DNA from: Oscillospiraceae bacterium
GTDB lineage: Bacteria > Bacillota > Clostridia > Oscillospirales > Oscillospiraceae
Direction of reading: 5' to 3'
Length of the DNA stretch: 42,651 nucleotides
Assembly (NCBI GenBank): GCA_902761635.1
Contig: CACWLG010000015.1
Coordinates: 1-42,651 of the forward strand
Shown piece after piece: positions 1-42,651 of this stretch. A program made the position numbers and the translations under genes. The notes under the pieces are model-generated. The model made no database searches. It worked only from the letters and a program-made list of their open reading frames with translations, and was not told where the DNA came from. Position 1 is the stretch's first letter. Each line of letters opens with the position of its first letter.

Positions 1-189
1 GATCCTCAAATCCTTGAGCGCGGGCTCGTCCTTCAGATACTCCGCGTACTGCAGCTGTATCTTCTCCCATAGCTTGGCCGACATCTTTCTGTCATAGCAG
101 CGGCGAAGCAGCGTCCAAACGCATTTTTTCGCGTTCTTTGTATAGACCGTGTGTTTGCTGCGGTCGATAGGCAGGTCTATTTCTTTCAT
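1..189 (-). CDS. N-terminal part of an unrecognised protein, possibly ATC-hydrolase-like (runs off the left edge)
   Basis: The reverse strand is open for 63 codons from an ATG at 189 to the window edge, so only the N-terminus is visible. It is basic and likely helical, without a signal peptide or membrane segment. The stretch around residues 39-61 (Leu-Trp-Glu-Lys, Tyr-Ala-Glu-Tyr-Leu, Pro) resembles the N-terminal region of the ATC-hydrolase-like protein at 16940-17572, where a similar Tyr-x-Glu-Leu and Pro pattern occurs. That resemblance is weak. It lies 23 bases downstream of the membrane protein gene at 213-713 and is probably co-transcribed with it. A GAGG at 11 bases before the ATG is the likely ribosome site. 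Confidence 0.5.
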   Translation of the reverse strand, partial: MKEIDLPIDRSKHTVYTKNAKKCVWTLLRRCYDRKMSAKLWEKIQLQYAEYLKDEPALKDLRI

Positions 190-212
190 GCCTTCAGATC
201 CTCTTTTTCTTT

Positions 213-713
213 TCAAAATAAGGTGCAGATCCACGCCAGGACCGCGGAAGCGACCGGGAAAAGGAGAATGTGGGTCAAATGCGTTTTCCAGTTATACCCA
301 AACAGATGGCGGCCCAGGACAGCTTTTGTCTCAGGATAGAAATGTGGGAAGAAGTTCAGCCCGGCATTGCACAGCAGATACCAGTCAAAGAACAGAACGT
401 CAAATGCTTTCAGAAGCATGAGCATGGCGAAAAAGCGGAGTGCGAACTGCCAAAATCCAAAACAGTTCTGTATCCCGTCCCATGCTCCCAAAACAATCGC
501 GCCGCCCATGAGCGCAAATGCGAGGACGATCATGACCCATCCCACGGCATGCTGCCCCGGGAATCTTTCCGGCTTTGAAGCAGGAACGACCGCTTGTGTC
601 TGCGCAGGCGCAGAAGAAAAGAATCTCTTGTCCTGGATAAAACCAACACCGCCCAGCAGCAGCAAAAACAAGCCCGCCATCATCTGCAGGGACAAAAGCA
701 GCGTTGCGATCAT
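213..713 (-). CDS. Small integral membrane protein, four predicted helices, unknown function
   Basis: 166 residues with hydrophobic stretches near residues 4-21, 57-78, 87-108 and 145-165, so about four membrane spans. The start at 713 is chosen because AAAGGAG lies nine bases upstream; an ATG at 722 sits directly on that ribosome site. The segment with Phe-Phe-Asp-Trp-Tyr-Leu and Phe-Tyr-Pro-Glu-Thr in the third to fourth helix region matches in layout the proteins at 5540-6037, 6784-7266 and 8997-9488, which have Asp, aromatic residues and a Pro-Glu-Thr or Pro-Gly-Thr-Glu motif at the same place. I read these as one divergent paralogous family; no biochemical role is known to me. It follows the terminator at 741-774, so it may depend on read-through from the feo operon. 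Confidence 0.75.
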   Translation of the reverse strand: MIATLLLSLQMMAGLFLLLLGGVGFIQDKRFFSSAPAQTQAVVPASKPERFPGQHAVGWVMIVLAFALMGGAIVLGAWDGIQNCFGFWQFALRFFAMLMLLKAFDVLFFDWYLLCNAGLNFFPHFYPETKAVLGRHLFGYNWKTHLTHILLFPVASAVLAWICTLF

Positions 714-740
714 ATTGACCATCTCCTTTTCCCGGCTTTG

Positions 741-774
741 AAAAATGCGTATGATAGACATCATACGCATTTTT
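741..774 (-). terminator. Intrinsic terminator after the feo operon
   Basis: A perfect 15-bp inverted repeat (741-755 with 760-774, four-base loop) is flanked by A and T runs, so it can act on both strands. It lies 16 bases after the stop of the metal-binding domain gene at 791-1009 and just upstream of the ribosome site of the 213-713 gene. Confidence 0.8.
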
Positions 775-790
775 GATAAATCTCTATTCT

Positions 791-1009
791 TTACAGATAG
801 ATCTCGCAATCGTCCTCAACTTTTTTGCAGGCTTTCAGCACATCCTGCATAACGGCTTTGGGATCGGCGCCGTCCTCAAATTCCACGCTCATCTTCAATG
901 CCATGAAGTTGACGACGGCATCCTTGACGCCCGGCGTTTTCTTTGCCGCAAGCTCCATCTTGTTTGCACAGTTCGCGCAATCCACGTCAATTATGTAGCT
1001 TTTTTTCAT
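791..1009 (-). CDS. Heavy-metal-associated (HMA) domain protein
   Basis: A 72-residue single-domain protein of the ferredoxin-fold HMA family, which binds and hands over soft metal ions in the cytoplasm. The metal-binding CxxC is at Cys11 and Cys14 (Asp-Cys-Ala-Asn-Cys-Ala), preceded by a beta strand and followed by a helix, as in CopZ-type chaperones. The conserved Met before the first Cys of CopZ is replaced by Val-Asp. The start ATG at 1009 overlaps the stop of the Cys-rich gene (ATGA), which indicates translational coupling. As the last gene of a feo operon it could handle Fe(II), Cu(I) or Zn(II); the sequence does not decide which. Confidence 0.88.
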   Translation of the reverse strand: MKKSYIIDVDCANCANKMELAAKKTPGVKDAVVNFMALKMSVEFEDGADPKAVMQDVLKACKKVEDDCEIYL

Positions 1010-1236
1010 ATGGAATGATTCCTTTCTTTGACATCTGTCGCAGCGGAATTCATCGAACAGCATCTGGCGCAGGCGCTGCATCCGCTGCAGGCACCGCAGC
1101 TTGCACAATTGCCGCCGCAGGACGATTTCCCTGCCTTTTTATCCCGGATCATGCCGCGCAGCAACAGACCCACGATCAGCACGAGAACGGCGACAAGTAT
1201 GATATTGATGAGATTTGCAGATAACCATGCAAACAT
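1006..1236 (-). CDS. FeoB-associated Cys-rich membrane protein
   Basis: 76 residues: one N-terminal membrane helix (about residues 8-28), a short basic stretch, then a cytosol-facing tail with eight cysteines (residues 40, 44, 47, 50, 53, 56, 59, 60) in CxxC-like spacing. This matches the small FeoB-associated Cys-rich proteins found after feoB in Firmicutes, thought to be functional counterparts of FeoC. AAAGGAAG precedes the ATG at 1236. It follows feoB by 85 bases that hold a hairpin (1261-1303), and overlaps the HMA gene by four bases. A role in metal handling at the FeoB pore is inferred from position and cysteines. Confidence 0.88.
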   Translation of the reverse strand: MFAWLSANLINIILVAVLVLIVGLLLRGMIRDKKAGKSSCGGNCASCGACSGCSACARCCSMNSAATDVKERNHSI

Positions 1237-1260
1237 AAGATCACTTCCTTTGAGATGAGC

Positions 1261-1303
1261 GGCAGCGCTGTGAGGGAGAGGGGTAAAACCTCACAGCGCC
1301 GCC
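1261..1303. repeat. Hairpin between feoB and the Cys-rich gene
   Basis: A near-perfect 15-bp inverted repeat (1261-1275 with 1289-1303, one mismatch, 13-base loop). No T run follows on the minus strand, so it is unlikely to be a full terminator. It could stabilise the feoB message or lower expression of the two small downstream genes. Confidence 0.6.
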
Positions 1304-1321
1304 ATACGGAGAGAGGAGGGA

Positions 1322-3613
1322 TTACTTAACCGTCAGTTTCTGGGCTTCCTTGTAGGGCTTGAAGAGCTGCCACAGGAGCAAGGCCAGCATCACCAGCGCC
1401 AGGATCAGACCGACGACATTCATGCCGCCCGCGAATACGCGGCCGAGCTGCCAAACGATAAAGGCCATGACCCAGGCGAAGCAACACTGGTAGCCGATGG
1501 CGAACAGGGTCCACCTCGCGCTGTTCATCTCGCGCTTGATGGCGCCCATGGCCGCAAAGCACGGCGCGCACAGGAGGTTGAAGATCATGAAGGCAAAGGC
1601 GGCGAGCTTCCCGTGACCGCCGGAGAAGGCGTTGAAGTCCTCGGCCACGCGATCCCAGATCTGGTCGCCGTTCTCCTCCAGCTCTTCCTCGCCGTCATTG
1701 TCGTCGTAGGCGTACATGATGCCGAAGTTGGCGACGACCTCTTCCTTCGCTACAAGGCCGGTCACGGTCGCGGCGGTGGGCTTCCAGTCGCCGAAGCCCA
1801 GGGGCTTGAACACGACGGAGACGGGCTGCGCCACACGGGCCAGGATCGAGTCGTCCATCGGCTCGACCTCGTCCTCGGGGACTCCCATGCGGTCGGCCAC
1901 GACGGCGACGTACTCATCCGTCACAACGGTCTCGTCCTCGTAGAGATCATCGACCATGCCGAACTTGCCGTTGACGGAGCCGAAGCTGGTGAGGAACCAG
2001 ATCACGATGGAGGAGATCACGATGACCGTGCCGGCGCGCTTGATGAAGCTCCAGCCGCGCTCCCAGGTGCCCCGCAGGACGTTGCCCCAGGCGGGCAGGT
2101 GGTATGCGGGCAGCTCCATGACGAAGGGGGCGGGATCGCCCGCGAAGCGTTTGGTCTTTTTCAGCATGACGCCGGAGATGATGATGGCGGCCACGCCGAT
2201 GAAATAGGCCGAGGTGGCGACCCAGGTGCTGCCGCCGAAGAGCGCGCCCGCGATCAGGCCGATGATGGGCATTTTCGCGCCGCAGGGCATGAAGGTGGTC
2301 GTGGTGATCGTCATACGGCGGTCGCGCTCGTTTTCAATGGTGCGGGAGGCCATAACGCCGGGGATGCCGCAGCCCGTGGCGACGAGCATCGGGATGAAGC
2401 TCTTGCCGCTCAGGCCGAAGCGGCGGAAGATACGGTCCATGATGAAGGCGATACGGGCCATATAGCCGCAGTCCTCCAGCAGGCAGAGCATCAGGAACAG
2501 CACCAGCATCTGCGGCACGAAGCCGAGCACCGCGCCGACGCCTGCAAAGATACCGTCGGAAATGAGGCCGACCAGCCACGGGGCTACGTTCCAGCCTTCC
2601 AGGATCGCACGGGAGCCGTCGGTGAGCCATGCGCCGCCCAGCACGTCGTTCGTCCAGTCGGTGAGGAAGGTGCCGATGGAAACGCCTCCGTCCGCGATGG
2701 AGGTACCCATAGACAAGGCGTAGACCAGGAACATGACGACGACGAAGATCGGTAGGGCGAGGATGCGGTTGGTCACGATCCTGTCGATCTTGTCTGAGGC
2801 AGAGAGCTGACCCTTGCCTTTCTTCTTATAGATGCCCTTGAGCATCTGGCCGATATAGATGTAGCGCTCGTTGGTGATGATGCTCTCGGCGTCGTCGTCC
2901 AGCTCCTTCTCGGCGGCCCGGATGTCTTTTTCGATGTGGGCCTTGATCTCATCCGAGAGGGCAAGGCTTTCCACCACCTTTTCGTCGCGCTCGAAGAGCT
3001 TGATGGCGTACCAGCGCTGCCGCTCCTCGGGCAGGTTATGTACGGTGACCTCCTCGATGTGGGCCAGCGCGTGCTCCACCGGCCCGGAGAAGCTGTGCTG
3101 CGGGATGGTCTTGCCGTTCTTGGCCGCCTCGATCGCGGCCAGAGCGGCTTCCTTGACGCCGTCGCCCTTGAGGGCGGAGATCTCCACGATCGGGCAGCCG
3201 AGCTGACGGCTCAACTCCTTGACATTGATGTTGTCGCCGGCCTTTTTCACAAGGTCCATCATGTTCAGCGCGATGACCACGGGGATACCCAGCTCGGTCA
3301 GCTGCGTGGTCAGATAGAGGTTGCGCTCGAGGTTCGTGGCGTCCACAATGTTCAAGATGGCGTCCGGCTTCTCCTCGATGAGGTAATTCCGGGCCACGAC
3401 TTCTTCCAGCGTATAGGGAGAGAGGGAGTAGATGCCGGGCAGGTCGGTCAGGACAACTTCCTTGTCGACGATCAGCTTGCCCTCCTTCTTCTCCACGGTC
3501 ACGCCCGGCCAGTTGCCGACGAACTGGTTCGAGCCGGTCAGCTTGTTGAACAGGGTGGTTTTGCCGCTGTTCGGGTTGCCCGCCAGGGCAATACGAAGTT
3601 GTTTGTTCTCCAT
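1322..3613 (-). CDS. feoB: Ferrous iron transport protein B, long form
   Basis: 763 residues, the inner-membrane Fe(II) transporter. The N-terminal G domain is complete: G1 at residues 12-20 (GNPNSGKTT), the FeoB-typical Asn-Trp-Pro-Gly at 34-37, G3 Asp57-Leu-Pro-Gly60 and G4 Asn117-Met-Met-Asp120. A helical GDI-like linker follows, then about eight to eleven membrane helices with the two Gate motifs, including the Gly-Cys-Gly-Ile-Pro segment that carries the pore cysteine. An acidic insertion of roughly 100 residues (many Asp and Glu, around residues 555-665) lies between late membrane helices; similar insertions occur in clostridial FeoB. It starts two bases after the stop of feoA. Confidence 0.97.
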   Translation of the reverse strand: MENKQLRIALAGNPNSGKTTLFNKLTGSNQFVGNWPGVTVEKKEGKLIVDKEVVLTDLPGIYSLSPYTLEEVVARNYLIEEKPDAILNIVDATNLERNLYLTTQLTELGIPVVIALNMMDLVKKAGDNINVKELSRQLGCPIVEISALKGDGVKEAALAAIEAAKNGKTIPQHSFSGPVEHALAHIEEVTVHNLPEERQRWYAIKLFERDEKVVESLALSDEIKAHIEKDIRAAEKELDDDAESIITNERYIYIGQMLKGIYKKKGKGQLSASDKIDRIVTNRILALPIFVVVMFLVYALSMGTSIADGGVSIGTFLTDWTNDVLGGAWLTDGSRAILEGWNVAPWLVGLISDGIFAGVGAVLGFVPQMLVLFLMLCLLEDCGYMARIAFIMDRIFRRFGLSGKSFIPMLVATGCGIPGVMASRTIENERDRRMTITTTTFMPCGAKMPIIGLIAGALFGGSTWVATSAYFIGVAAIIISGVMLKKTKRFAGDPAPFVMELPAYHLPAWGNVLRGTWERGWSFIKRAGTVIVISSIVIWFLTSFGSVNGKFGMVDDLYEDETVVTDEYVAVVADRMGVPEDEVEPMDDSILARVAQPVSVVFKPLGFGDWKPTAATVTGLVAKEEVVANFGIMYAYDDNDGEEELEENGDQIWDRVAEDFNAFSGGHGKLAAFAFMIFNLLCAPCFAAMGAIKREMNSARWTLFAIGYQCCFAWVMAFIVWQLGRVFAGGMNVVGLILALVMLALLLWQLFKPYKEAQKLTVK

Positions 3614-3614
3614 C

Positions 3615-3836
3615 TCATTCCACCTCGATCATTTCTGCGTCGGCCTTGCGGATCGACAGCTCATAGTTTCTCACATTGACCTCAATGGGATCGCCGAGAG
3701 GGGCGAGCTTGCGGACAAAGACTTCCACGCCCTTGGTGATGCCCATGTCCATGATGCGGCGCTTGACCGCGCCCTCGCCGTGCAGCTTCACGACCTTGAC
3801 GGTCTCGCCGACTTTTGCTTCTCTAAGTGTTTTCAT
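3615..3836 (-). CDS. feoA: Ferrous iron transport protein A (SH3-like), copy next to feoB
   Basis: 73 residues, single FeoA/SH3-like domain, cytoplasmic partner of FeoB. Typical features are Gly-Glu-Gly-Ala followed by Arg-Arg-Ile-Met-Asp-Met-Gly-Ile, and the later Leu-Gly-Asp-Pro-Ile segment. Two in-frame ATGs lie six bases apart; 3836 is preferred because it is eight bases from GGAG, whereas 3842 is only two. It is the second of two feoA genes in this operon and lies two bases from feoB. Confidence 0.93.
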   Translation of the reverse strand: MKTLREAKVGETVKVVKLHGEGAVKRRIMDMGITKGVEVFVRKLAPLGDPIEVNVRNYELSIRKADAEMIEVE

Positions 3837-3863
3837 CCTCATTTCTCCTTTATGCCAATTTCA

Positions 3864-4076
3864 TTAGACCATGATTTTTGCGGCCATCTCTTTACTGATA
3901 GCCACCCGGGATTCCTTGACCTTCACGATCAGATTGCCGCCGATGGTGTTCATCACCGTGACGGCGCCACCGACCGTAAAGCCCATGTCCTCCAGGTGCT
4001 TTTTCATCTCGGGACTGCCGCCCACGCGTCGGATGATGTTCTCCTCGCCTGCATCTGCCATAACCAGAGGCATCAT
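3864..4076 (-). CDS. feoA: Ferrous iron transport protein A, first gene of the feo operon
   Basis: 70 residues, FeoA/SH3-like domain with the motif Glu-Asp-Met-Gly-Phe near residue 30 and a beta-rich C-terminal half. The start at 4076 is eight bases after AAAGGGG; the upstream in-frame ATG at 4106 has no ribosome site. It is the first gene after the operator-overlapped promoter at 4175-4203. Carrying two different FeoA proteins with one FeoB is common in clostridia; whether both bind this FeoB is not visible. Confidence 0.92.
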   Translation of the reverse strand: MMPLVMADAGEENIIRRVGGSPEMKKHLEDMGFTVGGAVTVMNTIGGNLIVKVKESRVAISKEMAAKIMV

Positions 4077-4116
4077 CGTTTCATCCCCTTTCTTTTGAGT
4101 AAACAACCCTTCTTTT

Positions 4117-4134
4117 TGTAAAATGTCACTAACC
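4117..4134 (-). promoter_or_regulatory. Second, degenerate DtxR-type operator of the feo operon
   Basis: On the minus strand this reads GGTTAG, six bases, TTTACA. The left half is perfect, the right half degenerate, similar to the site at 24031-24048. It lies between the main operator and the first feoA, inside the leader. Confidence 0.45.
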
Positions 4135-4149
4135 GATAGCCCTCAAAAA

Positions 4150-4167
4150 GGTTAGACCCTGCTAACC
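4150..4167 (-). promoter_or_regulatory. DtxR-type operator of the feo operon
   Basis: GGTTAG, six bases, CTAACC; the perfect inverted repeat extends one more base on each side (4149-4168). It covers the expected transcription start of the leftward feo promoter, so a bound repressor would block initiation. GGTTAG is the DtxR/IdeR half-site, but DtxR sites have a 1-bp centre. Sites of the same form precede five other transcription units here. Confidence 0.8.
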
Positions 4168-4174
4168 TGCGTGT

Positions 4175-4203
4175 AGTTTAACACCTATAATTGATATTGT
4201 CAA
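4175..4203 (-). promoter_or_regulatory. Promoter of the feo operon
   Basis: Minus-strand -35 TTGACA (4203-4198), 17-bp spacer, -10 TAAACT (4180-4175). The operator begins seven bases after the -10 box. Confidence 0.75.
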
Positions 4204-4230
4204 TCTCTAACTTGCGTTTATGTCTTTTTC

Positions 4231-4259
4231 TTGCTTTTTACTTCCGTTCGTGATATCTT
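4231..4259 (+). promoter_or_regulatory. Possible weak promoter of the first DtxR-type gene
   Basis: TTGCTT (4231-4236), 17 bases, TATCTT (4254-4259) in a T-rich stretch, 18 bases before the start codon. This would place the start of transcription almost at the ribosome site, so another promoter is possible. Confidence 0.3.
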
Positions 4260-4276
4260 ATATTCAGGTGATGACA

Positions 4277-4645
4277 ATGAACATTCATAAATCTGCAGAA
4301 GACTATCTGGAAGCCATGCTCATGCTCAAGGAGGAGCGCGGCTATATCCGGTCCATCGACGTGGCGGACAAGCTGGGGGTTACCAAGCCCAGCGTCAGCT
4401 ATGCCACCAAACGGCTCAGAGAAAACGGCTATATTTCCTTCGATCCTGCCGGAATGATCGTGCTGGAGCCCACCGGGTTGGAGATCGCCCAGCGCATGCT
4501 GGAGCGTCACAGGCTCCTGACCGAACTTCTCATCAATCTCGGTGTCAGCCCGGAGACCGCGCGGGACGACGCCTGCAAGATCGAGCACGACCTGAGTGTG
4601 GAAACCTTCGATGCGATCCGTGCTCACGCGCAGAAATACCGCTGA
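4277..4645 (+). CDS. DtxR/MntR-family metal-dependent transcriptional repressor
   Basis: 122 residues: N-terminal winged helix with recognition segment Lys-Pro-Ser-Val-Ser, then the helical metal-binding and dimerisation domain; no SH3 domain, so MntR-sized. Metal ligands by alignment from memory: the Glu-Asp-Tyr-Leu-Glu stretch matches MntR Asp8/Glu11, Arg-His matches His77, and Cys-Lys-Ile-Glu-His matches MntR Glu99-x-x-Glu102-His103 with Cys in place of Glu99, as in DtxR (Cys102). That suggests Fe(II) rather than Mn(II) sensing. Start 4277 has AGGTG six bases upstream. It is divergent from feo and the obvious candidate for the operator there. The convergent terminator at 4659-4700 ends it. 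Confidence 0.92.
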   Translation: MNIHKSAEDYLEAMLMLKEERGYIRSIDVADKLGVTKPSVSYATKRLRENGYISFDPAGMIVLEPTGLEIAQRMLERHRLLTELLINLGVSPETARDDACKIEHDLSVETFDAIRAHAQKYR

Positions 4646-4658
4646 TATACCCGTCAAC

Positions 4659-4700
4659 AAAGAACCTCCGATCTGTGAGAATACGGATCGGAGGTTCTTT
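4659..4700. terminator. Bidirectional terminator between the DtxR-type gene and the 20-gene operon
   Basis: A perfect 15-bp inverted repeat (4659-4673 with 4686-4700) with A run on the left arm and T run on the right arm. It serves the rightward regulator gene and the leftward operon ending at 4710. Confidence 0.88.
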
Positions 4701-4709
4701 TGTTCTCTC

Positions 4710-5501
4710 TTACTTTTTCCCGACCAGCAGCGCCGAGCCGGAGAGAGCCATCCACTTCGCCTCCCACGAGGACATGAACATGCCGTTTGTCGTGTCGATC
4801 AGCTCGACCTTTTCATAGCCCATACGCCGCAGAAGGCTGACGAAGGCAGCCATTTCCCCATATTTGGACTGGGAGAAGATGTCATGGAGGGCGAAGGTTC
4901 CGCCCTTTTTCAGCACCCGCAGCGTCTCAAGAAGGATTTTTTGCCTGTCGTGGCCGAGAATGTTGTGATAAACGTAGTTGCTGGTAACGGCGTCAAAGCT
5001 CTCGTCCGGGAAGTCCAGCTTCAGAGCGTCGCCCTGCCGGAACTCCGTGTTGCCGACGCCCTCGGCCTTGGCGTTTGCCTCGCACAGCGGTTTGTTGTAG
5101 GAGGCGTATTCCTTGCCCCAGCGGTCGATGCCGATAAAGCGTCCCTGCGGATTGCGTTTGGCACAGGCGATCGTCAGCGCGCCGCTTCCACAGCCGACGT
5201 CCAGACCCATGCCGCCTTCCGTAAGCTTGACATATTCGGCAATACCCTCGATGATCTGGCGGGACATCTGCCGCTTGCCGTCGTAGGAAAAGGCCTGATA
5301 CAGCAGTTCCATCCACAGCGCGGCTCCCCCGGCTGCTGCGCCCGCTGAAAGCAGGACTCCTGTCGCGGCTGTTTTCACGCTTTTATTTTTGATCAGACCT
5401 GTGCAGCCGCAGACAGCCGCCAATCCGAAGCATCCTGCCGCGCCTGCCGCGGTCCCCAGTACCATGCCCTTTGGCATCCAGTTCTTGTATTCCGGTTTCA
5501 T
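4710..5501 (-). CDS. Membrane-anchored class I SAM-dependent methyltransferase
   Basis: 263 residues. Two hydrophobic, Gly/Ala-rich N-terminal segments (about residues 13-36 and 44-70) should anchor it in the membrane; a Rossmann methyltransferase domain follows with motif I Leu-Asp-Val-Gly-Cys-Gly-Ser-Gly, the acidic ribose-binding Ile-Gly-Ile-Asp, a Gly-Asp-Ala motif and the post-motif Leu-Lys-Lys-Gly-Gly. This arrangement (two helices plus UbiE-like domain) is common in clostridial proteins of unknown substrate. Start 5501 is set by AAGGAGG seven bases upstream. It is the last of 20 genes in the leftward operon. Confidence 0.88.
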   Translation of the reverse strand: MKPEYKNWMPKGMVLGTAAGAAGCFGLAAVCGCTGLIKNKSVKTAATGVLLSAGAAAGGAALWMELLYQAFSYDGKRQMSRQIIEGIAEYVKLTEGGMGLDVGCGSGALTIACAKRNPQGRFIGIDRWGKEYASYNKPLCEANAKAEGVGNTEFRQGDALKLDFPDESFDAVTSNYVYHNILGHDRQKILLETLRVLKKGGTFALHDIFSQSKYGEMAAFVSLLRRMGYEKVELIDTTNGMFMSSWEAKWMALSGSALLVGKK

Positions 5502-5539
5502 AAGCTTGCCTCCTTGTATTATGTTTTTCTTCTGCATTT

Positions 5540-6037
5540 TTATTTCCCGATCCATACGGTGAGTAAGGCCATCAAGGCACAGACAAAGGGAAACGCGATC
5601 AGACGCTTTATCTGATTGCTCTTGTTGAAGCTGAGGTCATTCCAGCTTTTGCAGTCCTTTGTCTCGGGGAAAGAGCGAACAAAGTACTTCTTTCTGATCA
5701 CGATGTACTGATCCTGCACAAGGATATCGAACACCTTATATCCGTACATAAAAAGCATATACCTTCCAAAAATATGCCAGAAGCCGCAGCCGCGGCGGAG
5801 CGCGTCCGTGCCGATCAGGACGATCGCGCCGATATACGCAGCCGCAACGACCGCAGTAAGAAGATATCCGAGGATTCGCCTCTCCTTTGGCGGATCGGGG
5901 TGATCCTTTGCCGCCGCCCGAATGTCGGGCGGTAAAAAACTCATAAAGAGTTTTGTGGGAGCCAGGGGCGGAATCACGAGAATGAAGAACAGCGACATGG
6001 CGCAGACATAAGCCAAAGACGCGAGCGTTGTGATCAT
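5540..6037 (-). CDS. Small four-helix membrane protein, unknown function
   Basis: 165 residues with hydrophobic segments at about 5-25, 57-79, 88-104 and 146-163. The third segment is followed by Phe-Asp-Ile-Leu-Val-Gln-Asp-Gln-Tyr and then Ser-Phe-Pro-Glu-Thr-Lys-Asp, equivalent to motifs in the proteins at 213-713, 6784-7266 and 8997-9488. The start overlaps the stop of the upstream gene by four bases (ATGA). No enzyme motif is seen. Confidence 0.8.
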   Translation of the reverse strand: MITTLASLAYVCAMSLFFILVIPPLAPTKLFMSFLPPDIRAAAKDHPDPPKERRILGYLLTAVVAAAYIGAIVLIGTDALRRGCGFWHIFGRYMLFMYGYKVFDILVQDQYIVIRKKYFVRSFPETKDCKSWNDLSFNKSNQIKRLIAFPFVCALMALLTVWIGK

Positions 6038-6768
6038 GCCTTTTTCACCCCTTCTCCACGTTTTTCTATTTCCTGCAAAACGAGCTTTCTGCCGCCGAAG
6101 AACATCAGCATCCAGCCGAAGCTCTCAAAGCCGGAGACAAAACCGTTGAACGGCCAGGGGATCAAAAGCTCCGCCAGGTATCCGATTCCCGCGACGATCA
6201 GCGGCGAGGCCAGTATCCATGCTTTCTTAAGCGCAAAGGTCCCTCTCCAGATCAACGCGATCCAGCCGATCAGGACAGCAAGCTCGAAGGCAAAGAAGGT
6301 CACCCAATAGGGCACGATCTGAACCATATAGGTACGGTTCCATAGGGCCACCGCAAGATTCGTATTGCCTCCGGCAGCCTCAAAGATTACGTTGTAGTTA
6401 TGGATCAGCGTCCCGCACGCCAAATGGAAATACAAGAAGCACATGACGCCAAGGATCAGCCCGGCGATATAAAGCTTCAACAGCCGCCGATCCCATTTGT
6501 CTTTGCATCCGGGAAGTAAGAATTTCAGAAACGCCGCAAAAGGCAGCGCGGCGACGGTATAGCAGGCCGTACCGATCAGGCCGCCGATGTTGGACAGCGC
6601 GATGCGCCAGTCGGCGATGGTCAGCCAGCCGGAGGAGATCATTCCGGAGATCGCGTAGCTGTCCTTCGGCTCGATCCCCATGCAGTAGTCGCCGACCATT
6701 GCCAGCAGCATCCCGGGGATGATCCAAAGCATTCTCCGGTATGTCTTTTTCAGTTCCTCTGTTGTCAC
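6034..6768 (-). CDS. Seven-helix integral membrane protein, unknown function (DUF6796-like?)
   Basis: 244 residues, about seven hydrophobic segments and short loops, starting with GTG at 6768 (GGTGGGTGCAGG lies just upstream). Features are Gly-Asp-Tyr in the first helix region, His residues in the middle helices (Tyr-Phe-His-Leu-Ala, Leu-Ile-His-Asn-Tyr) and a Phe-Asn-Gly-Phe loop near the C-terminus. It reminds me of the uncharacterised DUF6796 family, which I cannot confirm. It sits between two members of the small four-helix family and overlaps the downstream one by four bases. Confidence 0.8.
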   Translation of the reverse strand: MTTEELKKTYRRMLWIIPGMLLAMVGDYCMGIEPKDSYAISGMISSGWLTIADWRIALSNIGGLIGTACYTVAALPFAAFLKFLLPGCKDKWDRRLLKLYIAGLILGVMCFLYFHLACGTLIHNYNVIFEAAGGNTNLAVALWNRTYMVQIVPYWVTFFAFELAVLIGWIALIWRGTFALKKAWILASPLIVAGIGYLAELLIPWPFNGFVSGFESFGWMLMFFGGRKLVLQEIEKRGEGVKKA

Positions 6769-6783
6769 CCTGCACCCACCCTT

Positions 6784-7266
6784 TCAAAGCAGCAATACAA
6801 CGATCCCGGCCACGACGGCTGCGCCGACGATCCAGATCAGCGTCAGGACGCCGCGTTTTTTCAGCACCTGCGGCCAGGTCTGAACAAAGGGGATCTCCTC
6901 GGTCCCGGGGATGATCCAAAAGCAGCTGTGCCCGACCCAAAGCCGGTCGATGACAAGGCCGTCGTACCAGTTCATGAGCTCCAGGAACAGCAGCGCCTGC
7001 CAGTAAGCGGGCCAAAAGATGTGGACGCCGTTCCAAACACCGATGATCAGCAGCAGCGCGGTCAGCATGACCAGAAAAAACGGGATCATGAAGCGTTTTC
7101 TTTTACGCGCCACGGTCTCCCGGTCTGTCAGGCCGAGCTTGAATACCTTTTCCTGTACGGGCTTCGGATAGAAATACAGTCCGTTGACTGCGTTATTTCC
7201 TACGGCAATCTTCACCATCAGGGTAAACAGGGCGCAGAAAAGGATCAGTTGAAGGAGGATCATCAT
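6784..7266 (-). CDS. Small four-helix membrane protein with W-(I)-IPGTE motif
   Basis: 160 residues, hydrophobic segments near 2-20, 62-79, 88-104 and 138-160. It shares with the protein at 8997-9488 a long common core: Asn-Ala-Val-Asn or Gly-Ala-Val-Asn near the N-terminus, an Asp-Arg-(Leu/Phe) helix end, Trp-Val-Gly-His, then Ile-Pro-Gly-Thr-Glu. The two are clear paralogues. Start 7266 overlaps the stop of the hydrolase gene upstream (ATGA). Alternation of these proteins with alpha/beta hydrolases suggests they are functional partners, which is inference. Confidence 0.82.
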   Translation of the reverse strand: MMILLQLILFCALFTLMVKIAVGNNAVNGLYFYPKPVQEKVFKLGLTDRETVARKRKRFMIPFFLVMLTALLLIIGVWNGVHIFWPAYWQALLFLELMNWYDGLVIDRLWVGHSCFWIIPGTEEIPFVQTWPQVLKKRGVLTLIWIVGAAVVAGIVVLLL

Positions 7267-8201
7267 TTTTTGCCCGCCCATTCCCGAAGCGCTTTTTTCA
7301 GCCTTCTGTCGATATCAAGTCGCGTTTCCCGGCATTCCTTCGGATGCTCTTTTCCGGCCCGGAACATGAAGCTCACCAGCAAGGAAGAGCCCACCGGAAG
7401 CATCAGCTTCAGCATGGACTCGGGAAAAGCAAAATGTGTCCCGTTCTGATAGAGCCAGGCCTCAAATACGCTCTCGTGAGGTGTTTGACGCAGACGCTGC
7501 TCCATGCGGCGAATATATTTACAGGTATCCCAAAGCACATCGTCCTCCGCACCGGCGCAGATCACTCTGCCGCGGATCCGCTCGACCTTGATTTTTTCCT
7601 CCTCCCGCAACGGGTGACGGCGCTCCGACTCGTCGAACATTTTCCGGGATGCGATCTTATCGCCGCCCGCTTTGGATTCCTGCATGATCTTCTGCCAGTA
7701 TTCCGGATGCCGGTAGGCGTAGGGCAAATACGGCAATGGCCGTCCCTGCCAGGAGACCGAGGACTCGTTGTCACCCGGCCGCTCGCGCATGCCGTCCCGT
7801 CCGTCCTGATAAAAGCCTTCCATGACGAAATCCGGCGGCGACACGGCAACCGTCAGGCTGATCTCCGGGTAGTACGACGCGGCCACGAGCGCCAGCATGC
7901 CCGTGGTGGACGCGCCGACGATCCCGATCTTTTCACAGCCCTGAGATTTCAAAAACTCGATTGCTTTCCCAAAACGTTCCAGCGGGTAATTGTGATGACC
8001 GTAATCCTTCCTGTCGGGCGACATGGCCAGGGCGTGGCAGCCTTGACGGTGCAGCCACTTCGCGGCCGAGACCGCCATGCGATCCTCGGAGGAATCCCCC
8101 AACATGAGGATCATGGCACAATTCGTCTTTTTTGCGCCTTGCAGCGGGTACCATGCTCCGCAAAACCCATCCCGCTGAGGCGTGAACGTCTGTTTCTTCA
8201 T
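7263..8201 (-). CDS. Alpha/beta hydrolase, BAAT C-terminal-like
   Basis: 312 residues, no signal peptide, so cytoplasmic. The nucleophile elbow is Gly96-Ala-Ser98-Thr-Thr-Gly; candidate acid is the Asp in Ala-Gly-Ala-Glu-Asp-Asp and candidate base the His in Asn-Gly-Thr-His-Phe. Overall layout resembles the C-terminal domain of acyl-CoA thioesterases and bile acid-CoA:amino acid N-acyltransferases (BAAT_C). It could be a thioesterase, esterase or acyltransferase; the substrate is unknown. GGGAGGCAGGAA precedes the ATG. It overlaps neighbours by four bases on both sides. Confidence 0.85.
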   Translation of the reverse strand: MKKQTFTPQRDGFCGAWYPLQGAKKTNCAMILMLGDSSEDRMAVSAAKWLHRQGCHALAMSPDRKDYGHHNYPLERFGKAIEFLKSQGCEKIGIVGASTTGMLALVAASYYPEISLTVAVSPPDFVMEGFYQDGRDGMRERPGDNESSVSWQGRPLPYLPYAYRHPEYWQKIMQESKAGGDKIASRKMFDESERRHPLREEEKIKVERIRGRVICAGAEDDVLWDTCKYIRRMEQRLRQTPHESVFEAWLYQNGTHFAFPESMLKLMLPVGSSLLVSFMFRAGKEHPKECRETRLDIDRRLKKALREWAGKK

Positions 8202-8947
8202 TTCCTGCCTCCCATAAAAGCCTCGATCTGCTCGACATATTCCTTCGGATGCGCCGCTATGTAGCCGCAGTGTGCAAAACCCTTTCGGATCGTCAGCTCT
8301 GCTTTCGGCATATAGACCGGGATCGTCTTTCTGGAATACAGCCAGTCAAAATCTTTTTCCCCAAAGTCCAGATGTAGCTTTTTCTGTTGGGCATCTGTCA
8401 TCGGACGCAGGTCATAGTGACAGCAGGCAGCGCAGATCGCATCGATATCCTCTGATGTGATACGCAGAAAGTTCTGTGTCATCATCTCCGCAAAACTATA
8501 GCCGTACATCTTGACAAGGCTTTTTGACACCTTTACCGGTTTCCTTGCCAGCTTTCTCTTCCGGCTGCGGAACAGCCTTTTCATAAACCACTCGGCAAAG
8601 GCGGCATTTCGGCACAGCGCCACGCCGTCGAACCATGCATGCTCTACCGTAAAATCTCTGTCGAGGAACAACCGGTACGCGAGCGCGACACCGAGGGACG
8701 CGCCGTAGACGAGTTTGATATACCTGCATCCGGTTTCCATCAGCCAGGCCTTGAGTTCAGCATATTCCTCATCCGCACCGGCATATCTGCCCGACACCCC
8801 ATGGCCGCCCTGATCCGGCGCGACGAAATGAAAGCTCCCCTTGAAATGGGGCGACATCAGCCCGTAGAGATCTGTCCCGGAAACCATCATTGGAGAGAGA
8901 AGGATCACGGTCGGGTCATCCCGGTTGCCGTATTCATGGATGAACAT
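8198..8947 (-). CDS. Alpha/beta hydrolase
   Basis: 249 residues, single alpha/beta-hydrolase domain. The nucleophile elbow is Tyr81-Gly-Ala-Ser84-Leu-Gly; the Ser-Pro-Met-Met loop near residue 18 would form the oxyanion hole, and the Cys/His pair in Phe-Ala-His-Cys-Gly near the C-terminus supplies the catalytic His. A basic cap segment (Arg/Lys-rich, residues about 122-145) is unusual. ATG 8947 has AAAGGA upstream; the stop overlaps the next gene. Substrate unknown. Confidence 0.86.
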   Translation of the reverse strand: MFIHEYGNRDDPTVILLSPMMVSGTDLYGLMSPHFKGSFHFVAPDQGGHGVSGRYAGADEEYAELKAWLMETGCRYIKLVYGASLGVALAYRLFLDRDFTVEHAWFDGVALCRNAAFAEWFMKRLFRSRKRKLARKPVKVSKSLVKMYGYSFAEMMTQNFLRITSEDIDAICAACCHYDLRPMTDAQQKKLHLDFGEKDFDWLYSRKTIPVYMPKAELTIRKGFAHCGYIAAHPKEYVEQIEAFMGGRK

Positions 8948-8996
8948 CAGTTTCAGCGTCCTTTCCTTTTGTCTCCCATGATCAAGTTTCTTTCAT

Positions 8997-9488
8997 TTAT
9001 TTCAACAAAAGCGTCATGATCCCGGACAGGATCGCCGAAAGCACGGCAAAGCCGACGGTACCAAGCAGCCATTTTCCGAGCTTGTCTTTTCGGTCGATAT
9101 AAGGCCGCATGTCCTCTGTGCCGGGGATGACCCATGCCTTTGTGTGCCCGACCCAGTATTCGTCGATGAAGAAACGGTCGATCAGATTTACAATGGAGAG
9201 GATCGCAAAGCTCTGCCAAAAGGCCGTCCAGAAGCCCCGCGCGCCATTCACAAGGTAGACGCTGACGAGGATAAAAACGAGATAGACCGGGATGCCCAGG
9301 CTTTTGAACAGACGCCTGTTTTTGACGATCTGCCCGGGCGTGATAAGACCGTTTTGTATGCAGCGTTCCTGCACATCCGCATGGTACAGAAAGACCATGT
9401 TGACCGCGCCTTTTCGGATGCCGACCGCGCAGAAAACGACCAGCAGCGTGCCGAGCAGCAAGCCCTCCATGACGATCTTCCCGATCAT
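8997..9488 (-). CDS. Small four-helix membrane protein, paralogue of 6784-7266
   Basis: 163 residues with hydrophobic segments at about 8-24, 68-84, 90-104 and 142-162. Same core as the 6784-7266 protein: Gly-Ala-Val-Asn, Asp-Arg-Phe, Tyr-Trp-Val-Gly-His-Thr, Ile-Pro-Gly-Thr-Glu-Asp. It overlaps the upstream hydrolase gene by four bases, with GGGAGGG inside that gene as ribosome site, and is 49 bases from the next hydrolase gene. The two paralogues each sit next to a hydrolase gene, which suggests module duplication within the operon. Confidence 0.82.
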   Translation of the reverse strand: MIGKIVMEGLLLGTLLVVFCAVGIRKGAVNMVFLYHADVQERCIQNGLITPGQIVKNRRLFKSLGIPVYLVFILVSVYLVNGARGFWTAFWQSFAILSIVNLIDRFFIDEYWVGHTKAWVIPGTEDMRPYIDRKDKLGKWLLGTVGFAVLSAILSGIMTLLLK

Positions 9489-10258
9489 GGTGTATTCCCT
9501 CCCAAAAAATGTCTGATCTCCGCGGCCATCCGATCCGGGTGCGCGATGATCTCCCCGTGGCCGAAGCCGGGAAAGGGATGGAACTCCGCGTTGGGGAAAG
9601 CGCGTTTCAGCTTTTGCACCGCCTTTTTCATGTTCGGCTCCTTCGCTCCGTACCAGACGGCAACCTTGGCCGCGCCGTCGGGTTCATAGCGGTCAATCTC
9701 CTCATAGAGCCGCAGGCCTTCTCTGGCACAGTTTTGCAGGGTCTCCAACGAAATGTGGGGCGGTATCGCCGCGAACTGCCGCAGGAGTTTCTCGTCGTCT
9801 GTCCGGGTGTAGAGCTTGAGAAGCAGCGGCAGCTTTTTCTGTCTCTGGATCTTTCCCAGCAGACGGTATTGATTGCGCGGGATGCCATACGTCACAAAGC
9901 CGTTGAAGAGCCCAAGATCCATATACTGCGGTCCGCTCAGGATCAGGGAATCCACCCGCACGCGCTGCCGGTGAAAGAGCGTGCCTGCCGTGGCGCAGCC
10001 GAAGGACTCGCCGAATACCAGCTCGACCTGCCCGTTAAGCTCTTCCTGTATGTATGCCTCCAGCTTCTCCGCCGAGGCCTCCGCCGTGGTGAAAACGCTT
10101 TGTCCCGTGCCGTCATAGCCGTCCGTGCTGACGGCGATCACATGGTAATCATTTGAAAGCAGCGGGATCACGTTCTCGAATTGCCGCCAGCTCATCATAT
10201 TGCCGGGGATCAGGACGATCCTCCGGCTGTTTTCTTTTCCGAATTCAACGACTTCCAT
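9485..10258 (-). CDS. Alpha/beta hydrolase
   Basis: 257 residues. Nucleophile Gly83-Glu-Ser85-Phe-Gly, oxyanion region Ile-Pro-Gly-Asn near residue 17, C-terminal His in Gly-Phe-Gly-His-Gly. A longer open frame upstream (to 10480) is not used: the upstream methyltransferase gene stops at 10261, and GGAG eight bases before ATG 10258 fixes the start. It has the compact layout of esterases and lipases of the alpha/beta-hydrolase_6 type. The substrate is unknown. Confidence 0.86.
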   Translation of the reverse strand: MEVVEFGKENSRRIVLIPGNMMSWRQFENVIPLLSNDYHVIAVSTDGYDGTGQSVFTTAEASAEKLEAYIQEELNGQVELVFGESFGCATAGTLFHRQRVRVDSLILSGPQYMDLGLFNGFVTYGIPRNQYRLLGKIQRQKKLPLLLKLYTRTDDEKLLRQFAAIPPHISLETLQNCAREGLRLYEEIDRYEPDGAAKVAVWYGAKEPNMKKAVQKLKRAFPNAEFHPFPGFGHGEIIAHPDRMAAEIRHFLGGNTP

Positions 10259-10260
10259 CC

Positions 10261-10845
10261 TTACTCCTTCTGAAAGCGGAAATATCCTTCCAGCCCGAGG
10301 TCGATCGCTTTCTTCACGGTACGGAAGCCGCGCCCGTTGGCCTCCCGTTCCAGCTCCTCGAAGCTGAACAGCGCCTCCTCGGCGTGATCCCAGTGGAGCA
10401 GAGCGTCCACAATGTGGATACAGCTTCTCGACAGGTCGGCGATATAGATGCAGCCGCCGTCCTTCAGTAAACGCCGGCACTCGTCAAAGAAAGAGCGCCA
10501 GCCCTCCACGTGATGAAGGATGCAGAAATCCAGCACCGCGTCGAAGCTCCCGTCCGGGAAGGCACCGAGATCATCCGCGCTGCCCTCCACGAACCGGGCG
10601 TTTGGCAGCTTCTTGTCGCGGGCAAGCGTCAGCTGCTCCGGCATGATGTCCAGCCCCGTGTAGCTGCGCGGGGCCTCCGCCGTGATCAGCGAAGCGGCGC
10701 AGCCCGAGCCGCAGCCGACCTCCAGGATGTCCCGATCTTTGATATAGAGGCCGAACTTCCGAAAGGTGGGCAGCTCGATCCTGCGGATGTACCACTTGCG
10801 GAAGCCGCTCTGCATGGCCTCGAATTCTCTTGGGCACAGTTTCAT
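10261..10845 (-). CDS. Class I SAM-dependent methyltransferase
   Basis: 194 residues, soluble. Motif I is Leu-Glu-Val-Gly-Cys-Gly-Ser-Gly, with Gly-Leu-Asp-Ile for the adenosine ribose, Asp-Gly-Ser-Phe-Asp-Ala-Val and Leu-Lys-Asp-Gly-Gly downstream: the UbiE/type-11 group. ATG 10845 overlaps the stop of the upstream hydrolase gene (ATGA) and has AAGGAG eight bases before it. The C-terminus (Leu-Glu-Gly-Tyr-Phe-Arg-Phe-Gln-Lys) suggests a complete protein. Substrate unknown. Confidence 0.88.
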   Translation of the reverse strand: MKLCPREFEAMQSGFRKWYIRRIELPTFRKFGLYIKDRDILEVGCGSGCAASLITAEAPRSYTGLDIMPEQLTLARDKKLPNARFVEGSADDLGAFPDGSFDAVLDFCILHHVEGWRSFFDECRRLLKDGGCIYIADLSRSCIHIVDALLHWDHAEEALFSFEELEREANGRGFRTVKKAIDLGLEGYFRFQKE

Positions 10846-11756
10846 TTTGTGTTCTCCTTCATACGGCGGATCATCAGCTCCCAGCCTTCTTTCGCTTCCC
10901 GGCAAATGGGGAAGACGGGATAGCAATGGAACATGCCCTCGCCGACGATCAGCTCATAGTCGACGCCGTACTTTTTCATGGCCGCCTCAAAGGAGGTTGC
11001 GCAGGCGTAGAGGGTCTCGTCGCTGCCGTAGATGAAAGTGACCTTCGGGCAGTCCGTAAAGTCGCTCTTCTGCAGCCAGATCATATAGTCCGGAACGCTG
11101 TCGTCCCCGTGGCGCATGATCTCCACGGCGGTCTTCATATACGACGCCGGGATCGCCACGTCCTTTTCGTCCAGCACCAGCATCCGCCGCCATTCCTCCT
11201 CCGTAGCCGCGCAGGTGCCGGGAGAGATCGCCATGATATAGCCCGGCATGGGTGTGTCCCCGTGGCCGTCGTTGATATAGGGGACCATGCCCAGCGCCAG
11301 ATTGCCGCCGGAGGAGGTGCCGAGCACGGAGATATGCTCCGCCTTGTAGTCTTGCAGCATGAGCCGATAGGTCTCGTGGATCATTTCGTAAGCCCTTGTC
11401 AGCGGGTAGTCCGTACACAGCGGATAATACGGGACGAACAGGTCAAGCCCCGTCTCCTTCGCAAAGCGCAGCGCCTTTTTGACAGAGCCCGGACGCGGCG
11501 CGCTGACCATACCTCCGCCGATCAGGAAAAGATTGGCTTTGTCCGTCCTTTCCCTGTGGATCAGCTTCAGCACGGGGCAGCCCATCACCTCGACACGGCT
11601 GATGAGGAAGGCGTCGTCCTTCAAATCGGGGATACGGTTTTTTGCGTTCTCCCGCCGCCGGTTTTCCAGCAGCTCCTCCGTGCTCATGCCCGCCCAGCGC
11701 TTTTTGATGTTCGCGGCCCTTACCAGCCGCTTGAGGATCTCGTATTTCACAGACAT
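10842..11756 (-). CDS. Alpha/beta hydrolase of the hormone-sensitive-lipase (HSL) type
   Basis: 304 residues. Oxyanion-hole Gly-Gly-Gly (residues 80-82, in place of the family's usual HGGG), nucleophile Gly146-Thr-Ser148-Ser-Gly-Gly, acid Asp in Tyr-Gly-Ser-Asp-Glu-Thr, base His in Gly-Met-Phe-His-Cys-Tyr. The N-terminal helical cap is short. The missing His before GGG is noted; activity is still likely since the triad is complete. AAAGGAA lies about ten bases before the ATG. Confidence 0.88.
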   Translation of the reverse strand: MSVKYEILKRLVRAANIKKRWAGMSTEELLENRRRENAKNRIPDLKDDAFLISRVEVMGCPVLKLIHRERTDKANLFLIGGGMVSAPRPGSVKKALRFAKETGLDLFVPYYPLCTDYPLTRAYEMIHETYRLMLQDYKAEHISVLGTSSGGNLALGMVPYINDGHGDTPMPGYIMAISPGTCAATEEEWRRMLVLDEKDVAIPASYMKTAVEIMRHGDDSVPDYMIWLQKSDFTDCPKVTFIYGSDETLYACATSFEAAMKKYGVDYELIVGEGMFHCYPVFPICREAKEGWELMIRRMKENTK

Positions 11757-11790
11757 AAGCTTGTCATTCCTTTCTCGCAGGGATAGGTGT

Positions 11791-12471
11791 TCAGTACGTG
11801 AGTATACCCGTATAGTCCATCAGTCCGTGCAGCAGCACCGGTAACCAGATCGTTCCGGACTTCTCCTTGAAGAACTGGAACAGGCAACCGCCGAATACAT
11901 ATCCGAGAAATGTGCCGCTGAACAGGAATCTGAGCAGCACTTCGGCGCTGATCTCAGCCCAACCCGCATCCATGAACAGATGCAGGGCGCCGAAGAGGAT
12001 GTTCGGCAGCAAATAGCGCAGCGGCCAGGAACTGTGCCGCAGAAACCAGGTACAGGCATCGTGGATAACGAATTCCTCTGCAAAGCTGATGATGACAAGG
12101 TAATAGAACAGGCTCAGCAGGATAGCGGCCTTGTCCGGCTTGACGATCAGGCCATACATGGTGAGCCCCAGGATCGCGGCGATGAGAACCGCCGCAGAGA
12201 TCCGCTGCCAGTTTCCTTGAAGCTTGAAATATAACTCCGACGCAAAATCCTTTTTCAGCACCGGCACGAAGAAGAGCAGCAGGGCCGCAGGAATCAGAAA
12301 ATCCAACAGGCATTGGCAAAGAAAAGCTGTCGGCTGTTCGGACGCAAGCCGCACAGAGATCACCGTGCCGCTTTGAACTCTCCGGTAAAACCATACGACG
12401 CTGATAAACTCAATCAGGCCGATCGCCAGCACCGCGAGGCACCCAAGCAAAGTCTTCGATTTCTCTTTCAT
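11791..12471 (-). CDS. CPBP-family intramembrane metalloprotease
   Basis: 226 residues with six to eight hydrophobic segments. The CPBP (CaaX protease and bacteriocin-processing) motifs are present: Glu132-Glu133, then Phe-Gly-Ala-Leu-His164, and His215 with Asp219 in the last helix. In motif 1 (EExxxR) the Arg is His137, a substitution of a usually conserved residue. Members cleave or bind membrane peptides; some confer peptide immunity. Its job in this operon is not evident. Only a weak ribosome site (AAGAAAAG) is seen. Confidence 0.82.
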   Translation of the reverse strand: MKEKSKTLLGCLAVLAIGLIEFISVVWFYRRVQSGTVISVRLASEQPTAFLCQCLLDFLIPAALLLFFVPVLKKDFASELYFKLQGNWQRISAAVLIAAILGLTMYGLIVKPDKAAILLSLFYYLVIISFAEEFVIHDACTWFLRHSSWPLRYLLPNILFGALHLFMDAGWAEISAEVLLRFLFSGTFLGYVFGGCLFQFFKEKSGTIWLPVLLHGLMDYTGILTY

Positions 12472-12489
12472 ATCTTTTCTTCGCTGACT

Positions 12490-13272
12490 TCAGTTCTCAT
12501 ATCCCATACATCGGTCGATCATATCCAGCACAGGCTTTTTCCATTTCTCGTCATAGAGCCAGACCTCGTGCTTCATGTCAAATTCATGGATATCCGGATC
12601 GCGGAAGTGCCGACGGTAGCGTTTGCCGTATTTCTCACCCATCTGCAGGGCGTAGACGATGTGTACCGTCGTGCCGTCCACATGGATATCGTCCTCCAGC
12701 GGCGTGATGTAGTCCGAATAAAACTCGCGGCTGATGGTCCTGGGGTTGAGCGTTTTCATGTTGTCGATGAAATCGTTGGCGAACTCCAGCGATTTGTCTC
12801 CGTCTCCGATCGCGCCCTTTTTCCGCAGCTTTGCCTTGAGCTTCGCGCGCTTCTTCTCACTGGTGCAGGCGCCGGAGAGCATGGGGCCGACGATGGCGGT
12901 CAGCAGACGCGCGGTGAGCTTTCCGCCCTGATCCAGATCGGAGGAGCCGATAAAGCCGTGGTCGATATGAATACGCTTTCTCTGAATGAGCAGGCCCACA
13001 AAGCTGCCGCCGAGGGAGGAGCCGTAAGCCCCGTCCACGCGGCCGCCGTGCTTTTCAAGGAAATAGTCCTCGATCTTCTCCGTGACCGTGAGCATATCGG
13101 TGAAAATCACCTTGGGATCGCCCTCGAAGCCGTCATAATTGACGGCGATCAGGCGATACTTCTCCGCCAGCTCGTCCAGGACGTTCTTGAAGTTGAGCTG
13201 CCAGGTGCAGGCCGTGCCCGGCAGGAGCAGCAGCGTTTTGCCGTCCGGTTTTCCGAACTCTGTGAATTGCAT
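12490..13272 (-). CDS. Alpha/beta hydrolase
   Basis: 260 residues. Nucleophile elbow Tyr-Gly84-Ser-Ser86-Leu-Gly-Gly, oxyanion region Leu-Pro-Gly-Thr near residue 19, likely acid in the Asp-Pro-Asp stretch and a His-Glu-Phe-Asp region near the C-terminus. The last His of a canonical triad is not obvious to me. A Lys/Arg-rich insertion (about residues 120-140) resembles that of the 8198-8947 protein. The start is ATG 13272 with AGGAAGG upstream; the TTG six bases earlier overlaps the previous stop. Confidence 0.82.
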   Translation of the reverse strand: MQFTEFGKPDGKTLLLLPGTACTWQLNFKNVLDELAEKYRLIAVNYDGFEGDPKVIFTDMLTVTEKIEDYFLEKHGGRVDGAYGSSLGGSFVGLLIQRKRIHIDHGFIGSSDLDQGGKLTARLLTAIVGPMLSGACTSEKKRAKLKAKLRKKGAIGDGDKSLEFANDFIDNMKTLNPRTISREFYSDYITPLEDDIHVDGTTVHIVYALQMGEKYGKRYRRHFRDPDIHEFDMKHEVWLYDEKWKKPVLDMIDRCMGYEN

Positions 13273-13274
13273 CG

Positions 13275-13880
13275 TCAAGCCTTCCTCTCACATTCCGCGT
13301 ACATCAGGGTGATGCGCGCCGCCATCTCTTTGGAGAAAGTCACGCGCCAGCCGTGAGCCTCCAGCCACGCCAGATACTCCGCACCGGTCCACTGGTGCTC
13401 GAAGCGGACGCCCGCCAGCACCAGAATGCCTGACCAGAGCCGGCTCAGTAGAGTGCCCTTGTGCTCCACAAAGTTCGGTGCGATCAGGATGCCGCCCGGA
13501 CGCAACACACGGTCGATTTCCCGCAGAGCCTTTTCCGGTTCCGGGATGATGTGCAGGGCGTTTGCGATCAGCACGGCGTCGAAGGAACCGTCCGCATAGG
13601 GCAGCTTTGTGGCGTCCGCGACCTCAAAGCGCAGATTGGCCGGGCGGTCGCCCTTCTTCGCCTGGGCGATCATGCCGTCGGAATAGTCCGTAGCCAGCAT
13701 CGTTCTGGCCGCAGGAGCCACATGCTTGGCCAGCAGCCCCGGCCCGGTGGCGATCTCCAGCACGTCCCTGTCCCGGATGACGGCGGGGATCCGCTCATAC
13801 ATGAACGTATAGATCCGCTGATCCGCCCGCATGGCCCGCTCGTAGATCGGCGCGTATAAGTCCCAGGTCGTTTTCTTCAT
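13275..13880 (-). CDS. Class I SAM-dependent methyltransferase
   Basis: 201 residues. Motif I is Leu-Glu-Ile-Ala-Thr-Gly-Pro-Gly, the variant seen in Ubi/Coq5-type methyltransferases of clostridia; Ala-Thr-Asp-Tyr-Ser follows as the acidic ribose contact, then Asp-Ala-Thr, Asp-Gly-Ser-Phe-Asp and Leu-Arg-Pro-Gly-Gly. ATG 13880 is preceded by AGGAG. The N-terminal Trp-Asp-Leu-Tyr-Ala-Pro-Ile-Tyr helix is typical. It lies two bases from the hydrolase gene downstream and four from the methyltransferase gene upstream. Substrate unknown. Confidence 0.88.
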   Translation of the reverse strand: MKKTTWDLYAPIYERAMRADQRIYTFMYERIPAVIRDRDVLEIATGPGLLAKHVAPAARTMLATDYSDGMIAQAKKGDRPANLRFEVADATKLPYADGSFDAVLIANALHIIPEPEKALREIDRVLRPGGILIAPNFVEHKGTLLSRLWSGILVLAGVRFEHQWTGAEYLAWLEAHGWRVTFSKEMAARITLMYAECERKA

Positions 13881-13884
13881 CGTT

Positions 13885-14508
13885 CTATCTCCTCGCAAGC
13901 ACACAGATCCACGGCTTCTTGCTGTGGTGAACGGCACGCACCTCCGAGAAGCCTGCTTTTCGCAGAGCGGCTTCCAACTCCTCCGCGGTGTAGCATCTCA
14001 TGCCTTCGATGATCTTCTCAAACTTCTTGCCTGTGGCGTCAAGGCCGTCCGATTCGTTGCAGATCAGGAAATACCCGCCTGGCTTGAGGACGGACGCGAC
14101 CTGTGCAAAGCATTTCTCCAGTCCCGGCCAGAAATAGACCGTTTCAAAAGCCGTGGCAAGGTCGAAGCTCTCTTTCGGCAGCGCAAGCTCGGACACATCG
14201 CCCTGCCGCAGCGTACAGCGTCCGGCATCGATGCTCTTCCTGTTATAGGCCGTCGCTTTCTCCACGGAGAGCGCGGAATAGTCGATGGCCGTCACATGGG
14301 CGGAGGGAAAGCTTTTCAGCAGCTCTCCCGCGTTTCGTCCCGCACCGCAGCCGAGGTCAACGATCTGCGCCGCCTGCATCGGCGGCAGGTGCCCAAAGCC
14401 CCAGTCCGCGAGCTCCCCGTGACCGCTGTTCATGCCGCGCAGCATCAGCGCGCCGAGAACGCCCTCCGGCTTCCTTGTCTGATTGAAAAAGCGTTTCAAA
14501 AGACCCAT
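13885..14508 (-). CDS. Class I SAM-dependent methyltransferase
   Basis: 207 residues. Motif I is Val-Asp-Leu-Gly-Cys-Gly-Ala-Gly, followed by Ala-Ile-Asp-Tyr-Ser, Gly-Asp-Val, Ser-Phe-Asp-Leu and Leu-Lys-Pro-Gly-Gly. The N-terminus (basic, Phe-Phe-Asn-Gln) and the Met-Asn-Ser-Gly-His stretch before motif I are shared by a broad group of clostridial methyltransferases without known substrate. Start 14508 has AAGGAG eleven bases upstream; longer upstream frame is noncoding overlap with the neighbour. Confidence 0.88.
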   Translation of the reverse strand: MGLLKRFFNQTRKPEGVLGALMLRGMNSGHGELADWGFGHLPPMQAAQIVDLGCGAGRNAGELLKSFPSAHVTAIDYSALSVEKATAYNRKSIDAGRCTLRQGDVSELALPKESFDLATAFETVYFWPGLEKCFAQVASVLKPGGYFLICNESDGLDATGKKFEKIIEGMRCYTAEELEAALRKAGFSEVRAVHHSKKPWICVLARR

Positions 14509-14521
14509 CGTTTTCTTCTCC

Positions 14522-15154
14522 TTATATGCTTTTTGTCCGCTCCCAGCCGTCCCCGGCGTCGGTCTCGTGCCGGACGAAAAGAAAGTCGCAGAGATCACCG
14601 CCCTGGCAGAGCGTTTTGGTACGGATGAAATCCGTGTAGGGCAGGCTGCCGTAGTTGATGATATCCGCATGGCAGCACATGGTGCCCAGCTTAAGCAGGC
14701 CGCGCCGACTGAGGATCTTCTGGTAGATGCACTCGTTGCACTCAAAATGAAAACGATCTTGGGGATCGTCCCCGTGCCAGGTGTAGCGCCAGCCATAGCC
14801 GGAACCCTTTTTAAAGCCGAAAGGTACGATCTTCTTCATCAGCGGCAGGAAAAAGCGCTTTTGAGCCAGCTTCTGCATCCCGGATGGGTCGAGGAACTTC
14901 CACATCTCCTCCGAAACTGTCTTATAAGCGTCCTCTTCGCTCCTTCCATGTCGCTGCAGCACTTCGTAAATGGCAATGGAGGACAGTATCTGCGCCATAT
15001 GCTTGTAGTTGCCCTTGTCGCAGTAGATCTTTTCTTCCTCGATCAGCTCACGCATACGGGCATAGATATCGGATTTGATCTCCTCCGGCAGCGTGGGGAA
15101 GTAATTCTGATACCGGCTGACACGAACCATTGCTTCAGGCGTGTATGCTTTCAT
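14522..15154 (-). CDS. ATC-hydrolase-like protein (L-2-amino-thiazoline-4-carboxylate hydrolase family)
   Basis: 210 residues. The C-terminal half carries family hallmarks: Phe-Glu-Cys-Asn-Glu-Cys, Cys-Cys-His-Ala-Asp, and Leu-Cys-Gln-Gly-Gly-Asp-Leu-Cys-Asp-Phe, with conserved Cys, Asp and His that could form an active site. The namesake enzyme opens the thiazoline ring of L-2-amino-thiazoline-4-carboxylate in cysteine formation; most family members are untested. No signal peptide. The second family member in the operon is at 16940-17572. In an iron-regulated setting, thiazoline-bearing metallophores are conceivable substrates, which is speculation. Confidence 0.8.
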   Translation of the reverse strand: MKAYTPEAMVRVSRYQNYFPTLPEEIKSDIYARMRELIEEEKIYCDKGNYKHMAQILSSIAIYEVLQRHGRSEEDAYKTVSEEMWKFLDPSGMQKLAQKRFFLPLMKKIVPFGFKKGSGYGWRYTWHGDDPQDRFHFECNECIYQKILSRRGLLKLGTMCCHADIINYGSLPYTDFIRTKTLCQGGDLCDFLFVRHETDAGDGWERTKSI

Positions 15155-15167
15155 GCGTCTCTTCTCC

Positions 15168-15848
15168 TCACTTCACGCAGCGGAAGATGCCCTCCGCGCG
15201 GACAGAGTGTACCTCAACCTCGGCATACAGTTCGTGCAGGCGCGATCCCAAACTGCCGATCGTCTCAAAGGGCGGGGTGAAGAAGCCTTTGGGAACATAC
15301 ATGCGCCGCACAAACCAGTCCGTGCGACCGAAGCGTCCGGCAATATAGAAGCAGCCGCAGAAGATCCCGCCGGGTTTCAGGACACGGAAGGTCTCACGGA
15401 ACGCGGCGTCCTTGTCCGGGAAGGCGTGGAAACCATTGAGCGAAAGCACGAGGTCAAAGCTCTCATCCGCAAAGGGCAGCGCGCCCACGTCGCCCTGCAC
15501 GAACGACACGTTGGATACCCCCATGCGTGATGCGCGCTTTTTCGCGTTTTCCATCATGTCGGCGGAGTAGTCAAGGCATGTTACCTTTGCCTCCGGAAGG
15601 GAGGCATAGAGCGGCATCGTCAGCACGCCTGTGCCTACCGGCACCTCCAGGAGACTCCCGGAGAAGCCCTCCGGGATCGGCGCGAGCGCGTCCTCGATCC
15701 ATTTTGCCGCCAGCTCTTTATCCAATCCCCAAACCAGGCTGTCCATCAGCTTGCCCAGGAGCGTAGAGCGGGTGATGATCCCGTCATAAAGATTGCCGAA
15801 TTCGCCGAGCTCCTTGTAGGACCGGCGGATCTCGTCATGTCGTGTCAT
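15168..15848 (-). CDS. Class I SAM-dependent methyltransferase
   Basis: 226 residues. Motif I is the variant Leu-Glu-Val-Pro-Val-Gly-Thr-Gly, followed by Cys-Leu-Asp-Tyr-Ser, Gly-Asp-Val-Gly, Asp-Glu-Ser-Phe-Asp and Leu-Lys-Pro-Gly-Gly. The later segment with Gly-Arg-Thr-Asp and Val-Pro-Lys-Gly-Phe-Phe may contact the substrate. ATG 15848 overlaps the upstream stop (ATGA). This subtype (EVPVGTG) is frequent in gut clostridia, usually annotated only by domain. Confidence 0.87.
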   Translation of the reverse strand: MTRHDEIRRSYKELGEFGNLYDGIITRSTLLGKLMDSLVWGLDKELAAKWIEDALAPIPEGFSGSLLEVPVGTGVLTMPLYASLPEAKVTCLDYSADMMENAKKRASRMGVSNVSFVQGDVGALPFADESFDLVLSLNGFHAFPDKDAAFRETFRVLKPGGIFCGCFYIAGRFGRTDWFVRRMYVPKGFFTPPFETIGSLGSRLHELYAEVEVHSVRAEGIFRCVK

Positions 15849-16687
15849 AGCGTTTCCCCCTTGAAGACGATCTTTACGATCTTCATATTCACCAGGCTGT
15901 CGCAGAAGCGGATCATCAGCTTGTGGAACAGCCCCACGTCTTTGTAGATGTCCCGATAGCCGCGCATATAGCTCTTTGCCGTCACAGAGGCGAAACGATC
16001 GCTCCACGCCTCCAGTTCTTTCTCGTCCTCCAAAGAGAAGAAAGCGCTCACATCGGTGATCCCGGCCTCTTTGAGCCAGGTCTTTCGCATCAGCTTCGCG
16101 CCGCGCTCATTGCAGGAATCGAAGGCCAGCACCGCGCCGGGAAAGTGTTCCGCCATGGCGGAGAACAAGCGCTTGACGTCCTCGGTTTTGAAGTAGTAGA
16201 ACACGCCGGCCGCAAAGAACACCGCGCCGTTTGAGCCGTCGATCGCGTCCATCCACGCGAAGTCGTTGAGATCGCAGGCGAGATTTGTTTCCCTCTCCCC
16301 GGCGGGCAGCAGCTCGTTTCGCACCGCGATCACGTCTGCAAAATCGAGGTTATATCCCCGGCAGCGGCAGTTGTCCACCTTGGAAAAGGTGTCGTCCAGC
16401 CCGCAGCCGAGATTGACCACGGCGGCCTCCGGATGATCCTTCAGATAGGCCTCGACCTCGCAGCGCAGGTCGTACTGCCGCTGCGCCACCTCCAGCGCCC
16501 CGAAGAGCCCGGCCGGGGATTCCATCTTCTTCCGCTTTTCCGCGAAGTCATAGTCCAATGAATCGCAGATGCGCTTCGCCTCCGGGTCTGAGAAGAGCTC
16601 CGGAAAACGCTCGGAGCACACCAGCCGCGCGAAGAGCGGGATGATCAGCGTCTCCTGTACCGTATTTTTCTCGATGTGATATTTCAC
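15845..16687 (-). CDS. Methyltransferase of the leucine carboxyl methyltransferase (LCM/PpM) type
   Basis: 280 residues. It differs from the other five methyltransferases: N-terminal extension (Thr-Val-Gln-Glu-Thr-Leu, Asp-Pro-Glu-Ala), then Val-Asn-Leu-Gly-Cys-Gly-Leu-Asp-Asp-Thr as motif I and Gly-Tyr-Asn-Leu-Asp as the acidic strand, with Glu-Arg-Glu-Thr-Asn and Ala-Gly-Val-Phe-Tyr-Tyr-Phe later. These are hallmarks of the LCM family, which O-methylates carboxylates, including those of small natural products and polyketide intermediates. It overlaps both neighbours by four bases. Substrate unknown. Confidence 0.85.
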   Translation of the reverse strand: MKYHIEKNTVQETLIIPLFARLVCSERFPELFSDPEAKRICDSLDYDFAEKRKKMESPAGLFGALEVAQRQYDLRCEVEAYLKDHPEAAVVNLGCGLDDTFSKVDNCRCRGYNLDFADVIAVRNELLPAGERETNLACDLNDFAWMDAIDGSNGAVFFAAGVFYYFKTEDVKRLFSAMAEHFPGAVLAFDSCNERGAKLMRKTWLKEAGITDVSAFFSLEDEKELEAWSDRFASVTAKSYMRGYRDIYKDVGLFHKLMIRFCDSLVNMKIVKIVFKGETL

Positions 16688-16935
16688 CGGCTGAACCAGC
16701 CCTTCTTCTCATAGGGAGCGGATTCCACACCCAGGCAGGTATAGCCCGTTGCGGCGATGGCGTCTTTCAAATAGTTCTCATCAACGGCTGTCTCCGAGAG
16801 GAAGCTTGCCTCGCCCTTTGTATGGGAAGCGGAGACCTTCTTCGCCCCGGGGACGGCCTTGCGGATCACGTCGCCCAAATGCGCCTCGCACATGGAGCAC
16901 ATCATCCCGTCGATCTTCAATGTTGTTTTGATCAT
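16684..16935 (-). CDS. HMA domain protein
   Basis: 83 residues: a ferredoxin-fold metal-binding domain with Gly-Met-Met-Cys13-Ser-Met-Cys16, closer to the canonical GMxCxxC than the copy at 791-1009, with a short basic C-terminal tail. It should bind a thiophilic metal (Cu(I), Zn(II) or Fe(II)). GGAGATAAAAAC precedes the ATG at 16935. It sits between the ATC-hydrolase-like and LCM genes and overlaps the latter by four bases, so its product is made together with these enzymes; a link between metal binding and their reaction is possible. Confidence 0.88.
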   Translation of the reverse strand: MIKTTLKIDGMMCSMCEAHLGDVIRKAVPGAKKVSASHTKGEASFLSETAVDENYLKDAIAATGYTCLGVESAPYEKKGWFSR

Positions 16936-16939
16936 GTTT

Positions 16940-17572
16940 TTATCTCCTTTTCTTATACCCGCAGTCGCAGTACGGCCCGCCGGAGGCCAGGGTGTACTGC
17001 CGCACGAACTTCGTCGCGCCACCCGTCTCGCTCATCGTGTAGTCCAGACGGCACATGGCGGGGACGAGATCGGCAAGCCCCAGCTCGCCCATCAGCGTGC
17101 AGATGCCGCATTTTGAGAAACGGGCCTCGTATCCGCTGCCGTCGGGATAGGGCAGGAATTCCATGTTCCAGGAATAGGGGTTGCGGTCCGCGGCGTTCAG
17201 CGCGGCGGTCTTTTTCATGCCCTCGACGTCTTTGTCGCTGAACTTCTTTTTCCCGCTCTTCCGGCAGAACCATTTCATAGGTTTTGTCATCATGGCTGCT
17301 GCATAGTATTTCGTCAGTTCATCCACATTCGGTCGTTTCGGCATGTTCAGCACGAAAGCCGCGAGCATGGCGCAGCTGACAATATTCATCTGAAACCGGT
17401 CCCCCTTTTCAAAATCGGGGAGCTTCCCGATCAGCTCGCGGTATTTGCCGTGGGCTTTCTTGGTGATCTCCTCCGCTGTGGGGCGGCCATAGCCCAGCAC
17501 CTCCGTCAGCTTGCTTCGAAAGCTTTTGGCGAAAAGCGCCCACATCCCTGCGGGCAGGCCCGCAACCCTCAT
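16940..17572 (-). CDS. ATC-hydrolase-like protein, second copy
   Basis: 210 residues. Family features: Pro-Asp near residue 53, Ser-Lys-Cys-Gly-Ile-Cys, Leu-Val-Pro-Ala-Met-Cys, Leu-Asp-Tyr, then Gly-Gly-Pro-Tyr-Cys-Asp-Cys near the end. It is diverged from the 14522-15154 protein but the order of Cys/Asp motifs is the same. ATG 17572 overlaps the stop of the MBL gene. The family is defined by L-2-amino-thiazoline-4-carboxylate hydrolase; the true substrate here is unknown. Confidence 0.82.
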   Translation of the reverse strand: MRVAGLPAGMWALFAKSFRSKLTEVLGYGRPTAEEITKKAHGKYRELIGKLPDFEKGDRFQMNIVSCAMLAAFVLNMPKRPNVDELTKYYAAAMMTKPMKWFCRKSGKKKFSDKDVEGMKKTAALNAADRNPYSWNMEFLPYPDGSGYEARFSKCGICTLMGELGLADLVPAMCRLDYTMSETGGATKFVRQYTLASGGPYCDCGYKKRR

Positions 17573-18438
17573 GGCAAAAACACCTTCTTTTTCAGCCTCT
17601 CCGTGCGCGCCTTTTCCTCCGTGTCGTCATCCTCCACATAGCCGTCGAAGGGCGCTTCGGGATCGCTGTATTTCTTTGCGAAAGGTTTACATAATTTATC
17701 CCTGTGTCGGAACGCAAGGTCGAGATCGTCTGTCCAGCCCGTATGCCCGGTGATGATTTTCAGCGGCCTGCTTCGGGCCCGGAGAGTTGCCTCCAGCTTT
17801 TCCAGGGACTTTACCGCCAGCTTGTTGTCCTCCGCCAGCGTGGAAAGAAAGCTGTAGCCTCCGTCCACGCCGAACCAGATCGTATCGCCGGTGAAGAGAT
17901 ATTCGTCGTCAATGAGATAGACCATATGTCCCCAGGTGTGACCGGGGACCAGCAGGCCTTCGATCTTGATATCGCCTATCTGAAAGATCTCGCCGTCGCG
18001 CAGCAAAACCTTTTCGTTCTCCATTTTGACCAGCGGCAGCTTGTACAGGCCGTAGATGACTCTGCGCCTGGTCTCAGCGGTCAGATAACGGTTCTCGATC
18101 TCTCCGATATAGACCGTCGCGTTTTTGAAAAGCTGCTCGCTGTCCATCTCCAATGCACCGACATGGTCCGTGTCCTGGTGCGTGATGAGGATATGTTGAA
18201 TGGTCGCCGGGTCGATGTCCAGCCAGGCCATCTTCTCCCGCAGACGGTCATAGTTGTAGCCCGCGTCGATCATGACTGTCGTGCCGTTTTTCGTGTAAAA
18301 GAAGATGTTGGCGACCCACTCCCGCACACAGGCGACGCGATCGTCGATCCGGCCCGTATTGAGAGGCTTGAAGATCGCTCTGCCGCGAAACATCCTGCTC
18401 ATAGACTTCTTTTGGTTTTCCGAATCCGTTTTTGCCAT
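17569..18438 (-). CDS. MBL-fold metallo-hydrolase, first gene of the 20-gene operon
   Basis: 289 residues. Metal-binding motif His87-Gln-Asp89-Thr-Asp91-His92 replaces the second His of the usual HxHxDH by Asp, a variant seen in a subset of the superfamily. Further ligands: His167 (and His171), Asp185 and His232, so two metal sites are possible. No signal peptide. Enzymes with this fold hydrolyse thioesters, lactones, phosphodiesters or act in redox; substrate not deducible. The C-terminus is highly charged. AGAGGAG lies seven bases before ATG 18438. Preceded by the operator-overlapped promoter at 18536-18563. Confidence 0.88.
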   Translation of the reverse strand: MAKTDSENQKKSMSRMFRGRAIFKPLNTGRIDDRVACVREWVANIFFYTKNGTTVMIDAGYNYDRLREKMAWLDIDPATIQHILITHQDTDHVGALEMDSEQLFKNATVYIGEIENRYLTAETRRRVIYGLYKLPLVKMENEKVLLRDGEIFQIGDIKIEGLLVPGHTWGHMVYLIDDEYLFTGDTIWFGVDGGYSFLSTLAEDNKLAVKSLEKLEATLRARSRPLKIITGHTGWTDDLDLAFRHRDKLCKPFAKKYSDPEAPFDGYVEDDDTEEKARTERLKKKVFLP

Positions 18439-18513
18439 CCGAAACTCCTCTCTGCCCGGCGCCCAGGCGCGTATTCAGCCGGTCCTGTGCCGAAGTGCAA
18501 TATGGCTAATATC

Positions 18514-18531
18514 AATTAAATTTCTCTAACT
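18514..18531 (-). promoter_or_regulatory. DtxR-type operator of the 20-gene operon
   Basis: Minus strand reads AGTTAG, six bases, TTAATT: the left half differs by one base from GGTTAG and the right half equals that of the site at 21570-21587. It begins four bases after the -10 box of the leftward promoter, at the expected transcription start, as at the other sites. Confidence 0.55.
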
Positions 18532-18535
18532 CTGG

Positions 18536-18563
18536 AGTATAGCACAGCGACCGCTGTTTGAAA
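18536..18563 (-). promoter_or_regulatory. Promoter of the 20-gene operon
   Basis: Minus-strand -35 TTTCAA (18563-18558), 16-bp spacer, -10 TATACT (18541-18536). No other promoter as good is visible between the first gene and the divergent regulator. Confidence 0.55.
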
Positions 18564-18590
18564 AGCCTTTTTTAACCCTTCTTCCGGAAC

Positions 18591-18618
18591 TTGACAAACG
18601 AGATTAAGTATGTATAAT
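18591..18618 (+). promoter_or_regulatory. Promoter of the DtxR2-AraC operon
   Basis: Consensus TTGACA (18591-18596) and TATAAT (18613-18618) with a 16-bp spacer, followed three bases later by the operator. Confidence 0.88.
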
Positions 18619-18621
18619 AAT

Positions 18622-18639
18622 GGTTAAATATAACTAACC
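18622..18639 (+). promoter_or_regulatory. DtxR-type operator of the DtxR2-AraC operon
   Basis: GGTTAA, six bases, CTAACC; the palindrome extends to 18619-18642. Located over the transcription start, so the operon is probably autoregulated. Confidence 0.75.
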
Positions 18640-18660
18640 ATTGCATTGGAGGTGTTAGCA

Positions 18661-19074
18661 TTGCAGCTTGATGAAGATCGAAGCGAAGTGTCCCCCGAAA
18701 GGCTGAACAGAGCCGGCGAAGATTACCTGAAGGCGGTCCTGATCCTGCAGCGCAAAACAGGCAGCGTGCGGTCTCTGGATATCGCGAAAATGCTTGGCGT
18801 AAGCAAACCCAGTGTCAGCGTTGCCGTAAAGCTTCTGCGGGAGGGCGGCTTCCTGATCATGGATCCCGAGAAGCATATCTGCTTGACCGAACTTGGGAAT
18901 GAGGTGGCTGAGCAGATCTGTGAAAAGCACCGCGTATTGTCCGAATGCCTTACCGCCCTGGGTGTTGACGCCGATGTTGCGGAGAAAGACGCGTGTCGGA
19001 TGGAGCATATTGTCAGTTCGGAAACAATAGAGCGGATGAGGACTTTTATCAGTAAAGGAAGAGCAGAATGCTAA
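18661..19074 (+). CDS. Second DtxR/MntR-family metal-dependent repressor
   Basis: 137 residues. Winged helix with Lys-Pro-Ser-Val-Ser, like the 4277-4645 protein, then the metal-binding domain; no SH3 domain. The ligand motif Asp-Ala-Cys-Arg-Met-Glu-His has Cys at the MntR Glu99 position and closely resembles DtxR Ala-Cys-Arg-Trp-Glu-His, pointing to Fe(II). The start is taken as TTG 18661, seven bases after GGAGGT; the TTG at 18646 lies upstream of that site. It overlaps the AraC gene by seven bases. Confidence 0.9.
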   Translation: MQLDEDRSEVSPERLNRAGEDYLKAVLILQRKTGSVRSLDIAKMLGVSKPSVSVAVKLLREGGFLIMDPEKHICLTELGNEVAEQICEKHRVLSECLTALGVDADVAEKDACRMEHIVSSETIERMRTFISKGRAEC

Positions 19075-20042
19075 CGACAGCAGAAGAAGAATCTGGTTAC
19101 CCCGCGGCGCCGATCGTCCTGAAAAATGATGCGGAGTGTACGGTTTACGGCTTTGCGGAAGCACCGGAAAAGGCGAGGCTCACCGCCTATCCGGTCTTTC
19201 CTGGAATCGAACTGATTTACAACGATATCCATTCAGATATGCGGTCACAGGTGCAAAACGCCGGGAGAGGCTTTTTTGAGATCAATCACTGTCATGAAGG
19301 CCGCATGGAGGTCCAGAGCGGTTCGGAGTCCTTTTTTCTTGCACCCGGCGACCTCTCTGTTTCAAGGCTGGACACCTGTATGACTGTCATACGCTATCCC
19401 ACCGGACACTACCACGGGATCACAGTGCGGATCGATACGGCACGTTCTCCGGACTGCCTGTCCTGTTTTATGCAGGATGTGAATGTCCGCATCAGCACCC
19501 TGGCGGAAAAGTTTTGTGCAGACTCTCCCTGGTTTGCCGCACGCTCTTCGGCCAGTATCGAGCATGTCTTTTCCGAGCTGTACCGTGTGCCTCCGGAGAT
19601 CCGCAGGGGCTACTTTAAGGTCAAGATCCTGGAACTGCTTCTTTTTTTGAGCGCTCTGCCTGTTGAAGTGAACCGCCCAAGCTATTCCCGCGCGCAGGTC
19701 GGGCTTGCACAGGACATCGGCCATTATCTGTTGGAAAACACAGAGGAGCGGATCACAGTCACGGATCTCTCCCGGCGCTTCGGAGCATCGCCCACCATGA
19801 TCAACACGAGTTTTCGCGGCGTTTACGGCATGACGCCGGCTGCGTTCCTGCGTGCACAAAAGATGCACGCTGCGGCATTACTGCTGCGTGAGAGCGATCG
19901 GACGGTCCTGGATATCGCCAGTCAGTTCGGCTACGACAACGCCAGCAAGTTTGCCAAGGCCTTCCGGGACGTGATCGGGGTCCCGCCCAACAGCTACCGG
20001 GCCGGTATCGAGATGGACAGCTGCGCCCCCGCGAAAGAATAG
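19068..20042 (+). CDS. AraC-family transcriptional regulator
   Basis: 324 residues: N-terminal sensor-like domain (about 1-210; a cupin-like segment with His-Cys-His-Glu-Gly-Arg) and a C-terminal double helix-turn-helix (about 225-315) with Ile-Thr-Val-Thr-Asp-Leu-Ser, Ala-Ser-Pro-Thr and Phe-Gly-Tyr-Asp-Asn-Ala-Ser-Lys-Phe. It is co-transcribed with the DtxR-type regulator and so probably made under low iron. The YbtA/PchR regulators, which respond to siderophores, are AraC-type and also sit beside exporter-fold importers; this is a suggestive analogy only. Likely target: the direct repeats at 20101-20130. Confidence 0.9.
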   Translation: MLTTAEEESGYPAAPIVLKNDAECTVYGFAEAPEKARLTAYPVFPGIELIYNDIHSDMRSQVQNAGRGFFEINHCHEGRMEVQSGSESFFLAPGDLSVSRLDTCMTVIRYPTGHYHGITVRIDTARSPDCLSCFMQDVNVRISTLAEKFCADSPWFAARSSASIEHVFSELYRVPPEIRRGYFKVKILELLLFLSALPVEVNRPSYSRAQVGLAQDIGHYLLENTEERITVTDLSRRFGASPTMINTSFRGVYGMTPAAFLRAQKMHAAALLLRESDRTVLDIASQFGYDNASKFAKAFRDVIGVPPNSYRAGIEMDSCAPAKE

Positions 20043-20045
20043 TTA

Positions 20046-20093
20046 AGGAAACGCTGAATCAATCGACGCGTGGGGATTTGTTCGGCGTTTCCT
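20046..20093 (+). terminator. Probable terminator after the AraC gene
   Basis: A perfect 9-bp inverted repeat (20046-20054 with 20085-20093) with a 30-base loop, then an A/T-rich run. The long loop makes it a weaker case. Confidence 0.5.
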
Positions 20094-20100
20094 AAAATAT

Positions 20101-20130
20101 TTTTGGAGCCAAAGACGCATCTTTTGGAGC
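20101..20130 (+). promoter_or_regulatory. Direct repeats, probable AraC-regulator binding site
   Basis: TTTTGGAGC occurs exactly at 20101-20109 and 20122-20130, start to start 21 bp (two helical turns), the usual arrangement of AraC-family half-sites. The downstream repeat covers the place where a -35 box would be for the TATAAT at 20153. Confidence 0.65.
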
Positions 20131-20152
20131 GGACGAGGCGCCGTTTATTTTC

Positions 20153-20158
20153 TATAAT
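20153..20158 (+). promoter_or_regulatory. -10 box of the DUF3793-flavodoxin promoter
   Basis: TATAAT at 20153-20158, with no good -35 hexamer 15-19 bases upstream, as expected for an activator-dependent promoter. Confidence 0.6.
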
Positions 20159-20254
20159 CCGTCGTGAAGTGTCTCCATCTCCCTCTTTGGCGGGTTTGCG
20201 CCGGACATCCTCATCTGGCGCAAATCTGCTTCAGGACAGGAGGTAGTACCGGAA

Positions 20255-20800
20255 ATGGAAGAAACCGTGATTCGGATGGCTGCCCCGACTCTCGCAGGAA
20301 TCAAAACAGGGAGCCTTTTCCCATATTATTATGAGAGCCGTGAGGAGCTCGGGAAAGAGATGGGTCGTCTGAATCGGCTGCTTATCCCGCGCGGACTGCG
20401 GCTCGTGCTGCTGCGCCTGACAGAGCGCTCGGCGCTGCTGTATCTGTACCGCCCGTCGGAGCTGGAAAAGGATCTCAAGGATCGTACCGCTGACGAGCTT
20501 CTCCGATGCGCGGGATATCCCAGCCCAAACTGCGGAGCCTGTCTTCGACATCTCCTGAAGCGCTTTCATTGCGGGGAGGAGTTCCCGCATGAAATCGGCC
20601 TTTTTCTCAGTTACCCGCCGGAAGACGTAAAAGGCTTTCTGGAAGACCGGGACAGCTGCAAGGCGGTCTGCCTCTGGAAGGTCTACGGCGATGAGGAAAA
20701 GGCGCGACACATATGTGCCAGATACAAGAAATGTACGGAATGCTATTGCAGAATGTGGAAAACTGGCCGGCGTCTGGAGCAGTTGGCAGTAGCAGGTTAA
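20255..20800 (+). CDS. DUF3793 family protein
   Basis: 181 residues, soluble. Cys-rich C-terminal half with Cys-Gly-Ala-Cys, His-Cys-Gly-Glu-Glu-Phe-Pro-His-Glu-Ile-Gly and Cys-Thr-Glu-Cys-Tyr-Cys near the end; the HEIG...YPPEDVxGF segment is the DUF3793 hallmark. The family is found beside flavodoxin and iron-transport genes in clostridia; its activity is unknown to me. AGGAGG lies 11 bases before the ATG. It lies 33 bases from the flavodoxin gene; likely co-regulated with it by the AraC protein upstream. Confidence 0.88.
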   Translation: MEETVIRMAAPTLAGIKTGSLFPYYYESREELGKEMGRLNRLLIPRGLRLVLLRLTERSALLYLYRPSELEKDLKDRTADELLRCAGYPSPNCGACLRHLLKRFHCGEEFPHEIGLFLSYPPEDVKGFLEDRDSCKAVCLWKVYGDEEKARHICARYKKCTECYCRMWKTGRRLEQLAVAG

Positions 20801-20833
20801 ATAACATCATTAGAATGAAGGGAAGGAAAAAAC

Positions 20834-21247
20834 ATGAAAGCAGCAGTTGTCTATTGGAGCGGTACGGGGAATACGGCCGCCATGGCGGAATTGGTTTTGG
20901 AGGGGATGCAAAGCGCCGGAGCGCAGGCGGAACTGCTGGAATGCAATTCCGTCACAGATCTCTCGGCGTACGACGCGATCGCCTTCGGCTGCCCGGCGAT
21001 GGGTTCCGAACAGTTGGAGGACGGGGAATTTGAGCCTATGTTTGACAGCGTCAAGAAAAAGCTCTCCGGTAAAAATGTAGCGCTTTTCGGCTCATACGGT
21101 TGGGGCGACGGCGAATGGATGCGCAATTGGGAAGCCGACTGCAGAGCCTGCGGGATCAAGCTGGCCTGCGAAAGCGTGACGGTCAACGGCGCCCCGGAGG
21201 GCGCCGACGCGGAAGTCTGCAGAGAGCTCGGAAAAGCGCTGGTGTGA
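20834..21247 (+). CDS. Flavodoxin
   Basis: 137 residues, short-chain flavodoxin. FMN-phosphate loop Ser9-Gly-Thr-Gly-Asn-Thr near the N-terminus, Gly-Cys-Pro-Ala-Met-Gly in the second FMN loop, Gly-Ser-Tyr-Gly-Trp-Gly-Asp-Gly in the third. Such proteins replace ferredoxin as low-potential electron carriers when iron is scarce, in keeping with the regulatory context; it might also feed a ferric-siderophore reduction. AGGGAAGG precedes the ATG. Confidence 0.95.
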   Translation: MKAAVVYWSGTGNTAAMAELVLEGMQSAGAQAELLECNSVTDLSAYDAIAFGCPAMGSEQLEDGEFEPMFDSVKKKLSGKNVALFGSYGWGDGEWMRNWEADCRACGIKLACESVTVNGAPEGADAEVCRELGKALV

Positions 21248-21256
21248 GGCAAGCTT

Positions 21257-21355
21257 ATGAGCAACGAAGCGGCATGGAACATGCTCAAGCGAAAGCTGCT
21301 GTACGTCTGGCTTCCCGCCGCGGCGGTGGTTGCGCTCGGTGTTATGGCCTCTTAA
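21257..21355 (+). CDS. Small membrane peptide (32 residues)
   Basis: An open frame nine bases after the flavodoxin stop, ATG at 21257 to TAA at 21353-21355. It has a basic N-terminal half (Lys-Arg-Lys) and one hydrophobic segment (about residues 14-31, Leu-Leu-Tyr-Val-Trp-Leu-Pro then Ala/Val-rich), so a single-span peptide with the N-terminus inside. A weak GTGAGG lies eight bases upstream. No homologue is recognised; its position before a terminator in the operon supports a real gene. Confidence 0.5.
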   Translation: MSNEAAWNMLKRKLLYVWLPAAAVVALGVMAS

Positions 21356-21457
21356 CGAGCCTCTTAAAATTGTCAGATCAGATGCCTCTGCCTGCCGGGG
21401 TCTCACCTCGCCCCGCGCTCTTCTCTCTGGCGAATGCAGGCAGGAATCTCTCTCCAC

Positions 21458-21497
21458 ACAGCCCTTCGAGCCGCAAACTCGGGGGGCTGTTTTTTTC
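21458..21497 (+). terminator. Terminator of the DUF3793-flavodoxin operon
   Basis: Stem ACAGCCC (21458-21464) with GGGCTGT (21484-21490), with an inner CGAG/CTCG pair, followed by seven T. The remaining sequence between 21356 and 21457 shows no gene. Confidence 0.88.
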
Positions 21498-21533
21498 ATA
21501 ACCCAAACTTCTGGAGAAAAGATCCAAAACCGC

Positions 21534-21562
21534 TTGCAAGGAAAAAGAGAACATGCTATAAT
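21534..21562 (+). promoter_or_regulatory. Promoter of the DUF6110-ATPase-feo2-ABC operon
   Basis: TTGCAA (21534-21539), 17-bp spacer, TATAAT (21557-21562); the operator begins seven bases downstream. Confidence 0.75.
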
Positions 21563-21569
21563 GTGCGGC

Positions 21570-21587
21570 GGTTAGACTTGCTTAATT
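21570..21587 (+). promoter_or_regulatory. DtxR-type operator
   Basis: GGTTAG, six bases, TTAATT. The left half is perfect and the right half matches four of six positions of CTAACC allowing C/T; it covers the expected transcription start. Confidence 0.6.
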
Positions 21588-21626
21588 GAAGTCAGTTATA
21601 TTTTACTTTTTGTGGGAGGTAACGTT

Positions 21627-21890
21627 ATGACGACGACAGGAAAGATCGCGCTGTTTCTCGGAGGAACGCTGTTTGGCTCTGCAGGATTGAAGATCCTGGG
21701 GAGCAAGGACGCCAAAAAGGTCTATACCCATGTGACAGCTGCCGTCCTGCGCGGGAAGGAGGAGGTCATGCGTGACGTGGAGCTCGTGCAGGAAAGCTGC
21801 TCCGATATCCTCGCTGACGCAAAAGCGCTCAACGAGGCCAGAGCCTCCGAAAAAGCCACTTCTTTTATTGAGGACAGCGCAAAAGCCTGA
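21627..21890 (+). CDS. DUF6110 family protein
   Basis: 87 residues: N-terminal glycine-rich hydrophobic segment (about 5-26) then a charged amphipathic helix with Ser-Lys-Asp-Ala-Lys-Lys-Val-Tyr-Thr-His-Val-Thr, which I recognise as the DUF6110 hallmark. Family genes usually precede P-type ATPases in clostridia, as here: stop and next start overlap (TGATG). Probably an accessory membrane subunit; function unknown. GGGAGGT lies six bases before the ATG. Confidence 0.8.
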   Translation: MTTTGKIALFLGGTLFGSAGLKILGSKDAKKVYTHVTAAVLRGKEEVMRDVELVQESCSDILADAKALNEARASEKATSFIEDSAKA

Positions 21891-23971
21891 TGAGATTTCA
21901 GATTATTCATGAGAGCCGCGGCCGGGTACGTCTTCGCGCTGTCCAGGTGACCATGAGCATGGAGCAGGCCGACATTCTGGAGGCCTGGCTGCTTGCGCTG
22001 CCGGAGGTCGATCAGGTGACAGTGCATGAGCGTATCTGCGGCGTCATCATCGTTTTCCACGGAAGTCGGGAAGCGCTCTACAAAAAGCTCGCCGGCTTCT
22101 CTTATCCCCTCGCGGCGCCGAAGGTACAGATCGCAAGCAGCCAGAGCCGCGCCATGAACAGGGCCTACAAGGAGAAGCTCGTCTTTCAGGTGTTGCGGCA
22201 CTATCTGAAAAAGCTCTATCTGCCGCTACCTGTGAGGCGTGTCCTCAACACCTGCCATGCCCTTCCGCGCATCGGCCGCGCCGTGAAAACGCTGCTGCAA
22301 GGCAAGCTAACTGTGGATGTGCTCGACGGGGCTGCGCTCGGCGTATCACTGCTGACGGGTGATTTCTCCACCGCAGGCTCCGTGCGCTTTTTGCTGAAGC
22401 TCGGCGAAACCATCGACGAATGGACACATAAAAAGTCCGTGGACGATCTGGCAAAGAGTATGTCGCTGCAGGTAGATCAGGTCTGGCAGCTTACGGATGA
22501 CGGCACGCAGATGCTTGTGCCGCTGGAGCAGGTGCGGTCCGGAGATCGGATCGTCGTCCACACCGGCCATGTGCTGCCGCTGGACGGCATCCTCGAGGAC
22601 GGAGACGTAATGCTCAACCAGGCCTCTCTGACCGGGGAATCCGTACCCGTTGCCAAACGCCCCGGCTCTGCCGTGTACGCGGGCAGCGTGGCGGAAGAGG
22701 GCAACTGCGTCGTGCGGGTGACCGGCGCTCTCGGTGAGAACCGCTATGACCGCATCGTACGCATGATCGAGGAGTCCGAGAAACTGAAGTCCGGCGCGGA
22801 AAAGCGCGCCTACGACCTGGCTGACCGACTGGTGCCCTGGTGCCTGGGCGGGAGCCTGCTGACCTGGCTGCTCACCGGCAACGCGACGCGGGCCGTATCG
22901 GTGCTGATGGTGGACTTCTCCTGCGCGCTGAAGCTCTCCATGCCGCTGAGCGTCCTCTCCGCCATGCGGGAGGCCGGCCGCCACAAGATCACGGTCAAGG
23001 GCGGCAAGTTCCTCGAGAAGCTCAGCGAGGCCGACACGGTGATCTTCGACAAGACCGGCACGCTGACCCACGCCTGCCCCACGGTACAGTGCGTCGTGCC
23101 CTTCAACGGCCAGGACGAGCAGGAGATGCTGCGCGTGGCTGCCTGCCTGGAGGAGCATTTCCCCCACTCCGTGGCCAACGCCGTCGTGCGTGCCGCCGAG
23201 GAGCGCGGGCTATACCATCACGAGATGCACAGCGAACCGGAATACGTGGTCGCCCACGGCATCGCCACGAAGATCGGCGGCGAGCGGGCCATCATCGGCA
23301 GCCGCCACTTCGTCTTTGAGGACGAGGGCGTTGCGATCCGGCCCGAGGATCAGGCGCGCTTTGACGCGCTTGATTCCGGCTGCTCCTGGCTGTATCTGGC
23401 CATCGGCGGTGTTCTCTCTGCGGCGATCGGCATCCTTGATCCTCTGCGCCCGGAAGCGGCGGAGATTATTACTCTGCTACATGAGGCCGGGATCGGCAAG
23501 ACCGTCATGCTGACAGGCGACAGCCGGAACACAGCGGCCGCCATCGCGGGCGAGTTGGGACTGGACGACTTCCACGCGGAGGTCCTGCCCGAGGATAAGG
23601 CCCGGTACATACAGGACGAACAGGCGCATAACCGCACGGTCGTTATGATCGGCGACGGGATCAACGACGCTCCTGCGCTTTCACTCGCCGATGTAGGGAT
23701 TGCCATCGGAAGCGGAGCGACCATTGCCCGTGAGGTAGCAGATATCACCATTGCGGCTGAGGATCTGCGGGAGCTGGTGCTGCTGCGGCGGCTGTCCGAA
23801 AAGCTGATGCGCCGTATCGGACGAAACTACCGCTTTGTCATGGGCTTCAATAGCGTCTTGATCGCGCTCGGCGCTTTTGGCTTGCTGTCGCCCGCAACTT
23901 CGGCGCTGCTGCACAACAGTTCCACGCTGCTGCTGAGCATGGATTGCCTTACGGACCTGCTGACAGAATAA
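21890..23971 (+). CDS. P1B-type heavy-metal ATPase with SCA membrane motif
   Basis: 693 residues. An N-terminal ferredoxin-like domain without CxxC (residues 1-70), then membrane helices, actuator Thr-Gly-Glu-Ser near 247, phosphorylation Asp387-Lys-Thr-Gly-Thr and Gly-Asp-Gly-Ile-Asn-Asp near 588. In the metal-binding helix the usual CPC is replaced by Ser344-Cys345-Ala346 (followed by Leu-Lys-Leu-Ser-Met-Pro), so the helix break and one Cys ligand of the Cu/Zn types are missing. Substrate may thus be Fe(II), Mn(II) or Zn(II). Being in one operon with feoAB, export of excess iron or loading of secreted metalloproteins is possible. Confidence 0.92.
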   Translation: MRFQIIHESRGRVRLRAVQVTMSMEQADILEAWLLALPEVDQVTVHERICGVIIVFHGSREALYKKLAGFSYPLAAPKVQIASSQSRAMNRAYKEKLVFQVLRHYLKKLYLPLPVRRVLNTCHALPRIGRAVKTLLQGKLTVDVLDGAALGVSLLTGDFSTAGSVRFLLKLGETIDEWTHKKSVDDLAKSMSLQVDQVWQLTDDGTQMLVPLEQVRSGDRIVVHTGHVLPLDGILEDGDVMLNQASLTGESVPVAKRPGSAVYAGSVAEEGNCVVRVTGALGENRYDRIVRMIEESEKLKSGAEKRAYDLADRLVPWCLGGSLLTWLLTGNATRAVSVLMVDFSCALKLSMPLSVLSAMREAGRHKITVKGGKFLEKLSEADTVIFDKTGTLTHACPTVQCVVPFNGQDEQEMLRVAACLEEHFPHSVANAVVRAAEERGLYHHEMHSEPEYVVAHGIATKIGGERAIIGSRHFVFEDEGVAIRPEDQARFDALDSGCSWLYLAIGGVLSAAIGILDPLRPEAAEIITLLHEAGIGKTVMLTGDSRNTAAAIAGELGLDDFHAEVLPEDKARYIQDEQAHNRTVVMIGDGINDAPALSLADVGIAIGSGATIAREVADITIAAEDLRELVLLRRLSEKLMRRIGRNYRFVMGFNSVLIALGAFGLLSPATSALLHNSSTLLLSMDCLTDLLTE

Positions 23972-23992
23972 CAACAGGTATACCCAAATCGC

Positions 23993-24016
23993 ATGCCCCG
24001 TTCAAGAGCGGGGCAT
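23993..24016. terminator. Hairpin after the ATPase gene
   Basis: A perfect 8-bp GC-rich inverted repeat (23993-24000 with 24009-24016) without a T run. It may attenuate or stabilise the message between the ATPase and feoA. Confidence 0.4.
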
Positions 24017-24030
24017 ACATAAAAGGTTTC

Positions 24031-24048
24031 GGTTAAAGATATTTTACT
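24031..24048 (+). promoter_or_regulatory. Possible DtxR-type operator before feoA2
   Basis: GGTTAA, six bases, TTTACT; the right half is degenerate but like that of the second feo1 site. No good promoter is seen beside it. Confidence 0.35.
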
Positions 24049-24065
24049 ATATAGGGAGGATCGAG

Positions 24066-24287
24066 ATGAAACTGACTGACACGAAGCCGGATCAGCACGG
24101 CCTGATCCGCAGGATCGGCGGCGATGCGCATTTTGCAAACCGCATCACCGCCATCGGACTCACAGAGGACACAGAGTTTCAAATGGTGCGCAACGACCGC
24201 AAAATGCCTGTGCTGATCTACCTGCGCGAGACGCTGATCGCCGTCAACCGCACAGACGCAGAAAGGATCGAGGTGGAAACGGTATGA
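24066..24287 (+). CDS. feoA: Ferrous iron transport protein A, second locus
   Basis: 73 residues, FeoA/SH3-like domain: Arg-Arg-Ile-Gly-Gly-Asp, Ala-Ile-Gly-Leu-Thr-Glu, and a beta-rich C-terminus. It is more diverged than the two FeoA proteins at feo1. GGGAGGA precedes the ATG. It overlaps feoB by four bases. Confidence 0.88.
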   Translation: MKLTDTKPDQHGLIRRIGGDAHFANRITAIGLTEDTEFQMVRNDRKMPVLIYLRETLIAVNRTDAERIEVETV

Positions 24288-26140
24288 AAACAAGGATCGC
24301 TCTTCTGGGCCAGCCCAACTCCGGCAAGTCCACGGTATACAACGCGCTGACAGGCTCCCGGCAGCATGTGGGCAACTGGCCGGGCAAGACCGTGGAGAAA
24401 AACGACGGCTTCTATACCTACAAGGGAACGAAGTACACCGTGACCGATCTGCCGGGCAGCTACGGCCTCTCCGGCAACTCGGACGAGGAGACGATCACCG
24501 CCGACTTCATCAGGAGCGGTCAGGCGGACCTGGTCTGCATCCTCGTCGACGCTTCGCAGCTGGAGCGCAGCATGTTCATGGTTGCGGAGTTCGCCGCGCT
24601 GGATAAGCCTGCCGTACTGCTGCTGAACATGATGGACGTGGCGAAAGCGCAGAAAAAGGAGATCGACTTTAAACTGCTCCAAAAGCGGCTGGGCATCCCC
24701 GTCCTTCCTTTCACGGCGGCAGACGGCAAGGGCTACGGAGAGCTCAAGGAGCTATTCGCCAGGGAACTGGAAGCGCCGCATAAACTCTCCTCCGTACCGG
24801 AGTCTGCTGATAACGGCAGCTCCGCCCAAGCCGTGCTCTCGCAGAGTCAGGAAAAGTATCGCTGGATCGGCGCCATGCTCGAGGGCGTGACGCACACGGC
24901 CGCGCCGGAATACAAGCTCTCGAAATTCGACCGCATCGCCACCAGCCCCGTCAAGGGCAAGTTCCTCTGTCTCGGCGTGGTGCTGGCCGCCTTCCTGGTC
25001 GCCATGATCATCTGCGTCCCCATCATGAGCGTAGCCCAGATGATCCCGCAAATCCTGTTTGAACCCATTTCAAATCTCCTAAACGGCTGGAACGTACACC
25101 CCTGGCTCGTGTCCGTCTTCTCGATGATGCTGCCCAACGTCCTGTATTTTACCCTCTCCATGGCGGCCTTCGTCCTCGGCGTCAATCTGGCTTTCGGATT
25201 CCTGGAAGAGATCGGCTTTCTGGCCCGTGCCGCCTATCAGTTTGACGGCGTGCTCTCCCGGCTGGGCCTGCAGGGCAAGGCGATCTGCCCGGTACTGATG
25301 GGCTTCGGCTGCACCATCGGCGGAGCCTGCGGCACACGCATCATGGACAACTGGGGGCAGCGGATGCTGGCCATGGCGGTGGTCTGGGCGGTGCCCTGCG
25401 GCGCGATCTGGGGCGTGATCCCCGTGATTTCTTCGATGTTCTTCGGCCCTGTCGGCACGTTGTTGGTATGCCTGCTGATCCTCTGCTACATGGTGCTGAT
25501 GATGTGGATCGTCTCGAAGGTTTTCGGCCGCACACTTGCCCCTTCCGAAACGCGGAGCGGTATGATCATGGAGCTGCCGCCCTATCACAAGGCTCACTGG
25601 AAGCACATCCTGCGGGAGGCTTTTCTGAAAGCCTGGGATATCTTCCGGCGCGCGCTGGGCACGGTCACGCTGGTTTCGCTGCTCTTCTACGCCTTCTCCT
25701 TCAGCGGCACCGGCAGCATTGAAAACAGCCTGCTCTACCGCGTCGGCACGGCCATTGAGCCCGTGACCCGCTTCTTCGGCCTCGGCTGGCAGACCTTTAT
25801 GGCGTTTCTCAGCTCGGCTTTTGCCAAAGAGGCGGTGTTGGGCGTGCTGAACGCCACTTTTGTGGGGCAAAGCAGCCTGCTGGAAGCCACCTTCTTCTCC
25901 AAGACTGCCGTACAGGACAATGCCGCGCTTGCCGTCAACATGGTGCAGTCTATTTCCAAGCCGGAGGCGCTGGCCTTCCTCTTTGCCTGCACCTTCAACG
26001 TGCCCTGTGTCATGGCGCTGAGCACGACCTACCGCGAGTCCCACTCTCTGAAATGGACCGCCCGCGTTGCGTTGTTCTATATCGGCGCCGCGCTGATCCT
26101 CGCCTGCATCGTGTATCACGTCGCCGTGCTGTTTATGTGA
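24284..26140 (+). CDS. feoB: Ferrous iron transport protein B, short second form
   Basis: 618 residues. G1 is Gly-Gln-Pro-Asn-Ser-Gly-Lys-Ser-Thr (residues 9-17), then Asn31-Trp-Pro-Gly, G3 Asp55-Leu-Pro-Gly, G4 Asn115-Met-Met-Asp118, then the membrane domain with Gly-Phe-Gly-Cys-Thr-Ile-Gly-Gly-Ala-Cys-Gly-Thr in the first Gate. It lacks the acidic insertion of the 1322-3613 FeoB and is about 145 residues shorter, yet keeps the segment Gly-Trp-Asn-Val before the pore. It may differ in substrate or affinity. The ABC genes follow 13 bases later. Confidence 0.96.
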   Translation: MKTRIALLGQPNSGKSTVYNALTGSRQHVGNWPGKTVEKNDGFYTYKGTKYTVTDLPGSYGLSGNSDEETITADFIRSGQADLVCILVDASQLERSMFMVAEFAALDKPAVLLLNMMDVAKAQKKEIDFKLLQKRLGIPVLPFTAADGKGYGELKELFARELEAPHKLSSVPESADNGSSAQAVLSQSQEKYRWIGAMLEGVTHTAAPEYKLSKFDRIATSPVKGKFLCLGVVLAAFLVAMIICVPIMSVAQMIPQILFEPISNLLNGWNVHPWLVSVFSMMLPNVLYFTLSMAAFVLGVNLAFGFLEEIGFLARAAYQFDGVLSRLGLQGKAICPVLMGFGCTIGGACGTRIMDNWGQRMLAMAVVWAVPCGAIWGVIPVISSMFFGPVGTLLVCLLILCYMVLMMWIVSKVFGRTLAPSETRSGMIMELPPYHKAHWKHILREAFLKAWDIFRRALGTVTLVSLLFYAFSFSGTGSIENSLLYRVGTAIEPVTRFFGLGWQTFMAFLSSAFAKEAVLGVLNATFVGQSSLLEATFFSKTAVQDNAALAVNMVQSISKPEALAFLFACTFNVPCVMALSTTYRESHSLKWTARVALFYIGAALILACIVYHVAVLFM

Positions 26141-26153
26141 GGAGTGATCTTTT

Positions 26154-27956
26154 ATGAAAGAAAAGAAAAAAAGCGATGTGGCCATCCTTTTGGACTACGC
26201 AGGCAGCTACAAGAAGCTGACCTTCCTCGGCCTCGGGCTCTCCGCCGTCGCCATGATCCTCGGGATGGCCCCCTATATCTGCATCTGGCTGGTGGCACGG
26301 GATCTCATCGCCGCAGCGCCCGACTGGACGCAGGCCGTGGGCGTCGGCCGCTACGGCTGGATGGCCTTTGCCTTTGCCGTGGCCGGGATCGCCGTATACT
26401 TCGCCGCGCTGATGTGCACGCATCTGGCTGCCTTCCGCACGGCGTCCAACATCCGCAAGCAGGGCATGGCGCATCTGATGAAGACGCCGTTGGGCTTCTT
26501 CGATTCCAACGCCTCCGGTCTTCTGCGCAACCGTCTCGACGGTGCGGCCTCCGAGACCGAGACGCTGCTGGCGCACAATCTGGCGGATATCGTGGGCAGT
26601 GGGGCGATGGTGCTTGCCATGATCGTGCTGATGTTCGTCTTCGACTGGCGCATGGGCGCGGCCTGCCTGCTGGCGGCGGTGGTGTCGGTCGCTGCCATGT
26701 TCAGCATGATGGGCGGCAAAAACGCGAAGCTCATGGCGGAGTATCAGGCGGCCCAAGACGTCATGAGTAAGGCGGGGACGGAGTATGTACGCGGTATCCC
26801 CGTGGTGAAGGTGTTCCAGCAAACGGTGTATTCCTTCAAGGCCTTCAAGCAGGCCATCGAGGATTACAGCGCCAAGGCGGAGCACTATCAGGGGGACGTG
26901 TGCCGTGTGCCGCAGGCGCTGAACCTTACGGCCACGGAGGGAGCGTTCATCTTCCTCGTTCCGGTGGCGCTGCTGCTGGCTCCGGCTGCCTTGCGCAGCG
27001 GCAGCTTCGCGGGCTTTCTCACGGACTTCGTGTTTTACGCAGTCTTTTCTGCCATCGTCTCAACAGCGCTGGCGAAAATCATGTTCGCAGCCAGCGGAAT
27101 GATGCTGGCGAGTACCGCGCTGAGCCGCATCGCACAGGTCATGAACGCGCCGACGCTGGAAGTGACGGGCGATCCGCAGACGCCAATGGACAACAGCGTG
27201 ATGTTTAAGGATGTTTCCTTCACCTATGAAGGAGCCGAGCTGCCCGCGCTGGATCATGTGTCCTTCCGGGTGGAGCCGGGGCAGACCGTCGCGCTGGTCG
27301 GCCCGTCCGGAGGCGGCAAGACCACGGCGGCCAGCCTCATCCCCCGCTTCTGGGACGTGAGCTCCGGCAGCGTGGAGGTCGGGGGCGTGGACGTGCGGCA
27401 GACCGATCCCCATGTGCTGATGGATCAGGTGGCCTTTGTGTTCCAGAACACGCGTCTGTTCAAGGCGTCGATCCTCGAGAACGTGCGGGCGGCAAGGCCG
27501 GAGGCCTCCCGCGAAGAAGTGCTTTCAGCGCTCTCCGCCGCTCAATGTGACGATATCCTCGAAAAGCTCCCGCATGGGATGGATACGGTCATCGGCACCG
27601 AGGGTACCTATCTGTCGGGCGGCGAGCAGCAGCGCGTGGCGCTGGCCCGGGCGATCCTGAAGGACGCGCCCATCGTGGTGTTGGACGAGGCCACGGCCTT
27701 TGCCGATCCGGAAAACGAGGCGCTGATCCAAAAGGCTTTTGCCAGACTTACGAAGGGGCGTACGGTCATCATGATCGCGCACCGTCTGTCTACCGTCGTA
27801 AACGCGGACAAGATCATCGTGCTGGATTCCGGCCGCGTCGTCGAACAGGGCGCCCACGAGGAGCTTCTGAAAGCGGACGGCGTGTATGCCCGTATGTGGG
27901 TGGATTACCAGCAGGCCGTAACATGGCGGATCTCCGCCGACAAGGAGGTGAAGTGA
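26154..27956 (+). CDS. ABC half-transporter (exporter fold), pair 1 first subunit
   Basis: 600 residues: six-helix membrane domain (about 15-330) fused to an ATPase domain. Walker A is Gly-Pro-Ser-Gly-Gly-Gly-Lys-Thr-Thr, signature Leu-Ser-Gly-Gly-Glu-Gln-Gln-Arg, Walker B Val-Leu-Asp-Glu-Ala, all intact. With the adjacent gene it should form a heterodimer. The gene pair resembles IrtAB and YbtPQ, which have exporter fold but import iron-siderophores. The feoAB neighbour and shared operator support an iron-linked role; direction of transport is not provable here. Confidence 0.9.
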   Translation: MKEKKKSDVAILLDYAGSYKKLTFLGLGLSAVAMILGMAPYICIWLVARDLIAAAPDWTQAVGVGRYGWMAFAFAVAGIAVYFAALMCTHLAAFRTASNIRKQGMAHLMKTPLGFFDSNASGLLRNRLDGAASETETLLAHNLADIVGSGAMVLAMIVLMFVFDWRMGAACLLAAVVSVAAMFSMMGGKNAKLMAEYQAAQDVMSKAGTEYVRGIPVVKVFQQTVYSFKAFKQAIEDYSAKAEHYQGDVCRVPQALNLTATEGAFIFLVPVALLLAPAALRSGSFAGFLTDFVFYAVFSAIVSTALAKIMFAASGMMLASTALSRIAQVMNAPTLEVTGDPQTPMDNSVMFKDVSFTYEGAELPALDHVSFRVEPGQTVALVGPSGGGKTTAASLIPRFWDVSSGSVEVGGVDVRQTDPHVLMDQVAFVFQNTRLFKASILENVRAARPEASREEVLSALSAAQCDDILEKLPHGMDTVIGTEGTYLSGGEQQRVALARAILKDAPIVVLDEATAFADPENEALIQKAFARLTKGRTVIMIAHRLSTVVNADKIIVLDSGRVVEQGAHEELLKADGVYARMWVDYQQAVTWRISADKEVK

Positions 27957-27957
27957 G

Positions 27958-29700
27958 ATGTTTGGAAAAGCGTTTCAGCGCAAATACGCGCTCAGCGATC
28001 AGGGCATCCGGAATGCCAAGGCTGGGACCTTCTGGACGGTCGTCGTCAATCTGGTCGTGATGGGCGGCATGGGTATCCTCTACTTCATGATGCGCGGCTA
28101 TATCGACACGCTGACCGACGGCGCGCCTCTTTCCGGCACGGGCACGATCCTTTTGCTTGTCCTTGTTTTTCTGATCCTGTCCTTTATCACGCACCTGCAG
28201 CAGTACAAGGCGACCTACGGTCTCGTCTACGGCGAGGTGAAGAACATGCGCATCTCGCTGGCCGAGCGTCTGCGCAAGCTCCCGCTGGGCTACTTCGGCA
28301 AGCGCGATCTGGCCGACCTCACCGAGACGATCATGGGCGACGTGAATCGTCTGGAACACGTCTGGTCCCACTGCCTGGGCTATCTCTACGGGGCTTTCAT
28401 CTCCACGGCGCTGATCGCCGTCATGCTCTTCGCGTATAACTGGAAGCTGGCGCTCTCCTGCCTCTGGGGCGTCCCGGTGGCTTTTGCGCTGCTGTTCGGC
28501 AGCCGCAGTCTGACGAAGCGCCGTTCCGAAATCACGAAAGCCGCGGCAGTCACCGTATCTGACGGTATCCAGGAAACGCTGGAGAATATCCGGGAGATCC
28601 GCGCGACAAATCAGGAAGGCCGCTTCCTCAAGGCGCTCTATGACAAGATCGACTACCATGAAAAAACCATGCTGCTGGGCGAGCTTTCCGCCGGCATCTT
28701 TGTGAATGCGGCAAGCGTCATCATGCGCCTGGGCGTGGCGACCACGATCCTGACCGGAACGAAGCTGATCCTTTCCGGGCAGATCGACTTTCTCATGCTG
28801 TTCATGTTCCTGCTGGTCATTACCCGCGTCTACGCGCCCTTCGACCAGGCGCTTGCACTGATTGCCGAGATGTTCATGTCCCAGGTCTCCGCCAGGCGTC
28901 TCATGGAGATCTATGACGCCGAAACCGTGGAGGGGAGCGAGAGCTTCCGCCCGCAGGGGCATGACATCGTGTTTGAGAACGTCGGCTTTGCCTACGATGA
29001 CAAACAGGTGCTCAATGGCGTCAGCTTCACCGCGAAGGAGGGAGAGGTCACGGCGCTGGTCGGCCCTTCCGGCTCGGGCAAGAGTACTTGTGCAAGGCTG
29101 GCCGCCAGGCTCTGGGATATTGACCAAGGCAGCATCAAGGTCGGCGGCGTGGATGTTTCTGCTGTTGATCCCGAGACTTTGCTGACGGATTACTCCATGG
29201 TGTTCCAGGATGTTGTCCTCTTTGACGACACGGTCATGGAGAATATCCGGCTCGGAAAGCACGGCGCGACAGACGAAGAAGTCCTCGCGGCGGCCAGAGC
29301 GGCCAACTGCGACGAGTTCGTGGAAAAGCTGCCGCAGGGCTACGCCACGCCCATCGGGGAAAACGGCGCGAAGCTGTCCGGCGGTGAGCGTCAACGCATC
29401 TCCATTGCCCGCGCATTGCTGAAAAACGCGCCCATCGTCCTGCTGGACGAGGCGACAGCCTCTTTGGATGTGGAAAATGAGACAAAGGTGCAGGGCGCTT
29501 TGTCCCGGCTGCTGGCCGGGAAGACCGTGCTGGTCATCGCTCACCGCATGCGCACCGTGGAGGCCGCCGACAAGATCGTTGTTCTCTCAGACGGCCAGGT
29601 CGCCGAGGAGGGCAGCCCTGCCGAGCTGCTTGAAAAAGAGAACGGCGTCTTCCGCCGCATGACGGAACTGCAGACTGCCAGCGCCGGGTGGAGCATATAA
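27958..29700 (+). CDS. ABC half-transporter (exporter fold), pair 1 second subunit
   Basis: 580 residues: N-terminal membrane domain (about 20-320) and ATPase domain with Walker A Gly-Pro-Ser-Gly-Ser-Gly-Lys-Ser-Thr, signature Leu-Ser-Gly-Gly-Glu-Arg-Gln-Arg and Walker B Leu-Leu-Asp-Glu-Ala-Thr-Ala-Ser. Begins one base after the stop of the first subunit, so co-translated with it. Together they form the last genes of the operon before the hairpin at 29732-29772. Confidence 0.9.
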   Translation: MFGKAFQRKYALSDQGIRNAKAGTFWTVVVNLVVMGGMGILYFMMRGYIDTLTDGAPLSGTGTILLLVLVFLILSFITHLQQYKATYGLVYGEVKNMRISLAERLRKLPLGYFGKRDLADLTETIMGDVNRLEHVWSHCLGYLYGAFISTALIAVMLFAYNWKLALSCLWGVPVAFALLFGSRSLTKRRSEITKAAAVTVSDGIQETLENIREIRATNQEGRFLKALYDKIDYHEKTMLLGELSAGIFVNAASVIMRLGVATTILTGTKLILSGQIDFLMLFMFLLVITRVYAPFDQALALIAEMFMSQVSARRLMEIYDAETVEGSESFRPQGHDIVFENVGFAYDDKQVLNGVSFTAKEGEVTALVGPSGSGKSTCARLAARLWDIDQGSIKVGGVDVSAVDPETLLTDYSMVFQDVVLFDDTVMENIRLGKHGATDEEVLAAARAANCDEFVEKLPQGYATPIGENGAKLSGGERQRISIARALLKNAPIVLLDEATASLDVENETKVQGALSRLLAGKTVLVIAHRMRTVEAADKIVVLSDGQVAEEGSPAELLEKENGVFRRMTELQTASAGWSI

Positions 29701-29731
29701 ACAACCCCTGCCATCCGGATAAAATGGCAGA

Positions 29732-29772
29732 CAGCTCTTCAGATGCGCTTTCCTGACGCATCTGAAGAGCTG
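29732..29772 (+). terminator. Strong hairpin after ABC pair 1
   Basis: A perfect 16-bp inverted repeat (29732-29747 with 29757-29772), nine-base loop. Only A follows, no T run, so Rho-independent termination is uncertain; it certainly separates the two parts. Confidence 0.6.
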
Positions 29773-29846
29773 ACGAAAACGGGGTCCCCCTGAGCACAAA
29801 ACGGAGCGCCTCAACTTCTCGAAACTTGAAAAGAAAGGCGATACAG

Positions 29847-30362
29847 ATGGTTACACTTAATGAACAGATCGATATAAAGGCACCATATGAACAGATGGAG
29901 GCCTGGGTCGATCATTTTCAGGAAGAATTCGTGAGATGGAGCCCCTATCATACGGAGTGCGAGATGTATGACGGTGGCTATCAGAAGGGTATGCGGGTCA
30001 GGTTCCGTGAGATCGTCGGCGGAATGGATTACAATGTGACCGGAACGATCAACGAATGTGAGCAGGATAAAGATCATTTCCGCATTGTTTTTCAAAGCGA
30101 TAAGAAGACCGCGTTCATCACATTTGAAGGAAACCGTACGGAAGACGGCTGCCATTTCTCTCATACGGAAGCTTTCGGCCTGACAAAACCGATCATAGGG
30201 CCGATCTTGGAGTTTCTGACATTCAAGGTGTTCTATCGGAAATGGTGCAACTGGAAGCTGATCCGGGATGATATGATTTTAGATAACAAGTATCTGAACG
30301 ACATCCTAACAGAAAGGAAATATCCGGAGCGCATCCCGGAGATAGAAGGAGGAGATCTATAA
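29847..30362 (+). CDS. SRPBCC (START-like) family protein
   Basis: 171 residues, soluble, helix-grip layout: N-terminal strand, a helix (Glu-Gln-Met-Glu-Ala-Trp-Val-Asp-His), then beta strands with Trp-Ser-Pro-Tyr-His-Thr-Glu-Cys and a long C-terminal helix. Such folds bind small hydrophobic ligands (polyketide cyclase-like, AHSA1). The start is ATG 29847 with AAGAAAGG upstream. No promoter is evident; its function is unknown. The stretch 29701-29846 contains only the hairpin. Confidence 0.72.
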   Translation: MVTLNEQIDIKAPYEQMEAWVDHFQEEFVRWSPYHTECEMYDGGYQKGMRVRFREIVGGMDYNVTGTINECEQDKDHFRIVFQSDKKTAFITFEGNRTEDGCHFSHTEAFGLTKPIIGPILEFLTFKVFYRKWCNWKLIRDDMILDNKYLNDILTERKYPERIPEIEGGDL

Positions 30363-30385
30363 AATATGAAGTTGAGATTTCGGTC

Positions 30386-30414
30386 TTGACAAAAGATAAG
30401 TATAAGCGTATAAT
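30386..30414 (+). promoter_or_regulatory. Promoter of tetR 1
   Basis: Consensus TTGACA (30386-30391), 17 bases, TATAAT (30409-30414). Confidence 0.88.
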
Positions 30415-30426
30415 AACAGCGTTATT
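30412..30426 (+). promoter_or_regulatory. Probable TetR operator overlapping the -10 box
   Basis: AATAAC-AGC-GTTATT, a perfect 6-bp inverted repeat. It overlaps the -10 box, suggesting autorepression by the TetR protein encoded downstream. A further TGTTAT half lies at 30435-30440. Confidence 0.6.
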
Positions 30427-30458
30427 GATATCGATGTTATTGATCAGGAGACGGTTGT

Positions 30459-31070
30459 ATGGCAAATCCGGATAGAAGTATTGATCCACGCATCATGGAG
30501 AGCGCGAAAGAGGAGTTCCTTTCCAAGTCTTATGAGCAGGTTTCTTTACGGGACATCTGCAGCAAAGCAGGCGTTACCACCGGTGCGCTTTATAATCGTT
30601 TCAGCAACAAGGAAGAATTGTTCGAGGCTCTTGTTGCACCGACACTGGCTCTGATAGAAAAGTTCAGTGAACAAACAGAATCCAACAGCTATTCTTTTCT
30701 GGATACGAACGAACTGCTTACTATCTGGGAGCTCACACCCGATACACAAGCCAGTATCATCAATATGCTTTATGATAATTACGACGGTTTCCGCCTTCTG
30801 CTGTGTCATGCGGACGGATCCCGGCATGCGAACTTCCTGCACGATTTTGTGGACGATGTGACGGACCGGTCTTATCGTTTTGTCGAAGAAGCTTATTCCC
30901 GCGGTGTCTGCAAATATCTGATCGACAAAGAAGAACTGCATATGCTGCTGACGGCTTACTGGTCCACCATGTTTGAGCCGCTGATCCATGGCCTTTCACG
31001 GGAGAAGGCGCTCGAGCACAGTGGGATCGTTGCAAAGCTGTTTAACTGGACAAACGTATTAGGGTTCTGA
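30459..31070 (+). CDS. TetR/AcrR-family transcriptional regulator
   Basis: 203 residues: N-terminal helix-turn-helix (about 10-55; Ser-Leu-Arg-Asp-Ile-Cys-Ser-Lys-Ala-Gly-Val-Thr then Tyr-Asn-Arg-Phe-Ser-Asn-Lys-Glu-Glu-Leu-Phe), ligand-binding helices after. Similar in length and layout to the protein at 36112-36723; both precede an ABC pair, so they are likely paralogues controlling similar transporters. AGGAG lies eight bases before the ATG. Its ligand is unknown. Confidence 0.92.
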   Translation: MANPDRSIDPRIMESAKEEFLSKSYEQVSLRDICSKAGVTTGALYNRFSNKEELFEALVAPTLALIEKFSEQTESNSYSFLDTNELLTIWELTPDTQASIINMLYDNYDGFRLLLCHADGSRHANFLHDFVDDVTDRSYRFVEEAYSRGVCKYLIDKEELHMLLTAYWSTMFEPLIHGLSREKALEHSGIVAKLFNWTNVLGF

Positions 31071-31097
31071 AAATCAGGCAATATCATACGGTCTGCT

Positions 31098-31126
31098 TTT
31101 ACGAACGTAAGGTATTGCCTTATCAA
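31098..31126 (+). promoter_or_regulatory. Possible promoter of ABC pair 2
   Basis: TTTACG (31098-31103), 17 bases, TATCAA (31121-31126), ten bases before the operator. Partial match to consensus. The dyad TAAGG-N5-CCTTA at 31108-31122 lies in the spacer. Confidence 0.4.
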
Positions 31127-31135
31127 ACAACCAGC

Positions 31136-31153
31136 GGTTAGCATCGACTAACC
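31136..31153 (+). promoter_or_regulatory. DtxR-type operator of ABC pair 2
   Basis: GGTTAG, six bases, CTAACC, a perfect match to the feo1 operator in both halves. It lies 20 bases before the first ABC start codon. Confidence 0.75.
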
Positions 31154-31173
31154 AAAGTAAAAGGAGGGTTTGG

Positions 31174-32904
31174 ATGTACAAAAAGATCAAGCCTTACATG
31201 GGGGAATACCTGCGCTATACAAGGCGGTCTGCGGTTGTCATTACGATTGCCGTCATACTGAGTGTAGTGCCGTATTTTCTGCTCTTCCAGCTCATTTCGC
31301 CGCTTTTGGCTGGAGAGCGCCTGACTCTTGGTTATGTTTCTTTAAGAGTTGGGATTATTGCACTTTGTCTTGTCGGCAATGCGGTAATGTATGTGCATGG
31401 GCTGGACCTGAGTCACTACAGCGCCTATAACACATTGAAGAATCTTCGTACAGCCCTGCAGGGCGGGCTGGAACAACAGCCTCTTGGTGTGATCCGGGAG
31501 CTTGGCAACGGACGGATCAAGAAGGTCTTTACCGATGACATCGAGACAATTGAGCTTCTCCTGGCACATGCGATCCCGGAAGGTGTCGCCAACCTGATCA
31601 TCCCGGCTGTGGTCATAATAGGGATGTTCTTTGCAGACTGGAAGCTGGCGCTCCTCTCCCTCGCGTCTCTGCCTTTAGGCCTGCTTGCTATGGGGATGAT
31701 GTTCAGGATCGGCATGAGCCGCATGGGGACTTATTATGCCGCTGCAGCGAAAATGAACAATACCATCATCGAATATATCAACGGTATGGAGGTCGTAAAG
31801 GTATTTAACCGGGATGGAGAAAGCTACGCACGCTTTGAGAATGACATCAATTACTATCGGGATATGACGTTGGACTGGTATCGCATCTGCTGGCCCTGGA
31901 TGGCGCTTTATTCCAGTATCCTTCCCTGCGTTGCGCTCTTCACGCTGCCCATCGGTGGCTGGTTCGTACTCAAAGGTTGGAGCACACTGGCTCATTTTGT
32001 CCTGGTGCTCTGCATGACCTTTGCCGTGGGTCCTCCGCTTCTCAAAGCAATAGGTTTTGCGGGCAAATTCCCACAGCTCAATTATAAGGTAGAGGAGCTG
32101 GAGCGGCTGTTGGATCATCCTCCTCTGAAGCAGTCTGACCTGGACTTCGAAGGCAAAAACCATGATATCAGCTTTGAGAAGGTCTGCTTTTCTTATAAAG
32201 ACACGGAGGTCATCCACGGAATTGACCTTAAGATCAACGAAGGTTCTATGGTGGCTCTGGTGGGAGAAAGCGGCAGCGGTAAATCCACGCTGGCAAAGCT
32301 CCTCGTGCACTTTTACGATCTGGACAGCGGGAAGATTACCTTGGGTGGACAGGACATCACCGATATGCGGATCGAGTCACTGAACGATCAAATCGCCTAT
32401 GTTTCACAGGAGCAGTTCCTCTTCAATACGAGCCTTTACGAGAACATCCGTTTGGGTAAGCCGGATGCATCGCGGGAGGAAGTCCTTCGCGCTGCGAGTC
32501 TTGCCCAGTGCGATGAGTTCCTTGAAAGATTTCCGCAGGGCATCGACTCAAAGGCGGGCGACGGCGGCAAGATGCTTTCCGGCGGTGAGAGACAGCGCAT
32601 CTCACTGGCCCGGGCGCTCTTAAAGGATGCTCCTGTCATCGTTCTCGATGAGGCTACCGCATTTGTCGATCCGGAGAACGAGGAAAAGATGAATGCCGCG
32701 ATCTCGGAGGTGATCCGGGGAAAAACGGTGCTGATTATCGCCCACCGGCTGCATACCGTCATCGGAGCGGATCAGATTGTCGTACTGGATAACGGAAATG
32801 TGGAAGCACAGGGAACACACGAAGAGCTCCTGAAGACGTCTCAGGTTTACCGGAGGCTCTGGGCCGCAGCCGAGCAGAGTATCGAATGGGAGGTGAGAGC
32901 ATGA
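31174..32904 (+). CDS. ABC half-transporter (exporter fold), pair 2 first subunit
   Basis: 576 residues: membrane domain (about 15-300) and ATPase domain with Walker A Gly-Glu-Ser-Gly-Ser-Gly-Lys-Ser-Thr, signature Leu-Ser-Gly-Gly-Glu-Arg-Gln-Arg and Walker B Ile-Val-Leu-Asp-Glu-Ala. Of the IrtAB/YbtPQ-like type. AAAGGAGGG precedes ATG 31174. Lower GC than ABC pair 1. The stop overlaps the next start by four bases. Confidence 0.9.
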   Translation: MYKKIKPYMGEYLRYTRRSAVVITIAVILSVVPYFLLFQLISPLLAGERLTLGYVSLRVGIIALCLVGNAVMYVHGLDLSHYSAYNTLKNLRTALQGGLEQQPLGVIRELGNGRIKKVFTDDIETIELLLAHAIPEGVANLIIPAVVIIGMFFADWKLALLSLASLPLGLLAMGMMFRIGMSRMGTYYAAAAKMNNTIIEYINGMEVVKVFNRDGESYARFENDINYYRDMTLDWYRICWPWMALYSSILPCVALFTLPIGGWFVLKGWSTLAHFVLVLCMTFAVGPPLLKAIGFAGKFPQLNYKVEELERLLDHPPLKQSDLDFEGKNHDISFEKVCFSYKDTEVIHGIDLKINEGSMVALVGESGSGKSTLAKLLVHFYDLDSGKITLGGQDITDMRIESLNDQIAYVSQEQFLFNTSLYENIRLGKPDASREEVLRAASLAQCDEFLERFPQGIDSKAGDGGKMLSGGERQRISLARALLKDAPVIVLDEATAFVDPENEEKMNAAISEVIRGKTVLIIAHRLHTVIGADQIVVLDNGNVEAQGTHEELLKTSQVYRRLWAAAEQSIEWEVRA

Positions 32905-34637
32905 TCGCATTGATGCAAAGGATCCTTCGCCTTGCGGAAGGATATAGGACACGAATTCGTTTGGCAGCGGTATGCTCATTTATAAAAGCTCTCCTTGGTA
33001 AAGCGCCTATCGTACTGGCATATTTTATGATAGCCAGATTCCTGGACGGGAATATGAGCGGCAAAAGCTGTCTTCTGGTGGGCGTCGCCCTTCTGATCTG
33101 TCTTGCTCTGCAATGCCTGTTTCAGAATCTGGCGGACCGGATGCAGTCAGGTGCAGGCTTTGAGATGCTGGCTGATCTCAGGAAAAAGCTCGGCGCACAT
33201 CTGAGACGTCTGCCCATGGGCTTTTTCACCGAAGGCAACATCGGCCGCATCAGCTCCGTTCTTTCCACAGATATGGTTTTTATCGAGGAGAACCTGGTGA
33301 CAGTCCTGGCAGACCTGATGAGCTATCTTTTTTCCGCTGCGATCTTTGTGATCTTCATGTTCTTCTTTGACTGGCGTCTCGGGCTTGCGTCTCTGATCGT
33401 TACAGCTGTGATCTATGGTATCGGTGAAGCCATGAAAAAGAATACACTGATGCACTCAGCCGAGCGTCAGGCAGCTGCCCAGCAGGTCACTGATGCGGTG
33501 ATCGACTTTACTGAAGGCATCGGAATCATCAAGACCTATAATCTGCTCGGTGAAAAGTCGAAGGAACTGACAGAGAGTTTTGCCGTTAACTGCGATAAAA
33601 ATCTTCGGTTTGAAAAGGATTATGCTCCATGGTCTGTTGCCATCTATTCGGCATATGGCCTCGGGACTGCAGCCATGCTGGGTCTTTCCTGGGTACTCTA
33701 TCAGGATGGCACATTGGCCCTTTCCATGTTTATCGGAATGCTGCTGTTCATGTTCGAGTTGTTCGCTCCGCTGAAGGCTTTCTACGGCCAGGTGGCACGG
33801 CTTACTGTCATGAATGCCTGCCTGGACCGTATCGAGTCTGTTTTTAAAGAAAACGAACTGGATAACAGCGGGGCCGCTTCCATTCCTTCCGACGGAGTTC
33901 CGGAGATCGAGTTTAAAGACGTCACCTTCGGATACAACGAGCGGGAAGTGTTGAAGGAAGTGTCCTTCACAGTCCCGAAGGACAGCATGACCGCACTTGT
34001 CGGTCCTTCGGGAAGCGGCAAGACCACGATCGTCAATCTTCTTCCCCGGTTCTGGGATGTACAGAAAGGGTCTGTCCTTCTCCGAGGGACGGATATTCGT
34101 AGTGTTCCGCTTGCAAAACTGCTGGACAACATCAGCATGGTATTCCAGCGAGTCTATCTCTTTCAGGACACGGTCTACAACAACATCGCGATTGGACGAA
34201 TGGACGCCACGCGCGAAGAGGTTGAGGAAGCTGCAAGGAAGGCGCGATGCTACGATTTTATCATGGCGCTGCCGCAGGGCTTTGATACGGTGATCGGAGA
34301 GGGCGGGGCCAGTCTGTCCGGAGGTGAACAGCAGCGCATCTCCATTGCCCGCTGCATCCTTAAAGACGCCCCCATCGTCATTCTGGACGAGGCGACAGCA
34401 AGCGTTGACGCGGATAACGAGAGCCACATTCAGGCCGCGATCTCGGAGTTGGTCAGAGGAAAGACGCTGTTGGTCATTGCGCACCGGCTGAATACTGTGC
34501 AGAATGCAGATCAGATCCTGGTCGTTGAGAATGGATGCATAGCCGAATGCGGCAGCCATGATGCACTTATGGCTGCAGACGGGCTTTATCACACAATGGT
34601 CACCAAAAGAAGTGAAATACGTGGGTTCGCCCATTAA
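32901..34637 (+). CDS. ABC half-transporter (exporter fold), pair 2 second subunit
   Basis: 578 residues with Walker A Gly-Pro-Ser-Gly-Ser-Gly-Lys-Thr-Thr, signature Leu-Ser-Gly-Gly-Glu-Gln-Gln-Arg, Walker B Ile-Leu-Asp-Glu-Ala. Start 32901 (ATGA overlap) has GGAGGTG upstream; the ORF extends 15 bases further but without a ribosome site. The same length as the second subunit of pair 3 (578). Confidence 0.9.
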   Translation: MIALMQRILRLAEGYRTRIRLAAVCSFIKALLGKAPIVLAYFMIARFLDGNMSGKSCLLVGVALLICLALQCLFQNLADRMQSGAGFEMLADLRKKLGAHLRRLPMGFFTEGNIGRISSVLSTDMVFIEENLVTVLADLMSYLFSAAIFVIFMFFFDWRLGLASLIVTAVIYGIGEAMKKNTLMHSAERQAAAQQVTDAVIDFTEGIGIIKTYNLLGEKSKELTESFAVNCDKNLRFEKDYAPWSVAIYSAYGLGTAAMLGLSWVLYQDGTLALSMFIGMLLFMFELFAPLKAFYGQVARLTVMNACLDRIESVFKENELDNSGAASIPSDGVPEIEFKDVTFGYNEREVLKEVSFTVPKDSMTALVGPSGSGKTTIVNLLPRFWDVQKGSVLLRGTDIRSVPLAKLLDNISMVFQRVYLFQDTVYNNIAIGRMDATREEVEEAARKARCYDFIMALPQGFDTVIGEGGASLSGGEQQRISIARCILKDAPIVILDEATASVDADNESHIQAAISELVRGKTLLVIAHRLNTVQNADQILVVENGCIAECGSHDALMAADGLYHTMVTKRSEIRGFAH

Positions 34638-34673
34638 CCACTTCCTGGATATTTTTGAAAAGGAGAAACGCAA

Positions 34674-35960
34674 ATGAACAACAAAAGTCATCTGAAATCC
34701 GTGAAAATGAAATCTCTGTCTCTGATTCTTGTCTTACTTCTAGTACTCGGCGCTTTGAGCGGATGCGGAAGTTCAGGAACGTCATCGACATCCGGTGGGG
34801 ACACAACTGAAGCTGTGACGAATACGACAACTCCGGCTGCCACAGACAATAATACGGAGCCTGTTTCTGAAAGCACCGAAGACAACAAGCTCTTTGCCGG
34901 AGGTACCGGAACCGCGGAAGATCCGTGGCAGATTGCGAATGCTGAACAACTGGACCGCGTCCGTGATGATTTGACTGCGCATTATATCCTTATCGATGAT
35001 ATTGATCTTTCCGGATATGAAAACTGGACACCGATCGGCGCTTTTCAGTCAAAGTCCGACGCCCCTGAGGATGCTGAAGTTCCTCATCCCGATTATGCGT
35101 TTACAGGCACTTTTGACGGCGCAGGTCATACGATTTCAAACCTGACGGTCTCCTGTGAGGCCCCGATGGGTGCAGGTCTTTTCGGCTGTACGACCGGAAC
35201 AGAGAGCAGTGCGGCATTTATCGGTCATTTCACATTAAAGGATGTGAATGTATCCGGATTTTATCTGGTCGGCGGAGCTGTCGGGTTGCAGTTTATGAAT
35301 TGTCCCGTTTCGGATATTCATCTTGTCGGGAACAATAAACTGGCTGGTATGCAGGGAATCGGCGGTATCGTAGGGACCGGGTTTGATCTGATTTCAGATT
35401 GCAGCGCGACTGCTGATATTACTGTGATGGGTGATGACGGTGCCTGTGCCGGACTGATCGCCGGGGGAACCACGATGAGTTCCATTAAGAACTGCGAGGT
35501 AATAGGCGGAAGCATTACTGCAGAAGGGAACGCGGCTTGGGGCTTTGGTGCACTCTGCGGGGCTCCCTGGGGTGCAGCTGAGATCACGGACTGCAAGGTC
35601 AGTGGCACTGTAATTACTGCAAGCGGTGAAAACAACCGTCTGGTCGGCGGACTGGTCGGATTTGGCGGGACATATGATCCTTCGGCACCTGCGCAGATTA
35701 CAGGATGCACAGTCGAAGATGTGGCCATTATCGTCTCTGAAACGACGGATTCGGTCGGTGGCCTGATCGGTGCCGGGAAGGAAATGATGGAAGGCAGTGA
35801 TGTAATGTCTTCCTTCATCATCAGTAATTGTGTGGTTTCCGGAACCATCACAGGCGGTGGAAATAACGTTGATGCAGTTGTTGGAGATCCTGCCTGTGCA
35901 GTCTCTGTAGACTGTGAAGGCGGTATGATAATTTCTCCCGCTCTGGACACAGCAGCATAA
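34674..35960 (+). CDS. Lipoprotein with GLUG-type repeats
   Basis: 428 residues. Signal peptide with lipobox Leu-Ser-Gly-Cys31, then a Ser/Thr-rich linker (32-75), then Gly-rich repeats of the GLUG type (Gly-Gly-Leu-Val-Gly, Gly-Gly-Ile-Val-Gly, Cys-x-Val, Ile-x-Asn/Asp-Cys) predicted to fold as a parallel beta solenoid. It should be tethered on the outer face of the membrane. It starts 36 bases after the ABC gene (AAAAGGAG at the start), so it may be the surface partner of ABC pair 2. No known binding-protein fold. Confidence 0.85.
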   Translation: MNNKSHLKSVKMKSLSLILVLLLVLGALSGCGSSGTSSTSGGDTTEAVTNTTTPAATDNNTEPVSESTEDNKLFAGGTGTAEDPWQIANAEQLDRVRDDLTAHYILIDDIDLSGYENWTPIGAFQSKSDAPEDAEVPHPDYAFTGTFDGAGHTISNLTVSCEAPMGAGLFGCTTGTESSAAFIGHFTLKDVNVSGFYLVGGAVGLQFMNCPVSDIHLVGNNKLAGMQGIGGIVGTGFDLISDCSATADITVMGDDGACAGLIAGGTTMSSIKNCEVIGGSITAEGNAAWGFGALCGAPWGAAEITDCKVSGTVITASGENNRLVGGLVGFGGTYDPSAPAQITGCTVEDVAIIVSETTDSVGGLIGAGKEMMEGSDVMSSFIISNCVVSGTITGGGNNVDAVVGDPACAVSVDCEGGMIISPALDTAA

Positions 35961-35985
35961 TACATAACAAGCCAAAACCTTTAAT

Positions 35986-36026
35986 AAAAAAGCTGGGCAG
36001 CAGAATAATTGCAGCTCAGCTTTTTC
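35986..36026 (+). terminator. Terminator after the lipoprotein gene
   Basis: An A-rich left arm AAAAAGCTG and right arm CAGCTTTTT with an inner GCAGC/GCAGC region and a T-rich tail; can act on both strands. Confidence 0.8.
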
Positions 36027-36035
36027 TTATTGGGC

Positions 36036-36064
36036 TTGACAAACGAGAGCGAACAGTGTATTCT
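36036..36064 (+). promoter_or_regulatory. Promoter of tetR 2
   Basis: TTGACA (36036-36041), 17 bases, TATTCT (36059-36064). Confidence 0.8.
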
Positions 36065-36093
36065 CTTAAGCAAGAGCGAACAGCGTTCTCTCT
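36046..36093 (+). promoter_or_regulatory. Tandem TetR operators overlapping the tetR 2 promoter
   Basis: Two copies of AGAGCGAACAG (36046-36056 and 36073-36083), 27 bases apart, each the left part of an imperfect palindrome ending in TTCTCT or GTTCTCTCT. The second has the core GAAC-AGC-GTTC, sharing AACAGCGTT with the tetR 1 operator at 30412-30426. Confidence 0.6.
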
Positions 36094-36111
36094 TTAGGCG
36101 TGGTGAAACGG

Positions 36112-36723
36112 ATGCCAATTGATAAAACAGCAAACCATGAAAAGATCGTTGGGGCGGCGAAAAAGGAATTCCTGACATATGGATTTACGGATGCATCCAT
36201 GCGGCGGATCGCAGCTGCAGCAGGAATGAGCGCTTCCGGACTGTATAAGCATTTTGCCAGCAAGGAAGAAATGTTCTCTGCCCTGGTGGAGCCTGCTTAT
36301 CAGGGACTGCTGGCATTATTCCATCAAGAAGCGGGTGATCAGGAGCAGTTCATCGGAACAGGTGATCTAAGCGTCTGGGAAACCAGCAATGATGCAAGAC
36401 TCGCGGTTTCCTACATCTATGATCATCTGGATGCTTTTCGTCTGATCATTTGCAAATCTCAGGGCACGAAGTATGAAAGCTTCCTGCATGATCTGGCGGT
36501 GCTGGAAGAAAAAATGACGCTTTCCTTCATGGAGATGCTGAAAAAACAGGGCGTGAAGCTCAATGAGTTCAGTGAGAAGGAGCTTCATCTTCTGACCACG
36601 ACGAATGTTAATGCGATTTTCCAAACTGTAGAGCATGACTTAACACGTGAAGAAGCCATACATTACGCAGATACCTTGGACAGGTTCTTCGCTAAAGCCT
36701 GGAAAGAATTCTTTGGATATTAG
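36112..36723 (+). CDS. TetR/AcrR-family transcriptional regulator
   Basis: 203 residues from ATG 36112 (GGTG six bases upstream; GTG 36100 or 36103 would add three or four residues). N-terminal helix-turn-helix with Met-Arg-Arg-Ile-Ala-Ala-Ala-Ala-Gly-Met-Ser and Tyr-Lys-His-Phe-Ala-Ser-Lys-Glu-Glu-Met-Phe. C-terminal layout, with Arg-Leu-(Leu/Ile)-(Leu/Ile)-Cys and Leu-His-Asp, parallels the 30459-31070 protein. It is followed by its own terminator and then ABC pair 3. Confidence 0.92.
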   Translation: MPIDKTANHEKIVGAAKKEFLTYGFTDASMRRIAAAAGMSASGLYKHFASKEEMFSALVEPAYQGLLALFHQEAGDQEQFIGTGDLSVWETSNDARLAVSYIYDHLDAFRLIICKSQGTKYESFLHDLAVLEEKMTLSFMEMLKKQGVKLNEFSEKELHLLTTTNVNAIFQTVEHDLTREEAIHYADTLDRFFAKAWKEFFGY

Positions 36724-36730
36724 GATATTA

Positions 36731-36768
36731 ACGCCTTCCCCAAACAACTCTAAGAGAAGGCGTTTTTT
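36731..36768 (+). terminator. Terminator of tetR 2
   Basis: ACGCCTTC (36731-36738) with GAAGGCGT (36756-36763), then T run. Confidence 0.85.
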
Positions 36769-36778
36769 ATCAGACGAT

Positions 36779-36796
36779 GGTTAGCTGTTGCTAACC
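36779..36796 (+). promoter_or_regulatory. DtxR-type operator of ABC pair 3
   Basis: GGTTAG, six bases, CTAACC, perfect in both halves, four bases before GGGAGGT. A TATCAG at 36768-36773 could be the -10 box; a clear -35 box is not seen. Confidence 0.72.
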
Positions 36797-36815
36797 TAAG
36801 GGAGGTGTATTTAAC

Positions 36816-38558
36816 TTGAAAGAACAAAAGTCAAACCCCATGGCAAGGATCTGGGAGATCGCAAAGCCTGAACACGGCAGGCTCCTGCTGTCCGTCGTGC
36901 TGGCTGTACTCGGTGTCGCAGCCGGTATCGTTCCCTTTGTTTCCGCAGCAAAGGTCATTTCGGGAATGATATCCGGAAACAGGGAATGGAGTTATTACCT
37001 TGTATACGTAATTGCTGCATTTGCAGGTTTTGCTCTTAAGAGTCTCTTCTATGCAATGGGACTGAGCGTCAGCCACCGGGCGACCTTTTCTCTGCTCGGG
37101 GAGATACGCAAGCAGATTTTTGCCAAGCTTCCGAGAATGCCTCTTGGTACGATCATCGATACTTCCAGCGGCAAACTCAAGCAGATCATCGTCGATGAGG
37201 TGGAGCGGATGGAACGCCCCATAGCACATATGATCCCGGAACTTACATCCAATATCGTCGGCGCCATAGCTGTCTGGATCTGTATGATGACCGTTGACTG
37301 GCGGATGGGACTCATATGCCTGATTTCCGTACCGGTCGGCCTGATGTTTTTCGGTTTTATCGCCGCCAGTTTTTCCGCGGATTACAAGAAGTCCGTAGAG
37401 ATCACGCAGGACATGAATGCAAGCATCGTTGAATATGTCCATGGGATCGAAGTGATCAAAGCTTACAGCCAGAGCAAGTCTTCGTTTCAGAAGTTCAAGG
37501 ACAAGGTGCTTGCGAACGCTGCCTTCTACAATTACTGGATGAAAAAGACGGAAGTCTGCCAGGCTCTCTGCTATACGATCGCGCCCTGCACCCTGATCAC
37601 AGTATTGCCGATCGGCTGGCATATGTATATCTCGGGCAGTATCTCTGCCGATGTTTTCATGACTTCGATCATGCTTTCCATGTGCATCGTCGGGCCGATC
37701 CTCGCCGCGATTCAATTTACGGATTCCTCCGCCAAGGTGTCGACCACTGTCGCCACAGTAGATCAGCTGCTGGCCGGTGAAGAGCAGGAGCATTCGGAAG
37801 CTCCGGTCACGTTAGCGACCCATAACATAGAATTCTGCGACGTCAGCTATTCTTACCACGAAGGCGAGGAAGTTCTGCACCACGTTAATCTCACGATTCC
37901 GGAGAAAAGCTTTACAGCTCTCGTAGGCCCATCCGGAAGCGGAAAATCCACGATCGCCAAGCTTGTCGGCGGATTCTGGGACGTGAAGGACGGTTCGGTA
38001 AGGATGGACGGAAAAGACTTAAGATCGATCCCTCTTCAGCAGCTCTATGATCAGGTGGCGTATGTATCACAGGATAACTGGCTGTTTGACGACACGATCA
38101 TGAATAATATCCGCATGGGAAAGACATCGGCTTCCGATGAAGAGGTTCGTAAAGCTGCCAGGGCATCCGGCTGTGATGAATTCATAAGGGCTCTTCCGGA
38201 GGGCTATGAAACAAAAGTGGGAAGCGGCGGTACCCGCCTGTCGGGTGGCGAACGTCAGAGGATCGCCATTGCCAGAGCCATGCTGAAGGATGCGCCTATC
38301 GTGATCCTTGATGAAGCTACAGCTTATATCGACCCAGAGAATGAGGCAGTCATACAGAGGGCTCTTACGAAATTGATGAAAGATAAAACCGTGATCATCA
38401 TTGCCCACAGGCTTTCTACTGTCACGGATGCCGATCAGATCGTGCTGATCAACAAAGGTTCGGTCGAATGCTCGGGAACACACAGCGAGCTTCTTAAAGA
38501 GAGCGATCTGTATAACGCCATGTGGCAGGCACACATCAGCGAAGGGGGTGCGGCATAA
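36816..38558 (+). CDS. ABC half-transporter (exporter fold), pair 3 first subunit
   Basis: 580 residues with a TTG start at 36816, nine bases after GGAGGT. Membrane domain (about 15-310) and ATPase with Walker A Gly-Pro-Ser-Gly-Ser-Gly-Lys-Ser-Thr, signature Leu-Ser-Gly-Gly-Glu-Arg-Gln-Arg, Walker B Ile-Leu-Asp-Glu-Ala. It shares with the pair 2 subunit a central Glu-Tyr-(Val/Ile) then Gly-(Ile/Met)-Glu-Val motif in a cytoplasmic loop. Most likely the heterodimer partner of the next gene. Confidence 0.9.
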   Translation: MKEQKSNPMARIWEIAKPEHGRLLLSVVLAVLGVAAGIVPFVSAAKVISGMISGNREWSYYLVYVIAAFAGFALKSLFYAMGLSVSHRATFSLLGEIRKQIFAKLPRMPLGTIIDTSSGKLKQIIVDEVERMERPIAHMIPELTSNIVGAIAVWICMMTVDWRMGLICLISVPVGLMFFGFIAASFSADYKKSVEITQDMNASIVEYVHGIEVIKAYSQSKSSFQKFKDKVLANAAFYNYWMKKTEVCQALCYTIAPCTLITVLPIGWHMYISGSISADVFMTSIMLSMCIVGPILAAIQFTDSSAKVSTTVATVDQLLAGEEQEHSEAPVTLATHNIEFCDVSYSYHEGEEVLHHVNLTIPEKSFTALVGPSGSGKSTIAKLVGGFWDVKDGSVRMDGKDLRSIPLQQLYDQVAYVSQDNWLFDDTIMNNIRMGKTSASDEEVRKAARASGCDEFIRALPEGYETKVGSGGTRLSGGERQRIAIARAMLKDAPIVILDEATAYIDPENEAVIQRALTKLMKDKTVIIIAHRLSTVTDADQIVLINKGSVECSGTHSELLKESDLYNAMWQAHISEGGAA

Positions 38559-40294
38559 TGCTTGAAGCAATCAGACAAATCATAAACTTTTCCGGACAGG
38601 AAAAGAGCAGGATCTACCGGGCGATCCTCCTCTCCTTCTTTAAGTCACTGTTCTCGATGATCCGGATAGCCGCGATCTATTTCATCCTTCTGGCATTTGA
38701 GAAGGGTGATCAAAGCATGAAGCCTGCCTGGACTGCGCTTATTTTTCTGGGCATCAGCATCCTGGGACAGTTCCTTCTGAAAATGGCAGCGGATCTTCAG
38801 GCCGTTCATGCGGGCTATTATATGAGCGCTTACAAGAGGCTCGATATCGCGGAACGGCTCAAAAAGGTCCCGATGGGGTATTTCAATGACAGCAATCTTG
38901 ACCAGGTGACCGGTACCGCGACTACCGTACTGGATGTAGTGGAGAATCAGGGTGCGAACGTTCTCGTCCTAATCCTCAGCGGACTCATGAATGCAGTCGT
39001 GTTTTTGATCTGCGTCCTGTTCTTCGACTGGCGGCTGGGACTGATCGAGCTTGTCGGTATGGTCATTTATATGCTCATCACCTCATCCATGGAAAAGAAG
39101 AGCCGGGCCTTATCTCCGGTAAGGCAGAGAAATGAGGCGGCCCTGGTATCCAAGGTGCTTGAAAGCCTTCAGGGGATGAGCGTGATCAAATCCTTTAACC
39201 TGACCGGCAAGGGCGATGAGGCGCTGAAAAAAGCGATCGACGACAACCGGGACAGCAATCTGGCAATGGAGAGGCTGTTCATCCCTTATGGGGAGATCCA
39301 GGGGATCGTCCTTGGCGCGTTCAAAGCTTTGCTCCTGCTTACGGCGGTGGCGCTCTTCATCAGCGGAAACATGACGATCACCTATGCCCTGATGGCCGTG
39401 ATCATCTCTTTTCAGGTTTTTGCCGATATCGAGCAGACTGGAGCCGGGCTTACCGTTCTCCGGGTGGTTTCAAGCTCTATAGAGGAAGCGGAGAAAATTA
39501 ATCTCTTACCGGTCATGGACGAGAATGGCAAAGAATACGATCCGGAGCATTACGGGATCTCGGTCGATCATGTGTCCTTCTCCTATGGCGACAACGAGGT
39601 GCTGAAAGATATCAGCCTTGAGATCCCGGAGAAGACCATGACCGCCTTTGTCGGCTCATCCGGCGCGGGCAAAACAACGCTGGCCATGCTGATCGCCCGC
39701 TTCTGGGATGTAAACAAGGGAAGCATTTCCATCGGCGGTAGAGATGTGAGGGACTACACGCTGGAAAGTCTGATGTCACATATCAGCGTGGTATTTCAGC
39801 ATGTTTATCTCTTCGCGGATACGATCGAAAACAATATTAAGTTTGGAATGAAAGACGCAAGTCATGAAGATGTTGTAACCGCCGCGAAAAAGGCATGCTG
39901 CCATGACTTTATCATGTCCCTTCCGGAGGGCTATTCCACTGTGATCGGAGAAGGCGGGGCAACGCTTTCCGGAGGTGAAAAGCAGAGGATATCCATTGCC
40001 AGAGCGATCCTGAAGGATGCCCCGGTCATTATCCTGGACGAGGCGACGGCCAACGTGGATCCTGAGAATGAAGATAAACTGATCGCTGCGTTCAATGCTC
40101 TGACGGAGAATAAAACGGTGATCATGATTGCTCACAGGCTCAAAACGATACGGAATGCCGACCAGATCGTGGTGCTTGATGGGGGGACGATCAGCAGCGG
40201 TACGCATGAAGAACTGCTCAGAAGCAGTGAGAAGTACAGCAACTTCATCAAGCTCAGAGAGGAAGCTGCCAGCTGGAAGATGCAGTCTGCATAA
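38558..40294 (+). CDS. ABC half-transporter (exporter fold), pair 3 second subunit
   Basis: 578 residues. Start 38558 overlaps the previous stop (TAATG), with AAGGGGG upstream. Walker A is Gly-Ser-Ser-Gly-Ala-Gly-Lys-Thr-Thr, signature Leu-Ser-Gly-Gly-Glu-Lys-Gln-Arg, Walker B Ile-Leu-Asp-Glu-Ala, so the ATPase site is intact. It ends in a Gln-Ser-Ala tail. No terminator is clear after it; the next 600 bases are non-coding. Confidence 0.9.
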   Translation: MLEAIRQIINFSGQEKSRIYRAILLSFFKSLFSMIRIAAIYFILLAFEKGDQSMKPAWTALIFLGISILGQFLLKMAADLQAVHAGYYMSAYKRLDIAERLKKVPMGYFNDSNLDQVTGTATTVLDVVENQGANVLVLILSGLMNAVVFLICVLFFDWRLGLIELVGMVIYMLITSSMEKKSRALSPVRQRNEAALVSKVLESLQGMSVIKSFNLTGKGDEALKKAIDDNRDSNLAMERLFIPYGEIQGIVLGAFKALLLLTAVALFISGNMTITYALMAVIISFQVFADIEQTGAGLTVLRVVSSSIEEAEKINLLPVMDENGKEYDPEHYGISVDHVSFSYGDNEVLKDISLEIPEKTMTAFVGSSGAGKTTLAMLIARFWDVNKGSISIGGRDVRDYTLESLMSHISVVFQHVYLFADTIENNIKFGMKDASHEDVVTAAKKACCHDFIMSLPEGYSTVIGEGGATLSGGEKQRISIARAILKDAPVIILDEATANVDPENEDKLIAAFNALTENKTVIMIAHRLKTIRNADQIVVLDGGTISSGTHEELLRSSEKYSNFIKLREEAASWKMQSA

Positions 40295-40410
40295 CCCGAC
40301 AAGTCGTTCCTGAAAAAAGTATATAATATGAGCAAACCATCATGAAGGGACTAATATAGAAACTCTGTTCGTTGTATCAGGTTATACAGATGTGCCGGAC
40401 ATACATTATA
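40295..40410. other. Gene-free stretch after ABC pair 3
   Basis: A/T-rich, no convincing reading frame or terminator; a TATAAT-like ATATAATATG at 40320 may be chance. It is the first part of a 613-base gene-free region. Confidence 0.5.
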
Positions 40411-40443
40411 CTCCCGCTTATCGGTTCTTCCGACGGGCGGGAG
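40411..40443. repeat. REP-like hairpin 1
   Basis: CTCCCGC (40411-40417) and GCGGGAG (40437-40443) with an inner CGG/CCG step, similar to the next hairpin. Confidence 0.55.
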
Positions 40444-40462
40444 CCATAGATAATAATCAAAT

Positions 40463-40498
40463 ACTCCCGCCGTCGGTTTATTGCCGGTGAGCGGGAGT
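40463..40498. repeat. REP-like hairpin 2
   Basis: ACTCCCGC (40463-40470) and GCGGGAGT (40491-40498), inner GTCGG/CCGGT step. Same outer stem as the first hairpin; tandem pair 52 bases apart (start to start). Confidence 0.6.
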
Positions 40499-40583
40499 AG
40501 TGCTTTTAATAGGCTCTTCCTGAAGACCAGCATTAACAAATCTCTTTGAGAGATACACGGCGACAGCATTTAAAATCATCCCC

Positions 40584-40712
40584 TGTCATTGCGAGACCGG
40601 TTCGCAAACTGCTCGTGGCAATCCGCCCGCCGGAGGCGCCTTTTTGAATGAAAAACCGTTGTAAAAAACGGATCGCCACACCAGTGACATCGGTCACTGG
40701 TTCGCGATGACA
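40584..40712. mobile_element. Miniature palindromic element (MITE-like)
   Basis: 129 bases bounded by TGTCATTGCGA and TCGCGATGACA, terminal inverted repeats with one mismatch, and an internal CGTGGCAATCC against GGATCGCCAC. No coding capacity. The TGTCATTGCGAG termini resemble repeats I recall as common in Clostridia and some other phyla. Transposase not present; mobility only inferred. Confidence 0.6.
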
Positions 40713-40795
40713 GCTCTGAGTGCTCAGAAAGAGTAATTGCTGTTGCCGTGGCAAACAAAAAGTATCTTAGTCAAGTGCGATCAGCCTCCTGAAAA

Positions 40796-40885
40796 GCCGT
40801 ATTCTGCCCCGCTTTGCCGCGATTTGCCGGGCAGAAAAAGTTGTGAATAATCTGTGACTCTGTCACGGAAAAAGCAAAATACGGC
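40796..40885. repeat. Long inverted repeat
   Basis: GCCGTATT (40796-40803) and AATACGGC (40878-40885); neighbouring TGCCGC/GCGGCA-like stretches extend the complementarity imperfectly. It adjoins the truncated XRE gene and may be part of another element. Confidence 0.4.
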
Positions 40886-40907
40886 AAAATGCGGCAAGTC
40901 AATGCCG

Positions 40908-41102
40908 TCAACACAACTGCAAATCAACTTTGCCACAAGTGAGCCGCAATCGTGATGTAATTTGGTGGGTATCAAAAATCCCTTTTTCCCACTTGGAGAC
41001 CGCCTTGTTGGTAACACCCAGCTTGTCGGCCAGATCCTGCTGCGTCATGCCGTGCGCCTTTCGCTGCTCCTGGATAAATTGTCCGATTCGTTGTTGATCC
41101 AT
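40908..41102 (-). pseudogene. Truncated XRE-family regulator
   Basis: ATG 41102 (AGGAGGGCAAC upstream) begins a clear helix-turn-helix: Gly-Met-Thr-Gln-Gln-Asp-Leu-Ala-Asp-Lys-Leu-Gly-Val, Asn-Lys-Ala-Val-Ser-Lys-Trp-Glu-Lys-Gly through residue 41. In full family members the frame then continues with Arg-x-x-Pro-Asp; here it changes into 23 unrelated residues and stops. The C-terminal part has been lost at about 40980, next to repeats, so it is a remnant. Confidence 0.72.
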
Positions 41103-41262
41103 TGCGTTGCCCTCCTGTTTTGCAAGACGATTATACCGCCAGCGGAATGAAAAAGGCAATCCACCGATGGTAGACTGGGCGTATGCTTGCCTTTTTATTA
41201 TGATATCGTTATCGATAGTTCTGTGATATAATCCTAATGATAACTGAAATGGGGGTGCCAAC

Positions 41263-42178
41263 ATGGACTATAATGGAAAACTACGTCCATTTTATTTGCT
41301 TCGACTCCTATATGAGCAGACTGACGAAAGCCATCCTTTAAGTACAGGTGAAATCGTCGATCTGTTGGATGTGAAATACGGGATTAAAACTCAAAGGACT
41401 CGTATTCCCCAGGATGTTGATGCATTGGAACACTTTGGTTTTGAAATAGGGCGACAAAAAAGTCAATCAACCAGCTACTATTTCGATAGTCGTCTCTTCG
41501 AGCTTCCAGAGCTGAAACTACTGATTGACGCTGTGGAGTCCAGTTCCTTTATTACTGAGAAAAAGAGCGCAGAGCTTATCCAGAAGCTGACATCACTAGC
41601 CAGCCCTTTCAAAGCGTCTACGCTTGCAAAACTATCAGAAGTTGGTGGCAATCTCTTATCAATACTACACATATGATATGTACAAGAATCGTGTGCTGCG
41701 GCATAACGGGGAAAAGTATGTGTTCAGCCCCTATGATTTGGCTTGGGACGGAAAGTTTTATTATGCCATTGGCTATTCCGAGAAGTACCACTCCATAAGT
41801 AATATTCGAATAGACCGTATTGCTCACACACCGGAAATCATGCCAGAACCTGGTCGGCCTATTCCGGAAGACTTTGATCTCAACGAGTACAAGCGAACCA
41901 TGTTCCGAATGTATAACGGAACGCGGATGAACGTAGAGCTTGTCTGCGATGCCAGCGTAATGGACGCTATCATAGACCACTTTGGGGAAGAAGTGGACAT
42001 CGGTTTAGTTGATGAAAACACGTTCTCCGTCTCTGCTGAGACAGCGGTCAGCCATGTGTTTTATAGCTGGCTCTTCGGCTTCGGCGGCAAAGTCCGACTG
42101 ACGGAGCCGCGAGCAGCTGTAGAGCAGTATGCTGACATGGTTTTGGAGGCGGCCAAATCGCTCCACGAGCAACTATAA
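41263..42178 (+). pseudogene. WYL-domain transcriptional regulator, frameshifted
   Basis: Two frames make one gene. 41263-41676 encodes the N-terminal helix-turn-helix and start of the WYL domain (Leu-Arg-Pro-Phe-Tyr-Leu-Leu-Arg-Leu-Leu, Ala-Ser-Pro-Phe-Lys). The rest continues in another frame from about 41640 to 42178 (Arg-His-Asn-Gly-Glu, Ser-Pro-Tyr-Asp-Leu, Tyr-Tyr-Ala-Ile-Gly-Tyr, Arg-Ile-Asp-Arg-Ile). Between Pro-Phe-Lys and Ile-Ser-Tyr-Gln-Tyr, homologues have about 30-40 more residues, which are missing. So there is both a deletion and a frame change. A TATAAT at 41227 precedes it. Confidence 0.8.
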
Positions 42179-42234
42179 AAGATTTTTTTAATGGCCATCG
42201 CCATCGAATTCAAGAGGAAATATGACTCCGCCCG

Positions 42235-42262
42235 AGACTTGATACAAAATCGTATCAAGTCT
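42235..42262 (+). terminator. Terminator after the WYL remnant
   Basis: Perfect 11-bp inverted repeat AGACTTGATAC (42235-42245) with GTATCAAGTCT (42252-42262), then CTTTTTC. Confidence 0.85.
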
Positions 42263-42283
42263 CTTTTTCGGCAAAATTTCCTG

Positions 42284-42311
42284 TTGCCATTTTGTAATTT
42301 TGTGCTATACT
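42284..42311 (+). promoter_or_regulatory. Promoter of the LexA-like gene
   Basis: TTGCCA (42284-42289), 16 bases, TATACT (42306-42311). Confidence 0.6.
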
Positions 42312-42361
42312 TCTAATTGCAAATGGAAATGCGCGTTTCTCTTTTGAATTGGAGGTGTCCC

Positions 42362-42651
42362 ATGCAGCACAAGAAGCAGGAGTATGTTCAGGCGATTGAA
42401 GCCTTCATTGACGACTATCGGGATACAACTGGTGTGATCCCCACCATGCCGGAGATTGCAGCGGGTGTTGGACTCAGTACTGGAACGATTTGCAAATACA
42501 TCGCTTATATGCGTGAGCAAGGCATCATCGAGTACGACGGAGGCCAAAGAACGATCACAACTAAAAAAGGCCTGGCAGACATGAGCGCCTACTTCCGCGT
42601 CCCTGTACTCGGGCGGGTTTCCTGCGGTATTCCGAAATTTGCTGAGGAAAA
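42362..42651 (+). CDS. LexA-like repressor, N-terminal part (runs off the right edge)
   Basis: 96 codons are visible from ATG 42362, with GGAGGT seven bases upstream. The N-terminal winged helix shows Pro-Thr-Met-Pro-Glu-Ile-Ala, Leu-Ser-Thr-Gly-Thr-Ile and Gly-Ile-Ile-Glu-Tyr, as in LexA; the hinge Val-Pro-Val-Leu-Gly-Arg-Val-Ser-Cys-Gly-Ile-Pro contains the self-cleavage site, here Cys-Gly instead of Ala-Gly. The Ser-Lys peptidase domain is beyond the window. It may be the host LexA or a phage- or element-type paralogue. Confidence 0.85.
   Translation, partial: MQHKKQEYVQAIEAFIDDYRDTTGVIPTMPEIAAGVGLSTGTICKYIAYMREQGIIEYDGGQRTITTKKGLADMSAYFRVPVLGRVSCGIPKFAEE

What the first reader, a model, noticed from the sequence alone, without database searches (positions are those of the whole stretch)
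4710..18438. A 20-gene operon of methyltransferases, alpha/beta hydrolases and small membrane proteins under an iron-type operator
Six methyltransferases of distinct subtypes and five distinct hydrolases, plus ATC-hydrolase-like, MBL, CPBP, HMA and membrane proteins, run without a gap over 50 bases, from one promoter to one strong terminator. No NRPS, PKS, carrier protein or precursor peptide is present, so it does not look like a standard biosynthetic cluster. Diversity of enzymes per class rather than copies suggests sequential modification or breakdown of a complex small molecule, or a lipid. This is the best candidate for an undescribed system in the window.
Basis: partly seen in the sequence, partly recalled or inferred. 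Interest (0 to 1): 0.85.

Follow-up and report, generated by a model that had tools for sequence, protein, structure and literature searches.

The report
Iron-switched operon of small-molecule-modifying enzymes
A gut bacterium keeps twenty genes for enzymes and small membrane proteins together under what looks like an iron-sensing switch, next to iron importers; relatives carry reshuffled versions of the same gene kit, probably to process iron-carrying molecules.

Summary
In detail: 20 minus-strand ORFs (4710-18438), gaps -4 to 49 nt, a promoter-like site (18564-18536) and a strong hairpin (4659-4700). The iron-type operator is conserved: besides the DtxR box at 18622, a degenerate box sits directly downstream of the operon's -10 (18514-18531), also in 4 of 5 related promoters, one weakly. 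A DtxR box (<=2 mismatches) lies upstream of 20 of 49 such operon runs, against 0 of 165 control genes.

It is not a fixed pathway but one draw from a shuffled kit of about 11 families: 59 kit runs in 47 loci, window included; none in 20 control stretches. It lies in an iron island: two FeoB, two DtxR, flavodoxin, a P1B6-like ATPase/DUF6110 pair, and three ABC pairs; for 3 of 4 half-transporters tested the nearest solved half-transporter is YbtP or YbtQ. The operon holds no scaffold-building enzyme.

Best reading (0.45): an iron-starvation-induced cytoplasmic kit that dismantles or caps imported iron chelates. Regulation is inferred from sequence; substrate and transport direction are unproven.

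The parts
4659..4700 (.). Terminator-like hairpin (19 pairs) between the operon end and convergent dtxR1
4710..5501 (-). g01 class I SAM methyltransferase, N-terminal extension
5540..6037 (-). g02 small membrane protein of the new family (alignment A1)
6034..6768 (-). g03 DUF6796 membrane protein
   Evidence: PF20599, 1.8e-26
6784..7266 (-). g04 small membrane protein, same family as g07
7263..8201 (-). g05 alpha/beta hydrolase, BAAT_C-like
8198..8947 (-). g06 alpha/beta hydrolase (GASLG); Pfam match below cut-off
8997..9488 (-). g07 small membrane protein; invariant D104, nearly invariant D109; predicted with pLDDT 95
9485..10258 (-). g08 alpha/beta hydrolase (GESFG)
10261..10845 (-). g09 class I SAM methyltransferase
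10842..11756 (-). g10 HSL-type alpha/beta hydrolase (GTSSG)
11791..12471 (-). g11 CPBP/Rce1-like membrane protease family
12490..13272 (-). g12 alpha/beta hydrolase without Pfam match (GSSLG)
13275..13880 (-). g13 class I SAM methyltransferase
13885..14508 (-). g14 class I SAM methyltransferase
14522..15154 (-). g15 ATC_hydrolase-family protein
   Evidence: PF14196, 7.3e-17
15168..15848 (-). g16 class I SAM methyltransferase
15845..16687 (-). g17 LCM-like methyltransferase
16684..16935 (-). g18 HMA metallochaperone-like protein (MMCSMCEAH)
16940..17572 (-). g19 ATC_hydrolase-family protein; model resembles H-NOX/TRAPPC3/PoxR-sensor folds
17569..18438 (-). g20 metallo-beta-lactamase-fold protein, first gene of the operon, HxDxDH instead of HxHxDH
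18514..18531 (-). Degenerate DtxR-type box (4 mismatches) directly downstream of the operon's -10, conserved in position
18536..18564 (-). Promoter-like site of the operon (TTTTCA-17-TATACT, TG before the -10)
18622..18639 (.). DtxR box, one mismatch, directly downstream of the perfect dtxR2 promoter-like site (18591-18618)
18646..19074 (+). dtxR2, iron-dependent repressor family
19068..20042 (+). AraC-family regulator
20255..20800 (+). DUF3793 protein
20834..21247 (+). Flavodoxin
21627..21890 (+). DUF6110 protein, overlapping the start of the P1B-ATPase
   Evidence: 1.4e-29
21890..23971 (+). P1B-type ATPase with an HN motif (P1B6-like) and an arginine-rich N terminus
   Evidence: HN criterion from PMC9374683
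24284..26140 (+). FeoB2 (618 aa)
26154..29700 (+). ABC pair abc1-abc2; nearest solved half-transporters YbtP and YbtQ
31136..31153 (.). Perfect DtxR box before abc3-abc4
31174..34637 (+). ABC pair abc3-abc4 (abc4: Sav1866 slightly above YbtQ; abc3 not searched)
36779..36796 (.). Perfect DtxR box before abc5-abc6
36816..40294 (+). ABC pair abc5-abc6; abc5 nearest YbtQ/YbtP/IrtA (abc6 not searched)
4150..4167 (.). Perfect DtxR box between feo genes and dtxR1
4220..4645 (+). dtxR1, iron-dependent repressor family
1322..3613 (-). FeoB1 (763 aa)

Best explanation
The operon is one version of a modular, DtxR-repressed enzyme kit used under iron starvation. Most likely mechanism: iron chelates (foreign siderophores, or phenolic/catecholic or tetrapyrrole-like chelators of the gut) enter through the YbtPQ/IrtAB-type ABC pairs of the same locus. 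In the cytoplasm the alpha/beta hydrolases and the MBL protein cut ester, amide or lactone bonds; the ATC-family proteins, whose predicted fold resembles aromatic- and heme-binding domains, bind or open the ligand; the methyltransferases cap the freed hydroxyl, carboxyl or thiol groups so that they no longer chelate. Flavodoxin may reduce the iron, the HMA protein may carry it, and the P1B/DUF6110 pair may move it into a store. Each species holds a different draw of the kit to match the chelates it meets. Supported by sequence: the operon layout, its boxes, the iron island, the ABC relationships, the kit shuffling. Inferred: repression itself, direction of transport, substrate, every catalytic step, the capping role of methylation, iron (not manganese) as the co-repressor.
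For: Operator: three perfect GGTTAGN6CTAACC boxes and one with one mismatch in the window; the operon's own box keeps its place in 4 of 5 compared promoters (L008, L013, L092, weakly L012; not L044). Box <=2 mm from 300 nt upstream to 60 nt inside the first gene of 20 of 49 kit runs versus 0 of 165 control genes; any box <=1 mm in 23 of 46 kit loci and 11 of 20 DUF6110 loci versus 0 of 20 controls. Iron context: two FeoB, two DtxR, flavodoxin, P1B, DUF6110; kit genes share a run with DUF6110-P1B in L090 and sit beside them in L091. Kit-type genes lie in 8 of 20 DUF6110 loci versus 1 of 20 controls (counted). Importers: nearest solved half-transporter is YbtP for abc1, YbtQ for abc2, YbtQ/YbtP/IrtA for abc5. 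Adjacent ABC pairs in 12 of 31 kit loci >=15 kb versus 0 of 20 controls; in 7 of 8 loci inspected the pair is nearest abc1-abc2 (46-92% identity). ATC fold: the top Foldseek matches of g19 are H-NOX domains (E 6e-4), then TRAPPC3 and, weaker (E 0.07-0.2), the phenol/catechol sensors PoxR and MopR. ZIP transporters in 3 of 41 non-kit members scanned.
Against: No enzyme has a substrate-level match; family names are superfamily-level. Methyltransferases are not a known tool for releasing iron (recalled). For abc4 Sav1866 scores slightly above YbtQ (294 vs 288 bits), and full-length ABCB exporters score above every half-transporter in all four searches (probably because both halves add up), so import is not shown. 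24 of 46 kit loci hold no FeoB/DtxR/P1B/DUF6110/DUF3793/flavodoxin gene in the stretch fetched, and 6 of 20 controls do hold a P1B or FeoB match (read). 29 of 49 runs have no box <=2 mm, the window's two run fragments among them. Boxes <=1 mm also occur in 8 of 50 other loci that hold a query gene but no kit run. Two DtxR-family proteins are present and one may sense manganese.
Confidence: 0.45

Rival explanations
1. The kit makes a metallophore without NRPS, PKS or NIS synthetase. The enzymes tailor a small scaffold from central metabolism, and the ABC pairs export it or take the loaded form back. Shuffling diversifies the molecule against theft.
For: Iron-type operators; ABC pairs beside or inside kit operons; ketopantoate-reductase-like (5 of 41) and SDR (2 of 41) proteins among non-kit members; methylation is a usual tailoring step (recalled).
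Against: No ligase, carrier, synthetase or other scaffold-building family in the window operon, nor among the 25 of 36 families shown for 41 of 54 non-kit members.
Confidence: 0.2
2. The kit acts on membrane lipids or builds and tunes an iron-storing compartment (ferrosome-like) with the P1B/DUF6110 pair; small membrane proteins and lipid-type methyltransferases and hydrolases remodel the membrane.
For: DUF6110-P1B pair in the window; in one run with kit genes in L090 and directly beside them in L091; membrane proteins g02, g03, g04, g07; the best NCBIfam hits of g09 are lipid-type methyltransferases, far below cut-off; PEMT in 2 of 41 non-kit members.
Against: P1B is found in only 8 of 46 kit loci, and 12 of 20 DUF6110 loci hold no kit gene (counted). 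The small membrane family has no fold match at Foldseek E<=1.
Confidence: 0.12
3. Detoxification islands: TetR/AraC-sensed plant or drug compounds are modified by the enzymes and expelled by the ABC pairs; the iron link arises because many such compounds chelate iron.
For: TetR/AraC genes in 17 of 46 kit loci versus 3 of 20 controls; kit composition varies between loci; ABC proteins of exporter fold, abc4 nearest Sav1866.
Against: DtxR boxes upstream of kit operons and directly before two ABC pairs of the window; no drug-specific NCBIfam model reaches its cut-off for the 20 proteins (best 25 families shown per protein).
Confidence: 0.12
4. A tetrapyrrole (heme or chlorophyll-derived) utilisation system: ATC/H-NOX-fold proteins bind the macrocycle, hydrolases and methyltransferases act on its side chains.
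For: Foldseek top matches of g19 are H-NOX heme domains; an ATC-family gene, tolI, lies in the tolyporphin cluster (PMC8401325, one passage).
Confidence: 0.08

Closest known systems
YbtPQ (yersiniabactin) and IrtAB (mycobactin) uptake loci
   Same: Half-transporter pairs whose nearest solved half-transporters are YbtP/YbtQ for abc1, abc2, abc5; iron-type boxes; an AraC regulator nearby
   Different: No siderophore synthesis genes seen; 20 tailoring and membrane genes in the same island; import not shown
Intracellular siderophore hydrolases (Fes, IroD/IroE type; recalled)
   Same: Hydrolase-fold enzymes under an iron-type operator beside chelate-type transporters
   Different: Five alpha/beta hydrolases plus six methyltransferases, ATC-family and membrane proteins; no Fes/IroD family among the matches
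Ferrosome (fez) loci
   Same: DUF6110 protein followed by a P1B-ATPase with an HN motif, as in P1B6 systems (PMC9374683 passages)
   Different: Primary ferrosome papers not held; I know of no fez locus with this enzyme kit (recalled); DtxR-type boxes, whereas C. difficile fez genes are Fur-repressed (PMC12574912 passage)
ATC hydrolase (L-2-amino-thiazoline-4-carboxylate hydrolase) family PF14196
   Same: g15 and g19 score above the Pfam cut-off; C155, C174, D177 invariant in 62 of 62
   Different: Activity of these members unknown; fold resembles H-NOX/TRAPPC3/PoxR domains

Membership tests
DtxR-regulated iron operon | DtxR-type palindrome at the operon's own promoter | tested here: met
   Degenerate box 18514-18531 directly downstream of the -10, same place in 4 of 5 related promoters, one weakly; the window copy itself has 4 mismatches to the consensus
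DtxR-regulated iron operon | Repression by iron-loaded DtxR | not testable with these tools
   Needs binding and expression assays; Fe versus Mn not resolved
YbtPQ/IrtAB-type siderophore importer | Half-transporters (membrane domain plus ATPase) closest to YbtP/YbtQ/IrtA/IrtB | tested here: inconclusive
   abc1, abc2, abc5 yes among half-transporters; abc4 slightly nearer Sav1866; 4 of 6 tested; no tree made
YbtPQ/IrtAB-type siderophore importer | Transport of Fe-siderophore into the cell | not testable with these tools
   No assay possible
Ferrosome (fez) locus | P1B6-ATPase with HN motif | tested here: met
   LLHNSS near the C terminus of the 21890-23971 protein (read; criterion in PMC9374683); its place in TM6 was not mapped
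Ferrosome (fez) locus | Small membrane partner encoded with the ATPase | tested here: met
   DUF6110 at 21627-21890; that FezA is of this family is recalled, not tested
Ferrosome (fez) locus | Membrane-bound iron granules | not testable with these tools
   Needs electron microscopy
Siderophore/natural-product biosynthetic cluster | A scaffold-building enzyme (NRPS, PKS, NIS, ligase, carrier protein) | tested here: not met
   None in the 20 genes; none among the 25 of 36 families shown for 41 of 54 non-kit members of relatives
ATC hydrolase family PF14196 | Score above the curated cut-off | tested here: met
   g15 63 bits, g19 83.5 bits, cut-off 28.1
ATC hydrolase family PF14196 | Hydrolysis of the thiazoline ring | not testable with these tools
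   Needs enzyme assay
Anti-phage defence system | Match to a PADLOC model | tested here: inconclusive
   0 matches for the 10 of 20 proteins given, E<=1e-5; the other 10 were not given

The most novel reading that the evidence does not exclude
A combinatorial iron-acquisition system of a new kind: a pool of about 11 gene families from which Clostridia of the gut assemble DtxR-controlled operons in many different combinations. It releases iron from imported chelates by cutting and methyl-capping the ligand in the cytoplasm rather than by reduction or single-ester hydrolysis. It includes a membrane protein family without a Pfam match, with an acidic D-x4-D motif and a confidently predicted helical-bundle fold.
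Probability: 0.3. Interest if true: 0.85.

Novelty: new variant of a known kind. Interest (0 to 1): 0.66.

Why it matters
If right, anaerobic gut and rumen bacteria hold a large, unexamined set of enzymes that process iron chelates. This would give handles on competition for iron in the gut, on the fate of foreign siderophores and plant polyphenols, and on methylation as a way of disarming a chelator. It would also give a first testable role to several unnamed families (the small membrane family, DUF6796, gut ATC-family proteins) and to many superfamily-level 'methyltransferase' and 'hydrolase' annotations in Firmicutes.

Tried and rejected

Rejected: a standard NRPS/PKS/RiPP cluster and a fixed 20-step pathway. 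A defence system is thought unlikely (0 PADLOC matches for 10 of the 20 proteins). I first took the membrane-family match at 213-713 as possibly broken ('1 TGA'); the sequence shows that the TGA is its own stop.

Literature: the two primary ferrosome papers are not held; searches for the kit returned nothing, and those gave no description of it in the listings that I saw. Of papers I saw only passages (PMC11334425, PMC12574912, PMC9674144, PMC9374683, PMC8401325, PMC5847659, PMC10846271) or search listings.

Limits: loci were found with g12, ATC, membrane-family or DUF6110 queries, so totals are not frequencies. 136 of the 178 loci held were classified; the 42 left out (L001-L005, L047-L083) are short stretches around hits, many inside longer ones. 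The 20 control stretches were picked by me from 18 related genomes, not drawn by machine. Statistical tests ignore phylogeny. L007 and L045 share one operon sequence; L045 was dropped only from the adjacency and per-gene orthologue counts. Run calling cut some operons, the window's among them, at overlapping ORFs, so the 49 runs include internal starts and run ends are inexact. Of non-kit members 41 of 54 were scanned (13, mostly short, left out), with 25 of 36 families shown. DUF6110 loci: 20 of 36 places were fetched. The motif name R3 and the link FezA = DUF6110 are recalled.

Full report
What is there. The window is contig C15 of a draft genome (3.59 Mb, 176 contigs, 85.8% complete, 4.7% contaminated). 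On its minus strand 20 ORFs run from 18438 down to 4710 with gaps of -4 to 49 nt. In reading order: MBL-fold protein g20, ATC-family g19, HMA g18, LCM-like methyltransferase g17, methyltransferase g16, ATC-family g15, methyltransferases g14 and g13, alpha/beta hydrolase g12, CPBP g11, HSL-type hydrolase g10, methyltransferase g09, hydrolase g08, small membrane protein g07, hydrolases g06 and g05, small membrane protein g04, DUF6796 g03, small membrane protein g02, methyltransferase g01. A promoter-like site precedes g20 and a 19-pair hairpin follows g01; the scan as a whole found 8 promoter-like sites against 6.6 in shuffles and 25 terminator-like ones against 13.7. Several of the 20 are diverged paralogues of one another.

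The surroundings are an iron island. To the left lie feoB1 and dtxR1 with a perfect DtxR box between them; to the right dtxR2, an AraC regulator, DUF3793, flavodoxin, a DUF6110 gene overlapping a P1B-ATPase gene, feoB2 and three pairs of ABC half-transporters. DUF6110 proteins are typically encoded with P1B6 transporters (PMC9374683, passage), and the window's ATPase has the HN pair of residues given there for P1B6. C. difficile ferrosomes need the membrane protein FezA and the transporter FezB (PMC12574912, passage); that the window's pair corresponds to FezA and FezB is my inference with recalled support.

Operator. GGTTAGN6CTAACC occurs without mismatch at 4150, 31136 and 36779 and with one mismatch at 18622. 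Counting all matches up to three mismatches gives no excess over shuffles (8 against 8.3), so the strength lies in the near-perfect ones. The 18622 box belongs to the perfect promoter-like site of dtxR2. The operon has its own site: upstream of g20 and of its orthologues in L008, L013 and L092 the -10 TATACT is followed within a few bases by AGTTA-type half-sites forming a degenerate box, more weakly in L012; L044 does not align there but carries a one-mismatch box at 7706, upstream of its MBL gene. A box with at most two mismatches lies between 300 nt upstream and 60 nt inside the first gene of 20 of 49 kit runs, and of 0 of 165 promoter-proximal control genes; the window's own two run fragments are among the 29 without. 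Boxes with at most one mismatch occur in 23 of 46 kit loci, 11 of 20 DUF6110 loci, 8 of 50 other fetched loci without a kit run, and 0 of 20 control stretches.

A shuffled kit. g12 was sought in the genome collection and 38 loci came back; 14 of the 38 titles name a ruminant host and 16 more carry RUG names (rumen genomes, recalled). With loci found by ATC family, membrane family and DUF6110 searches and fetched (the last the controls), I classified the ORFs of 136 loci and the window with profiles built from the window proteins. 59 runs with at least three kit genes were found in 47 loci including the window: methyltransferases in 44 runs, alpha/beta hydrolases of the g06/g08/g12 type in 35, the small membrane family in 34, ATC in 33, DUF6796 in 23, LCM in 21, HSL in 18, MBL in 13, HMA and BAAT in 9 each, CPBP in 5. 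None of 20 control stretches holds two kit families; one holds an MBL match. The window's order is kept only in blocks: g20-g19-g18-g17-g16 (adjacent pairs in 4, 5, 6 and 8 other loci), g12-g11-g10-g09 (3, 3, 4) and g04-g03-g02 (2, 3); six of the 19 adjacencies were seen in no other locus. At 60% identity or more, L007 holds 14 of the 20 window genes, L009 13, L013 12, L008 11 and L012 10, anywhere in the stretch. L008 has the operon between dtxR and dtxR-feoB genes as in the window, and L092 shows kit genes on both sides of the feo genes. The same draft genome carries further kit runs on C40 and C50.

Co-occurrence in 150 genomes of the family: membrane family in 22, ATC in 29, DUF6110 in 31. 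Membrane family and ATC share 15 genomes (4.3 expected), membrane family and DUF6110 share 12 (4.5 expected), ATC and DUF6110 share 11 (6.0 expected), with nominal p of 4e-8, 1e-4 and 0.014, not corrected for descent. In 398 genomes of the phylum the membrane family is rare (6, two of them weak) while ATC is commoner (61, of which 56 over the cut-off).

Transporters. Among half-transporters of known structure, abc1 is nearest YbtP (304.6 bits), then IrtA (290) and MsbA (279); abc2 is nearest YbtQ (285.6); abc5 is nearest YbtQ, YbtP and IrtA (287-283), well above YheH and MsbA (248-247); abc4 is a little nearer Sav1866 (294) than YbtQ (288). abc3 and abc6 were not searched. Full-length eukaryotic ABCB proteins score higher in all four searches, probably because two halves add up. 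YbtPQ and IrtAB act in iron uptake (PMC10846271, passage). Adjacent ABC pairs occur in 12 of 31 kit loci of at least 15 kb (13 of all 46) and in 0 of 20 controls; in 7 of 8 loci inspected they are nearest abc1-abc2 at 46-92% identity, in L028 nearest abc5-abc6.

Protein details. The small membrane family (36 sequences) has an invariant Asp, a nearly invariant Asp five residues on and a frequent PGTE-like motif; the model of g07 is confident (pLDDT 95.1, pTM 0.87) but matches no solved fold convincingly. The g19 model (pLDDT 92.5) resembles H-NOX (E 6e-4), TRAPPC3 and, more weakly, the phenol/catechol sensors PoxR and MopR, as expected from a published link of ATC_hydrolase to HNOB and V4R domains (PMC5847659, passage). 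The MBL protein has HxDxDH in 17 of 17 sequences, the window's included and L007/L045 being the same. The HMA protein has an M-x-C-x-M-C-E type of motif and stands next to AraC-DUF6110-P1B in L148 and L157, and divergently in L145.

Interpretation. The island links iron-type boxes, chelate-type ABC pairs and a variable set of hydrolases, methyltransferases and ligand-binding-type proteins without a scaffold maker in the operon. The most economical reading is breakdown or inactivation of imported chelates under iron starvation. Biosynthesis of a metallophore, ferrosome or membrane work, detoxification and tetrapyrrole use remain open. Results against: 24 of 46 kit loci show no other iron gene in the stretch held, 6 of 20 controls do show a P1B or FeoB match, 29 of 49 runs lack a good box (some are runs cut inside operons), and no enzyme has a substrate-level assignment.

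Novelty. The listings of the searches showed no description of such operons in the held library, which lacks most subscription papers. I rate it a new variant of iron-acquisition loci, with a 0.3 chance that it is a kind of its own.

Noticed in passing
window 1-1009, minus strand: Downstream of feoB1 lie, read by eye, a second HMA-like protein (1009-791), a terminator-like hairpin (about 770-741), another intact member of the small membrane family (713-213; profile match) and the start of what looks like a further ATC-family protein (189 off the left edge): a second kit fragment beside the feo genes.
   Followed up: partly
window 17569-18438: The MBL protein has HxDxDH, in 17 of 17 sequences compared; a carboxylate at this place recalls flavodiiron proteins (recalled), so it may bind iron rather than zinc.
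   Followed up: partly
window 34674-35960: A protein with a lipoprotein-like N terminus and GLUG repeats follows abc4 in the island; possibly a surface binder of the transported chelate (family).
   Followed up: no
window 29826-30362: A small protein with a sub-threshold SRPBCC (Polyketide_cyc2) match sits between ABC pairs; a relative lies inside a kit run in L009.
   Followed up: no
L007 14206-15177, also L009, L045, L090, L096, L098: A ketopantoate-reductase-like protein recurs next to or in kit operons (6 loci in one cluster, L007 and L045 sharing one operon; ApbA in 5 of 41 scanned members); possible extra kit family.
   Followed up: partly
L045 (G000:C40) and L007: The C40 kit operon of the window's genome gives the same protein sequences as L007 from genome RUG10656 (seen for three membrane proteins); either a close strain or binning mixture.
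   Followed up: no
window 20035-20104: A 30-nt inverted repeat (80% complementary) at the end of the araC gene, possibly a terminator.
   Followed up: no
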